64,000 bases of DNA. It comes from Heterotrichella gracilis (Eukaryota; Sar; Xanthophyceae; Tribonematales; Xanthonemataceae). Shown here one piece after another: positions 1 through 64,000 of the stretch. A program made the translations under genes and the position numbers. Under the pieces are notes generated by a model, which searched no databases, was not told the origin of the DNA, and was given only the letters and a program-made list of their open reading frames with translations. The stretch covers positions 1 through 64,000 of the forward strand of contig JAULBX010000003.1 in NCBI GenBank assembly GCA_032358255.1, in the 5' to 3' direction. Each line of letters begins with the position of its first letter. Within the stretch, counting starts at the first letter, position 1.

Positions 1-487
1 ACCATAATTCAATTCAAAAGGTGAACACTGAATACTTTCTTGCCACGCATAGTTGTATGCAAACTCCACCACAGCCACATTACAGCAAAATACATGGCTT
101 AGAATCGCAGCAATTGCAATAATTGTTCCATGGCGGGTCACAGTTCAAATCAATAATCAGAATTTATTGATAATGTGAGGATTCAAAAATGTTCACTGTC
201 GCCTAATGTCTTACGTTGAGTCGTCGAGACTCCATGCAGTGGTGCAAAGGTTGCAACAAATGTTGACCCGAGGAGGCGTCGCAACAAGCCTAGCACAATA
301 CATTGCAAAAGCCAATCTCACATTATTATTTGCCGCGCCTCTGCTGAGTCATGAGCATCATGCATAATAGTAACAATTGTCACTTTCCAATTGTCATCTA
401 ATTGTTTAACAACTGATACCAACAAACAAATGGTACCAACAATCGAATAATAAATTATACAGCTATTCGGATGAGGTGAATCTGATA
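1..487. other. 3' flank of F-box gene A, no gene seen
   Basis: AT-richer than the genes that follow. No reading frame with coding character and no RNA gene was recognised on either strand. It presumably holds the 3' UTR of the minus-strand F-box gene A, whose stop codon is at 488-490. Confidence 0.5.
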
Positions 488-2824
488 CTATCTGATTCTG
501 ATTCTAAGCCTGTGGCTTTCAAGACTGCTGTCTCGTGGTGTGCCGTGGGCCATTTTTCCCCTTGAAATAATTCTCTTTTTTCGCAGCAACTGAATTGCAT
601 CATCAACATCGTCAACACCTGGTTGGAACGGGGGGGCTGGCCCCCCCCACGGCGCCGCCTGCAAGCCGTTCAGGGCCCCATCCACCACCAATCCCTCCCC
701 CTCCATGGTCACCATCGCCAGCTTAGCAGCCAGCTCAGCGGGGGGGCACCACAGCTCCGCATGGGCCACTGGGTCAAACGAGTGCACCCACACGCCTCCC
801 ATAGCCTCCCCATCATCAATGCTGCCAGCTTGCGCACTGACGCGTGGTGGGCAGCCCTCCAGCCGCTCCCACAGCCACAGCAGCACATCCACCACGCCTT
901 GCCAAGTGGGACCATCCTCCATGCCGGGCTGTGGTCCAATGTAGATGTAGGGGGGAGCCGCCGCAGGGTCTGGGGCCAGCTTGAAGACAGCTCCCACCAC
1001 CACGTGAGGGACCTCCACCCTGATGGACAGCACCGGGTTTGCCATGTAAGGCGGGCCCTGGACCACCAGGCGTTGCAGCGCGGTGAGGGTGGTGATGGCT
1101 GCTGGAAGGCTGAGCGTGTTGTGGTACTTGACATACTCCTTAGGGCAGTTGTAGTCGAGGTAGAAGTGCGGCGTGTACCCCAGGCTGAGCGAGGTGAGGC
1201 GGGACAGCGCCTGGATGCCGCTGCCAAGCTGTGGGTGGTACTCAACATGGAAATCAATGGTCTCATCATTGAAGACTGAGAGGTCCAGATCCACCAAGTC
1301 CATCAACGAAGCAACGCTGGGGGGCATCAGCGACGGGCGGCGGCCAGGGCGGTTCTGCGGCCCTCCAAGCATTCGAACAGCTAGGCCTTGCCTCAAGCGC
1401 AACGCGGTGAGCTCAGGCAGGCCAGCCAATGCCGTCAAGCTGCCCCCGCCGCCCTCGGTGTACCAGAAGTCGTCCAGATCCAGGGTGACGAGGTTGGGGA
1501 AGGAGACGGGGAGGGCGTCCACCAGTGGGAGCGGAAATGACATGCCCCTGCTGCACACACCCCCCAGGGTCAGGCTGCGGAGAGAGGTGCTGGGCCCGAT
1601 AGGCACCGGGACTGGACGGCGCGCATATCCCCACCCCGCGGTTTTGCCCAGCAGCTCGCCCAGGTGGACTTGGAGGCGGTCCAGGTGGGGAAAGCACGCG
1701 AGGTCATCCGGGGAGGGAAGGTGGGTCAGGTGGAGGCGCTCCAGGAGCGTGAGCCTGGTCAGCTGGTTGGAGGCTTGCCCAAGACCCTTGATGGACCAAC
1801 CAATCTCTCCCTGAGATTCCTTGAAGACACCTGGCAGCGACAGCCTGAGATGCCGCAGCTGGGTGAGCGCCGCCACGTGGCCCACCCCCTCCCGCGCACA
1901 TTCATCCCATGAGAACCCATCCCCCTTGGCCGCCTCCAGATGCACCCATAGCTGCGTCAGGTGCACGCATGCCGTCAGGGCGGCAAGCGCATCGGGCGCC
2001 GCGCTGCCCAGGTGCAGCCGGCGCAGCTCGGTGGCACATGGGAAAATGTTGGTGAGTGGTCCGCTGGCGCTGTGCTCCCAGGAATGGCCGCTGCCACTGG
2101 GGATCCCAAACAGCGTGCGAGGGAGGCACAGGCTCTGGACAGCTGGCATGCGGGGCAGCAGCCAGCGGGTGAGGAGGGTGTAGTAGGTGGCTGGGGGGCG
2201 GGAGAGGTGGATGGAGATGCTTAGTGGCGGCCAGTTCACTCTGTGTTCGCGCGGCGATTCCGTCCACTCTGGACATGCTGTGATTGCTTCTGTCACTTGT
2301 ACAGGGGGGTTGTAGCAGTCAAAAGCAGGGATGCATGTGCCGGCAAGGGCTTGCGGTGCAAATTGAGACTTCTAGCTGGGTGATGGGTGCTTGTACAAGA
2401 TGGGGTCACTGGGCGGGTCCAAAGTCGCCGTGAATAATAGCGCAAAACACACGTGCATGGAGCATAGTAAGATCACTGGACAACAATCTCTAAAGGGTGC
2501 ATCCATAGGTCAACACTCTGCACCTGTGCACACAAATAACTGTGCACGCCTCTACGTCCCGCGGCCTCAACCCACCTGCACGTCCTCCCACATGGCTGAG
2601 GCTCCTATGCTGATGCGGTGCCAGTCCTTGCACACCAGGGGGATGGACCTGACCCTGTCTCCCAGCCCTGTCCTGCCCAGTATGAGCTGGAGGATGGCAT
2701 CTGGCAGCGCCTCAATGGTGATTGCAACTGGCACCTCTTGGAGGTCATCCAGCGAGGGTGCCTCCTCCACCGAGGGTGTCTCATCCAGCGAGGGCGTCTC
2801 ATCCAGCGAGGTTGTATCATCCAT
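488..2824 (-). CDS. F-box/LRR protein, cluster member A
   Basis: Two exons: about 2576-2824 (F-box) and 488 to about 2295 (LRR body), giving roughly 685 residues. The F-box is seen as EALPDAILQ followed by VCKDWHRIS and a closing MWEDVQ; F-box proteins of this type are SCF E3 ligase adaptors, so substrate recognition by the leucine-rich part is an inference. The body shares TYYTLLTRWLLPRMPA, a long run of irregular LRRs (LERLHLTHLPSP, LTSLSLGYTP) and a conserved tail (WVHSFDPVAHAELWCPP) with genes B-D. Unlike B and D, the LRR body is one uninterrupted exon. The 3' splice site that ends ACAG in paralogues reads ACAA here; frame is kept only if the acceptor one base on (CAAG) is used with a donor four bases downstream of the usual one. 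An upstream in-frame ATG at 2881 is possible; 2824 was chosen because it places the F-box at the same distance from the start as in the paralogues. Confidence 0.75.
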
Positions 2825-3014
2825 GGGCAGTGGACGGCATAGTTGGGCGAATAGCTCTGTGAAACTACAACAGCCCACCATGCTGGGACAGGGAAAGACC
2901 CGCTGTTGGGGTGTTCACGATATAGCAGGCGACAGCGGGCAAATGCACTGGGCAAGCAACGTGTTTGATAGCGTTAGCACTGCAACTGTCACCGTCGCAT
3001 CGACTACACGATTA

Positions 3015-3032
3015 TGCATGCATGCATGCATG
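3015..3032. repeat. (ATGC)n microsatellite in gene A 5' flank
   Basis: Four and a half copies of TGCA, about 190 bases upstream of the gene A start. An equivalent but longer tract lies at the same distance upstream of gene B, and the sequences around the two tracts are also similar, so it is part of a duplicated promoter region. Confidence 0.8.
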
Positions 3033-3503
3033 AGGTATGAGGCATGAGGTATAGCCTCCAAGGTCCTCCAGGAGACAACAGCTTCAGATCAGCGGGTGTA
3101 GTATTCCAACGTTGGGGTGTGGCCTGCACCTCAATACGGGCGTTTTGCTTCCCTGCACTGATCAGTGACATCAACCGAAAAATAATTTACAGTTTATTTA
3201 TTTAATGAGAGTTTATTGCTGCAAGTTCTGATCTGATGGGTAAAACTGGGGTAAGGGAAGGACAAGAAGACAGAAAGCTGATGTATTGTATTGTACACAC
3301 ATGGGTAGCAACAATGGAAACGATCGTTGCTTTTCAACAGTGTCACAGTGGGTGACAAATACAGTATTTCATCGATGACATCCAATATTGGCTTATTAGA
3401 AATAAAAAGCTAATGCGTGAGCTTAGGCACATTCAAAGTCAGGCCAAGCGCCCCCCTAACAGTCCGAGGACTCTGAAGCATAAAAAAGCAGGCGCCTGGC
3501 CCA

Positions 3504-6500
3504 TCAGAAAGAATGGAAACGCCCACAAGGGAAAAGCCAGGAACAGCACGCTCCATCTTGATGATTTGGCGAACTACCAAGTTGTGGCAAACCATCAAAT
3601 TGCTCAACGGGATCCAAAGTGACAGGTTCATCATCAGAAAATTCCTGTTGTGATGGTACTGCTGCATTTGGCACCCCCTGTGGCACCAGCGGCGAGCCAT
3701 CCAGCGCCCCATCCACCATCAATTTCCCACCCCCCATGGTCAACTTCGCCAGCTTGGCAGCCAGCTCAGCGGGGGGGCACCACAGCTCCCCATAAGCCAC
3801 TGGGTCGAATGAGTGCACCCACACGCCTCCCGATGCCATGCCATCATCGAGGCTGCTCCCTGCCGAATTGATGCGCGGTGGCCAGCCCTCCATCCGCTCC
3901 CACATCCACAGCAGCACATCCGCCACACCCGGCCAATCCACATCGAGGTTTGGGCCCAATTCAATGTAGCAGTAGGGGCTGAACCAGCTGGGGCAAGGGT
4001 CTTTGGCGAAGACCGCCCCCGCTGCCACGTGAGGGCACTCTACCTTGATGGAGAGCACCCGCCCCATGTCCCACATGCTTTTGCCCTTGACCACCAGGCG
4101 TTGCAGCGCAGTGAGGCTGGTGATGGCTGCTGGGAGGCTGAGGGTGGATCGAGACGTCACATTTTTCCAATCTCGTGAGCTGGTGAGGGGTGTAAACCCT
4201 AAGCAGAGTGAGGTGAGGCGTGTGAGCTCTTGGATGTTGCTTCCCAGCTGTGGATAGGTATCCTGGCACATGTAGCGGCTCAGGTACACCGAGAGGTCAA
4301 GCTCCACCAGGCCCGTCAAAGCCGCTACACCACGTGGCATCATCGAAGGGGATTGGCCGCCCCACTCTAGCACCTGCGCCGACAGAAACAAAGCCTGAGT
4401 AAACAACGCGTTTAGCATCGGTACATGCGACGCCAGGACAGGGCTGAGTGGCGCAAGCTGGTGAAGGCTGGCGGCTCACCGTGAACACTACATCCAGACC
4501 CTAAACCCTAAACCCTAAACCCAGTGGCGCAAGCTCGTGCAAGACTGGCTGCTGCTCTGGCTATACTGCTGGAATGCATCATGAATGTAATCGACTGTTA
4601 TCGACTACCTGCTGGACCAGGGAAGGAAACAATCCACGATGCTAACCTGTATGTATACCTGTACGCGTTCCTTTTCTTTTATTTCTTATTGTAATTTCTT
4701 ACCTGGCCCAGGCACAAGGCAGTGAGGCCATTTATTTCTTATTGTAATTTCTTACCTGGCCCAGGCACAAGGCAGTGAGGCCATTTATTTCTTATTCTAA
4801 TTTCTTACCTGGCCCAGGCACAAGGCAGTGAGGTCAGGCAAGCGCGCCAACGCTGCCAAGCTAGCCGCGCCGTCATCGTCTGAACTGAAACCCTCCAGCG
4901 TCAGGGCGGCAAGGTTGGGGAGGGTGCAGGGGAGGGCGTCCACCAAGGGGATCGGCAGCGACCCGGGGACGCTGCTGCTGCAAGCGGCGTGAAAGGTCAA
5001 GTTGCGCAGAGAGGTGCTGGCGCCGACAGGCAGCGGGGCTGGAGGAGCGCCCTCGCCTCCAGCTTCCACTGCTGTCATTGCCATGGCGCTCAGGAGGTCC
5101 CCAAGGCAGACATGCAGGCGCTCCAAGCAGGGGAAGCACTCCAGGTCAGCAGGGCAGGGCAGGTGCGTCAGGTGCAGGCGCTCCAGCAGCGTGAGTGTGG
5201 TCAGCTGGTTGGCCACCCCTTGTATACCCAGGACCACCTCCTCATCTGGTGCAAACAGCCTTGACTCTATGTAATCTGGCACAGACAACTCCAGGTCCCG
5301 CAGCTGAGTGTACGCCGCCACATGGGCCAGCCCATTCCGGATCTTGTCCCCCTGAGCATACCATGTCCTGGCATGCGGACCGTCCACCTCCATATCCACC
5401 TGCAGCCAAAAGCATAAGGATAGGATAAAATAATTATCTAGAATAAAAAATTAAAACGATCATCATTAAAAAACTAAAATCAAACTAAAATACAGATAAT
5501 AAAAACCATATCAAAAAAAAGCAGAGTAACAAAATCCAAACAACAACAACAAAAAAAAAACCATAATATCCACCTGCTGCAGCATGAGCTCCGCCATAAT
5601 GCTCAGCCCATCCTGAAGTTGGTGTGCAAACCCAGCATACGTTGTGGGACGCCCGCCAGCAGGCTCCACATGCACCCTCAGCTGTGTGAGCTCCACGCAT
5701 GCCGACAGGGCGGCCAGGGCGTCGGGGGGTACGCTACCCAGGTGCAGGTGGCGCAGCGTGGAGCCGCACGTGAGGATGGAGGCGATTGGCGCGCTGGGGC
5801 TGTATGTGTCGGCAGGGCGGGGACCAGAGTCGCGACCAGGGGGCACATACACTGTGTGGGGGAGGCACAGGCGCTGCACGGCAGGCATGCGGGGCAGCAG
5901 CCAGCGGGTGAGGAGGGTGTAGTAGGTGGCGGGGGGGCGGGACAGCTGGATGGTTTCAGAGGCAGGCGGGAACGTTGACTGCCGTGCCTGTTCACTGGGG
6001 CGTGCAGTGATCGCTTCTAGCACCTGTGCAGGGGGGGAGTATAGCAGTTGATACAAGGATGCAGTGCCGTGTGGTGCACCAGCATATTTTCTGTGGAGAG
6101 GTTAATTTATAAGGATGGTGTCTTGCACAGGCCACCAGCGATCGGGCTGCCAACAAGAGCGCAACTCAGGATACTACCAAACCCTGCGATCAAGCGCACT
6201 CAACACAGGCAATGTTGGGCCACCTCTGAACAAGTTGCCAAACAACAAAGCAAGTATTTTGTAGGCACAGCTGTGCAGGACACAACCTGCACAGGTTGCC
6301 AACAACATTGCAGAAATAAGGTCTGCATGAACAGGTAGACTTTAGGTCATGGTATTTGGGTGTACCTAGGCATGACAGTATCGAGGCATTACTTGGTGAA
6401 CATAGATGCCGCCCAGGGTTGGTTTCAGCACAGCACAGCGGGTTGCCAACACCACCTCACACAGACCTGTGCAGGGGTGGACACAACCTGTACACGGTTG

Positions 6501-6815
6501 CAACCAAGCCAAGTGTGCACAGGGGGTGACCTCCCTCCTCATCCTCACCTGCATGTTCTCCCACATGGCTGAGGGGCCTAGGCTGAGGCGGTGCCAGTCC
6601 TTGCACACCAGGGGGACGCACCGGACCCTGTCCCCCAGCCCTGTCTTGCCCAGTATGGACTGGAGGATGGCATCTGGCAATGCCTTGATGGTGGTGGGCC
6701 CTGGTTCCTGGAGGGTGGTGGGCTGTAGGGTTTGGAGGGTGGCAAGCGGCAGCGCCTGGATGGCTGGGGTGGCCTCTGGCACCTCCAGCGGTGGGGTGTC
6801 AGCCGTGGTGACCAT
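3504..6815 (-). CDS. F-box/LRR protein, cluster member B
   Basis: Four exons, all in matching phase 0: 6549-6815 (F-box; KALPDAILQSILG, VCKDWHRLS), 5574-6023, 4809-5399 and 3504-4373, giving 725 residues. After the F-box comes the family signature TYYTLLTRWLLPRMPA, then leucine-rich repeats and the conserved WVHSFDPVAYGELWCPP tail. The likely role is an SCF ubiquitin-ligase adaptor with an LRR substrate-binding surface (family knowledge; the target is unknown). Intron 2 is unusual: it is AT-rich, absent from genes A, C and D, and lies inside a coding segment that is present twice in B. Intron 3 is shared with gene D. The donor of exon 3 sits in a three-copy 53-base tandem repeat. The gene looks intact and is head to head with gene C. 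Confidence 0.88.
4498..4522. repeat. interstitial telomere-like repeat (CCCTAAA)n
   Basis: Three and a half copies of CCCTAAA inside intron 3 of gene B. This is the plant/Chlorella-type telomere unit rather than the TTTTAGGG of Chlamydomonas. Shorter versions recur in introns across the window (for example 17090, 20790, 36640, 48612). Confidence 0.85.
4691..4830. repeat. 53-base tandem repeat carrying the exon 3 donor of gene B
   Basis: The string ACCTGGCCCAGGCAC starts at 4701, 4754 and 4807, an exact 53-base period. The copy at 4807 holds the real end of exon 3 and its GT donor on the minus strand; the two others repeat the last exon bases plus donor within intron 3. Confidence 0.9.
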
Positions 6816-6830
6816 GGAGGGTTAGTGGGT

Positions 6831-6888
6831 GCAAAATAGCAAAATAGCAAAATAGCAAAATAGCTAAATAGCAAAATAGCAAAATAGC
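6831..6888. repeat. 8-base microsatellite (CAAAATAG)n upstream of gene B
   Basis: About seven tandem copies with one variant unit, directly upstream of the gene B start. Gene A has a single related unit (GAATAGCTCTGTGAAA near 2851) at the matching place, so the array expanded after the A/B duplication. Confidence 0.85.
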
Positions 6889-6982
6889 TCTGTGAAAACT
6901 CTGTGGATAGACCCACTCTTGGAGTGTCAGGGTTGTAGCACGCTATTGCCCAGCAAGCAACGATGTTGACAGAGATCTCGGT

Positions 6983-7011
6983 ATGCATGCATGCATGCAT
7001 GCATGCATGCA
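6983..7011. repeat. (ATGC)n microsatellite in gene B 5' flank
   Basis: About seven copies of ATGC roughly 170-195 bases upstream of the gene B start codon, matching the tract upstream of gene A in position and flanking sequence. Confidence 0.85.
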
Positions 7012-7330
7012 CGAGGCGCATCGAGTAGCCTTCCCAAAGTAGTTTGGACTCAGTTAAAATGTCATGGTTGTCGTATGCAAAGTTTTGCACTGTAGTGCAG
7101 GTGAGTGGTACCGGTTTGCACTTTGCATTGCCAGGCACAGTGGAACCATCTTGCTACATATACACCCCTGGCTTTTCAAAAAACGTAGCAAGGTTTGAAC
7201 CTCACAAAGTTGTTAAGCACCTGCCGCTGATTGCAAACCCATAGCCACTTCGATTGTTAGCGATTCGGAAACTGCCTAGCCCGGCGTTGCGGCGTGGCTG
7301 GTTCGAACGCATATGCATGCATGCCCCAAA

Positions 7331-7406
7331 CCTTGCTCCTTGCCCAGTACGCCTGCCACAGTAACGCTTGCAGCAAGCCTGGACTCCAAGTGCAATCCTT
7401 GACCTG
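7331..7406 (+). repeat. duplicated 5' flank, gene C copy
   Basis: Starts CCTTGCTCCTTGCCCAGTAC and stays similar for about 75 bases to 10093-10168 upstream of gene D. The copy lies about 60-130 bases upstream of the gene C start, so the C/D duplication included the proximal promoter. Confidence 0.8.
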
Positions 7407-7463
7407 TGCACAGTAGGTTTGTAAACCTACTCCACCACCCAGCTGGTCCACCACACAGTCTCC

Positions 7464-9475
7464 ATGGCTGATACACCCCTGCTGGAGGCGCCACACGCCA
7501 ACACCAACCAGGCTGACATCTACCAGGCACCAAGGCCCACCACCATCAAGGCGTTGCCACCTGACATTTTGCAGTCCATATTGGGCACGACAGGGCTGGG
7601 GGGCAGGGTCCGGGCCATCCCCCTGGTGTGCAAGGCCTGGCACCGCCTCAGCCTAGGTCCCTCAGCCATGTGGGAGGACGTGCAGGTGGGTCTGAAGCTA
7701 TGGAACGGAGAGGCGCGCACATTTATCTGAGTGCATTTGTGCAAGGTGTTGTCCTGTATTGCACGCCTGTTGATCTGCGCTGTTAATGGCAGACCGCTCA
7801 ACTGTTTGAGTTGCCAAACCCACAGAAGGCGGGCTTACCCTTGCGAAACTCCCTCGGCGTGCGAATAACCCTCTAGGGTATTGGTTTCTAACCTGTAGAG
7901 GCAGCCTGTATCCCCTAACAATACACGATTGGCACCTCTGAGACCCTCATGGTGCACCCTCCCGCACACAATTGAATCCTGGGACCTGCGTGGGCCCACC
8001 AGCGGCGGCGGGCTCAGTGCCAGCGGGCCAATCACCTCCATCCTCACGTGCGGCTCCACGCTGCGCCGGCTGCACCTGGGTAGCGCGGCGCCCGGCGCGC
8101 TGGTTGCGTTGTCAGCATGCGTGCACCTGACCCAGCTGAGGGTGCATGTGGAGCCTGTCAATGGGCTTGCCCTGCCTTGGAAGGAGCTTGTGCGCCTTGC
8201 TCGGGAGGGGCTGGGCCATGTGGCGGCGCTCACGCAGCTGCGGTGCCTAGAGGTGTCTGTCCCAGACGCCGTCAAGCCCACTGGGGGTTGGAGGCCTGGG
8301 GGGTTGGAGGCCTGGTGTGAGGAGCTGGCCTTGGGCATGGCGGGCGCATCCAACCAGCTGACCAGGCTCACATTTTTGGAGCATTTACACCTGGCGCACC
8401 TGCCCTCCCCGTCTGACCTCACGTGCTTCCCTCACCTGGAGCGCCTCCGAGTGTACCTTGGCTACTTGCTGACCGATGCGGCAAGGATGGGTCTTAGGGC
8501 TGGTCCGGCCCCGCTAGCTATCGGCCCCAGCACCTCCCTTCTCAGCCTCACTTTTGGCATTGATTGCGACAGCGGCATCGCATTCCCGCTGCCTTTGCTT
8601 GATGCCCTCCCCTCCTCCCTTCCCAACCTCGTCACCCTGGATCTGGATGATTTCCGGGCCTATCGCGATGATGTGGCCAGCCTGGTGGCGTTGACCCAGT
8701 TGTCTGGCCTCACTGCGTTGCGCCTGGGGCAGTTTGCGCACCCGCTGGACGACGGGATGTTGCATGGCGGGGTGCTTTCGCCGCCGGTGATGCCACGTCA
8801 GGTTGCCGTGTTGACGGGACTTGTGGAGCTGGATCTTTCCATGATGAACTTTGACGTCAATGAGGCGTACTACCCACAGCTTGGGAGCGGCATCCAGGCG
8901 CTCACATACCTTACTTTGCTGTCCCTAGGATACACACCGGCTTCCTACATTGACCGAAACGATTACTATGGATTGGTGCCAGTCCAAGCCACCCTCAAGC
9001 GACAGTGGGAGCTATCTTCACTCGGGCCCAAGACCCTGCCTTCCCCATCCCCTACTGCTACTTTGGCTCAAAGCCCGGCATGGAGGGTTGGCAAGGGGTG
9101 GCGGATGTGCTGCTGTGGCTGTGGGAGCGGCTGGAGGGCTGCCCGCCACGTGTCAGTGCGCCAGCTAGCAACATCGATGACGGTGCGGTGGTGGGAGGCG
9201 TGTGGGTGCACTCATTTGACCCAGCTGCCCATGTGGAGTTGTGGTGCCCGCCCGATGAGCTGGCTGCCAAGCTGGCGAAACCTGCAATGGACGGGATGCT
9301 GGATGGCTTGGCGGTGGCGCCATGGGGGGTTCCAGTCCCTATAGAACCAGAGCATGACTGTGAAGACTTTAGCACATTCGATCCGTGTGCACATGATCAT
9401 CGTGATGCTGCTTACCTAGAGCAATGTCACAAAGATAACCCCGATTTTGATCTTCTGGATATGTGTAATGATTAA
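7464..9475 (+). pseudogene. F-box/LRR cluster member C, decaying
   Basis: Exon 1 is 7464-7685 and carries an intact F-box (KALPPDILQSILG, VCKAWHRLS). The second exon most likely begins at 7899 or 7905 after a TAACCTGTAGAGGCAG acceptor and is open to 9344. Two lesions separate it from the paralogues. The block with TYYTLLTRWLLPRMPA at the start of the LRR body is missing. Near 8990-9003 a net loss of about 109 bases relative to gene D shifts the frame, so the last 115 or so codons before 9344 are unrelated to the family. The true family C-terminus (GSKPGMEGWQGVADVLLW, WVHSFDPAAHVELWCPP) survives in another frame to 9475. Because both halves are still well conserved, the damage is probably recent. 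A truncated F-box protein could still be made. Confidence 0.7.
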
Positions 9476-10092
9476 ACACTAGCACTAGGATTTTTATTAG
9501 AATATTCATGCGTGAGGGGGCTTTGTTCTTTGCGGTGCGGCAGACGTAATAATGGCATTGAATTTATCATTGAGCTTCTGCTTAGCATAGTTGGGTGAGT
9601 GTGGGTGCAACCCGAAATACTGGTGATGGGTTTGACAATGTGCTGCAAGCTCAGGAATATAGACCCCAATTAGGCAGGATATATTTATATGCATGCCTTG
9701 CATGCATGCCCAATATCCATGCTTGCATCAATGCATGCACTGCCATGCATGCAAGATCTCCAGTTGACAGAACTGCTCTTCGGCGATGAGCCTTAAGTAA
9801 TATAAAATAGCCAGCTGCTGTTCTGAAGTCTTAAGCAAACCACCAGTGGTCTTGACTGTTCCCTTTTTTGCCAGTCGTTCGGTATACCCCTTGGCCCCTG
9901 GAGCACTTCTTAACCCAACTGTACCACACCAACGTTGTGGCCTTCGGTTGACACTGTGTCGGCGCGCATATCGGTACAAGCTTCCTGTGCCACTGTACTA
10001 CGTGCTGGTGAACCGGAAGTTGTGCCTGCAGTTGCATCGACTCCGATGGTGTGGATAGGGAGGGGTTGTTGTGCAAGACCCTGCTGGTGGTG

Positions 10093-10168
10093 CCTTGCTC
10101 CTTGCCCAGTACGCCTGCCACGACGACGCTTGCCGCATCCCTGGCACTCCAACTGCGGTTCTTGCCCT
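10093..10168 (+). repeat. duplicated 5' flank, gene D copy
   Basis: Partner of the repeat at 7331-7406. It lies about 50-120 bases upstream of the gene D start codon. Confidence 0.8.
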
Positions 10169-10214
10169 CTTCAGTAGTGTAGAAAGGCGCGATTATCCAG
10201 TGCCCACAACCACC

Positions 10215-12915
10215 ATGCTGCCAGTCATAATGGGTGTTCCGCCAATGGCCACCACCACCCAGGCGCTGCCCCCTGACACCCTCCAGACACTACAGGCCAC
10301 CAACCTCCAGGAGCCAAGCCGTACCACCATCGAGGTGCTGCCAGATGCCATCCTCCAGCTCGTACTGGGCAAGACAGGGCTGGGGGACAGGGTCAGGTCC
10401 ATCCCTCTGGTGTGCAAGGCCTGGCACCGCCTCAGCCTGGGCCCCTCGCCCATGTGGGAGAACGTGCAGGTGAGTCTGAAAGCTGTGTTGGGGGAGAGGC
10501 GTGCACCTTTGGCGTACGGAGCGCACTGTTACTTGTGGTCCCCTTTCGTGCACGTACTTTGTGGTTACGCTGGTGTTGGTGACTGTTCAGCTGTGTCTAG
10601 ATGGCGCCCACGGTATTATGCTTGACCAACCTCTTGAGCTGCCCTTGGTGGATACCAACCTTCTGCACCAAGTGTGAAAACAAACCCTGTGAAACTAGGT
10701 ACAACCCATGTAGGACACACTGCATCACATGATATACTTAGCTCCTTTGAGACCCTCCAGGTGCTCGCTAGGCACCCTGCATCACTCTGTGGTGGTGACA
10801 TGCGTTTGAGCATCCTGCTCTACCATGCCGTGCAACAGATTGCCCTGTCATGGAACTGCTTATATAACTGGCGGTCCAGGTGCGATTAATCCATGTCACT
10901 GTGTTGACCTTCACTGCCCCTGCACAGATAACAGAAGCGCTGCGGACGGTAGTCCAGGCGCCAGAGAGGCATCCCGACCATGACCCGGATATTCAAGGGC
11001 CGGAAAGGCTGCCAACCTCTGTCCCCCTCTCCATCAAGCTGTCCCGCCCCCCAGCCACCTACTACACCCTCCTCACCCGCTGGCTGCTACCCCGCATGCC
11101 TGCCATACAGCGCCTGTGCCTCCCGCGCACAATGTACCCACCAAACCTGCGTTGGCCCTCCACCGCCGCCGGTTTCAGCGCCAGTGGACCAATCACCTCC
11201 ATCCTCACGTGCGGCTCCACGCTGTGCCGCCTGCACCTGGGCAGGGTGCGGACGGATGCGCTGGCTGCCCTGTCATCATGCGTGCACCTCACGCAGCTGA
11301 GGGTGCATGTGGAGGTTGCCGGCCCGGATGCTTGGACATGGTCTGATCATAGGGAGGAGATCCATGATGGGCTGGCGCATGTGGCCGCGCTCACGCAGCT
11401 GCGGCGCGTCAAGCTGGCACTGCCGGACTTTGTCAGGTCGTGGGAATCACGTGAAGGGACCTTGGGGATGGCAGAGGCGTCCAACCAGCTCACCAGCCTC
11501 ACACTCCTCGAGCGCCTGCATCTAAATCACCTGCCCTTCCCTACCGACCTCGCATGCTTCCCCCACCTGGAGCGCCTGCGCATCCACCTGGGCGAGCTGC
11601 TGGGCAATGTGGCAGCCAGTGGAAGCGGTGTGGGTGCAGCCCAGGTGCCTGTTGGCCCCAGCACCTCCCTCCGCAGCCTGACATTTGGCGCTAGGTACAC
11701 CCGCTATTTGTTCCCTGGCTTCAAGGTGGATGCCCTCCCCTCCACCCTCCCCAACCTCGCTACCCTGGAGCTTGAGGACTTGAGGCCCCAACATTGCGGC
11801 GCGCCTAGCTTGGCGGCGTTGGCGCAGTTGTCTGGCCTCACGGCGTTGCACCTGGGGCAGGTAGGCTAGTTAATACATGCATCCAAAGTAGCAGCCAGCT
11901 TTGCATGAGCTTGTGCCATTCAGCTGTCAAGTCCTGGCGTATTGCAAGTTGACTGTTGAATGGGTCAATTGTACTTTCCAGGAGTACAATTGACATGCAC
12001 GGGAGTGCATGTTCCTTGTACCACTTTCTGCATGTATCTTGTACTCAACAATGGTTCTGCCCTTGGCAGGTCGTGAGGGAGAGTCAGCGTGAGAATTGGA
12101 CTGACGGTGTGCTGGCCCCATCGATGATGCCCCATGAAGTTGCCAGCTTGACAGGCCTGGTTGAGCTGCATCTCTCGGCATTCTTCCATGGCCCTGGTCC
12201 CTCGGAGGCGTACTGCCCACGGCTCGACGGTGGCATCCAGGCACTCACACGCCTCACACTGCTTAGCCTGGGGTACACACCGGCTTTCGACATTGACCTG
12301 GGTTGCTTTGGGAGCTACTCAACAGAGCAGGCCACGATCAGCCTCCCAGCAGCCATCACCACCCTCACCGCGCTGCGACGCCTGGTGGTCAAGGGCCCAG
12401 TGGATGTGACATGGGACCCTCTGATGTCCATCAAGATAGAGAGCCCTGATGTGACAGTGGGAGCGGTGTTCAATCGAGCCCTGCAGCTCAAGTACCGGGG
12501 CTTCTACTGCTACTTTGGCTCAAAGCCTGGCATGGAGTGTTGGCAAGGGGCTGCGGATGTGCTGCTGTGGCTGTGGGAGCGGCTGGAGGGCTGCCCGCCA
12601 TGTGTCAGTGCGCCAGCTGGCAGCAGCGGTGACGGAAAAGTCACGAAAGGCGTGTGGGTGCACTCATTCGACCCCTTTGTCCATGGGGAGTTGTGGTGCG
12701 CCCCCTGTCAGCTTGCTACCAAGCTGGCAAGGTTGGCGGTGGGTGTGGGGCTGTACGGCTCCACTGCGGCGCCATGGGGTGTGCCTGCCCCGTATACAAC
12801 CGACCCCCCTTGTGATGATTATAGCACTTGGGATTCATACGAACCCACTCCGCGGGTTTCAACGCGACATGGGGATTCTGATTATGGAATCATCCATGAG
12901 TATCTGTCTTTGTGA
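10215..12915 (+). CDS. F-box/LRR protein, cluster member D
   Basis: Three phase-0 exons: 10215-10469 (F-box; EVLPDAILQLVLG, VCKAWHRLS), 10928-11860 and 12070-12915, giving 677 residues. The LRR body has the family TYYTLLTRWLLPRMPA segment, repeats such as LERLHLNHLPFP and LTLLSLGYTP, and the WVHSFDPFVHGELWC tail. The predicted role is an SCF E3 adaptor (family knowledge). Intron 2 falls at the same codon as intron 3 of gene B (LGQ/V), while genes A and C have no intron there. The start chosen is the first ATG after the duplicated promoter block; a second ATG six codons downstream (10233) is also possible. No lesion seen, so D and B are the two clearly intact members. Confidence 0.88.
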
Positions 12916-15375
12916 ACCTCTTGACATGGATGGGATAGTTCCACTTAGAAGAAGAAAGAAAGAAAGAAAGGGAACGCACAGAGGCGTAGTTAGGGGGCCA
13001 CTGGCTTGCACCAGGGCACCACACCAGCCAGAACGGCTGGTCAAGTAATTAGCCAGTGCCTGCAGGCATGGCATGCAGAAGGGTTTGGCGTTTAGTGTAC
13101 ACAGCATAGGAGCCTTGAATAGCAAGGAGGTGCAACTCCTTGCTATTGTATCGGTCACAGATATTATTATTTACTTTTATTTCAGGCGTTTCCAGCAAAC
13201 ATGGCAGATCAGCAACCAGCTTTGCACTGGTATCTGCACAACAACAACCTGCTGTATGATGGGTTGTTGAGCATGGCGACAGTTGACTTGTCTACAAATA
13301 CCCTGTCGCTATATAAGCATGCCCCACCTTTGTTGCAGATTTTTTATCTAAGCTTGTGTTGCCAATCATACCAGGGGATATTGGAGTCTAGACTGTGGCA
13401 GATTCTGAAATGCCTTTGCCAAAGTTAACGTGGTGTCCAGTCAGGAGAACTCTTTTTTTTTCGAAAGACATCATTTGTTGGTGTCACAGCAGACTTGCAG
13501 AATACATTAAGCCCCTCGTATGTTATCGTATGATACTATGCAGCCATAATTCTTTCTAGCCCAAGAGGCTTGCCAATGCGTACCATGTGCGTACAATGCA
13601 CTGTCATGAGATTTAATCCAGCTGGGGAATATTGATCCCTAACTTCCAAGCCCTACGGGCGTTGTGCTTGTGTACATAGAAAAATGTCTTTCCCGCGCAA
13701 AATTTGCTCTTAGGGTTTCTCTTAACTAGTGTTTCCCAAATGTACTGCCAGCGTGGAGCCAGCGTGGAGCCACTTTGCCGCCAAACTTGAAGCTTGCTTT
13801 AAAGCTTGCTCGTTGGCAACGTTCAAACGTTGAAGCGTTGGCAAATCGTTCGAACCTTACATACAGTACAGTTGGGTGGCTCCGGCTACGCCTCACCCCC
13901 CCACACACCCCCCCCTCCCCGCCCATCTCAGATGGCATCTGGTCGTGAAACGTGCCAACTTTCACACTGCGGTAACAGAAGACGAAACCCAAACTCCGCA
14001 GTCGAAGCTACACAGCTACTTGCCAAGCACCGGCTGGTACCGCTGGCACCGCTGTGCACACCACTTCTGACCCCAAACTGGGCGGGGCCTCCCCACGTAG
14101 CATTGCTACCTAGCCTCCCCACAGGGGTGAGGCGGAGCCTAATTTGAGCCTCCCCTATCTGGTCACAACGCTTATCCAACCTTTTAGGAAGTTGGGGAGG
14201 GCGACGTTAGGAGCCATACGTGTATTTAAATTAAATATTAAGCTGTAATGCAGCTCATGAAAATCAACAGACCAGTTAGTGAACCACCAAAAGAACCCCA
14301 ATGTTGATAAATAAATTTGTAGGGTTTAGGGTTGCCTTTAGGGCTTCCATCCCTTTCAACCCATTACCGCAGGCCCCTTGTCAACCTTCCAAAAGTGGCC
14401 ACGGCCAAACCAGATAAGGGTGCCTTGTAATCTGCTTCACGCACCGTTTGGTGGTGGGTTTCTGCAGTCTGTGATAAAACTTAACTGGTGGAAAGCAACT
14501 GCTGTGCCAGGGGTCGAGGATACGGCTGGGTGCTCAGGGGAACACAAGGGAGGGCGCTAATATGCATGCAAACGCACCGACCATGGCCCTCACCAGACAG
14601 GCCTCCTCAGGTGATCACAACAACGCAACGTACTTTTTATGCGCCGGTGTTGACATGCGAGCACTGACGAGTGTCCAATAACGCACAACGCAGCCTATCT
14701 GCGTGCAGCGAGCCATGGGCAACCAAACACTTTGTGTCCTTTGTATACGGACAACCGTGGTTGTGCGCAGGCCTTAGACAAACTTGGTTATAACGAATTG
14801 CTCACGTGTTGCTATGCTGTCAGCTGCAAAGCGTACAGACGCTCTGCTAGCCTTCGTTTGTCCCTGCACTAGGGGGCTGCCACCCACCACCAGTTTGCCC
14901 TGCGGGACCACCAACCCGTTTTAACGTTTGCAACCCTATTACACGAGGTGTTACGTTGGTAGGCTTGCCTTTTCAGCAGTTTCTGGTATTTGAGCCCAAC
15001 AACCCGCAGTCTGTCAAGGTCGTTGAGTGTATAAACTCAACGACCTGCCCACTATAGTGGGCAGCTTGCATCTGCACACTTGGTCCCTCCCTAGCTGCCT
15101 TGTTCTGGGCGCGCCTCAGCCTATCAACTGTTGCAAGCCCGTTGTCTTTTCCCTTAGAAGACCTAGGTGTATATGTTGGTAAACTCTCTCACACTTTAAA
15201 GCTCCCAAGTATTGTGTCAGGCCTGGGTTGTGTGAGCGATCTGGTACCTCTGAGCGGTGTTGCAGCACTAGCCCAGGGAGGGACTCACAGAAGGGCATAT
15301 TTAAACCACATGCTGGGGGGGTGCATTTTCGTTACAAAATACAATAGTATTATTACGGGTGCACCCATTTTCCCA
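12916..15375. other. intergenic region between gene D and ABC1K
   Basis: No gene recognised in 2.4 kb. It holds a GAAA microsatellite near 12950-12970, a short hairpin CAACGTT-CA-AACGTTG at 13817-13832, and two abutting inverted repeats at 15017-15063. The reading frame open from 15100 is real only in its 3' part, which is ABC1K exon 1. Confidence 0.6.
15017..15063. other. two abutting perfect inverted repeats
   Basis: The first is a perfect 12-base stem (AGGTCGTTGAGT / ACTCAACGACCT) around the loop GTATAA. The second is the 18-base perfect palindrome TGCCCACTATAGTGGGCA, which starts at the last base of the first. They lie 310-360 bases upstream of the ABC1K start, and the function is unknown. 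A cruciform-prone promoter element or the scar of a small element are both possible. Confidence 0.8.
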
Positions 15376-18300
15376 ATGGTTGGTAACCTAAGCACTGCAA
15401 TACCAGCTACAGTTAGTGCCCCGGGTGGGATTGCCTCCACCGGTCGCGGCCATGCTTTGCTGCCGCCACTGAATCCCATTGCCCTTTGTGCGTGTGCAGT
15501 TGCGGGCACCAGCAGTGGCTTAGTGGCGCGGAGAGCCACCCCCCGCAGCAGGGTTGGGCGGGTGCCCACGTTTGCCCGGGCAGCGCAGTCGGTATGTATC
15601 TTGACACCCTACGCCTCCTCTACCGAAAATCTAGCACAGCGCACACCAAAGTTGCATCTTTGTGTGCACAAATTAAATGTTCTTTGTGATGCCTGGGGTT
15701 GACACTGTTGGCTTCTCACCTCACCCTGAGATTCATGATTCCCAAATCTAAAGCCCACCCCCACTCCTCAAACAATGCGCGCCATGCCTTTCTTTATGCA
15801 CAACCTGTGCACACATTTGACAATATGTCATAATTTTTTTCATTGAGAAATGAAATTCACCCCTTATTTGGGGTCGTTGACAACCCAAATCCATGGCTTA
15901 TGCTTACCCCCTCCCCGTAGGACTCCCTCAACCTCCGCGCCATGTCCTCCCAAATGCGCGACATGCGCTCACAGATGGAGGAGGACGAGCAGCTGAAAGC
16001 CCTAATGCAGGGTTTGCGCGGCCAGAACCTCAGCGCAGCGGATTTCGCAGATGCGGACGTGGTGATGCAGCTGGTGGACTACCGAAGCGGGGGGGTGGGT
16101 GGGGATGAGGATGGGGATGTCCTCCCTCTGGATTATGACCCCGAGAGGATTGCGGAGTACTGGGAGCGGCGGCCGGTGTCTGTCATTACCCGCATCGCGC
16201 AGCTGCTGAGTGCGTGGCACAAACCTGAATCTCATCTGAAACCCTTCTGCATGCCCTGTGTAGGGTCTGCCATCACGCGCACCGCAGTGTCTTTCACCAT
16301 GCGCAATGTTGCCTGTGACCAAACCCTAAAACCCATCTACATTCCTGCGGCGTACCCCATGGATGCAGAATTTGTTTACCGCCACCCATTGGTGCTGTGT
16401 ATGGCCCCCATACTGCATATCCCTTGGCTGATTCTGCCATGCGTCGTGGTCATGCAAAGGGTCAGCTGATCACCACCAGGTTACCCTAATACACACTCAA
16501 AACCCTACCTATGCACCACCCTACCGCTGAACCCTGCCAAACCGCCTGCCCCCGCCAGGCATCTCCGGCGGCTTCCTCAGCAAGATGGCGTGGGACTGGA
16601 CGAGGGGCACCCTGGGCCAAAACGAGGTGGCCCGCGCCATCGAGCTACGAAACATCATGACATCCCTGGGACCCTTCTACATCAAGCTGGGACAGGCGCT
16701 GTCCATCCGCCCCGACATCCTGTCCCCTGCTGCCATGAACGAGCTGCAGAAGCTGTGCGACAAGGTGCCTTCATTTGACGACAAGGTGGCCATGCAGGTG
16801 GGTAATGATGTTGTTTGGTGGTGGTGGTGGTGGTGGGTGACGGTGGTGGGTTATGGTGGCAGGGGTGGTGGTGGTGGCGGCAGTGGTGGTTGGAACGGTG
16901 GTGGTGGTGGCGGCAACGGGGAATAGGGTGGTGGCGGTGGTCTTTGTGGTGGTGGGGGCTGGATGGGGTGTGGGTGTGTGGGTTGAGGTGGCCCTAACCC
17001 TCAAAGCTATGAACAACCCAAATGCTCAGCAGCGAGTGCTGTGGTATGCAAGTGGTGGAGCTGCCCCAGCCCTACCACATCTACAAACCCTAAACCCTAA
17101 CACATCAGATGCTCACCAGGGGGTGGTGTGTCACGCAGATGGTAGAGGAGGAGCTTGGCAAGCCTTACTACGAGCTATTCGCTGAGCTGTCTCCGGAGCC
17201 AATCGCTGCAGCGTCGCTGGGCCAGGTGTATAAGGGCAAGCTGAAGACGGGGGAGGCGGTGGCGGTCAAGGTGCAGCGGCCGGGGGTCCTGGAGACGGTG
17301 ACGGTGGATCTGTTCATTGTCAGGTGAGCAATTTAGGAGTTGGGGTTTAGGGGTTTATGAATTTCACGATGTGGTGCGATGTCGGAGGGCAAGCAGAGAT
17401 GAAATTCCCGCCGGATATAAGAAACACTCCTTGAGGAGATTCAATTTCAAATTCGTGGGACCATCAAGAATGGTCCAACACGCTGTGACAGCGACAATAC
17501 TTTATCAAGTTCGATCATCATCCATGTTCTGATTTCAGATCAGAATCGACATGTTGCTTTGATGCGTTTTTTTTTATCGCCTCTGATGACCTCTGATTGC
17601 AGGAAGATTGGCTTTTATCTGCGCACCTCCAACCTGCCGCACTGACATGATACCAGTGATTACCTCTGATCACCTCTGATTGCCCTCTGATTACCTTTGA
17701 TTGCAGGAAAATCGGCTTCTACCTGCGCACCTTCACCGACCTGCGCACCGACGTGGTGGCGCTGCTTGATGAGTGGGCAGCAAGGTTCTTTGAGGAGCTT
17801 GACTACATACACGAGGGGAAGAATGCAACCAAGTTTGCGGCGCAGATGCGCGACGAGCTGCCGCAGGTGGGTGTAGGGTTTTGGTGTGGGGTGTAGGGTT
17901 CGAGGGCCTTTGGCGGCGGCGCAGTGTGAGGGGCTGTGGTGCAGATGGTGGAGGCTCTGCCGTAGGTGTGCGTGCATACACTGGGGTTCAGCATGCAGAT
18001 CAGGCTGCCACTGCTCTGTTGGCAAGACATTGCAAAGGGGGGCGGCCTGCATGTAAATGCGTGGGTCTTTGCCCTCCTCCGCCAGATCATTACCACACAG
18101 ACCCCGCACTTTTTTTGTCCTTTCCTTATACACCCATTTCACCCTCCCTCCCTACCGCCAGGTTGTAGTCCCCCTGACCTAAGAGGAGTTCACCCCCCCC
18201 ACTGCTCACACCCTCCTCACCCTTTTGACCCTCCCCTTCCTACCCCCAGGTTGTAGTCCCCCTGACCTACGAGGAGTTCACCTCCCGGAGGGTGCTGACC

Positions 18301-21300
18301 AGCCAGTGGCTTGAGGGCGAGAAGCTGAGCCAGAGCACAGCAGACGACGTGGGTGACCTGGTCAACATCGGGGTCATCTGCTACCTGCAGCAGCTGCTCA
18401 ACACAGGTGGGGTTTGGGGAGCAGGTGTGGGGTTAGGGATTGGGGAGCAGGGTGTAGGATTTACGGTTTATGGTGTGCATTAAGGGCCATGAATGTCATC
18501 TGCTATCGGCAGCAGCTGCCCAATACAGGTAGTGTGTGTAGGTTTCTATGGCTGTCTGTGTGCATGGAGGGTGGTGGGGGTCATTTTCTATTTGCATAGC
18601 ATATAATTACAGAAAAACAGAATAATGATCTCATGTGAAGGGCCGCCCGCATAACGTCTGATCGACGCGCCTCGGTTTCCTCCCCTGCAGGTTTCTTCCA
18701 CGCCGACCCCCACCCCGGCAACCTCATCCGCACCCTCGACGGCAGGCTGGCCATCCTCGACTTTGGGCTGTGCACCCAGCTGGATGACAACATCAAGTTT
18801 GGCATGATTGAGGCGATCAGCCACCTTATTCACAGGGATTACGAGGCGATCGTCAAGGATTTTGTGACGCTGGATTTCATTGAGGAGGGGACGGACCTCA
18901 GGCCGCTGCTGCCGGTGCTGGCCAGGGTATGCGGCCAATCCTAAATTCTCATAGCATGAAGCCCTTGCGTTGCCTCCACTGCCCCAGACCTAATCGTGGA
19001 GACCCTTTAAAGTTATCGCCAAAACCCTGGAATCCGGCAGCTGCCAAATTATCCTGTTTTTTGTGTTAAGTGCTGTCAAAGGCAGGGTCATATGTGTGTC
19101 CCGCTTGCTGCCAGTGCTATGTAGGTGGCTCCTTTGACTTTGCTTTAAAATTGGGGAGCCTGGCCCACCAACCACAATGCTCGGGGGCCTTTTCCAGTGT
19201 CATTTTTCGCGTTGGATGGTTTACAGCAGTACTTTCTAAGTCTTGGTCGTCCTCCAACTGCTGACCAGTTAAACCCTCCCTTAGGTTTTCGACCAGGCCC
19301 TGGCGGGCGGCGGCGCCAAGGGCATCAACTTCCAGGAGCTGGCGGGTGACCTGGCGCAGATCACCTTTGACTTCCCCTTCCGCATCCCCCCATACTTTGC
19401 CCTCATCATCCGCGCAATCAGCGTGCTGGAGGGTATCGCCCTGGTCGGGAACCCTAGCTTTGCCATCGTGGACGAGGCCTTCCCCTACATCGCCAAGCGG
19501 TTGTTGACAGATGACACGCCCAGGCTCAGGGAGGCGTTGCGATACATGGTGTGTGCTGGAAACCTAAGCAAACTCTATAATAAGCCTTGAAATAAAAAGC
19601 AGCATCCAGGCAAATGCCTACAATGCCTGAACTTTAAAACTCCCCAGGCTCGGTGGTGCATGGTGCAGTTAAACCCTGGGCAACCCTGAGCAACCCCTGC
19701 AACTCTGGTAAAGAAGCATACCACCCATCATGTGGCGCATGCACGCCCTGGCGTGGTCACCCTTCGCCGCATCTTCCCCAAACAATGCACTCGTTAGTGG
19801 AAGTATCCCGAACTGCATGAGGTGGTGACCCCAACTTCACCCCCTGCAACTGCAAATATGCAACTGCCGACTAGATTTTACCCCCCCTCCCCACCCAGGT
19901 GTACGGCAAGGAGGGCGTGTTTGACGCAGACCGCCTCATCGACCTGCTGGTGGCATTTGAGGAGTTCTCGGTGGCATCACGATCAGCCCGGGGGAACATG
20001 GACGTGGACCTCCTCCCCGCACCCTACACCCCTGCCACACCCCCTGCCATGGACCCAACCAGCTCAAATGGGGTGGGCTTCCCCAGGTTCCCCGGGTTTC
20101 CCGATTTCCCGTCGCTACCGTTCCCCTTCCCCGGCTTCCCGCCATTCCCGGCGCCCTTCCCAGTGCCGGCGCCAGCCGCCATGCTGCAAGGACCCCTGGG
20201 TCTGCCCCTGTTGCTGCCGTCGGCCCTCATGGCAAGCACAAGTGGTGCACCGGCGAGCCTGGCGGTAAGCCCCAAACCCTGCAGCATGAACCCTAGGGCG
20301 TGAACTCTAGACAGCTGAACCCTTGCCCCATTGCCTGTGCCAGCGGCCTAGGGCCTTAGGGTGTGCCCCTGCCGCTGCCATGGGCCCTCATGGGCAATCC
20401 CCAGCTCTGGATCAACCAGGGAGGAGCTGCAGTCTATGTTTTCCATACCAACTTCATATCTTAATCCTACTGTCCCTCCCACCACATACACATGCAACTC
20501 TTGCCCTCACCCCTCAATCACCTCCGCCCATGCAACCCCCACCCCACCCCACCAACACCCTCATCCCCACCCCCTTGCAGCCCCCGGCCAGCCATGACCC
20601 CAGCTCGGGATCCACAAGGGAGGCACTGCAATTTATGTTTTCCGAGCAGGGAGTGTTTTTCCGTGATTTCCTGATGGACGAGATTGTGAAGAGCATTGAT
20701 GCGCTGTCCCGGGACCAGCTGAGGCAGGTGGTGGTGGGGCTGGGCCTGCAAGGCCTGCGGGTGCCAAACCTGCTGCCAGGTGAGCGCAAAACCCTAAACC
20801 CTATACCCTAATCGTATCCCCCCAGTGCAATCTCCTAAACCCCTGAAATGATGGTGGTAGGTGGTAATGGGGCTGGGCCTGCAAGGGCTGCGGGTGCCAA
20901 ATGTGGTGCCAAATGTGCGCAAAACCTTAATAACAGCAATTGTGTACCCCTGGCTATGAAGGCAGGTGGGTAGGGAATGCTGATTTCAGAGCTGCTGCCA
21001 AGTGGGCCTCCACCTGAAACAGATACTCTCAGTAGCGGTGGCGCCCAGGGGAGCTGTTTCACCCCCACAACCCACCACCCACCACCGCCCACCCACCCCG
21101 CAGGCGCCGCCCGCCGCACCCTCCCCCTTGCCCCCCCCATGACCGATGAGGACCACAAGGTGGTCAACAATGTGCTCAAGATTGCAAACTTCCTCACAAG
21201 CGGACGCGGCGGGGGCGGCGACGCCCGCATGGCTGCCGAGCTGCTGCCCTACCTACCCAGCCTGGCCACTGAGGTGGCCCCGCAGCTGAGCCAGAAGTTG

Positions 21301-21348
21301 CTGAGCAGGGTGACGGCGCGCGCCATTCGGGAGCTGTACGTGGGCTAG
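15376..21348 (+). CDS. plastid ABC1/UbiB-family atypical kinase (ABC1K1/ABC1K3-like)
   Basis: Eleven exons: 15376-15591, 15921-16209, 16559-16797, 17139-17323, 17707-17866, 18250-18406, 18691-18926, 19285-19548, 19899-20264, 20581-20779, 21104-21348, giving 851 residues with consistent phases. Residues 1-70 are Ala/Ser/Arg-rich with few acids, like a chloroplast transit peptide. ABC1K hallmarks are all visible: KLGQ near 211-214, the Ala-rich AAAS loop 271-274 in place of a Gly loop, VAVK lysine near 292, the EELDYIHEG motif, HADPHPGN near 419-426 and DFG near 439-441. The C-terminal extension (FFRDFLMDEIVKSIDAL) matches the long plastoglobule ABC1Ks, which act in prenylquinone metabolism and photoprotection (family knowledge). 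A Pro/Phe-rich insert (repeated FPGFPxFP) in exon 9 is specific to this protein as far as I can tell. Introns hold decayed copies of neighbouring exon edges. Confidence 0.93.
16817..16960 (+). repeat. GGT-rich low-complexity tract in ABC1K intron 3
   Basis: Starts at the tenth base of intron 3 after the exon 3 donor. Long runs of GGT/GGC make long Trp/Gly/Val frames on both strands that are not coding. Confidence 0.85.
17595..17645 (+). repeat. echo of ABC1K exon 5 start (decoy acceptor)
   Basis: TGATTGCAG followed by a copy of the first ~40 bases of exon 5 (GAAGATTGGCTTTTATCTGC), 104 bases before the true junction at 17706/17707. The copy soon runs into a TGA, and TCTGATTACC-type microrepeats fill the gap. 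Confidence 0.9.
18140..18205 (+). repeat. echo of ABC1K exon 6 start (decoy acceptor)
   Basis: Pyrimidine tract plus CCGCCAG followed by GTTGTAGTCCCCCTGACCTA, 88 bases before the real acceptor at 18249/18250. The copy has TAA where the exon has TAC, so use of this site would stop translation. Confidence 0.92.
18490..18535 (+). repeat. echo of ABC1K exon 6 end (decoy donor)
   Basis: GTCATCTGCTATCGGCAGCA and onward to ATACAG/GTAGTG repeats the last ~35 bases of exon 6 and its donor, 122 bases downstream of the real donor at 18406/18407. Confidence 0.88.
20358..20450 (+). repeat. chimeric echo of ABC1K exon 9 end and exon 10 start
   Basis: The first half (TGCCCCTGCCGCTGCCATGG) resembles exon 9 around 20200-20235. 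The second half, from 20402 (CAGCTCTGGATC...GTCTATGTTTTCC), resembles exon 10 at 20601-20650. The whole lies inside intron 9. Confidence 0.8.
20869..20932 (+). repeat. echo of ABC1K exon 10 end
   Basis: GGGCTGGGCCTGCAAGGGCT and the following GCGGGTGCCAAA repeat the 3' end of exon 10, including part of the intron after its donor (GTGCGCAAAACC), 133 bases downstream. Confidence 0.88.
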
Positions 21349-21390
21349 GGTTGAGGGGTTATGTTTCCAGGGGTTTGGCCGAGGCTGCGC

Positions 21391-21630
21391 AGCTGAGCCA
21401 GGAGCTGTGGAGTAGGGTGATGGCGAGGGCCATTCGGGAGCTGTACGTGGGCCAGGATTTTCAGGGTTTGTTGCCGGGCTGCAGAGGGTTTCCGAAGCCT
21501 GTGGTGCGCTCGGGCGGTGGCGGAGGCCCTGGTGTACATGCCTAGGTAAGGAGGTGGCGCCGCAGCCGAGCCAGAAGTTGTTGCGGAGAGTGACTGGGCA
21601 GCATGGGTCTTTACGGGGCTGTACGCGGGC
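21391..21630 (+). repeat. two echoes of the ABC1K last exon in the 3' flank
   Basis: 21391-21455 copies 21284-21348 (CAGCTGAGCCAG, CCATTCGGGAGCTGTACGTG) and 21559-21630 is a more decayed third copy. Both lie after the stop codon and would be 3' UTR or spacer. Confidence 0.9.
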
Positions 21631-22679
21631 TGGGGTATTGAGGGTTTTGACTGTTTGTTGACATCATTTTATGGACCTTTTTTGGGGTACAGGTACGGTC
21701 TGCCGTACAACGTCGCCCTGCACATTTTGTATTATTTACAATTGCATTAGGTTTCTGTCGCTTGGCGACAGCATACAGTGTACCTGCAGGGATCGTGCGT
21801 CTGTCTTCAGCAGAAACTTGAATGGGCAATGAGGAGCTGGTGGGAATTTCTGTGATATTATGATTACTAGAAAGCAAGCCAGAGTAATGGCTGGATTATT
21901 GGGTACAGTCGTGGAAGGGGATGTTGCAATGGGTGTTCTTGTATTCATTGGTGTTATAATTAGGGGAATTGGGTGCCGCAGCGGTTGTTTTGCAAAACGT
22001 TTTTTTTGCGGCAGCACTATGGGGACCGGGGGCTTGGCATTGAAGAACTGATCATTGACAATGTATAACAAGGTGGTCAGGTGAATGGGGCTGACTTTGT
22101 GGATTCATTGGGGGCGCATGGGAATGCGCGTGGGATTCGTGATTTTTGGGGCGAAGGATGGGTGCAGTGCGTGGCATTGGATTGATTGGCAATTGCAATT
22201 GGCATTGACTCAAACTTTAAGTAGAGCTTATGTACAGTACTGGAAGGCCATGCCGTTTTTGTCGATTCCCGGCAGGATTTGGGAACACAATCCGTTATGG
22301 GCAACTTTCATATCACTTCTTACATGGATGATCCTGATTCTTGTAACAAATGTCCTCAGTAACTGCCGGTAACTGGCTCCACTGAAGGTACCAGTAATTA
22401 ATATTTATTGGCGGCCCGGCCAATGGCAAAAATGGCACACTGTCAGTGATTGCAATTGCATGCAGTAGCTGCTACTGTAGCACGTTGTCTGAGCCGCGCA
22501 TTTGAATATGGCGCATTTAAAGCACAACAGCTCAACAAGTAGTGGGCACTGTGAACACAGCTGCCAATAAAACACACAAGCAGTGTGTCACTCGTGGTCC
22601 AGCACCTCACAATGTTTCCGCCAAGGTCCAGCAGTTGTGTACTCCAGACACTGCACGAGGACAAAATCACGCAGCTAGG
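21631..22679. other. intergenic, ABC1K to F-box gene
   Basis: About 1 kb, AT-richer than the flanking genes. Open frames here are short and lack homology or coding character that I can recognise. Confidence 0.5.
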
Positions 22680-24560
22680 CTAGCGTGGCGTAGCGTAACA
22701 AACCACGATATATGCATGCTCACTGTTCCTGGACTTGGCGCGGGTCACGACTGTGCCATGCGCCTTCAAGGTGGCCTTCAAGGTGCCATGCCCCTCCAAG
22801 TTGGCCTTGCGACCACGCAAGTGATCCAAATGGGCCTGCACCCACCGCCTGGCAGCCAGCATGTCGGCACCACCCTCCGCCTCCACCGCCACCTCCTCCA
22901 TCCTCACGCCCCTCCTCTGCCCATGTGATGGCTGTGTGCACATGCTAACGCCCTCCACCGCTATCTCCCACCCCTGCCCAGCCACCCGCAGCTGCTTTGG
23001 GTGGTTTCGAAGCTGTAATCCAGGGTGCAGGGGGGCGGCGAGGGTCACCCAAGGATATCCCATAGCATCAAGAAAGACAAGCTTAGGCAAGGCTGGCAGC
23101 TCAAGGCAATCTACAGCTATGCCTTCCCAGGCAATCACAGTGAGCTCCTGAACCGTGACTGGCACGTGCGGGAGCAGCCGTGGTGCAATTCTTTGGTCAG
23201 CATTGAGCCACAGGCTGCGCACGGGTGGCAGGAAGCGCGCCCAATCATCCGCTGCCAGCATTGGCGCCGTCTCATATGATGTGTAGGCTGTGAGTGCAAG
23301 CTCCTCCAGGCCAGCGGGCCACCAGGGCGACCCATGGGGCAGCTGCAGTGCTGCACTGAAGGCTTTGAGCTTGAGAGCTGTGAGCGCGGTTGCAGGCCGC
23401 AGGTCCAAAGCAAACTCTGGACCATATACCTTGAGCTTCAAGCTGCGCAGCTGGGGCAGGCTGCTGAGTGGAAGGCGCCATGTGACTGGGAGGAAGGGGA
23501 GGCTGTACGCACTTGTACCCACACAAAATGCAGCATCCACCACTGACGGTAGGGGTGGCAACAGGTAGGGGTCATGCCGCGTCTCAAAAGGCCCGCATTG
23601 ATATTCCAAATTCAAGGAAAGGCTGGTGAGCGCTGACAGGCTGCTGAGGTGTGTGGTGATAGCTGACCAGCCCACATCCACTTCCGTGGGCTGGTCCCAA
23701 AATGCGGTCACCGTTAGGTGCAGCGCCTGCAGCCGATGCAGGCCTGCAATAGCCTCAAAAAGGGGTTCGAAGAACTGCATCTGTGGCTCACTTGGGGTCT
23801 CGAGCACTTTGAGACGCAGCAGCTGTGCCCGCCCAGGAGCCAGTGCAGTCACATGCTGCACGCCCTCCTCAAGCGTGAGCCGCATATGTAGGCTGAGCTC
23901 TCTTGTGTGCTGCAGATGCGTGTGCAGCCTCTTGTGGGGCAGCCACCTATCCACCCGCTCCCACAGCACGCCCTGGCGGTGCAGCAAGTTGTACCAGCGC
24001 TTGCAGACGGTGGTCACGTGTATGCGCTGGGTCATGCGCAGGCACAGCAGCACCTGCAGCGACAGGAGCAGCGCTGTCATTGCGCCACTCAGATGGGTAG
24101 GGTATTGGTAGTTACCCTAGCGTGCAGTGACTTTAGACAGACCTGCCTGGCGTTGAGTGTGCAAGACTGACTGCTGACCTTGTTCTTTGGCAGTAACAAG
24201 CCTGCATGAGCGGGGTACAGTGCATGTATGTGCAAGTATGCGAAGAAGGCCCTAGTTCTACATTGTTGAAGCGTTTGCAAGTACATGTGCACCTGAAATG
24301 CAGTATGGCACTGGCAAGGCCTGGCGGTGGTCAACCTGTGCCCATGCAGGGTCGCCCGCACTATCTAGTGAGGAAACTAGACAATGGTGCAAAGGATTCC
24401 CTGCTGTTTGCAAAGGGAAACCCTCTGGTCTGACCCGGGGCTGTGATCCCTGGCCTAGCACATGCGCATTTACCATTACCTGTGCCAGGGCGTCATCAGG
24501 CAGGCTGTTGATATGTCCTCTGGCAGGCTGCGATTTCTCAGAAGGAACCCGAGAGCCCAT
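22680..24560 (-). CDS. F-box/LRR protein unrelated to the A-D cluster
   Basis: Two phase-0 exons: 24480-24560 and 22680-24053, giving 484 residues. The single intron splits the F-box, INSLPDDALAQ / VLLCLRMTQRIHV followed by TVCKRWYNLL, at a position typical of F-box proteins. The body is leucine-rich (LQALHLTVTAFW, LTSLSLNLEYQ, LRSLKLKVYG, LEELALTAYTS), an irregular LRR superhelix. The last ~90 residues, after the repeats, are not LRR-like. The expected role is an SCF ubiquitin-ligase adaptor (family knowledge; no target can be named). Sequence similarity to the A-D proteins is limited to the general fold. The gene looks intact. Confidence 0.85.
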
Positions 24561-24607
24561 GGAGCAGGTTGCAGTATATTGCTGTGAAGGCAGAGCACGC
24601 TGTACAA

Positions 24608-25166
24608 TCACTTGGAAAAGAAGTGGGCGATGTAGGCGATTGTGCGGGTTATGAACCCGTAGAAGAAAAAGGCACCCGCCCAAAGGAAGATGTAGCCGTA
24701 TATCGTTTGTGCCAGAGGCGAAGTGAAGGTTTCCTTCGTTTTCGCCAGCACCTGTGTGGAGCAGGCCATGCCAGCATCAGTGGTCAGCTCAACACAGGCA
24801 AGACACAAACGGACATACGCAAGACGCAGCGAGGCAAGGTGGGTTTACACTCACCGTTTCAAACCCCCCAACGTCAGAGGGCTCGCCTTCCCCTGTCTGA
24901 GTTGATGGGTTGGTGGGTGCCTCAGCAGGGCCGTATTGCTCCTCTTGTTTCCCGGTAGCAGGGCACGCGAGCCTGTTCGTGCGCTGCCTGAAGGCGAGGT
25001 GTAGGCTGGGAATAGGGCGAGCGGGGCAGGACTGGCGGGGGGTGCTCCGATTGGCGCCAGGCAACTGGCAGGAGGGAACAACTGCTGATGCAACCAGACC
25101 AATGCTTGCACTGGACAGGGTAGACGGTGGTACTGATACCAGTAGCCTACACGCTACAGTTCGCAA
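24608..25166 (-). CDS. probable small plastid-targeted single-span membrane protein
   Basis: Model: exon 1 24855-25166 and exon 2 24608-24787, joined in phase 0 through a GTGAGT donor and a T-rich acceptor ending TTGAG. Exon 1 is Ser/Ala/Pro/Arg-rich and acid-poor for about 70 residues, then turns acidic (GKQEEQYGPAEAP), as in a transit peptide followed by a mature N-terminus. Exon 2 encodes one strong membrane span (IYGYIFLWAGAFFFYGFI) and a short basic tail ending in AHFFSK. I do not recognise the family. The weak point is the start: the exon 1 frame has no ATG before an in-frame stop, so a missing upstream exon, a non-ATG start, or use of the ATG in exon 2 (short ~53-residue protein) are alternatives. 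A TATA-like TTATAA lies about 55 bases upstream of 25166 on this strand. Confidence 0.45.
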
Positions 25167-25916
25167 GGATGAAGAATAAAGAGCGTTTATTTAGGCGCGA
25201 GCAGTGAACGGGTTGCGTCTTATAACCTTGGGCGATATGCATGCATGCATGCATGCACAAGGTGCGCTGATACGCGGCTCACGGCCAACCGTAACCCTGT
25301 GGACCAATAAGCTGAGCTTGAGAGCCGCTTGCAAGGTCGAGGCTGGCCTGGCCTCTCAAACTTTGAGTCAAAGGCACGCTGCAAACGTGTACTGTCGTGA
25401 CTTCAGCTGACTTCACCTAGGTCTACACAGCTTGCTAGGGTTTAGGGTTTAGGTGGCTGACACATAGCACAAAGTGTCAGCTGAACTAGCAGCGAGTTGA
25501 GCGTTGCATATGCGTTGATACGCTAGTTGAACCTTGCGCAACCCTGCTTCACAAATGGGGTCTCACCAGGTCTCACAAAATTATTGCAGCGCATACGGTA
25601 TGAAAAAATATATAAATTTCCAACCAAAATGTCGCAGATCTGCGTAAAATAGACGCTGACCCTGGTGATGAGGTGATTTTTGTAACAAAGACTGTTGATA
25701 ATGGTACAAATTCCCAGTGGCATTCTGGTAGTCTTTGAACCGGGCGTGCGCCTGAACTGGACTCCCCTGATTGCTCCAGGACAGGCGCCATCACTCGAGA
25801 CTTCAGGAACTGACCCGCCCTTGCCGCAGGTACATGCAGGCACCACCCGGGGTGACAAAACTATCGCACCCCATCATCACGATAACACAAAACGACAGGT
25901 CATAATCTTGGTAGAT
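25167..25916. other. intergenic with (ATGC)n tract
   Basis: Promoter side of the small membrane-protein gene and 3' side of the TPPP gene. It contains an (ATGC)n tract at 25237-25257 and TTTAGGG repeats near 25437. No gene recognised. Confidence 0.5.
25237..25257. repeat. (ATGC)n microsatellite
   Basis: Five copies of ATGC about 70-90 bases upstream of the minus-strand membrane-protein gene, a promoter-proximal position like the tracts upstream of F-box genes A and B. Confidence 0.85.
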
Positions 25917-27153
25917 TTACTTCTGGTTGAGTGATCCCAAGTGGTTGGCGGGGTGCGACTTGTCAACATTGCTGGGACCACCGCGGGCGTACACACCTGC
26001 AAGGCAGGGGCACAGATCATAAACGAACATGTCCATTTTGACCTGGAGAGGGGTCATGCAGGAGTGGTGGGCTATTGATGATGCATGATGCAAACAGCGT
26101 CCTCGCTGCATCCACCATGCTACCATGCCATGTTGCATACGTCCAGCAATGACCAGACAGTCTGCTTTCAACTACACCTTTGCTGACATGCCTATAGTGC
26201 ATAATCTGCATCATGCTTTATCATGCGGGTTGGCATGATGATGCAGGTGGTGGTGATCACCCGCAATATTGATGGGCTACTCTGTTGTGACCATGGTAAG
26301 TTAGCTACCACTCAGAACCTTCCATTGAAACCTAAAGGCACTAAACCCTACATGCCTCACCTGTGTACAGTGACTTGTCGTCATGGAAGCGGCAGGTCTC
26401 AGCCTTGGTGCCGTTGCGCTGGGGTCCGCCGCATGATAGCACTGCGTGCCTGATGTCGTTCTCGTCGCACCCCTTGGCCTCTGCCAGGAGCACCAGGGCG
26501 GCCTCAAAGTCCTTGAAGGTGATCTTGCGCTGGCCCTGAGGGTGGAAAAAATGGAAATAAATGTCAGTACAGTACTTTATTTGCTGTTACCACCTGTCAG
26601 TACATGTGGAGCAATTGCGTTTGATATGCCACCAGTGGCCTGGAAGCTGATACATGGCGGATAACAGGGATTGAATGTGCACAACAGCCTCAAAGTCCTT
26701 GAATATGATTTTTACGCTGGCCTTGGATGTGGGGATTTTTGTTGAAGTGGACAAAGCTAATGAACACAACTGCTTAGCCTGTGGCCACAGGCTAATCACG
26801 TGTGTTCACAGTAACTTCACAGTTACAGTACTGCACATAGCGCGGGTCAGCCTGTGTGTCTACAGGCATTGCAACATTGCCTAATGTGATCTGCCACATT
26901 TTCCCTTCTTGGGCGCTAGCGCTGGACTGGCATTGAATATAAACAATGTGGTTATTGGGTAGTCGGCTGGTCAGCATACCTTGACCTTGACCTTGGAGAA
27001 GATGATGTCCACGGTTGTGGTGGTCACCTTGCCACCGATGAGGCCGCACTCCTTGCACATCTTGGCAAACTTGCCGCCGTCCAGCATGTCTCCAGCCTTG
27101 CCACCGCCAAAGGTGGCGTAGCTGGTGAATACGTTCCTGAGGTCGTCAGACAT
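25917..27153 (-). CDS. TPPP/p25-alpha family protein
   Basis: Three exons: 26980-27153, 26361-26535 and 25917-25996 (phases 0 and 1), giving 142 residues, the usual length for short p25-alpha proteins. Family signatures: MSDDLRNVFTSYATFGGG at the start, FAKMCKECGLIGGKVTTTTV with DIIFSKVK in the core, KITFKDFEAAL, and the C-terminal GVYARGGPSNVDKSHPAN. p25-alpha/TPPP proteins bind and bundle microtubules and in protists are found with cilia and flagella (family knowledge), so a flagellar or basal-body role is the likely inference. The ATG at 27153 was chosen because homologues start at this Met; a pyrimidine-rich AG a few bases upstream suggests a 5' UTR intron. Intron 1 holds a decayed copy of the start of exon 2. 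Confidence 0.92.
26687..26740 (-). repeat. echo of TPPP exon 2 start
   Basis: GCCTCAAAGTCCTTGAA and onward repeats 26501-26535 with scattered changes, 186 bases 5' of the real exon on the coding strand. Read on the minus strand it still gives IIFKDFEAVV, but no donor follows. Confidence 0.88.
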
Positions 27154-28899
27154 GGTGCCTGGGTTTTCTGCAGCGCAAATACCATGTGTTGGGTTGACGC
27201 TTTCTGTTGCCAATTTCATTCCCAAATGACAGCTGCGGGGGTTTGTGTTGTAGTAATATAAGCAGAAAGGGCATTTTCTCACGCGATGTTGTTGCAAGTC
27301 TTTCTCATATGCGCACACTAGCCAATCACTGTTCATTATTGCTGGCATGCCCACATTCGTTCAATTTCAACCAAGGAAAAGAGTTCTCAAAGGGTTCATC
27401 ACCATTCACTTCTGTTATATACAGTGATATCGCATTTAACAGGTGTCTTATGTGGCAGGTTGCAGGGTATTTGCGAAGCAAACCTCGAGGTAGTCTATAC
27501 TACAGAACAAGATGTGGCATCCTGAGATTGCGAGACAATGCCAACGGTTGCTCCAACGAACAAAAGAAGTGAGCACGTTTGTACAATACACCAAACACAT
27601 CGAACCTGCTGAACAACGTTTATTCAAGAAGCTGGCCAGCCGTATACATCTAGCTACTCGTGCACAACCTCGACCAGCTGGCGATCGAAAATCTTGGCGC
27701 GCAATTGGCGCGCAACCTGCTTTGACGCTACCCACTAGGCTTTGTAAGTATCAGCAACTACTTTCGCACCGTTTGTTTACTTTTGTGGCCAGCCCTAACG
27801 GATTCAACCAGGTTGTGCAAGGCTGTCCTTACCTCGACAATGTCCAGGCTGCGCACGGTTCCACAGATGCGCTTGACAGCAGCAGACTCTAGTTCAACCC
27901 TCAAAGCTATTCAGAGCTAAAGTGGTTCGTATGCAAGTGGAAATTTGTTGCCTTGAACCCAAGGCTCGACGTCAGTACTCCTCTGCGTCGGAGAGCCGGC
28001 CCTGTGGTCAGCTGACTGGGCCCTCCTCGTTTTGGCAAACGTTTTCCGCTCACCCTACAGGCTCTTCTTATTTGCTGCAGGCCAACTTTAAGGTGCAAAA
28101 TGTTCAGTCCCATCTGCTTTAAATTGCCCGTGACAATGAAAGGCAACGCCCAACACCACAGGGAATGTTGACATGGACTATGCTACTCTGCACATATGCA
28201 TGCGGGGCACCATCCTTCTAGCCAAATTGGATTGAATATGTGTGCGCACCCCTAGGGCCCACTGGCAGGCAGTGCGTTACCCTGCATCAGCAGATGCTGC
28301 AGCTGCCACAAAGCAGCTGAATCTGTGGACCACATCATAACGCTGTGCAATCAAAGCTTGCAGGACAACCCTGCATCGGCTGGTTGCAACGCCCTACACC
28401 ATCTCACCCAGTCACAGTCAGGCAGTGACTGTCAAATTGAATGCTATGCACACACATCACCCTCTTGAGGAGTGTGTTGCACATAATGACATATCCCAAA
28501 CAGGGCACATTAATCAGTTGCCAGTACCACACACAATGTTGCCCAATGCCACTCTGCCACTGAATTGCATGCCGGCTGAACCCTGGGCAACCCCCTTCCC
28601 ACCCAATGCCCCTTGTCCAACGCTCATCACTCGCCAACATACCACCACTCCCTCCCCATTCATGTGCCATGCTGAACCCCTTGTCCAGCGCAGGGCACCA
28701 CCACCTGCTCCGTGCACCACCCTGATGGTGGCGGTGGTGGGCCACCACCCTTCTTGATGGCCCCCCTCCCCCATCCCCACATGCGCGTGCCTGGCGGTTT
28801 TTCTTGCTCCCCACTCCATTCCTTGCACAGAGGGTTGGCACTGCGCGCCCTAGGCATGTATTCCCCCTTGCACCAGCCCCCCACCCACCCGCTCTCAGG
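27154..28899. other. intergenic, TPPP to SEC24
   Basis: Mostly without recognisable genes; see the tentative reading frame at 27512. The part after about 28580 contains degenerate copies of the SEC24 3' end. Confidence 0.45.
27512..27892 (+). CDS. hypothetical protein, weak
   Basis: ATG-started frame of 126 residues, divergent from TPPP. The first 50 residues could form an amphipathic helix (RQCQRLLQRTKEV, RLFKKLASRIHL); the rest is unremarkable. No family recognised and no flanking exons can be assigned with confidence. It may be a chance frame. Confidence 0.2.
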   Translation: MWHPEIARQCQRLLQRTKEVSTFVQYTKHIEPAEQRLFKKLASRIHLATRAQPRPAGDRKSWRAIGAQPALTLPTRLCKYQQLLSHRLFTFVASPNGFNQVVQGCPYLDNVQAAHGSTDALDSSRL

Positions 28900-29090
28900 C
28901 CTTGCCCAACTGCAACAGCTGCGCCCAAACCCGCGCTCACGCCTTGGTCAACAGCACCCTCCTTGTGCCTCCCGCTCAGGCCTTGGCCGACTGCACCGAC
29001 TTGTGCAGCTGCGCCATGTAGGCCAGGTAGCAAGGCGCTGCCTGGTTGAAGTCCTCCACATAAAAAAAGGGCGTGCCTCATGCAGTGTGC
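28900..29090 (-). repeat. echoes of the SEC24 last exon in its 3' flank
   Basis: From 28978 (AGGCCTTGGCCGACTGCACC and onward) the sequence copies the 3' end of exon 16 at 29171 with a 193-base offset, including the stop-codon context. Shorter, more decayed copies of the same start (GCCTTGCCCAACTGC near 28901, GCCTTGGTCAACAGC near 28941) precede it. Confidence 0.88.
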
Positions 29091-29168
29091 CCCGGCAATA
29101 ACCGTAGCAAAGCTAATAGGCGCCCCTTCGCACGCGCAGCTGATGCCCAACCCCAAACCACACCGCAC

Positions 29169-32100
29169 TCAGGCCTTGGCCGACTGCACTGATTTATGCA
29201 GCTGCGCCATGTAGTCCATGTAACTAGGCGCCGCCTGGCTGCGGTCCTCCACGAAGAAGGGCATCAGATTTGCCTCCTGGGGTGTGCCCTGCGCTATCAC
29301 GTAGCACAGCTGGTAGGTGCCGTACCGCGCGCGCAGCTGGTGTACAACCGCGTTGATGCGCTGGCTCAGCTCGCAGCCTGGACGGGGGGGCTCCACCGAC
29401 AGGGCCAGGAGGTCGGAGGCTGAGGAGGTGCGCACGTCGGGGCCAAAAGCCTGCGGGGACGAGGGCAAGAGTTAGGGTTTACTGGGTGTTTAGGGTTTGC
29501 TGGGTGTTGGGTGGGGTGGGTGGGACGGGGTGTGTGCCACCCAGTGGGGATTTGGGGGGATTGCAGGCACATGGCATGACCAATTGCATGTGAGTGGCAC
29601 CAGGTGGAGTCCATGGCTACATGAACATCTAACCAACAACTAACTGCATGCTGCCACCACTGTACTAAAAAAGCTCTTAAAATTGCAAGTCGACAATATC
29701 GATGGATGGTATACAAACCGCCGATCATGTATGCAGTACAAGTATGGGAGGGGGAAGCAAATTTACGCAATCCATCTTTATCATTGTTCCACTTCATCAG
29801 TTGGCACTTCCCCCACCCCCCCGACTCCCACCCACTCACCTGCACCATGATTTCCTGCGTGACCCCCCTGCCCAACCCTCTCATATTTAAAGAGTCTTTT
29901 CTTTTTGTGTTATTATCACTTTTAATTATTTCCTCTTACCTGCACCATGAACTCCTGCGTGACCCCCCTGCCCAGCCACAGCACCAGCACCCTCCCATTG
30001 TCCATGAGGTAGGCGCCGGAGGGGTCAAGGTGCTCCAGCGACAGGGGGGCGGTGGGGGGCAGGATGACGTGGCCGTCGGCGCCCTGGGGTGGGGGGAGGT
30101 GAGGGGGGTCAATGGGGGGAGGCAATGTGTTTGGGGAGAGGGCAGTGCAGGCATTGGCGCATCAAGGCTGGGGCAATGTGGATGTGGGGGGAGGGAGGTG
30201 GGGTTCTCGTGGCAACGCATATGTGTGTGTGTGTGGTGGGGTAGGGAGGGTGGGCACATGCAGGGCATTGCTGAGAAGGTGGGGAGGGGACACGCGAGGC
30301 AGCGCAAGCAACCTCCCCAACCAGGTGGGAGATCAACCTAAACACTAAACCCTAGACAATGGTATAGCAGGCTGCTGCGCCGCAGGCAGCCCACCCACCT
30401 GCGTTCCCCAGTGCCCCTCCAGCTGGTAGACCGGGTAGAGCGCAGGGTAGATGAGGCGCAGCAGCTTGGGCGTGCTTGCCGCCACGATCTCGTGGCCAAT
30501 GGCGATGCGCTCGTCGGACTTGACGTCGCGCGCGCCACGCAGAGCGGCGGTCTTCATCAGGGCTGCGGGGTGGAAGGCGAGGGGTGGGTAAGCGTGGAGC
30601 ACGTGGAGAGTCCTTGGGGTAAGTGGTGAAGTTTGTGGTAACCGAAAACTGTCCTAGCGCCACCCACACACAGGCGCCACAGCTGCAGGCGCTTGGAAAA
30701 GTTGTTACGCCATCAGGCATACCCTACCACAACCCTACAGCCCATGCCACCCACATCGCTGGGCAACAGGTACTTGTCCAACACCATCAACCCCATCCCC
30801 CACCCACCCGCCACCCACCTAGGCACCACAGCGGCAGGAACTTGAGCGCGTTGGGCATCATGAGGCCACCCGCCCCCGGACCGCCCATGAAGCCCCCACC
30901 ACCTCCCGCAGCACCCCCCAGCAGCCGGAACTCGCGCAGGGCAGACACAAGCTTGGTCTGCAAGGGGGGAAAACCCAGCAAATTTGAGATTGACAATGCA
31001 GGCAGGGACAACAGGAATTTTTCACATGACCATGTACTCAATGAAATGTTAATGACATGAGATCCCAGAAGAGAATGGTATCGGCTGATTTATTCAAGGA
31101 ATGCTCAGGGAACCTTGTAAATTCCAAAGGTGGGAAAAAACTGGGCAACAATGTTGTCATCCATGCTTACTCATGCAAATCCAAGCACCCCGCACCTGCA
31201 TGCCCCTGCCATGCCCCCTCACTGCGCTCTTCTCCACCACCCCCCACCACCACTCAGAACCCTAATTCACAAACACTACATGGCAAACCCTGCACCCACC
31301 TGCATGCCCTGCCGCGCCTCCTCCAGCTTTGAGCTTGCGCTCTTCTCCACCGCCAGCTTGCCAAACATGCACGCGATGGCCCCGGCGTCTGCGTTGCGGT
31401 ACAGGTCGCGCAGGTCGCCTACCACCGGTACAGACATGGTGTGCACCCTGCGGGGGATTACAGGGGTTAAAGGGAGTAAAGACAGGGGGTGTCATGGATT
31501 AACCACGATTTAAATTAATTTGGCGGTTAGGCTGTGTCAGTGACACGCAGCTCTACAGTAGAGTAAGTCTAGGTACAATGATTAAAGTGTAGCAAATATT
31601 GCCTCTGCTGTGAGTCTGACTCATGTCGTTGACTCAATGACATCAAGAGTGCTGGTGTGGGGTGGGGGGTTGAGTGGGGATGAAGGGGGGTTAATCGGTA
31701 AGGGGTGTGCCCAGCAGGGCGCTGTGTGTACCCTGCCATGGGGGTGGTCAGAGGTTGTGTGTGGTTGCCACAGCAAATGCACGGTCCAAGTCAGCAAGAC
31801 AAGGGTAAACACCTACAGACCCAGTGCCCCTCTTTCCACGCACCATGTAACCACCATGCAACCCGACAACCCCCTCACTTCCCAACCACCGCACACATTG
31901 ATCCTACACCCCACCCCCACCCACCTGATCCGCCTCTCCCCGCACGACGCCGTGTACAGCAGCGCGCACTGGATGTAGGCCTGCTGGCTGGTGAGCACAT
32001 TTTCATCCAGTGCCATCTCCACGGCAAAGGCCTTGTCTGGGTCGCATGTGGGCAGCGCCAGCAAGTCGGTGGATCGGATGAAGAAGTGGCCGTGGAATGA

Positions 32101-35100
32101 GGAGATGCGCACGCCCTTGCTGCACCGGATGCGCATGACCGCCTCCCACGCTGCAGCAGGGGTGGGTAGTGGGATTCAATTGGTTTCGTGCGGTTGCCAG
32201 CTTGGCTCCAGCATGTTTGGGGCTCGTCGCATGTTGTGATTTTGACATACGGTAATTGCCATTGTTTTTGGCAGGAGAAGAAATATGAAGAGATGGTATT
32301 TTCAGGCCATTATAATGAATGGGCATGGATTTCTCCCTCACCTGCCCCAGGCATATGCATACTCCGCTGTCCAGGTATCAACCCCCCCACACACACTTGC
32401 CCTCTCCCACACACCACCCGTGTCGCTATTCAAGCCTGCCCCCACCAAACCACACCACCCGCACCTGTCTCCCTGGTGAGGTTCCGCCGCAGCTCGTGCA
32501 GCAGCTTGGGACTGTCCCTGGCCGCGGCGAATCCCGGGAAATAGTATACCTGGCCACAGGTGTACTTGGGGATGCACGCCAGGCTGGCCAGGTCAGTGTA
32601 CCCCGCATTGAACGCAAACAAATCCACCGTCATTTGCATGCGGGAGGCCTCCGCGGCAAACTTCTTGTAAAACTGGTCCTCGGGGCAGCGCAGGGTGTAT
32701 TCTCGGTCGGTCCCGTACAGCGCCGCGTTATCCCGGTTGGTGACCTTGCCGATCCCTAGGGATGGGACCGAGGACTGGAACAGCAGGACCTTGCCGCCGA
32801 TGTGGTTGATGCACAGGAAGGCGGCTTGGAGCGCGGGGCCGGTGGCGGCCTCGACCTGCGAATTCGAGGACCTGAGAATGCCCTTCAAGGGGAGGGAGGG
32901 TTTGAGGATTAGGGTTTAAGGCAGGGTTCATTCAATCCTGGCCAAGGGGACGACCTCAACCTGCGGGGGGCAGGGAGGGTTAGGGAATAAGGCTTTGAGG
33001 TAGGGTTATATCAATGATGGCCAGGGAGGCGGTCTCAATTGGGCGGAGTGTGTAGAGGGTTTAGGGTCTGCAGTTTAAGGTTGTCGATCAGCAAGGTTGG
33101 CGATCAGGAAGCTCAAAGTGCATCCAGTTCATATGGACGCAGCCCAAAGCCATGATCCAGTGCAGAAAAAATCTCTGCCTCGTGAAACTTCCAACCGCTA
33201 TCCGCGACAGGCAGTTTTTGCGCCACCCACCTCCGTGGTGTGCGCAAACTGCTGCGGCAGGTTGTCCAGCATCTGCTCCACCAGCGCCCTTGAGTCCACC
33301 AGGTTGACCAGCAGGTCGTCGGGCACAGGCACAAAGGGGTCGTCCAGCTCAGCAACAACCAGCATTTGGGGCTGGCCCAGGCTGGCCTTGAGGTGGTAGA
33401 AGTGGAGCGTCCTGGGGGGATGGGGTGGGGTCGGGTGAGGGGTAGGCGCACCGAGACGATGGCGTGGGGTGGGGGGAAACGACCGTGTGATGGCATGAAG
33501 CTAGGTCACGGGATGGGGGTATGCATGGAGATTGATGAATGGCGGGGTGCAAGGCGTCCCGCTGCAGCAGCGCATTGTTTGCGCACTCCCCTCCCCTCTG
33601 CGTGTACACCCTCATACAAACACGCGCAGCCAAACCACATGCACTGCAACCCCCCTGCGCCCCCTTCCACACACACCTGTCGAATGTCAGGAATCCCACC
33701 CGCGTGCGCTCCCCCCCCGGGAGGCTGTCTAGGCAGTCCCTGATGCACTGTGCCACTGTGGGCAGCATGCCTGATGACACCGAGGGGTAGGATACATCAA
33801 TCAGGAAGAAGAAGGTGGGGGGCATGGGGGCGCGGACCTGGAGACGGGAGGGGCGGGCGATAAGATGGTGGGTGTGCTTGAAGCTAGCTCTGCACCCTGC
33901 TATCATGGTTGGGCGCTTGCAATGACAGCTGGCAACGCCACCCACTCCGCCTTACATTCTAAAAACTTTACTGGGACCATTCTGGGGCTAGTATCACGCA
34001 ATCGCAATCCAAGTATGTGCTAGTATGTGCTTTCCAGTCAGGTTGGCACCGACTTGTAGCCATGAGCTCCCGACCCATATCCCCTTTCACCCGTCACCCA
34101 TATACTCCGCAGACTCCACCCACTCCACCTTCCACTTCAACCCCAATCCAAAACCCTACAAGCTAAATTCAAGCCCTATAACCCAAATGATTTGTGGAAA
34201 TGGTAATCCAAAACCTTTCAACCCAAACCCCTTCCAACCCTCACCATGTATTCTGCCGGCGCCACCCACTCCACCGTCCCCGTGGCCAGCTCCGGCCTCG
34301 ACTCCAGGTCCTGGCGCCTGCCGTACTGGTCAAGGGGGTAGGAGTACTCCAAGGGGACGTCGTTGGGCACCTGGCACAGGGAGTACATGGCGTCATGCAC
34401 CGCACTGCCTGGTGCAGGGGTGCGGCCAATGGATGCAGGTTGTGATCATGGGTGAACATGTGACGAGAGGGTGGTGGGCGGTAATGATTGACATGGTTGT
34501 GTTGATGCTGACTGGGCAAGGCTGGCTGCTTAATCAAGTGCAATGAATTGCACATGAGTGGAATGTATGTGACTGGATTGCACATGACTGGAAACCATCT
34601 GCACAGCCGTAACAGTCTGTGACTGCGCACCTGGCACACGTTGCACATGTAGCGCCTGCCCCCGTCGGTCCACGTCACAAAGGGGTTCATGTAGGTGCGG
34701 CACCGCTTGCATCGCACAATCCCCGCGCTCCCCAGGTTCACCACAGGCACCTCCGCCCCCTCAGCCATGGGGTGCACCACAATGCCAAAGGGCAGATGCC
34801 AGCGCTGGCGCAGCGCCTGGCTGTTTGGTATGGCGTTGACGGTCAGCCGCATGTGGCGGGGCTCGCAGGACGCGGGGTCGTGCATGGGCGCGGGCTGGAG
34901 GGCGACGTCCAGCTGGGTGCCGCAGGGGCGGGGGAGGGCGGAGGGGTCGGGCGCGGGCTGGCCAGGCATGGCGGGGCCAAGCGCCAAGAGCTCAAACTGG
35001 TTGGCGAGGCCCTGCGGGGTGGCGGGGTTGAGGCGGCAGAGAGTTAATTACTTTGATTGTTTACCGGGGCGGGATTGGCTTGGCTTGTGCAAGGCTGCCT

Positions 35101-37379
35101 GGCAATCTGGGTGGAATGCATGCTTATAAATAGCTTGGTACACGCACGATCACACGGATGCGCTTACTGTGGAAGCATAAATGGTTGCTAATGATGCAAT
35201 GGGATGGGGCGATGTGTGGCGATTGTTGGGGAATTCTAGTTGGGGCAGGCATGTTACTTGTACTGTAGCATATGTGCAGCCACATCATCCCCTCACCTGC
35301 GCGTCGCCCCCGGCTGAAGCTGCGGCATAGCCGGGTGCAGACGGGGGTGCAAACCCTTGCTGCGGGGCTGCTACGGCGCCACCATACATGCCCTGTGGTG
35401 GTCCCCCGCCAAACCCTGGTTGGGGTGCCGCTGCAGCGCCACCATACATGGCCGGTGGCGGTTGCCCTCCAAACCCTTGCTGCGGTTGCCCTCCAAACCC
35501 TTGCTGTGGTTGTCCCCCAAACCCTTGCTGCGCTTGCCCGCCGAACATTTGCTGCGGTTGCCCTCCAAACCCTTGGGGTTGCCCTCCAAACCCTTGCTGT
35601 GGTTGCTGCTGGCCCTGTGCACTAAATGCGGGTGGCGGCTGTTGGGTGGGAGCGGCGAAGGCCTGTGGCTGTGGCTGCTGGGGCGGCGCACTGAACCCCT
35701 GCTGCTGCTGGGGAGGTGCGTACCCTGCGGCAGTGGCAGGATGTGGGGTCAAGAGTCGTGGGGTGCGCAGTAGTTGCTGCCAGCAACTTGCTGGCACAGG
35801 CTGTGGAGGTTCACGACTCGGCCCATGGTGTGATTTGAGATGCCGATACCGCGTTTTGTTCCTGCGCAAAGCTTTCTCCTCAACCCCCTCGCCCTCCCGT
35901 ACCTGTGTGCCCCTGCCCTTGTTGCTGCAGTGCGGGAGGCTGTGCGCCAAACGCAGGCGGGCCCTGGCCCATGGGGGGCGGGCGGGCCATGGGTTGTTGA
36001 AAGCCTGCAGGCGGCTGAGGGGAGGGGCCTGGCGCTAGGCCAGCAGGCCTTGGGGGACCTGCGTGGGGGCAAATGTGTGGGTAAATGGCCGCAACGCAAA
36101 ATTGTCCTGCTGTCACTGCAGTGGCGATATGGCGCGGACCACATGCATGTGGCGATGACTTCTCGCTTGTGACAGATCATGGCCATGCATTGCGCTTTCT
36201 GATTCCGTGATCCTTTGGTGCACTTTTGCCCTGCCTTGAAATTGTCGAAAAGTCAACCAGTGGCTTGTTCTGCCTTTTGTCCTGATGAATTTAGGGTTTC
36301 TGGGGTCAAAAGCCTACCCACCTGGTGGTAGCGAGGCGGGTGGGCCAGGTGGCCGCATGCCCATGGGCGGCGCCAGCGGTGTTGCAGCGGTGGGGGGTGC
36401 AGGCCCCATGGGGCGCAGGGGCTGGGGCTGAGCAGGGCGTGGAGGCCCCATCGGTCTGGGACCACCTGTGGAAGCAATGCCAAACTACAGCTGGCGAGGT
36501 GTGTGGCATGCAGTGGAAAGGGTCCCCCAAGGGGAGCGGCACGAGTGCATGAGTGCATGGCATGTAGCCCACATTGGCGGATGCAACTGCGGCACCAATG
36601 ACACTGCAACTGGTGCGAGGGGCGCTATGTGAGGGACAGGGTTTAGGGTTTAGAATTATCGATGCAGCCACACGCAACCATTGTGGCCTCAAGTAGATGG
36701 TACGCAGGATGTGGATCGCCGCAACCACAACTGCACAAATGGCAGCGCTTCCTTCCGCAATAGGCCCATTATGTGTTCCAGCGCCTCTATTTGTGTGTGC
36801 TGTGTAGTTCAGTGTGAGCTGCAGACTGTACCTATGGGTGGCGCCAGGGGCGTAGGCCTGCTGGCTGTAGCAGATCCGGGGGTTGGGGGGCGAGCCATGG
36901 GACCTGCATGAAACAGCATGGGGTTAACACACAGCCAGGAGAGAGGGGTCATAGCTCACTGCTGTTTGGCATTTGTTTGGCATGTGTGCATTGCTTCTGC
37001 ATTGCACCAGCATGCTGCACGTATGTTGCCCCACTGTGGTGGACCTGTATTTGCGTTTGCGGTGCAACCAGGTGCTGCATCGTGCATGGCCCTGTACGTG
37101 GGCGCTGTGGCATCTGATTGCCCATGCGGGGTGTCGCTTACCTGGTGGCCCTGGGCGAGGCCCCATGTGGGGCCCAGGGGGCCGAGCCAGCGCCGGTGGC
37201 TGCTGCGGGGGGGCAGTCCTGATTGGGGCGGGGGGGTTGAACCCCGCTGATGGAGGTGGGCCTGCCCCGGGCCTGACCCCTGGTGGCTGGGCATATCCAG
37301 CGTTGGGAGCCCCCCCTGGTGGTGCAGCCCCAGCATACCCTGTCACACCAGACACAGCCAACTTGACCCGGTTGCACAT
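29169..37379 (-). CDS. SEC24: SEC24, COPII coat cargo-binding subunit
   Basis: Sixteen exons with consistent phases: 37142-37379, 36832-36903, 36322-36465, 35903-36058, 35297-35724, 34631-35011, 34245-34370, 33677-33837, 33231-33411, 32465-32855, 31925-32150, 31300-31447, 30819-30957, 30399-30562, 29940-30083, 29169-29450; 1126 residues as modelled. The N-terminal third is Pro/Gly/Gln-rich, as in SEC24. Then come LTVNAIPNSQ, the zinc finger (GSAGIVRCKRC, MCNVC), trunk-domain motifs (FFFLIDVSYPSV, LPDDLLVN-like VPDDLLVNLVDS, GGKVLLFQSS, YGTDREYTLR), beta-sandwich (RSTDLLALPTCD, ALLYTASCGERRIRV), helical and gelsolin-like parts. SEC24 packages cargo into COPII vesicles leaving the ER. The first exon is uncertain: ATG 37379 is used, but the same spot looks like a splice acceptor (TGTGACAG/GG), so a further 5' exon may exist. 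Confidence 0.94.
29831..29880 (-). repeat. echo of SEC24 exon 15 end with donor
   Basis: TGCACCATGATTTCCTGCGT and onward at 29841 copies 29941 (exon 15 end and GT donor on the minus strand), exactly 100 bases into intron 15. Confidence 0.92.
32872..33050 (-). repeat. two echoes upstream of SEC24 exon 10
   Basis: Blocks beginning around 32941 (GGCCAAGGGGACGACCTCAA) and 33021 (GGCCAGGGAGGCGGTCTCAA) resemble the exon 10 start at 32838-32860, each preceded by similar GGGAGGGTT-type intron sequence; period about 75-80 bases. Confidence 0.7.
35466..35605 (-). repeat. SEC24: 24-base coding repeat in SEC24 exon 5
   Basis: Six imperfect units of CCAAACCCTTGCTGCGGTTG plus four bases. On the coding strand they encode QQGFGGQP-type octapeptides in the disordered N-terminal region. 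The frame is kept throughout. Confidence 0.92.
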
Positions 37380-38590
37380 TTGGCAATGAGGAGGAGCAGG
37401 TGGGCAATCTTTAGTGGTCAGGCGTATGAGAGTGTGGTATGCAGCGAAGATTGTGGTGCAAAGTTGGCGTTTGGAACCCATTGCTGCCCCATACAATGTG
37501 ACACCAGGAGCACCCAGCTTGACCCACAACTTTGCACAACAGCCATTGTGGGCCAGTTTGCACAGCATGTGGATAAAGAGACGGGTGTATGTTGGGGTAG
37601 GGGTGGCATCCACGCATTGGGGTGTGACATCAGGAGCACAACACGCGGACGAGTGGGTTGTCTTTGTGCTGTTGTGGATTCAGCGCATGCGGGTGTAACG
37701 TGGGCAGCTCTCGAGGGTGCATCAGTTTGTGGGGGTGCTGCTTCTGTGGGGAAGGCCTTTTCAGTGCAATACTAAAGGAGACGCAAGGTACCTTGTGGCC
37801 TGAGCGTGCCATCAGCTTGTGGGCCAGGAGCACCAAAGCTTGGTCGTAAAGGGCCGGGCCCTGGAGGCCGCGAGCCTGAAAACAAGAGATCATGTCAGCC
37901 CATGCTTTGCCTTTGTTGCCCATAAGACCCATCAAAGGGTGCTGCTTCACCTGGTTGGAACCCAGACATGGGAATGGGTGCTCCTCACAGATCAGCCTTT
38001 TCCCCAGCAGCAAGTCACTTCATCAAGCTCCGATCCGGTCGTCTGCTGGCTGATGGCAGAGCAATTGTTGCTGGTGTCACCAATGTTGACAAGCATTCGA
38101 GTGCCTCGCATCACAGTCCTTTTACAAAGCATGCATAAACTTGACACCCCAAGAAGTTCTCAACTGCACGCCCCGAATGTTGTTACAAACCCGGTGCAAC
38201 CTTCCGGGGCAGTTTGAGCACCTGCCGATGTATTGTTCAAGAAACAGGCTTGCAATGGATGGCATCCATCCTGAGCAAGCAAGGGAGGAACGCCTTTCAG
38301 TGCGACGGGAACCCTTCTGGAGTGACGTAACGGGGGTCCCCAATTGCACAGATGATGGGGCGAACACAGCTGGCAACGTTGCACAACTCACTTTTTCAAG
38401 GTTTACTAGTGCACGGTGTAGCTGGACGGGTGTTGAAGACAAACCAGCGACTGCATGCATGGCAGCCAAGCACTGCATGCACCGGAGCCACCACAGACTG
38501 CCCAACAGACCCAATGTCTCCCACTTGACGTGGTGACGAACCACCGCAACCCCGTTGGGTTCTAACCTATCACCGTATCAAATCTCGTCG
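37380..38590. other. divergent spacer between SEC24 and TKL kinase
   Basis: About 1.2 kb between two head-to-head genes, so it probably holds both promoters and possibly a first SEC24 exon. Frames at 37630-38013 (-) and 38141-38536 (+) are open for 125-130 codons but show no family motif or matching splice phase. Confidence 0.45.
37499..37545 (-). repeat. echo of the first modelled SEC24 exon
   Basis: On the minus strand TGTGCAAAGTTGTGGGTCAA and onward resembles TGTGCAACCGGGTCAAGTTG at 37360-37379, offset about 155 bases. A fainter third copy lies near 37620-37650. Confidence 0.7.
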
Positions 38591-41500
38591 ATGCCTCTCT
38601 TCCTGAGCCACCTGGGACCCTCGCTGTTATGGCGAGCCATGGCTGCAACGTTTTGTCTGGGTGAGTAACTGTGCCGTGCAAGGCAACACAAGTCCTCACA
38701 ACAGCTTGGTCAAAGTCACGGGTTGCTAATACACTTTCTCCTTGCAGTTGTGAGGACGTTGGTGTGTGCAAGCACCGGCATGGGCACTCTGGTGGTGCCT
38801 CCAGCCTCCACCCCCGCCACCAACCACAAAGCGGATGTGGAGCTTGATGCAGCGACCATTGGGGCTGTGCTGGGAGTGGGAGTTCCTTTGCTTTTGGGCC
38901 TAGGTACGACCCAGTGCAGAGTATGCTTTCATTGGTGCATGGATTCTTGTTGACAAGTGAAGGGGCTTTGGGCAACCTGGCCAAATGGCACAACTGCGCC
39001 GAGTCATGCACAGGCTGTAACTCCATAAACCCCGAGATTTTGGCACATATGACACTGCGAAGTACCACTGCATCCCCCCTCCTTCTCTCCCTCTCCCACT
39101 CGCGGCCAATTCTCACCATCCCCTGCACCGCGGGGGACACCAGAGCACAATCCTTGGCCCCTGGAACGTGGGGCAAGGCATATCTACTTAGCAAAGCTAC
39201 ACTGTCTGGAAGGCGTATACATTTTCATATGCAAGCGTGCACGTCTTCGGGGCAGGGTGCACCTGAACACAAAAAAAACCCTTCCGCAGGGTTTGCCACC
39301 TTCTACTACGCCCACACACTGCACCAGCGGCGCAGGCAGCTGCGCAGGGCCTCCAGCAAGCGCCGCATGGACAGCCGATTCACCTCATCCAACTCACTCA
39401 ACAGCGACCACACACCCCACAGCCCAGTCAGCAGCGAACCCTTGAACGACCTGGACCAGCACCTCTCGGGGCAAGGACTTACCCACCGCGCCACCCGCCA
39501 CCCACCGCAAATACCCACCGGCAAGCCGCCCTCTGCCAGCAGTCACTGGGAGGGCACGTCAGGCAGCCCTCCGAAGCACACCACTGGCACCGCCGCCAAC
39601 CACCCACCGCTCACCCCACAGCCCAGTTCCCCAGATCCCTTCCTCCTGCAGCAGCAGCACTCGGCAGCAGCCTGGCAGGTGGGTGGACCCTAGGCGCACC
39701 CTTCTAGGGTTTCAGTGCCCCGGGCGGGATGCATCTGCCGGCAGTGGCCGCACGCCATGCATCCCTGTCGTTCGGAATCCGCTGTCATGTGCCAATTGTA
39801 ACCCTCTGCCATGGTCGCCCCTCTATATGTGTGCATGTATGCAAAGTTGACACCACCGTTCACCTTGAAACTCTTGAGAGCATGTATCTGCAGCAGGCAG
39901 TAATTTACAAAAACACAAGAATAAAGAAATAAAGAACGATAAATAAAAAGTAGGAAAGGAAAGGTTGTAATGTGTTCCTTCCGTAATTTATATCCCTTGC
40001 CTGCAGGTGGTGAGTGGCCCCCTTGCCTCCCCCGCCCTCTCCGGCAAGTTTGAGGAGGTGCCCTACGTGGTTGACTTTGAGGAGCTCAAGTTCAACCGGA
40101 TCATCGGGGAGGGGTCCTTTGGGCGGGTGTGCCTGGGCAAGTGGCGGGAGACCACGGTGGCCATCAAGATACTGAACAGCACACCAATGGGGTCACGGGT
40201 AGGTGGCAGGGGTGGAGATGACGGGTGGGGGCATGGGTGGGGGTGAAGCAGGGGAGTATGGGTGGCTGGAACGAGCGGGATGCATGGGTGGGTGCATGTG
40301 GTGGCATGGTCTCAGTCCTATTGCTTGCCATAGGGCCATCGAGGTGTGCATCACCAGTGGCGGGGCTGTTACAACCTGGAGCGCACACCCGCATCCAGCG
40401 TATGTATCCTAATGCATATCCTAATTTAGCACCAATGCCCTATACAATCCCTGTTCCTCACTCCTGTGCCTGTTCCCTAATGCATCCCCTCACCCATTGT
40501 TCCCTTCCCCACCTCATGCTGACCCTAAGCTATCGCCTGTACCCTAACCCAGCTGCCTGTGCCCTACTCCAGGACGACCACCTGCTGCTTCAGCCGAGTG
40601 GCGACCAGATCAGCAGCGCAAGCCAGTCCAGCCACTCAACCAATGACCGATCACTGGAGGTGCTGCAGGTGGGTGGGTAGTCACTGTGTGTTAAAGTTAG
40701 TGAAGTATGTGTTCCACTGAATATTATTTCCGAATTTTAAAATATGTATACATTGTGCTTGTGTGATATATACATCCGTATTCCACAATGCGGAGGGTTA
40801 TCACACTCTACTGTGTGATCAGTATGGTGATCAGGGAGTTGCCACCTGGCCAAACCATCGGCCAGGTGGATGTTTAGGGCATGGTTTCTTACTACTTGCT
40901 ACAGCGATGGGACAAACAGATACTAGAGTAGAAATATGGTTTTCACATTATTTTAGCTGACCAATGCTCACAGACAGCATCCATACAATCATCATTGCCG
41001 ATATTTACATGCGTTTTGCCAAATGGATATTTTAATATTTTTTTTATATCAATAATCTTAGACATTAGACAGCTGTACTAATATCCCCAATGGATATTTT
41101 ACTTTATATTATAGAGTAAAATCCATACCCCAGATGCGCCGCAAATTGTTAAAACAAATTAACAATTAAATAGCGGGGCAAATTAGTTTAAAAAAAAACC
41201 ATTATTTGTTTTTTGTGGATAAAAAATACTCTTATGTTTACCAAGGCGTGATTACACCCCTTCATCCCATTACACCACCTCATGTCACCACATCCCCTCC
41301 CCAGGCTGAGCTGTACAAGGAGGCCAGCATCATGGCCAGCCTGCGCCACCCCAACGTGGTCATGTTCATGGGCGCGTGCCTGGACCCGCCATGCGTGGTC
41401 ACAGAGTACTGCGCAAGGGGGTCGCTGGCAGACGTGCTGGCCAAGGCAAGGCAGAGCCAGGTGAGGTGGAAAGGGATGGAAGCCGATGTTTGGCATCTTG

Positions 41501-43216
41501 TAGTGTATACCAGCTAACTTTTCATGGCATCAAGAGGGGCTGCGCATGGCTATCGCGGAAGGGTTCGAGGGTGGAGGGTGGGGTGGGTCAGTGGAGCCAG
41601 ATGCATTCACGCCATTGCATGACGTTTTTTTTTCTTTCTTATCCCATGGCCTACTAAAATCGAAATATCTAAATTTTTGAGTTAATTTAAGGGCTTTTGG
41701 AGCTTTGAGTGTTACGTCACTGCATATTGTTCCATACACCAGCAATCACACCGCATCAACCCTCGCATACCGCACTGCCACCCTTACTTGGCGTACGCAT
41801 GGTGCTGCGTGCGGTCAAGGGCATGCCATGCACGCTCAGGCAATGACATTGCATAGTCACATGGTCACCACTTCCCGCCACGATCACCACACACAAACAT
41901 GATCCCCCCCGCTCTCCCCGCAGGAGGTTGCCTCCCTCCTCACCTGGGCCACCCGCCTGGGCATGGCGCTGGATGCCGCCAAGGGCATGCTGCACCTGCA
42001 CACACAGAAGCCAGCCATCCTGCACCGGGACCTCAAGAGCCCCAACATCCTGGTGGACAAGCACTGGCGGGTGAAGGTGGCGGACTTCAACCTGGCTAGG
42101 GTCATGCACACGCCCTCCATGGCGTCCTCTCTTGGGGCCACAAACCCTAGGTAAGGGTTTTAGGGCAAGGTATATTTCTGGGAATTCTAGTAAATTAAAC
42201 AGAGCAGGCATGGACAGCGTGTGTCGTGGAGGGAGTGCATGGGCAAATATGGGCAGTGAGGGAGGTTGTGCAGCGTCTAAGGTCTTAGACGGTCAGGTTT
42301 CTGTGGCTTGGCAGTAGGCAATGGTTACATGGCATCCAGCAGGGTGCATTACGTCGGATGCAGGCACCCACATGTGTGGGCACCGGCTTTGCCTGCATAG
42401 GGTAGAAAAGTTTACATCCCTGGGATGTCGACATGTGCTGCTTTTAGCCTGCCCTAACCCCCCACCCCCCACCTCCCATCAGGGGTGAACAGGTAGGGTA
42501 GCACACACATTGCACACCATCACCTCCCCCCCCACTCGTTGCAGGTGGATCGCCCCCGAGGTGCTTGCAGGTGGTCAGTCCAGCCCCTCCGCTGATGTGT
42601 ACGCCTTTGGGGTGGTGCTGTGGGAGATGATGGTGTGGCGGGTGCCATGGGAGGACCTGGGGCCATGGCAGGTGCGCAGGATTTGGTGGTGGTGGTGGTG
42701 GTTGTTACTAGTGTGCGTCGGTGGTGTGAGTGGGTGTGTTAAAGGGTTGGGTGCGCTGACAAGGATGGCTATGGATGTGGAGGGGTGTGGTTGATGCAGC
42801 TATTGCCAAAGTTTGAAACATGTGGACTGTGTGTATGTGTTGTCCTTCTGGTGGCATTACAAATGAAGGGGTGCGTGGCTACCAAATCCCACCCCTGTGC
42901 AATGCACCTTTGAAATTGAACCTTGTCTATGAGAATACCCACCCCAACGCCAAACCCCCAACAGGTGGTGATCGCCACCGTTGAGAAACAGCAGCGGCCT
43001 GAGGTTCCCCCCCTCTCTTCGCTCCCCGGCGCCCCCCTGCGGCAGCACGCGCAGTACCTAAAGCTCATGCACGACTGCTGGCACACAGACCCCGGGGCCA
43101 GGCCGGATTATGAGGCGGTGTGCACTCGGCTGCGGGGCATCATGGGGGCGGAGCTGGAGGCAGTGGCAAAGGGCGGGGGGCTGACGGCGTCGCAGGTGCT
43201 GGATTACGTGATCTGA
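38591..43216 (+). CDS. membrane-anchored Raf-like (TKL) protein kinase
   Basis: Nine exons: 38591-38660, 38748-38903, 39290-39678, 40007-40198, 40573-40668, 41305-41460, 41924-42150, 42545-42671, 42965-43216, giving 554 residues with consistent phases. The N-terminus ([18 protein letters not shown]) resembles a signal peptide. A span near residues 55-75 ([18 protein letters not shown]) is followed by a basic stop-transfer stretch ([15 protein letters not shown]). After a Ser/Pro/His-rich linker the kinase has GEGSFGRV near 239, VAIK lysine near 259, HRDLKSPN with Asp near 389, and WIAPEV. The magnesium-binding DFG reads DFN (near 407-409), as I recall for other algal Raf-like kinases, so activity is likely. 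A 32-residue low-complexity exon sits between strand 3 and helix C. The outside part is very short (about 30 residues), so ligand binding would need a partner. Confidence 0.87.
40801..40869. other. hairpin cluster in TKL kinase intron 5
   Basis: TCACAC-TCTACT-GTGTGA at 40801-40818 and the perfect 10-base stem CCACCTGGCC / GGCCAGGTGG at 40842-40869 lie in an AT-rich 636-base intron. It may be the remains of a small non-autonomous element; no terminal repeats or target duplication could be fixed. Confidence 0.6.
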
Positions 43217-44148
43217 GGGGTGGGGTGCGGGGGATAGGGGAGCAGGGATTGGGGTTTGGATGGGGGGCGGGGGCGGGAGGGTTGCTAGCATTAGGTTCAA
43301 TCGCAATGTATGAGAATTCGCACGCAGGCATTATCAAATGCAAACACTATGCTTGGCCTATTTGTACGTGCTACTTTTCATTAGCTTCTTCCTGCAGCAT
43401 TTACCGCTTTTGGATCTTATTCACAACCTTTTGAAATGGCGCCAAATTTCTGTTCAGCAGCTAGCTCTTGCAACCTGTAGCAGCCCCGGTGACTATCGTG
43501 TGGGCTGCCCAGATTATTTGCTGCACTTACCGCACTGTGTTCAGCGTTGTAGTTGAGAATTATTGCCACACTGGCTTATCTGGTAGGATTGCTTCTTGCG
43601 TGTCAAGCTTTTATCTGGTAGGGTTTCTTCTAGCTTGACAAGTTTGCTCTTCGGGTGGCGCACCAACGCGGGCATGAGCTCCAGCTTCTCAGGCATTGGC
43701 CAGCACCTGATTTTTTACAAAGAGCTACTGGTACCACGAATGCTATTGGTAAGAAGCCCAAAGGTGAAGAAGAACTGGTGTGACAACATGCATGCAGAGT
43801 TGGTGGGCACTGGAGTGCCAGGTGGCGATCAGGCACTTTAGATCAGTCAAATGGCGGGAAGACCTGCCAAACATTGGAGCTACAAAAGCCAGCAGAAAGC
43901 AGTTGAGCTCTATATTTGACAACTGCCTCATATAACCACCTGCTGTGAAACGTTCAGAGTTGCGCTGCGCATCGACACTCCTCAATTTCCCTAGGTATCT
44001 CGCCAACCACCTCGTGAGTCATCGACAGACAGTTGACCACTGTTGCACGGCATTCACAGCCGCAACAGTTGTATCCCTTTTAACGGTCTTGGATAGCCCC
44101 TTCTAAAAGCACTTCCCTAGCACCTCGGCCCCGCAAACACCGCCTGCA
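43217..44148. other. intergenic, TKL kinase to MAPK
   Basis: Contains the 3' flank of the kinase and the promoter of the MAPK. No further gene seen. Confidence 0.5.
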
Positions 44149-45888
<1,740 letters not shown>

Positions 45889-46303
45889 CTGAGGAGCTAC
45901 ACGCGTGTGCAAGCCAACACCTTATTTGTACACTGAGTTGCAGGGTGGCGCAAGGGAACGATTTAGCATAGGATAGTCTAAAGATAACGTTTTTGTGATT
46001 GTTTTGTGCGTTTTGTTAGGGGGAGGGGTTTGTTATGTTTGCGGGTGGTGTAGGGATGCACTTGCGGCAGTTATCAGGGATTTGACCCAGAGCAGCTTGT
46101 TTTTTAATTGTATAACACCCAGTGCTGTTGTGCTTGAAGCATCAAGAGCGTTCTAGAGCAGCAGCATTCCAATGCGCACTGTGTGCATGAGGACAAACCA
46201 TGTGGTAGGACTTCACTAAAATCTTGTACAATCCAGCATTTTTTTGTGTATACATGTTGTGGATTATGGCCACAGTCGGCCAACACATTAAAGAAAACTT
46301 TAC

Positions 46304-46308
46304 TGTAA
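46304..46308 (+). terminator. possible MAPK polyadenylation signal TGTAA
   Basis: TGTAA, the usual poly(A) signal of core chlorophytes, lies about 415 bases after the MAPK stop and before the convergent gene at 46605. A five-base motif alone is weak evidence. Confidence 0.25.
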
Positions 46309-46604
46309 CACTTGTGTGACTCTGTCTTTTAAAAAATATTTCCAAGTGCCACTGGGGAGCAATGCTCCACCGTGGTTCCAGGAGGCCTGGCAGGCTGCAC
46401 CGCACTGCATCGCTCAGATGGTCTGTGAGCTATCTACATTCACAGGAGTGAAAATGCCATCACAAAAGCAGTGCGCAAAACTAAGCTGCATACCCCTTCC
46501 ATAGATGAGAAATCTGACCGATTGCGGGAATGCCTCAGCCTGAGGCTGGCCTGGTACACAGTCATGAGTCTTAAGAGTATGTGCGTGACTACTGTAGGTT
46601 TCAT

Positions 46605-49600
46605 TCATTGCGCCGCTGCCTTGAGCTCCATGACTGCTCCTGCCAGGCAAACGAGTTCCCTCGGGGTCAGGCTTGGCTGGGAGCCCTTCCTGCACCAGAA
46701 AGGACAAGGGATTGTCATGTTAGTTAGCGGATTGTATGCATGCCAGCAGCACAATGACATCCACATAAGCAGTAGTCTTTGCCAGCCTGCGCCACCTTAC
46801 CTTGCTAAAAAACATGTTTGAAAATAATAAGAGTCTGCAAGATCCTTAGTACAGGACAAGGGGTAGTATTGACACTGTTACTTTACCAGCAAGTCCATAA
46901 TCCCCTCTCAACGTACCTGTCCAGCGCTACAATCGCAGCCATGCACCGCTCCATCTCCCTCGCCAGCTCCCCCATCACCCCCCTGTCCCCACCCATGGAG
47001 GCAGCAGCACTGACCGCCACCTGGCTCACAAGCGCCACCAGCCACGGCATGCCGGAGTTGTTCACGAAAATCTGGGTGGCAAAACTCGTGTCATCCGCCA
47101 CGTAGCGCAGGATCTCCATGGGGCTGATTTCGAAGAAGCCAGTGGCCATGGTGGTGGCGTCGTGGCTGCTCTGGCGGTTTCGGGCGTCATCCAGCGAGGC
47201 GTATTTGTTGCCGTCGGTGCTGCGGTGCACGCGCGAGTCTGAGAGGACCTGCAAAGGGATGAATGGGGAAAAGGATGTCAAATGCAGGAATTCAAATATT
47301 AAATCAAACGCCATGTTATGGGATATGCAAAAGCGAAAAAAGATAGGGGGAAAGAACCGTAAACCCGGATGTGGAAATAGCCTCATGCGCTTGAGTTCCT
47401 TGTGCATCTGATTCATGCAGCGGGTGGTGATGAGGTAGTGCCATACGACACATCCAGGTGCATGGACACGCCCGTGGCAGGGTCCAGGGTAATTACATGT
47501 GCAACCTCCCTGCGTGGCTGCGAGTGCATGCTAAGTATAATACCTAGTTTTATGAGTGTTTCTAGCAATATAACGAGTTGAATGGAATTTTCCACAGCAA
47601 TTTGGTCGCATTCCGATGTCATCAGCAGCATAACCCATCACCAAAGGTCAAGGTTCTCACCATCCCCAGGAACCTCAGCCTGTCCCTGGGCTGCAGCACC
47701 TTTAGCAGCGCATCCAGCGACTCCACGCCCTGTTCTGGGCAGCCGCGCATGGCCTTGAGCATGTGTACATCCGTCTCCATACGCAGGTTGCCCTCCCTGG
47801 GGCTCCTGGTCTTGTTGCTGCTGCAGAACAGCCCAGCGGCCTCCAGGGAACCTGCAGGAAGCATGGTGTGTGGCAGGTCACGAACCAGGGACATGGTTGT
47901 GTCCGCGTGTATGGCGGGCCTTCCTCAATGCGCCTGTCTAGAGACATGTATAAAGCATACACCATGAGCTACGGTATATACACACACACACACACCCATA
48001 CGGCCACACCAACCGTCTCCTAATGTTTGACAACTCCTCCTCACGGCGCCAGAAGTACAACCCAATCCCTCCCCCCCCCCAACGACACCATGCCCCCATC
48101 AACACACATGACTCCTGACCAAGCACCGCACCATAGAGCTGCAGCGCCATCTGCAGCAGGCGCACGCACACCCCCTGCCTTGCGCTCCACTTGGCCAGCA
48201 GCGGGGCCTGCAGCCCGGTGGGGAAGGGCTGGGCGATGCCAAACACCAGCCCCTCCACCACCTGCTTGCGGTCCCAGGGGTCGCTGCTCTGCGGTGGTGG
48301 AAATTGGGGATTGAATTGGGTAGTGTCAGGGATTGACGGTGACTGAATTTCGGAGATTTTTGGCTGGCAGTGGGATGCAGTACCTTGTCCAACTGTACCA
48401 TATTTCTCCATTTTGCAAAGGTATAGAATGCACCAAACACGCACGTAAGACTTGATGCAACAAATGTATGATAACGAGACACCATGGTTATAGATAGTCT
48501 TATCCCATGAATCTATCTGATATGGGCAAGTCCTTCACATTGCCTTCTTAGTAGTGTCCCCACACACATCCACAAGCCTTTCTTTCGGGCTTGAGCACTC
48601 CTTTGGGAGGTCAGGGTTTAGGGTTTGTGCACACACCTCCATGAGCCGCCACACCAGGCTGTTTTTGAGCAGGTTGCGCGCGTCCTCGTCGTTGGCGCGC
48701 TTCTTGTGGGCATCAAACACCTGTGGGCCGGGTAGGCGATGGGTCAATTGGGTGCTATACCATGCTTAATGGGTCACCAGCGATTATATTACATAGTCAT
48801 GCACTTACAAGTATTTCCATCCACATCCATCACCCTATGTTATTTTCAACAGCACGTGCTTGCGTAATACGGAATGATAAATTCTTGCGAATGATTAATT
48901 ATACAATAAAAATGATGGATTTTACTGTTCCTCCCTCCCACCTGCTGCCTGAGGGCCAGGTCAGTGGCCAGCACATTCAGGAAGTGGTGCACCACCAGCA
49001 GCTTGCCCTGCGGCATCCCCTCCAGCTTGCTCATATCGTACCCCCCTCCCTCCTTCTCCCGGGTGCACGCCTCCATCACCTCCTTCAGCACCCGCCAGGT
49101 GGCGCCCACAGCGCCAAATCTGCAGCAAGGGGGAAAAGGGCATGTGATGCATCCACAACAACAGCGTAATGAGAAAGCACGCCGCATTTGGCTAAAATCG
49201 TACCCGTGCCTGCGCCATGTGGCGCACCCACGTCTGCCCCATGTGACCCACACACGCATTTACCTACATGTGCCATCGATGATACCTCAAGAATCTTTAC
49301 CCGACCCTGCACCATGTGATCCAGCTTGGCATGGAAATCCCTGAACCCTAACCCATGCATGATATCCATCCATGCCCGTGGCACCATGCAAGGCTGTCGC
49401 CCGCGTACCGGTGCACAGCTGCAATGGTGGAGCGGGTGCAGGTGCAGTATGATAGCACTCCATGTTGTCCACATGTACCCAGCACGCCGTGGCTCACGTA
49501 CCCGTTGTCAGATGGGCGGTTGAGTGGGTTCCACTGCGCCCGGTCAGACTCCTCCAGGAATGGCTTGCCTGCTTGCGGGTGGCCCTCGGGGTAGGCCTGC

Positions 49601-50867
49601 ACCCGGACCACAGGGAAGCGGCAGGCGATGTCCTCCAGTGCGCTGCAGGCAGGGGAGGCGTGTTCATGCATGTCACACTGACAGAGTCTGGTGTTTTCAA
49701 GGGGCATGGCAGGGTTGGGTTGATGGATGCAAAGCATGCCTGGTCCTGGTATGTATGATGTACCGGGAGGCTGTCAGGGCATTGTGTGGTGTCCTGTTCG
49801 CGTGGGTTCTGGTTGGTTGGCCAAGAAGTGGGGGGCGTAGTTCATGCTCTCCACGCGAAGTTTCAGGTTCCAGCTGTACTGGGCCATGGTGTGACATGGC
49901 AGGTGCCACCATACCTGAACGCCAAGCGGCACACTGTGGGGTCCTCACTGACTTCCAGCAGGGTGACCACATTGTTGACGGTTTCCCTGCAGGCAAACAA
50001 CTGTGACAACGTGCGCAAGTGTGACATCGAGGGTGTTAATTGACACCTTGACTGAATGCAAAGGTAATGGCATTGGTTGCAAAGGAAAGCAAAGGACTGT
50101 GGGACTGTGTATGTTAATCTCTGTTGGTATTGTATCCAGGTAGGCTTACTTCTTGGGGCCAGCACCATCCACAGAGTTGTAGTCCAGCAGGTCTTTCAAC
50201 ACCTCCAGATATGCAAGGACTGCGAGCAGATAGGGCACAGTTACAAGTGTCAAGGAGATGGCACAAACATCAAGGGAAGCAGAACCTCTTGGGGCCAAGG
50301 AGGTTGCCTTGACAGGGCACCTACTTGCATCAACCTGGTCTGCACTCCTCTGCTCTTCCAGGGCCTTCTTCCACGCCCCTTCAGCTGCCTCCCTCAAGGT
50401 GTCTGCTTGCCGTGACCGTTTGGTGTTGTGGGCATGACCCCCGTTCCTGCCACTTTCCAGTCCCTTCCTGGCCCTTTCCAAACCTGGGAAAAGAAACAGC
50501 ATTAACAGCCTAGTGGATCTCCTGCCACAGACCTCTGCAGAGCAATAGACAGGCAACCCACAACTTGTCTGACGGAGAAGGCTGCCTTTTTGCACCTACT
50601 TTCCAAAGGCTTCCACTTTGTGTCCAGCAGCGCATCCCAGTAGCCGGGTATCGTGCTGTATGAACCCTGGGTTGTGGCCATCTCATAGGCTGTCTTGGCT
50701 TTCTTTGTCCACATGTCCGCAAGGCACTGTGGGAACCACAATTGTGTGAAACTATTGACTGTTGAGCATTGGATGAAGGGGCTGACGTACGACAGCTTGC
50801 TTACCTGCTGCCTTCCTGCAGAGCCCACCCTCTTCTGGGATGGCTTGGCTGATGGAGTGGGACCCAT
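46605..50867 (-). CDS. unrecognised 12-exon helical protein
   Basis: Exons 50805-50867, 50600-50726, 50325-50483, 50150-50219, 49915-49986, 49502-49642, 48942-49119, 48637-48720, 48132-48288, 47661-47851, 46917-47248, 46605-46689 join with matching phases into 552 residues, which is strong evidence of a real gene. I do not recognise the family. The sequence is rich in predicted helix (ILAYLEVLKDLLDYN, TVNNVVTLLEVSED, ALLKVLQPRDRLRFLGM, GVMGELAREMERCMAAIVA), as in ARM/HEAT-like scaffolds. There is no signal peptide, membrane span or catalytic motif. The N-terminus is basic (MGPTPSAKPSQKR). The gene is convergent with the MAPK and in tandem with GnT-I. The first Met is the only one upstream of the first splice site in frame. 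Confidence 0.8.
47980..47995. repeat. (AC)n microsatellite
   Basis: Eight AC units within an intron of the minus-strand helical-protein gene. Confidence 0.8.
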
Positions 50868-52051
50868 TGCGCCCTCTTGGACGGCCCGATACGTGATGGG
50901 GGTGCTGGCAGGCTAGTACAAGCGATGCACAAAAACGCCAGTCCGATTCAGCTGTGGATAACCAGTGGCATACGCCTGCGTATGCTTCGATTGAACAGCA
51001 AGACTGGCTGGACCAGGGCCGAGGACTGCGAAGAACCAGAGGGCTGCAACCTGCTTGGAAACACAGATATTTGGAAGTGCTGCCCTGAGTACAGTAGACT
51101 ATCAGTGACTATCAGTGTCGGCCTTCTCTTTCAGGAAAAGGCGGGTCTGTCACTGCCTGCGTTGGCTCAACCGTTGAGTTCAAATTTAGGGTTTTCTGGT
51201 GAAAATGGGGGTTGCTTAACCCTGTCCTATTTATTACCTTGGTAAGTGCTCTGGCTCCGGAACCGTGTTTAGATTTCTTTCTGTTTGCTAGGCACTGTAA
51301 AGAGATGGTTGGGAACCCCTGCAAGCCTGGAGCAACCTACACAACAAGCACATGGTACCACTAGTGCCCCGCATGCATGAGACGGATTCCAGCATGGAAG
51401 TTATTGCAAAATCCCCTGCGCCACAGGCTGTCGCCACCGCACGCGGGCAAATGCAGGAATCCATTTTGGACCAGCCGCCATCTGTGTTGCACATCAGCAT
51501 CAGCATGTCCCCAGCTATGCCAGGCTGGAGCCCTTTGGCTACGACTGTAGTGCACTACAAATCTTCGTTGCTAAACGGCCCAAGCCCTTTGCAACACAGT
51601 TCAGGAGTTAAATTAACGTGTTGAGTGGGGTGCATGTAAACGGTGTGGATAGTACTGAGCAAAAATGGCGTGGTATCTTGTAAAAACCCAATTTAATATC
51701 ACTAGACTGGCACTTCCGCTTGCAAGCTGTTGAGTAACTACAAAATGTACGGTAACAAAGCCTCGGTACCTCATATCAGGGGAAATAAAATATTAGCAGC
51801 AGATGGACAATGCGCGGTCCTGCGATATGCAGCTTGTATACCACTGCCATAGCGCACAGACAGCTGCTGCAGCATGCAAATGCCTGGTACAGGGGAAGGA
51901 AATCCAAAAAATACAGAACGCTGTTTGCTCAAACATGTGCATACTTATCGGAGCCAGCACTCCAAATTGAGCTAGAAATCTGAGTGACAAGAGATTACCA
52001 CACAAAGAAAGAAGAGAAAATGTCACACCCATGCTCCCCTGCCCGATGACC
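50868..52051. other. intergenic between helical-protein gene and GnT-I
   Basis: About 1.2 kb with only short chance frames. It should hold the promoter of the 46605-50867 gene and the 3' UTR of GnT-I. Confidence 0.5.
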
Positions 52052-55000
52052 TCAATCTGCATGTAGTGGTATCGCGCGAAGCACTGCAGAAGGCGTCAGC
52101 TTTGTTTTCTCCACGCATGGACATATCCGTGCTGTCGCCCTGTGCCTGGCAGCGCAGCGAGGTTGCACCTGCAGCACATTGCACCATGGGATTGGTTTTT
52201 CATCACCAGGCTGATGCTAAGCAACATACAAACACATGAGGCGGCGGGGTCCAGAGCTGACCTGGCCCACCGGGTCAACAAGTGGTCTAAAACGCACTAA
52301 AATCCCAGTATTGAAAGTGCTTGGCGCTACATGTGCCAAGCTGGCTGCAAATCTGATCTTTTTGCTGAGATGCCATTCGACCAAGAAAAACCCAGAGCCC
52401 ATCATGTTCAGCCAAGGGTTGCAAAATAGTTCCCTTACCTGGGTGACAAGGCACATCTGGTATGTGTCCATTTGGCGGTCCATGACGTAATTGGGGATGT
52501 CAGGCCCAAGCTCCACAGTGCAGCCCTTCTCGCATGGGAAGTGTTTCTTGAGCTCTGTGCAGCTGTTGATGAACCAGAAATCATTGACACTACAAGCAAG
52601 GTCTTTGTGCCTGCGCAACACACATCTTTTCTTCACCACACCCATGCGTGGCATGGCAATGCAACGCATTCACCCCAAGTCAAGTAAATGGCAATGAATG
52701 ATAGCAGGCATCTGCTCAAGGAATGGCGTATTACCTGCACGCATCAGAGCAGTGCTCATTACGCGCGGCCTTGACAGAAACCAGGCCCTCTGTCGGCAAT
52801 ATCTTCAGGCGAGCTGGAACATATGGGCTGAACCGTTGGTCAACCAACAAGAACCTGCATGTTCAAGGCCCGCTGGTTATTGCTGAATACCATGGAAAGC
52901 CTCGATGAAATTTATAACAAAGCAGAACAGAGGCAGAGAAACTAATCCTCAATATGCTGCACAAGCAGAAGAAGTCGGACGTCAACAAGTGGATATGATA
53001 GGTAAGCCCCTGTCAGGATCAAAATAATGCATCTTGCCTGTACAGATGTACAGAACGGCATGCCACTCACTTGGCTCCCTTCCAAGGTATGATAGTCACA
53101 TGCTGGAAGTGGCCTCTAGGGAAGGGCCACGTCCCAAACCGCGCGGAAACCTTTGTGTAGTCTTCAATCTTGTATGGCACAAGGAACGTTGCATTGTTTT
53201 CAAATGTCCTGAACGACTGGCGATCATTCCAGTCAATCTGAGTGGCTGCCGCGATTGCTCCAACAATTTCCTTTTTGTAGTTGGCTTGCAGCAGATATGC
53301 AAGGTTGCCATAGTCTGACACCTGAGGAACACAAATCTCGATGTGATAACGAGAAGATTGCACCATACAGGCTGATAGAGATTTGCAATCTGCTGCAATA
53401 ACCACAAAGCTGCATGCTTCTTGCTGAATGAGTAAAGCAAAGGCACATGCCCTATCCAAAATCTGCGTACAAGTTGCTGGTTCCAGCTCATCGCCATTAG
53501 GTAGCGTTTGAACACCCGCTTGTCCATGTTAGCCCCAACCTCCCCAATGTTCTTGTTGCGGTTCACATCTGGGGCAATGCACTCCCTGCCCTTGGATGTG
53601 GATTCCAATCGCATCCAATGATCCCAGTTGTCCAGTGGCCAGATGGGGCTCAGCTCCAACCACAGTTCTCGGCGCATCATCCAGCCAAGTCCCGGGAAGT
53701 ACGAAGTCCGAAACTGCACAGGGTATGCATAAATCATAGCATTGTTGATTTTACAGCAAATGTACGGAGTGCGTCATGCATGCAATCTGCTCCCTGTCCA
53801 CTCTCCTCACAGTTATAAAACCAAGTGTATTCAAAGTAGAAATTTCGTCATGCAATCAGCTGCCCAGGGTCTTGTAATAGCGATGAGAATGGAAACAAAA
53901 GAGTAAATATGTAGATAAAAGGCATTGAATGTACAGAACCGTGGTTTGCTCACCATGTGTTTGGGATCCAAATCGAATTTGCTGAGCCCGTTGTCATTCC
54001 ATGATGAGATGCACCATATGCTGGGGTCAGCTTCCAGGACGACTGCGGTGGCTTTGAAATACAGGAGGAAATCCGGGCTGAACAGCATGTCATCCTCGAT
54101 GATGACCACATGCGAGTGGTTCTGCTCAATGAAGACCCGATCCAAGCCCCACTTGTAATGCTGGGTAAGCCATGCATGACCTTTCTGCACCAGGTGCACA
54201 CAGCGCTCAGTCCTTCCTACCCCAGGATGGCCCAAGAACGCCTTTCACCACAAAACAGACAAAGTATGGACTTATGGGCACCATTTTGAACCATTTCTTA
54301 GTTGTGCAGAATTTATATGTATTTATATCGCACCCACATGCCCTTTCTTTCATCCACCATCCACCATCCCCACCTGATGTATGCTGATAAGCGGCACCCT
54401 CCCATGCTCCCGATGGCTGAACCCACGCGTGACGGGAGGCGCCAATATCGTTTTCCCCAATCCCTCTACCAGCGCACTGACGTTGGCATCGTGCCCGTCC
54501 TGTGAGGTGCAGCCAGCAATGCGTTCAGGTATGTTCTGGTGCATTAAATGTCTTTATTTACTGAAGTAATGCAATAAGCAATAACACCCCCTCCCAAAAT
54601 AATAGCTTAGCCCGCAGGCGAAGTAGATTTGCAGGCCGCGGCGCCAATCAGCGCGGTTGAATTGGACATATTTCATGCAATTGCACTCATAAGAGCCTCA
54701 CCTGAGAAATGTACACCGTGAACTGGTCAAGCCCTGACAAGCTGGATAGCGACTCCAGCGTCTGCCGCAAGTAGGTTGTGCGGTTGTAGCAGAACAAGAT
54801 GATGGCCGGGTTGTCAAGTTCAAAGGCACTGCCATCACCTGTGACATTGTGCAATTTTCAGGCAATGGGAGAAGGTAAATGCACTGACATTCTCTGGCAA
54901 GGGGGTATATGTGAAAGGGAGTGTTGCCTCGCACCCACGCTCCAGTGTCATGCAGGCGATTGAGTTTTCACTCATCCTGGCCTGACAAGACTTGGCAAGA

Positions 55001-55405
55001 CAGGTGTGGATGGGTAAATTATCCCCTGGTATTTGTTAACCTGGTTGAACTTTTACATGCTTTGGATACCTACCGGTTCTGTCACAATGACCACCCAATT
55101 GGCCAGGCGCCAACCTGGTACTGCTTACCCCCTCCTGCTGCATACATGCAACTGGGCATGGTCTACCACTGCAGCCAGCATGCTGCCAGCCCTAAATACA
55201 CCATACCTGCTATACTGCTCGATGTGAAGCGTGCCGTGCGTGGTTTGCCCCGTTGTCTTGCGGAGCCATCCAGCCGAAACTTGCCGTGGTGGCCGTGGAA
55301 AGGGGCTGTCAGGTCATATGTTGACTGGTGGTGTGACACGAGGAGAATAGCCACCACGAAGAAGAGCACGTTCAGGCCCAATATGGCCCAGATCGCGTGC
55401 CGCAT
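52052..55405 (-). CDS. N-acetylglucosaminyltransferase I (GT13) with GT18-like Cys-rich tail
   Basis: Nine exons: 55207-55405, 54702-54838, 54374-54499, 53954-54184, 53471-53713, 53071-53321, 52735-52854, 52439-52589, 52052-52168, giving 524 residues. It is a type II Golgi enzyme: short N-tail then a membrane span (AIWAILGLNVLFFVVAILLV, residues 4-23). GT13 features: NPAIILFCYNRTTYLRQTL, QDGHDANVS, HVVIIEDDM (the metal-binding EDD near 184-186), SSWNDNG, and PGLGWMMRRELWLEL with DNWDHWMR. GnT-I adds GlcNAc to Man5 N-glycans and opens the complex-glycan pathway. From about residue 397 a Cys-rich module follows (HCSDACR, FWFINSCTELKKHFPCEKGC, TYQMCLV, CAARHRATARICPC) that resembles, from memory, the C-terminal part of algal GT18/MGAT5-like proteins. 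ATG 55405 is the first Met in an otherwise open frame. The gene is divergent from the RAP gene. Confidence 0.87.
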
Positions 55406-56403
55406 TGTGCCCTCACTGGTCTGCAGAGGGGCAGGGCTGCTAGGGTCATGCTCCTTCAAGCCACGCCCTTTGGCCACCAGTAGTGAGGCAGCTTACACGC
55501 CCAAGAGGTCAAAATCTATCCAGCTTGCGATACCTAGGTGCTAAAGGTTGAGCTATGGCTCAAGGAGAAAGTGAAGGACTTGCACTGCAAGTTGCAAAAA
55601 GTGAGATCAGGAAGCCAAGCCAAACTGTTTGCGCCATTGTCCAAAGTTATGTATTGCTCATTGTACTACTTGTACCATGTGTGTTGAATGCGCCTCCTAA
55701 AACGATTAGGTGGTTTTCAGACACCCAAGTGAGGTGCAAGCTGATCCAATTGGGCCGATGGGCTGCTAATGCATGCATGCATCAGATTGGCCATGCACCT
55801 GAAAACTTGAGGCGAGCCAATTCAAGGTTGTTAACGGTGCACCCCAGAAAGAAGTGGGTCTATAGGCGCCAGGCGGTAGGCGTCAATTGTCTTTCAAATG
55901 TTTGCGCACGAGCTCAAAGAACGGCGGACCGCCGTTCATCTGTTGGCGGCCAGCGGCGCCCACCTTATCCGTGGCTGCGCAAGTTGTTCGAAGTGCTATG
56001 AAAAGCACTTGTGTTACCAACACACGGCGCACACGCCCACAACCTATCGTCTCGTAAAGGCCTTTTACGTTGCTGCCCCCCACAACGCGCTGGACTAGGA
56101 ACAAGCGCTTGGAAAACATTCACCAGGGCCAACACAACGTTTCCCCCTACAACACAACACACCCATACCCCGCAAACGTATGACCTATCACGTGATAGGA
56201 CGCGAGTCTGTCCTTTGACACCTCTATCGTCACGCCTGTTTACTCATGCATATAAAAGCAACCGACAGCTGACCCATATCGGGCCCACCCACTTGGCGGC
56301 ATGCTCTCCCTGACGAGCACCAGGGTGTCTCCCTGCGAAACAAGTGGCCGGTTGTCTGCAAGCGAGCGGAGCCTGTGCAAGCCAACGTGCAGCAGACCTC
56401 ACC
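55406..56403. other. divergent promoter region, GnT-I / RAP gene
   Basis: About 1 kb between two head-to-head genes. Includes a short (ATGC)n tract near 55768-55782. No gene recognised. Confidence 0.45.
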
Positions 56404-59400
56404 ATGAGTCCCCAGCCACCATACGGGGAAGCCACGCCTTGGGACCCAAGGTGCGCACCTGCCCTACAAACCCTTACTAACTGGCGTACTATGGTATGCC
56501 TACTTGCACAAATCTCCAGTACGTGTGCCAGAGCTAAGGGGCTTTTACTGGTCTCACAAGCTGGTTGCACTGTATGCCTGTCTCCAGTAGCCACGCCCAC
56601 CCCAGCCTGTCCCAGCAGCAGCTAGTTACCCTGCGCCCAAAACCTCCCACCCCCTAACCTCCGTTGCTCCTTCACTGTCCCACACTCTTCATACCAATAC
56701 TCCGCACGCCCTGGTCACCCTCCCACTACCCATACCTTTTGACGCAAACACACCCCCGAAGCACCCACACCCTTGACACCACACACCCTGCCACACCCAG
56801 GCCACCCCCGCTCGGGCCCAGCGGTTGCCCCGCCACTGGCTCAGCGCCGCAGCAGCCACAGTGGAGCACAGCAGCGTGGGCGAGGGGCAGCTAGGGGGCA
56901 AGGTGGAGGCAGAGCAGCTGTGCGAGGTGCGTGTTGGCCCCTACTGGTCTGCCGTTTACTAGTACACTGCACGCACAGGCAACAGGAGGGCAGACTACAG
57001 GCAGCAGCACCCTATGCCTTAACCCTCAAGAGGGCTCAAGGCAGAAACACCCTATACGTCAACCCTTACGGGGACCCCAGGCGGCAACACCCAGTTATAA
57101 CCTATAGCAGCTGCTGGCAGCTACCCTGGCCGCCCGCTTGGGCCCAGCAAGCAGCACGTATTACAAGCTGCTGGCATCGTTCACCGCATTGAGTACAGTC
57201 TGTCACAGCATATGCACCTGCACCTGCACACAGCAAGGCAAACCCCACTCCATACCCTCACACCGCCACCTAAACGCACTAACACCCTACAGCGCCAGCA
57301 CCTTTCACACCAGTGCGCGACAACTCCCACACACAAATACACTTGACACCAGCGTGCGACAACTCTCACACGCAAATAACCCACTCACCACGCCCTGACC
57401 TCTAACACCGCCCTCCCCAGGTGCTATGGTCGGAGCGCTTTAAGGTGTCCCCTTCCAGCCCCTACTACCCCCAGCACCTGCAGGCGCTGGCCACCATCGC
57501 GACCCACCTGCACACCCTCGGCCCCCACCCCCTGTGGCACTTGGTCACCTACCTCACCCAAGCGCACCAGCAGGGGTGCACAGCCACAGCCACAGCCGCA
57601 GAACCCTCCACCAGCGCAGCCACCACCAGCGGGCTGTGCGCGCGGCTGCCACTTGGCGGGCTGTCGGCGCGCGCCGCCGTCCTGGGACCCGCCTGGTCCC
57701 CGGGCCAGGTTGCGGAAATTTTGTATGGCCTGGTGGAGCTGGATGACATTGACGAAGAAGGGTTTTCGGCGCTGGCGCAAACCCTACACAATCGAACCAG
57801 CGGCCTCTCGGCGCTGCAGACCACCAACCTGCTGTTTGCGGTGGGCAGCCTAGGGTTTCGGAACGAAACCCTACTGACCCAGCTGGCGGACACCCTAGCT
57901 ATGAACATCCACGCGGCCCCCGCCAAGGGTTTGGCCAACGCCCTCTGGGGTTTTGCGCGCCTGGGCTTCCGCCCCCGGAACGGGGTGGTCTCCCAGATTG
58001 AAGAAGCTGCCATCGACAACATCAAAAGCTTCACCCCGACCTCTTTGGATACCCTCTTGTGGTCCTTCATCAAGCTGGATCACGTGCTCCCGGGGGTGTT
58101 CCTTGAGCGGCTGAGCGAGGTGGCCCTAGGCATGGCGTCTGAGCTTTCGCCGCGCACAATCACGCTGCAGCTGTGGTGCTACGGCAACCTGGGCCACATC
58201 CCGCAGAACTACCTGGAGTCGCTGGTGCAGGTGCGCATGGGCCAGGGGTTTAGAGGGTGGGTGATTGGGGTTGCATTGTGCCATTGCTGCGCGTGGGGGA
58301 TAGATGGGGGGGATGCTTTCATATGGGAGGATGCAGTGCGGCAGCAGAAGGGCGGGATGCCAGGTGGTATCTGCTGTATGGGGATGGCGATTCTCTGCAC
58401 GGGATCAAGTCGGCGGCAAATTTGGGTGTGCAACTGATTGGGGATACCGTATGTTGCATTGCTAGGTCTGGAAGGCAGGATGTCAGGGATTTGCACTAGT
58501 GCCGGTGCTGCACAGGGGGTTGATTGAGCTGGGATGCGTGGCAAGGAGCATCAGCAGACCTGAAGCCGTCATTCAGATACATGCTTAACAAGAAATCCAG
58601 GCTAATGGCTCAGCAACTGCCAAGTCAACCATCATAATACATCATGGGCCGGCTACATCCAGCCTCCACACCCGCGCATCATAACTGCATATCTGCCGAC
58701 CGTATATAAGAAACCGTATATTCACCTAATTCCATCCCCGCATCGCCCCCACCAAACACGCACTCCTCCCCTGGTGCAGGAATCTGAAAACAAGATCGAT
58801 TCCTTCACACCCCTTGACCTGGCTAACGCCATGCATGGGCTAGCCTCACTGGGCCACGGGCCCACAGGGCTGCTGTCCATCATCGCTGCAAAGGCGGTGG
58901 ACTCGCTACCTGACTTCTCACCTCAGGTGGGGGCCCTAGAATATGTACCTCCCAGTATTGTGATGTATGGTATGTGGACTTGTTGCTAAGGCAGGGGACC
59001 CTCGCTACCTGACTTCTCACATTGGATGAGTGATCTAGCTCGAATGATCTGTGATGTATGAGTAATTTTATGCTGAATCCCGAAATAATAAAAATCAAAG
59101 CCCTGACCAAAACCCTTATCAATCCCTGTTGCAGGCGCTGGCCAACCTGAAGTGGGCCTGCGCCAAGCTGGACTCCTGCACAGCACCAAAACCCTTACAA
59201 AAACCCTCATCAAACCCTTGTTGCAGGCGCTGGCCAATCTGATGTCGGGCTACGCCAAGCTGGACCACTGCACCAAAACCCTAACAAAAACCCTTACCAA
59301 AACCCTATCAAACCTCTCTCACAGGCTCTGGCCAACCTGATGTGGGGCTATGCCAAGCTGGACTACTGCACAGACGAGCTCCTGGCTGCCGCCTCCTCGC

Positions 59401-62400
59401 ATGCGGCGCAGCGGGCTGATGAGCTGTCGCTGCGGGATGTGGGCGACCTTGTGTGGGCATTTGCCAAGCTGGGGCGGGTACAGGTGGTGCAGCCCTCGCT
59501 GGGTGCGCTGTATGACAGGCTGCTGGAGCACCTGTGCGACAAGGGTACGTGGGGGGAGACCCTGAACCTTGGGATGGGAAGGATGCGAGGAGAAAGCGCT
59601 AATTGAAATGCTGCGCGCGTTCCAACAGTACCGCCAGACAGACATCCATTGCTCCATGCTCCCTCGGGTAGAATGCCCTCATTCGCATGAAACTTCGCCT
59701 CTCTTAAACAACGAGCGCCACCCAGCTCTCCCTTGGCTAGCACCGCTGGCGACTGTGAGGGTTAAAAAGGTTCACATGCGGCTTGGCGAAGGTTTCCATG
59801 TGACTCATTGGATGTCATACAATTAGAAGGGGATTCATGAAGGGCAAGGGAATCGCCCAGCTCACCCACGCATGTAACTAACCAACTAAACTAAGGGAAT
59901 GGCCCTGCTCATCCACCTCACCCCCCACCCACCCACCGACCCCCTTCCTCCCCTTGCAGACCTGGAGTCGGACGCCAAGCAGCTTGGCTGCGTGGCCTGG
60001 GCCCTGGCCACCCTTGAGCGGCCCCACCCCGAGCTGCTGGAGCGGCTGGGTGAGGTGGTGGGTGCGCGCGTGCCCGACCTGAACGAGATGGATGTGTCCA
60101 ACGTGCTGTACGCCTTTGCAAAGTTCCAGCACAAGCTGCCCATGTCGGCCCTGCAGGATCTGACGGTAAGGGCCAATGAGGGGGAGGGGAGATCTAGTAC
60201 AGAGGGAGGGTGTTTGGGGAAGGATCTTGTTTTGCACTTTAGAGACCCTTTGGGGGCTTGTTGTGCCCTTGTTTAATGGCTATTTTATGTATGGTTGCAA
60301 AGTTTCTGTCATGCGCTGCAGGACCAAGGGTAATCCTTGGCAGGACCTCACATTAAGTGCTGTGTTTTATATTTGTATTTCGCAATTTCTATACCCCCAT
60401 TTTGCTCACCCGCCTTCCATCTTACCCAGGACCGGTGCCTGGAGCTGCTCCCGGAGCTTCAGCCCAATGAGCTGGCTGTGATTGTGTGGTGCTGGGCGCG
60501 GCTCAACTACTACCCCTCCCCCACCACCATGGATGTGTTCATCGCGCATGCACAGGACAACATAAAGGACTTCCCGCTGGGGGTGAGTGATTGTATCCTT
60601 TTTTAAATCTGTATGTTGGGGATGCGCGGGATGTGTTAGTCAGCTTGTGTCTCGTGAATTTCATCGCATACTGGCATGGCTGATTACCCCACTCCCCTTC
60701 CCACCCCATCCCCCACCATTGCTGCATGTCCAGCACCAAAACGCATGACGTGATATTTTTACCCGCTCCCCCATCCACCTTACCCCCCAACCAACCCCCG
60801 CAGGTCCTGTCCATGCTGGTGTGGTCCACCGCCAAGCTGGCGCACTACTCGCCCTCGTTCCTAGACGCAGCCCTAGCTAGGGTTTCGGAGCACCCCGCTG
60901 ACATGGATGAGAAGGACTGGTGTGGCTTTGTGTGGGCAAACACCAAGCTCATGCACGACTGCTCGCCAGTGTTTGATGTCATCCTGAACCAGGTAAGGAC
61001 TCCTGAACTCTAAACCCTAGATCTCGAACCCTGGCACGGCCGCTTATGCCGTGGTCACCTGGTGCAACCCTGGACCCCGCTACCCTATTTCAGGGTTTGT
61101 GTGAGCCAATATCACGGTCATGCACAACCGTTCGCCAGTATTAGAGGTCATTTTGGAGCAGGTGGGGGACTCTTAACCTCAGATCTTGAATCCTAATGCC
61201 TGAGCCCTGGTATGAGGGGGTATGCCGCGGTATCACCCTTGTGCAGCCCTGTGGCCAACTACCCTACTTTAGGGTTTGTGTGGGCCAACACCCAAGCCCA
61301 TGCATGGCTGCTCGCCTGTGTTTTGATGTCGATCTGGCACCCTAATGCAGCCCTGTGAATCCCTGACCGTTGGGCTTTGTCAGAACCCAAATCCCTCTCA
61401 CCCACCCACCCACCCCCAGTTTGACCCCCCTCCCCCAGTTTGAGCAGCGGCCCGAGGCGTTTGAGCGCCCGCCATGACCTCAGTCACACTGTGGGCCTTT
61501 GCCTTGCTGCGACAGTGGCGCCAATGGCCACACTGCCCTTATTTTCAAACCCTTTGCCCCCCACCATCTACCCCGGCCACCCCATCCCCAATTTGATCCG
61601 CCTGCCCTTCTCCTTGCGTAATTTACCTTTCCCCCTCCCCCAGTTTGAGCAGCGGCCCGAGGCGTTTGAGCGTCCCGCCATGATCTCCGTCACGCTGTGG
61701 GCGCTGGCCATGCTGCGCCAGTGGCGCCACCCGCTGTACCGCCGCCTGCTGGACTCCCTGGCCACCTTTGACCCCACCGAGCAGTTTGGCATGGAGAACT
61801 TGAGACAAGTGCTGCAGGTGGGGCACGCGGGGTTGTAGGGTGCAGCCCGAAGGGTCTAGGATGGTGTTGGACTCCTTGCATGCTTTTTGACGGGATTCCT
61901 CCTGAAATTGAGACCGCGGGCCAGGTGGGCCCAACCCACCACCCACCACCACCATCCCACCATACCTGCCCAACTCACCCACACCCACCCCTGACCCCAC
62001 CCCCAGGCGCACCTCCTGGCAGTGGCAGAGGGCCAGTACACCCCGGAGGACCTGCCCCAGTCCTACCGCAGCGTGGCGCGCAAGGTGTGGCAGGAAACAT
62101 CCACCCCTGCATCGGGCCAGCCCTGGCTGGTGCGCTGTGTGAGCGCTGCACTGACCAGGATAGGCGTGGAGCACGTGTGCGGGGCGCACACCGATGACAA
62201 CTTGCTGGTGCTGGATATAGTGCTGTCGCGCAAGGACAAGGTGGGTGGGTTTTATCCTTTGGTGGAAACAGGGATATGTGTAGGGTAATGTACTGCTGCA
62301 AAATCCTGTTTTAGGGTTACCAGGGAAGGATTGGGGGGTGGAGCGTGTGTGCTAGATGTAGCGCTGTCTCACGAGGGCAAGCTGGGAGGTGTGTTGCTGG

Positions 62401-62760
62401 TTTAGGGTCCCCATCGTCACCCCAGACCCCAAACCCCTAGGTTCCTGAAAAGGTCAGTCCCCAACCCAGCCCGTCCATTCCCCACCGGTTGGCATCCAAA
62501 TCACCCGCCAGCCCCCACCCACCCGCCCACCCCCCAACCCCGTACAGGTCGCCCTCCAGATCATCCGCCAGTTCCACACGGTGCGCAACCACCCCACCCG
62601 CCTCATGGCGCGCACCGTGTACCGCGAGCGTCTGCTGGTGGCGCAGGGCTGGCGCCTGGTCACCATCAGCCACCGCCAGTGGAGGGCGGTGCGGGACCAG
62701 GGCTTTGAGGCCGAGGAGGACCTACTGGTGCAGCTGCTGCGCACGGTCATGGACGGGTGA
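56404..62760 (+). CDS. RAP-domain / OPR-type organelle RNA-binding protein
   Basis: Exons 56801-56926, 57421-58230, 58780-58926, 59325-59544, 59960-60165, 60430-60582, 60804-60992, 61644-61817, 62007-62240, 62548-62760 join in phase; a first exon 56404-56493 is tentative, giving about 853 residues. The body is a tandem of helical repeats marked by ANALWGFARLG, ANLMWGYAKLDY, GDLVWAFAKLG, NVLYAFAKF, VIVWCWARLNY, MLVWSTAKLAH and FVWANTKLMH, as in chloroplast OPR/FASTK-like RNA-binding proteins. The last 70 residues form a RAP domain (TRLMARTVYRERLLVAQGWR-type, then VTISHRQWRAV). Such proteins bind specific plastid or mitochondrial transcripts and control their stability, splicing or translation. 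The N-terminus (TPARAQRLPRHWLSAAAA) would suit an organelle transit peptide. Several exon edges have decayed copies in the neighbouring introns. Confidence 0.88.
59131..59324 (+). repeat. two echoes of RAP-gene exon start (59325)
   Basis: TTGCAG/GCGCTGGCCAAC at 59135 and TTGCAG/GCGCTGGCCAAT at 59227 copy the real junction CACAG/GCTCTGGCCAAC at 59325, with spacings of 92 and 98 bases filled by AAAACCCTT-rich intron sequence. Neither copy has a donor, so neither can be an internal exon. Confidence 0.93.
61110..61345 (+). repeat. two echoes of RAP-gene exon 60804-60992 end
   Basis: 61116-61190 (GTCATGCACAACCGTTCGCC and onward to GAGCAG/GTGGGGGACTC) and a fainter copy around 61290-61335 repeat the exon end CATGCACGACTGCTCGCC...AACCAG/GTAAGGACTC. 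The first keeps a plausible donor. Confidence 0.88.
61415..61525 (+). repeat. echo of RAP-gene exon start (61644)
   Basis: CCCCCAG/TTTGAGCAGCGGCC at 61439 copies 61644 for about 80 bases, 205 bases upstream. One base is missing in GCGCCCGCC (exon GCGTCCCGCC), which shifts the frame. A further five-base stub (CCCCCAG/TTTGA) lies at 61420. Confidence 0.92.
62336..62410 (+). repeat. echo of RAP-gene exon 62007-62240 end
   Basis: GTGCTAGATGTAGCGCTGTC and onward copies GTGCTGGATATAGTGCTGTC at the end of the exon, about 141 bases downstream. The donor GT of the copy is lost. Confidence 0.85.
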
Positions 62761-64000
62761 GAAACCCTAAGGAAGGGTTCCTTTGTGGTTGAAAGCCCCA
62801 CGCAAGGGTTTCTCCTTTCCTACATCAGGGCCTGAGAGGAGCCGTACGCACTAGTCTTCAGGGCGGTGCAGGCCAGGCGTTGAAGCGGAGCAGCTGTTGT
62901 GGACGGTTGTGGACGGGTGAAGAGAAACCCTAAGCAAGTGTTTGTCTTTCTTGGGCGAACCCCACACAGGGGTTTGTTGGTCGTACTGACCAGGCTTTGG
63001 ATTGGGAAGGCCTGGTTGTGCCTCTGTGAAAGGGAATATTGACAAGAACTCCTTTAGCTCGAAAGCCTATGTAGGGGATGGGTACCCTATGCCAGGGTTG
63101 TCGTGGTGCTGGTGTTGAGGGCGGCCATGAATTGAGGAGGAATACCCATTGCAAGGGGTTGTTATTTGGGTTCTACCCTAGGTAGGGAAGGGTATTGGGA
63201 GGAGGGCCTGCTGGATGAAACCCTGTAGAGCCTCAGGGGTGGAGACATGGGGAGGTCAGAATGTTTTTTATGGGTTGGGGCAATGGGCCAGGGGGTGATG
63301 CTGTGTGGGAAATGGTGGAGAGTGGGACTGGGGAAGGGGGATGCAGCAAGCCATGGCATATGCCCAGCTGGGGAGACGTGGAGTGCAAAGTACAGTAGTC
63401 GGTGGCCTCAACTTGAGGCTTGAGTGCTCAATGCGTTTGCGTTGTTGCAGCCAGCGTTTGTTTTCTGGAGAGGTTTGGTGTTGATCTTTAAGGTTTTGAA
63501 CCCTGCTATTGCGCTATTAAGGGGTTTAGTGGGTATAAGGCAGCACAGCGCATTTATCAGTGTGGGAATCATACAAGGCGGACTGAATTGTGTGGCTACA
63601 GTCGTGGCATCTGTTGGAATTTAAGTTGCCAATCATATGCGGCATGGGTTGACCTTGCCAAAAAAGACATGGGGTAAATTATCCTCGCAATGGGTTTGGG
63701 ATTGGCGGGTGTCCTATTACCCTAAGGGTTGGCGTATCCCAGGCAGCCAGGTAATACGATAGCATATGTGTATATATGTGTGTGGTGGTATGTATGTGTG
63801 TATTTTGCCTGGCTGTCACCTGTGAGCGTCTCCTTCCTACTTTCTTTCTTCTGTGGGTCTCATCTTCCGAAATTCGTTTTGCTGTGCAGCTTGGGGGTGG
63901 CATCCATGTGACACTCTTCTCTAGTGGCAGCAGAGAGCGAAAGCACTTCAGTACTGGTACTCCTCCTCCATTGTACAAGCCTTGGACCCCGAGTGGCGGG
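62761..64000. other. 3' flank of RAP gene
   Basis: Begins with a decayed copy of the last exon end (62885-62930, GTTGTGGACGGGTGAAGAGA). The rest is GGGTTT/GGGGTT-rich spacer with a TGTG-rich stretch near 63770-63810. No gene recognised to the window end. Confidence 0.5.

Follow-up and report, generated by a model that had tools for sequence, protein, structure and literature searches.

The window, that is, the whole stretch of 64,000 nt that was analysed, includes an F-box gene, an ABC1K gene, a TPPP (p25-alpha) gene, a SEC24 gene and a RAP gene, and contains 20 non-redundant local duplications, of which 13 lie across predicted splice junctions and one is exonic, 17 nt from an acceptor. Each of the five genes has at least one of these 14 edge events (one in the F-box gene, five in ABC1K, one in TPPP/p25-alpha, two in SEC24 and five in the RAP gene); four further pairs lie at gene ends, three in ABC1K (21260-21647) and one in SEC24 (28975-29349), and of the remaining two duplications one joins intron to intron and the other exon to exon. 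The occurrence of edge echoes in the window is confirmed, and the number given in the initial annotation, at least 15 exon edges in the same five genes, is off by one or two at most. The copies had been placed 50-205 bases away, in agreement with start-to-start distances of 53-205 nt measured for the 14 edge events, and had been described as disabled by a stop or a frameshift; when read in the real-exon frame, the echoes at 17580, 18131 and 61426 meet a stop. The features of the window, with echo denoting the copy of an exon edge, are:

4678-4836, minus strand: F-box gene, exon end and donor present as three 53-bp tandem copies; real junction 4808/4809; 98% identical over 106 nt
17580-17735, plus strand: ABC1K acceptor echo; copy 17580-17631, real edge 17684-17735, exon from 17707; 87% identical; stop in the real-exon frame
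18131-18286, plus strand: ABC1K acceptor echo; copy 18131-18198, real edge 18218-18286, exon from 18250; 90% identical; echo interrupted by an in-frame stop
18373-18538, plus strand: ABC1K donor echo; real edge 18373-18416, copy 18495-18538; spacer telomere-like
20399-20444 (intron copy) and 20598-20643 (exon copy), plus strand: ABC1K exon-only copy; exon copy 17 nt inside the exon
20723-20797 (real edge) and 20856-20930 (copy), plus strand: ABC1K donor echo; telomere repeat within the spacer
20789-20802, plus strand: exact telomere 14-mer AAACCCTAAACCCT, 10 bases inside the ABC1K donor 20779/20780
21260-21647, plus strand: end of the last ABC1K exon, three copies in the 3' flank
26501-26545 (real edge) and 26687-26732 (copy), minus strand: TPPP (p25-alpha) acceptor echo
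28975-29349, minus strand: last SEC24 exon piece (29168-29349), copied in the 3' flank (28975-29152)
29832-29877 (copy) and 29932-29977 (real edge), minus strand: SEC24 donor echo; 89% identical
34060-34133 (copy) and 34208-34279 (real edge), minus strand: SEC24 donor echo; telomere-like piece in the spacer
58887-58939 (real edge) and 58984-59038 (copy), plus strand: RAP gene donor echo
59096-59371, plus strand: RAP gene acceptor echo; intron end (AAACCCT runs) and exon start present three times; real exon from 59325
60924-61142 (real edge) and 61093-61322 (copy), plus strand: RAP gene donor echo; 69% identical
61426-61523 (copy) and 61631-61729 (real edge), plus strand: RAP gene acceptor echo; 91% identical; abrupt ends; frameshift and stop in the real-exon frame in the echo
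62727-62811 (real edge) and 62887-62975 (copy), plus strand: RAP gene donor echo; 73% identical

Exons are predictions of our own length-aware gene finder, which replaced a first version with geometric exon lengths that drifted into micro-exons (2309 introns, median exon of 18 nt), and an exon-by-exon check against homologs was made for ABC1K alone. There, 10 of 11 tested exons are matched by all eight homologous proteins and the first exon (15500-15591) by none of the eight; four of the five echoes are unmatched, and the fifth (20856) is reached by no more than the tail of a single weak match.

A wider scan covered 304 kb of the same genome using tandem-repeat masking, in place of an entropy filter that had lost 51 of 193 pairs, real ones among them (20723/20856 and 18131/18218); a shuffle test was not strict enough by itself, with 45 of 110 control pairs passing it. 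The complexity-masked score was passed by 157 of 181 pairs as compared to 7 of 109 raw pairs in the reversed-sequence control, and the scan yielded 111 non-redundant local duplications, with an echo present at 60 of 770 junctions. This final set of 111 events is the basis of the window list and of the intron-side ends, spacer sides, simulation, echo frames, intron lengths and bootstrap, and an earlier set of 112 events is the basis of the overall spacer composition, the spacer count and the donor-distance counts. On contig C2, 75 direct pairs less than 600 bases apart were observed and inverted pairs within 800 bases numbered zero, as in the complement control, so that the pairs of this contig have the direct orientation and local placement of tandem duplications by break repair. 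The pairs are not a product of chance and bear out the local duplication process that had been proposed; the exclusively direct orientation was absent from that proposal, as were the intron-side ends near the splice site and the telomere repeat in spacers.

One explanation of the edge echoes is a uniform neutral duplication, whose edge copies are conspicuous through slower decay of exons, and the initial annotation had itself named this as the finding that would overturn it. When simulated with random positions and slower exon decay, without indels or hypermutable intron tracts, decay and geometry yield 43-47% edge events, whereas 66 of 85 were observed; among young pairs (at least 85% identical) the observed value is 24 of 31 as compared to 37-40% simulated. 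Keeping one event per intron leaves 53 edge events of 62, with a gene-bootstrap interval of 70-85%. Duplication that is even everywhere with slow exon decay therefore does not account for the excess; it is likewise at odds with a clustering of telomere repeats near donors that is independent of exon conservation, and is regarded as very improbable. Of the earlier proposal that duplication acts at or favours exon edges with selection removing copies that alter the mRNA, the edge excess stands, and biased breakage and better tolerance would leave indistinguishable surviving scars. Selective retention is hence a possible reading of the excess, in which breaks, duplications and telomere insertions would occur evenly and be kept beside splice sites as a splicing aid or as the least harm. 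The short intron parts of the copies could mark such harmless copies. The splicing aids in question would be G runs after donors, and CTAA with pyrimidines before acceptors.

One of the structural features of the echoes is that their intron-side breakpoints lie mostly just inside the splice site, with this end at 0-32 nt from it in 19 of 24 young rows. The intron share of edge copies is 0.27 (23 young) and 0.33 (n=60) as compared to 0.43-0.47 simulated, figures that leave out 6 of 66 events without a junction near the exon copy and that favour the break repair proposed below. Several young pairs combine abrupt ends with an uncopied spacer, and in 91 of the 112 events of the earlier set the spacer measures at least 10 nt, hence the copies are mostly separated by filler rather than adjacent. 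Introns with duplications have a median length of 432 nt as compared to 294 nt. Intron birth by tandem duplication, which places the echo at the other splice site, applies to a single row, as only the echo 201094-201136 abuts the far splice site of its own intron among tabulated junction and exon-intron rows; the other tabulated echoes look like additions to existing introns. Copying from mRNA, suggested by exon-only copies that end at junctions, is made less likely by the single case judged by eye (181278-181350), where the echo does not run on into the upstream exon. A duplicate flanking an insert also resembles a target-site duplication, such as the long ones that mobile introner-like elements would leave. 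However, a dispersed family of similar introns was not found: only 18 matches occur in the 304 kb between masked introns separated by over 5 kb, and of eight inspected, four join two gene regions (98, 112 kb) intron by intron, like paralogous genes, and the other four join a few introns via short pieces. The lengths of the copies also vary widely, and an origin from such elements is scarcely credible.

The spacers are enriched in degenerate forms of the telomere repeat TTTAGGG, a repeat that also peaks near donors genome-wide. TTTAGGG is the true telomere repeat, as (CCCTAAA)n arrays stand at the very start of contigs including C70, C140, C609, C717 and C770, and the internal repeat thus equals that of the organism's telomeres, as in interstitial telomeric sequences. 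Across 68.5 Mb, the short telomere 14-mer motif has 20,180 matches (overlapping matches counted) as compared to 126 for the control. Telomere-like sequence makes up 11.2% of intronic spacers and 2.1% of introns outside duplications in the earlier set, and beside the echo it makes up 15.8% on the spacer side and 5.6% on the far side, the spacer-side excess in 20-nt flanks being not significant (10 events vs 5, p = 0.15). A telomere tract of at least 10 nt is absent from 36 of 56 spacers of edge events (spacers of at least 15 nt), hence the filler is often something else, such as the 107-nt spacer of the RAP echo 61426/61631 without telomere repeat. Telomere segments 8-45 nt from donors number 67 of 262 with 25.7 expected. 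The same holds in introns without duplications (44 of 141, 16.0 expected), where acceptor-side enrichment is not significant (25 vs 18.8, sd 4.0). These tracts beside donors in introns without detected duplications would fit an order of events in which unstable telomere-like tracts near splice sites came first and replication slippage or unequal exchange in them re-copied the adjacent exon edge, as would units with a tract inside every copy (C13:5622-5954; C23:72994/73106/73218). Slippage of a tract-ended unit, however, predicts a far-side tract, in contrast to the low far-side share, and many spacers lack a tract, making this order unlikely.

The strand of the repeat speaks both for the break repair proposed below and for selective retention: spacers at donors contain 7 G-strand and 2 C-strand repeats and those at acceptors 5 C-strand and no G-strand repeats. 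Retention would also fit the counts at acceptors genome-wide, where C-strand matches number 1614 near vs 986 far and G-strand matches 1179 vs 1007. At donor-like sites genome-wide, however, near/far counts are 996/381 and 1371/499 and both strands are alike enriched after donors (2.6x and 2.7x), a result not expected of a strand-specific splicing signal. Retention alone is on balance a rather doubtful account, less so than the tract-first order.

Known systems share parts of this pattern. Insertions with tandem duplications were reportedly described in rice by Vaughn and Bennetzen in 2014. The telomere motif AAACCCTA has a density of 1207 per Mb in introns without 5' bias, and introns with telomere-like sequence by quartile from 5' to 3' number 27/103, 30/86, 45/95 and 31/72 in genes with at least four introns. 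Plant telo boxes are similarly short AAACCCT motifs, for which passages of PMC3022908 propose that free 3' ends at open sites are a substrate of telomerase, but they lie at the gene 5' end and are rare in introns, at 72 per Mb (likely rice, by size). According to passages of PMC2246262, the mending of breaks in primates and rodents has introduced interstitial telomeric sequences, accompanied by a target-site duplication at 6 of 130 loci in rodents and 4 of 25 in primates; such sequences are also described for human and horse in an excerpt of PMC7215372, and human intronic insertions fit random placement in the excerpts of these two papers. As compared to these excerpts, the repeats here are likewise internal but far more numerous, shorter, and enriched in introns and near donors. 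In Daphnia, direct repeats of exon-terminal bases in new introns are tied to staggered breaks, and internal repeats are said to lengthen new introns, in the portions of PMC4202315 concerned; there, the exon-terminal repeats have 4-12 bp and are found at the other end of the newly gained intron, whereas here they mostly have 30-240 nt, lie in existing introns and come with telomere repeat. Passages of PMC11782384 also credit direct repeats, located at splice sites or close to them, to insertion at breaks, but those repeats pair the two ends of an intron over 4-30 bp, whereas here a single exon edge is paired with an intronic copy; within those passages, telomere words appear in the reference list only. 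Among titles and abstract starts, a scope with subscription papers mostly outside it, no report of telomere repeat enrichment in algal introns was found.

The echoes may well be scars of staggered double-strand breaks mended a short way into the intron from the splice site, telomerase being the likely source of the telomere filler; we give this reading about as much credence as doubt. Opposite-strand nicks some tens of bases apart would create complementary 3' overhangs across the junction, telomerase may lengthen a 3' end by one to a few repeats, the overhangs would be filled in via the CST-Pol alpha-primase route, and sealing by end-joining would give copy-filler-copy. Small tandem duplications from complementary 3' overhang breaks filled in by CST-Pol alpha-primase are described for induced breaks in mouse cells in excerpts of PMC8355091, among whose references is a 2016 plant paired-nick paper. 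Those duplications are likewise direct, local and small, but here most events have uncopied sequence between the copies, frequently including telomere repeat, and they are concentrated at splice sites. Copies of 30-240 nt exceed the 43-49-nt overhangs reported in these excerpts, which speaks against this reading, and the equal strand enrichment after donors is unlike one-sided telomerase extension. As one copy is spliced out, an event would do almost no harm across a junction or within an intron but would be harmful within an exon. Every event would add length to the end of the intron concerned, and filler of C-strand sequence ahead of acceptors may in addition provide branch-point-like and pyrimidine-rich sequence.

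Introns therefore likely lengthen at their ends via telomere-flavoured break repair. More tentatively, and with more doubt than credence, growth by end accretion would mean that breaks are healed with the telomere-machinery repeat, the exon edge being copied each time, and that chromosome-end DNA serves as standing intron building material. If true, chromosome-end enzymes would be linked to gene architecture far from chromosome ends. Visible re-copying of edges with telomere padding makes the growth of introns, whose length differs greatly from lineage to lineage, countable, datable (as copy ages differ) and testable. Successive accretion, in which nearer echoes would be younger, was set aside: overall, distance and identity are weakly linked (rho -0.25, p 0.04, n=65), and at the only three junctions with two echoes among the 181 pairs the nearer echo is the younger in all three.

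Imperfect direct copies of exon edges (echoes), comprising an exon end or start with some intron sequence, recur near splice junctions in 304 kb of Heterotrichella gracilis sequence, namely positions 1-264000 of the 457-kb contig C2, whose initial 64 kb are the window, and 40 kb of contig C13 from a genome of 68.5 Mb in 903 contigs. Self-comparison gave 236 raw pairs, 193 of them scoring at least 22; 181 pass a shuffle test and 157 still pass with simple repeats masked, while a reversed-sequence control retains 7 of its 109 raw pairs; this bears out the local exon-edge duplications reported in the initial annotation. On C2, 75 of 95 direct pairs with a score of at least 24 lie within 600 bases of each other (71 within 300), none of 27 inverted pairs lies within 800 bases and the complement control gave zero pairs; the duplication process there is local and polar. 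The non-redundant events number 111, affecting 60 of 770 junctions (25 acceptors, 35 donors) and 24 of 50 genes.

Duplication events by class (n = 111)
Junction-spanning: 50
Exon-only copy paired with an intron copy: 16
Intron-intron: 19
Spanning several junctions: 7
Exon-exon: 7
Touching intergenic sequence, or mixed: 12

Exons and introns are predictions of a self-trained gene finder, which converged on donors CAG|GTR.GT and acceptors TGCAG|G and predicted 50 genes with a median intron of 318 nt and a median exon of 165 nt; 385 introns form the set for later counts. Some models look merged (F-box joined to ABC1K, RAP to the following gene). Ten of 11 tested ABC1K exons were matched by all eight homologs and the first exon by none, and the best named matches of this protein are green algal (Micractinium at 76% identity and 70% query coverage, Tetradesmus at 75% and 69%). 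Pfam search found p25-alpha, Sec23/Sec24 and FAST_1 clearly, F-box-like exactly at the cut-off and the RAP domain at 22.0 bits, below its cut-off of 24.2. Other repeats were noted in passing: adjacent F-box units at 488-12778, judged by eye from translations (two similar ones in the F-box-like gene at 488-6815, two more starting the next model), an intergenic run of the 8-mer GCAAAATA at 6831-6888, repeated in tandem roughly seven times, and a coding minisatellite in the low-complexity N-terminal region of SEC24 (35350-35606), made up of exon-exon tandem repeats 60 and 24 nt long.

A preference for exon edges is supported beyond what slower decay of exon copies would produce, the artefact that the initial annotation named as its refutation. 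A simple geometric null puts the junction share at 36-39% of junction plus intron-only events. When copies decay, exon copies are held back and alignments may shrink, simulation gives 43-47% edge events (spanning one junction, or pairing an exon-only with an intron copy) against 66 of 85 seen, and 37-40% against 24 of 31 among young pairs (at least 85% identical); the size of this excess is approximate, since indels and hypermutable intron tracts lie outside the simulation. The edge share stays at 70-85% on resampling by gene (23 genes), and when just the best event of each intron is counted, 53 of 62 are edge events, or 20 of 23 among young ones. Intron sequence accounts for 27% of edge-copy length in the 23 young events and 33% over all 60 (omitting the 6 of 66 with an exon copy more than 7 nt from the junction), compared with 43-47% simulated. 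Of 24 young rows, which list one event twice, 19 have an intron part of 0-32 nt and 21 an exon part of 28-96 nt, and in the exon-only class the copy ends within 6 nt of the junction in 10 of 16. These short intron parts are read as breakpoints lying a little way into the intron; selection favouring particular outcomes could produce an identical pattern, and the edge excess may reflect biased breakage or biased survival.

The duplications are further associated with the telomere repeat. AAACCCT is the intron 7-mer in greatest excess (159 against 7.1 expected), and contigs such as C70, C140, C609, C717 and C770 begin directly with (CCCTAAA)n arrays, and therefore the motif is the telomere repeat; TTTAGGG is described as ancestral in green algae (PMC8226300). 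With at most one mismatch, AAACCCTAAACCCT has 20,180 matches genome-wide, overlapping matches in longer arrays each being counted, whereas the same pattern reversed has 126. Coverage by telomere-like 10-mers is 2.84% in introns, 0.81% in intergenic sequence and 0.29% in exons (seven letter-permuted control words, 0.34-0.80% in introns), and 137 of 385 introns contain some. Of 262 intronic segments, 67 lie 8-45 nt from donors (25.7 expected), and this peak persists in duplication-free introns (44 of 141; 16.0 expected); at acceptors the counts are 44 against 30.4 expected in all introns and just 25 against 18.8 (sd 4.0) in duplication-free ones. Genome-wide, donor-like sites have 996 C-strand (AAACCCT-type) motifs at 2-32 nt versus 381 at 100-130 nt, and 1371 versus 499 G-strand (TTTAGGG-type) motifs; acceptor-like sites have 1614 C-strand motifs at 10-40 nt versus 986 at 110-140 nt, and 1179 versus 1007 G-strand. 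Two other groups of motifs are enriched in C2 and C13: CATGCAT/GCATGCA (12-16x in introns, 14-16x in intergenic sequence, absent from the exon list) and, as a second simple-sequence component of introns besides the telomere repeat, GTGGGTG, CCCACCC and relatives (9-13x).

The repeat also fills part of the spacers, the uncopied stretches between copies. Telomere-like sequence makes up 11.2% of intronic spacers in an earlier set of 112 events, versus 2.1% of introns outside duplications, and 53 of these events carry it in spacer or copy. In the final set, the 30 nt beside the echo in 56 edge events with spacers of at least 15 nt are 15.8% telomere-like on the spacer side and 5.6% on the far side (by event: spacer side 15, far side 5, both 1, neither 35; p = 0.02); 40-nt flanks give p = 0.01, and with 20-nt flanks the excess is not significant (10 versus 5 events, p = 0.15). 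Filler tracts of 10 nt are G-strand in 7 and C-strand in 2 donor events, C-strand in 5 and G-strand in 0 acceptor events, and split 5 and 1 between orientations in exon-only events; 36 of the 56 edge events have no such tract in the spacer. The young pairs at C2 189606 and 181168 have copies 92-96% identical with abrupt ends, and telomere-like sequence takes up 26 of 33 and 20 of 36 nt of their respective spacers, while other young pairs, such as the RAP acceptor pair 61426/61631, have filler unrelated to the repeat.

The echoes are likely of break-repair origin. In mouse cells, CST-Pol alpha-primase is described as filling complementary 3' overhangs, with joining yielding small direct duplications (PMC8355091), and in rodents and primates telomere repeats are reported inserted at internal breaks, in some cases together with a target-site duplication, telomerase being the probable agent (PMC2246262). 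A break with complementary 3' overhangs at an exon edge, followed by fill-in and joining, would leave a direct copy; by analogy, fill-in combined with telomere insertion could produce exon edge, telomere filler and exon edge in one event. Compared with the 4-12-bp direct repeats common to new Daphnia introns and adjacent exons (PMC4202315) and the 4-30-bp repeats described at intron borders in a 2025 survey (PMC11782384), the exon-edge copies here are longer, lie on one side and are associated with telomere repeat, and unlike the plant telo boxes described in PMC3022908, the intronic telomere repeat is without 5' bias.

Of the junction and exon-intron events that were tabulated, a single echo adjoins the opposite splice site of the intron it sits in, the layout of intron birth; the remainder look like additions to existing introns. 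Introns with a duplication have a median length of 432 nt (n = 62) versus 294 nt without (n = 323), and 276 nt once edge-echo units are subtracted. Since introns with duplications are longer and the nearer echo is the more similar at all three junctions with two echoes, introns likely grow from their ends.

Window-like echoes exist elsewhere in the genome, as 8 loci among the first 100 places listed repeat the exact donor-plus-telomere pattern, with two or three occurrences at spacings of 65-116 nt.

Loci with a repeated donor-plus-telomere pattern
C23:72994-73245
C15:16491-16740
C12:125981-126122
Five further loci

At C26:17005-17480, five near-identical units carry TTAGGGTTT and TGCAGG, four of them at 87-nt spacing. 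Separately, introns of distant genes have in common pieces of 32-101 nt that are 81-90% identical and may be relics of a small mobile element.

Introns with common short pieces (contig C2)
4374-4808
72459-72749
86885-87347
91899-92360
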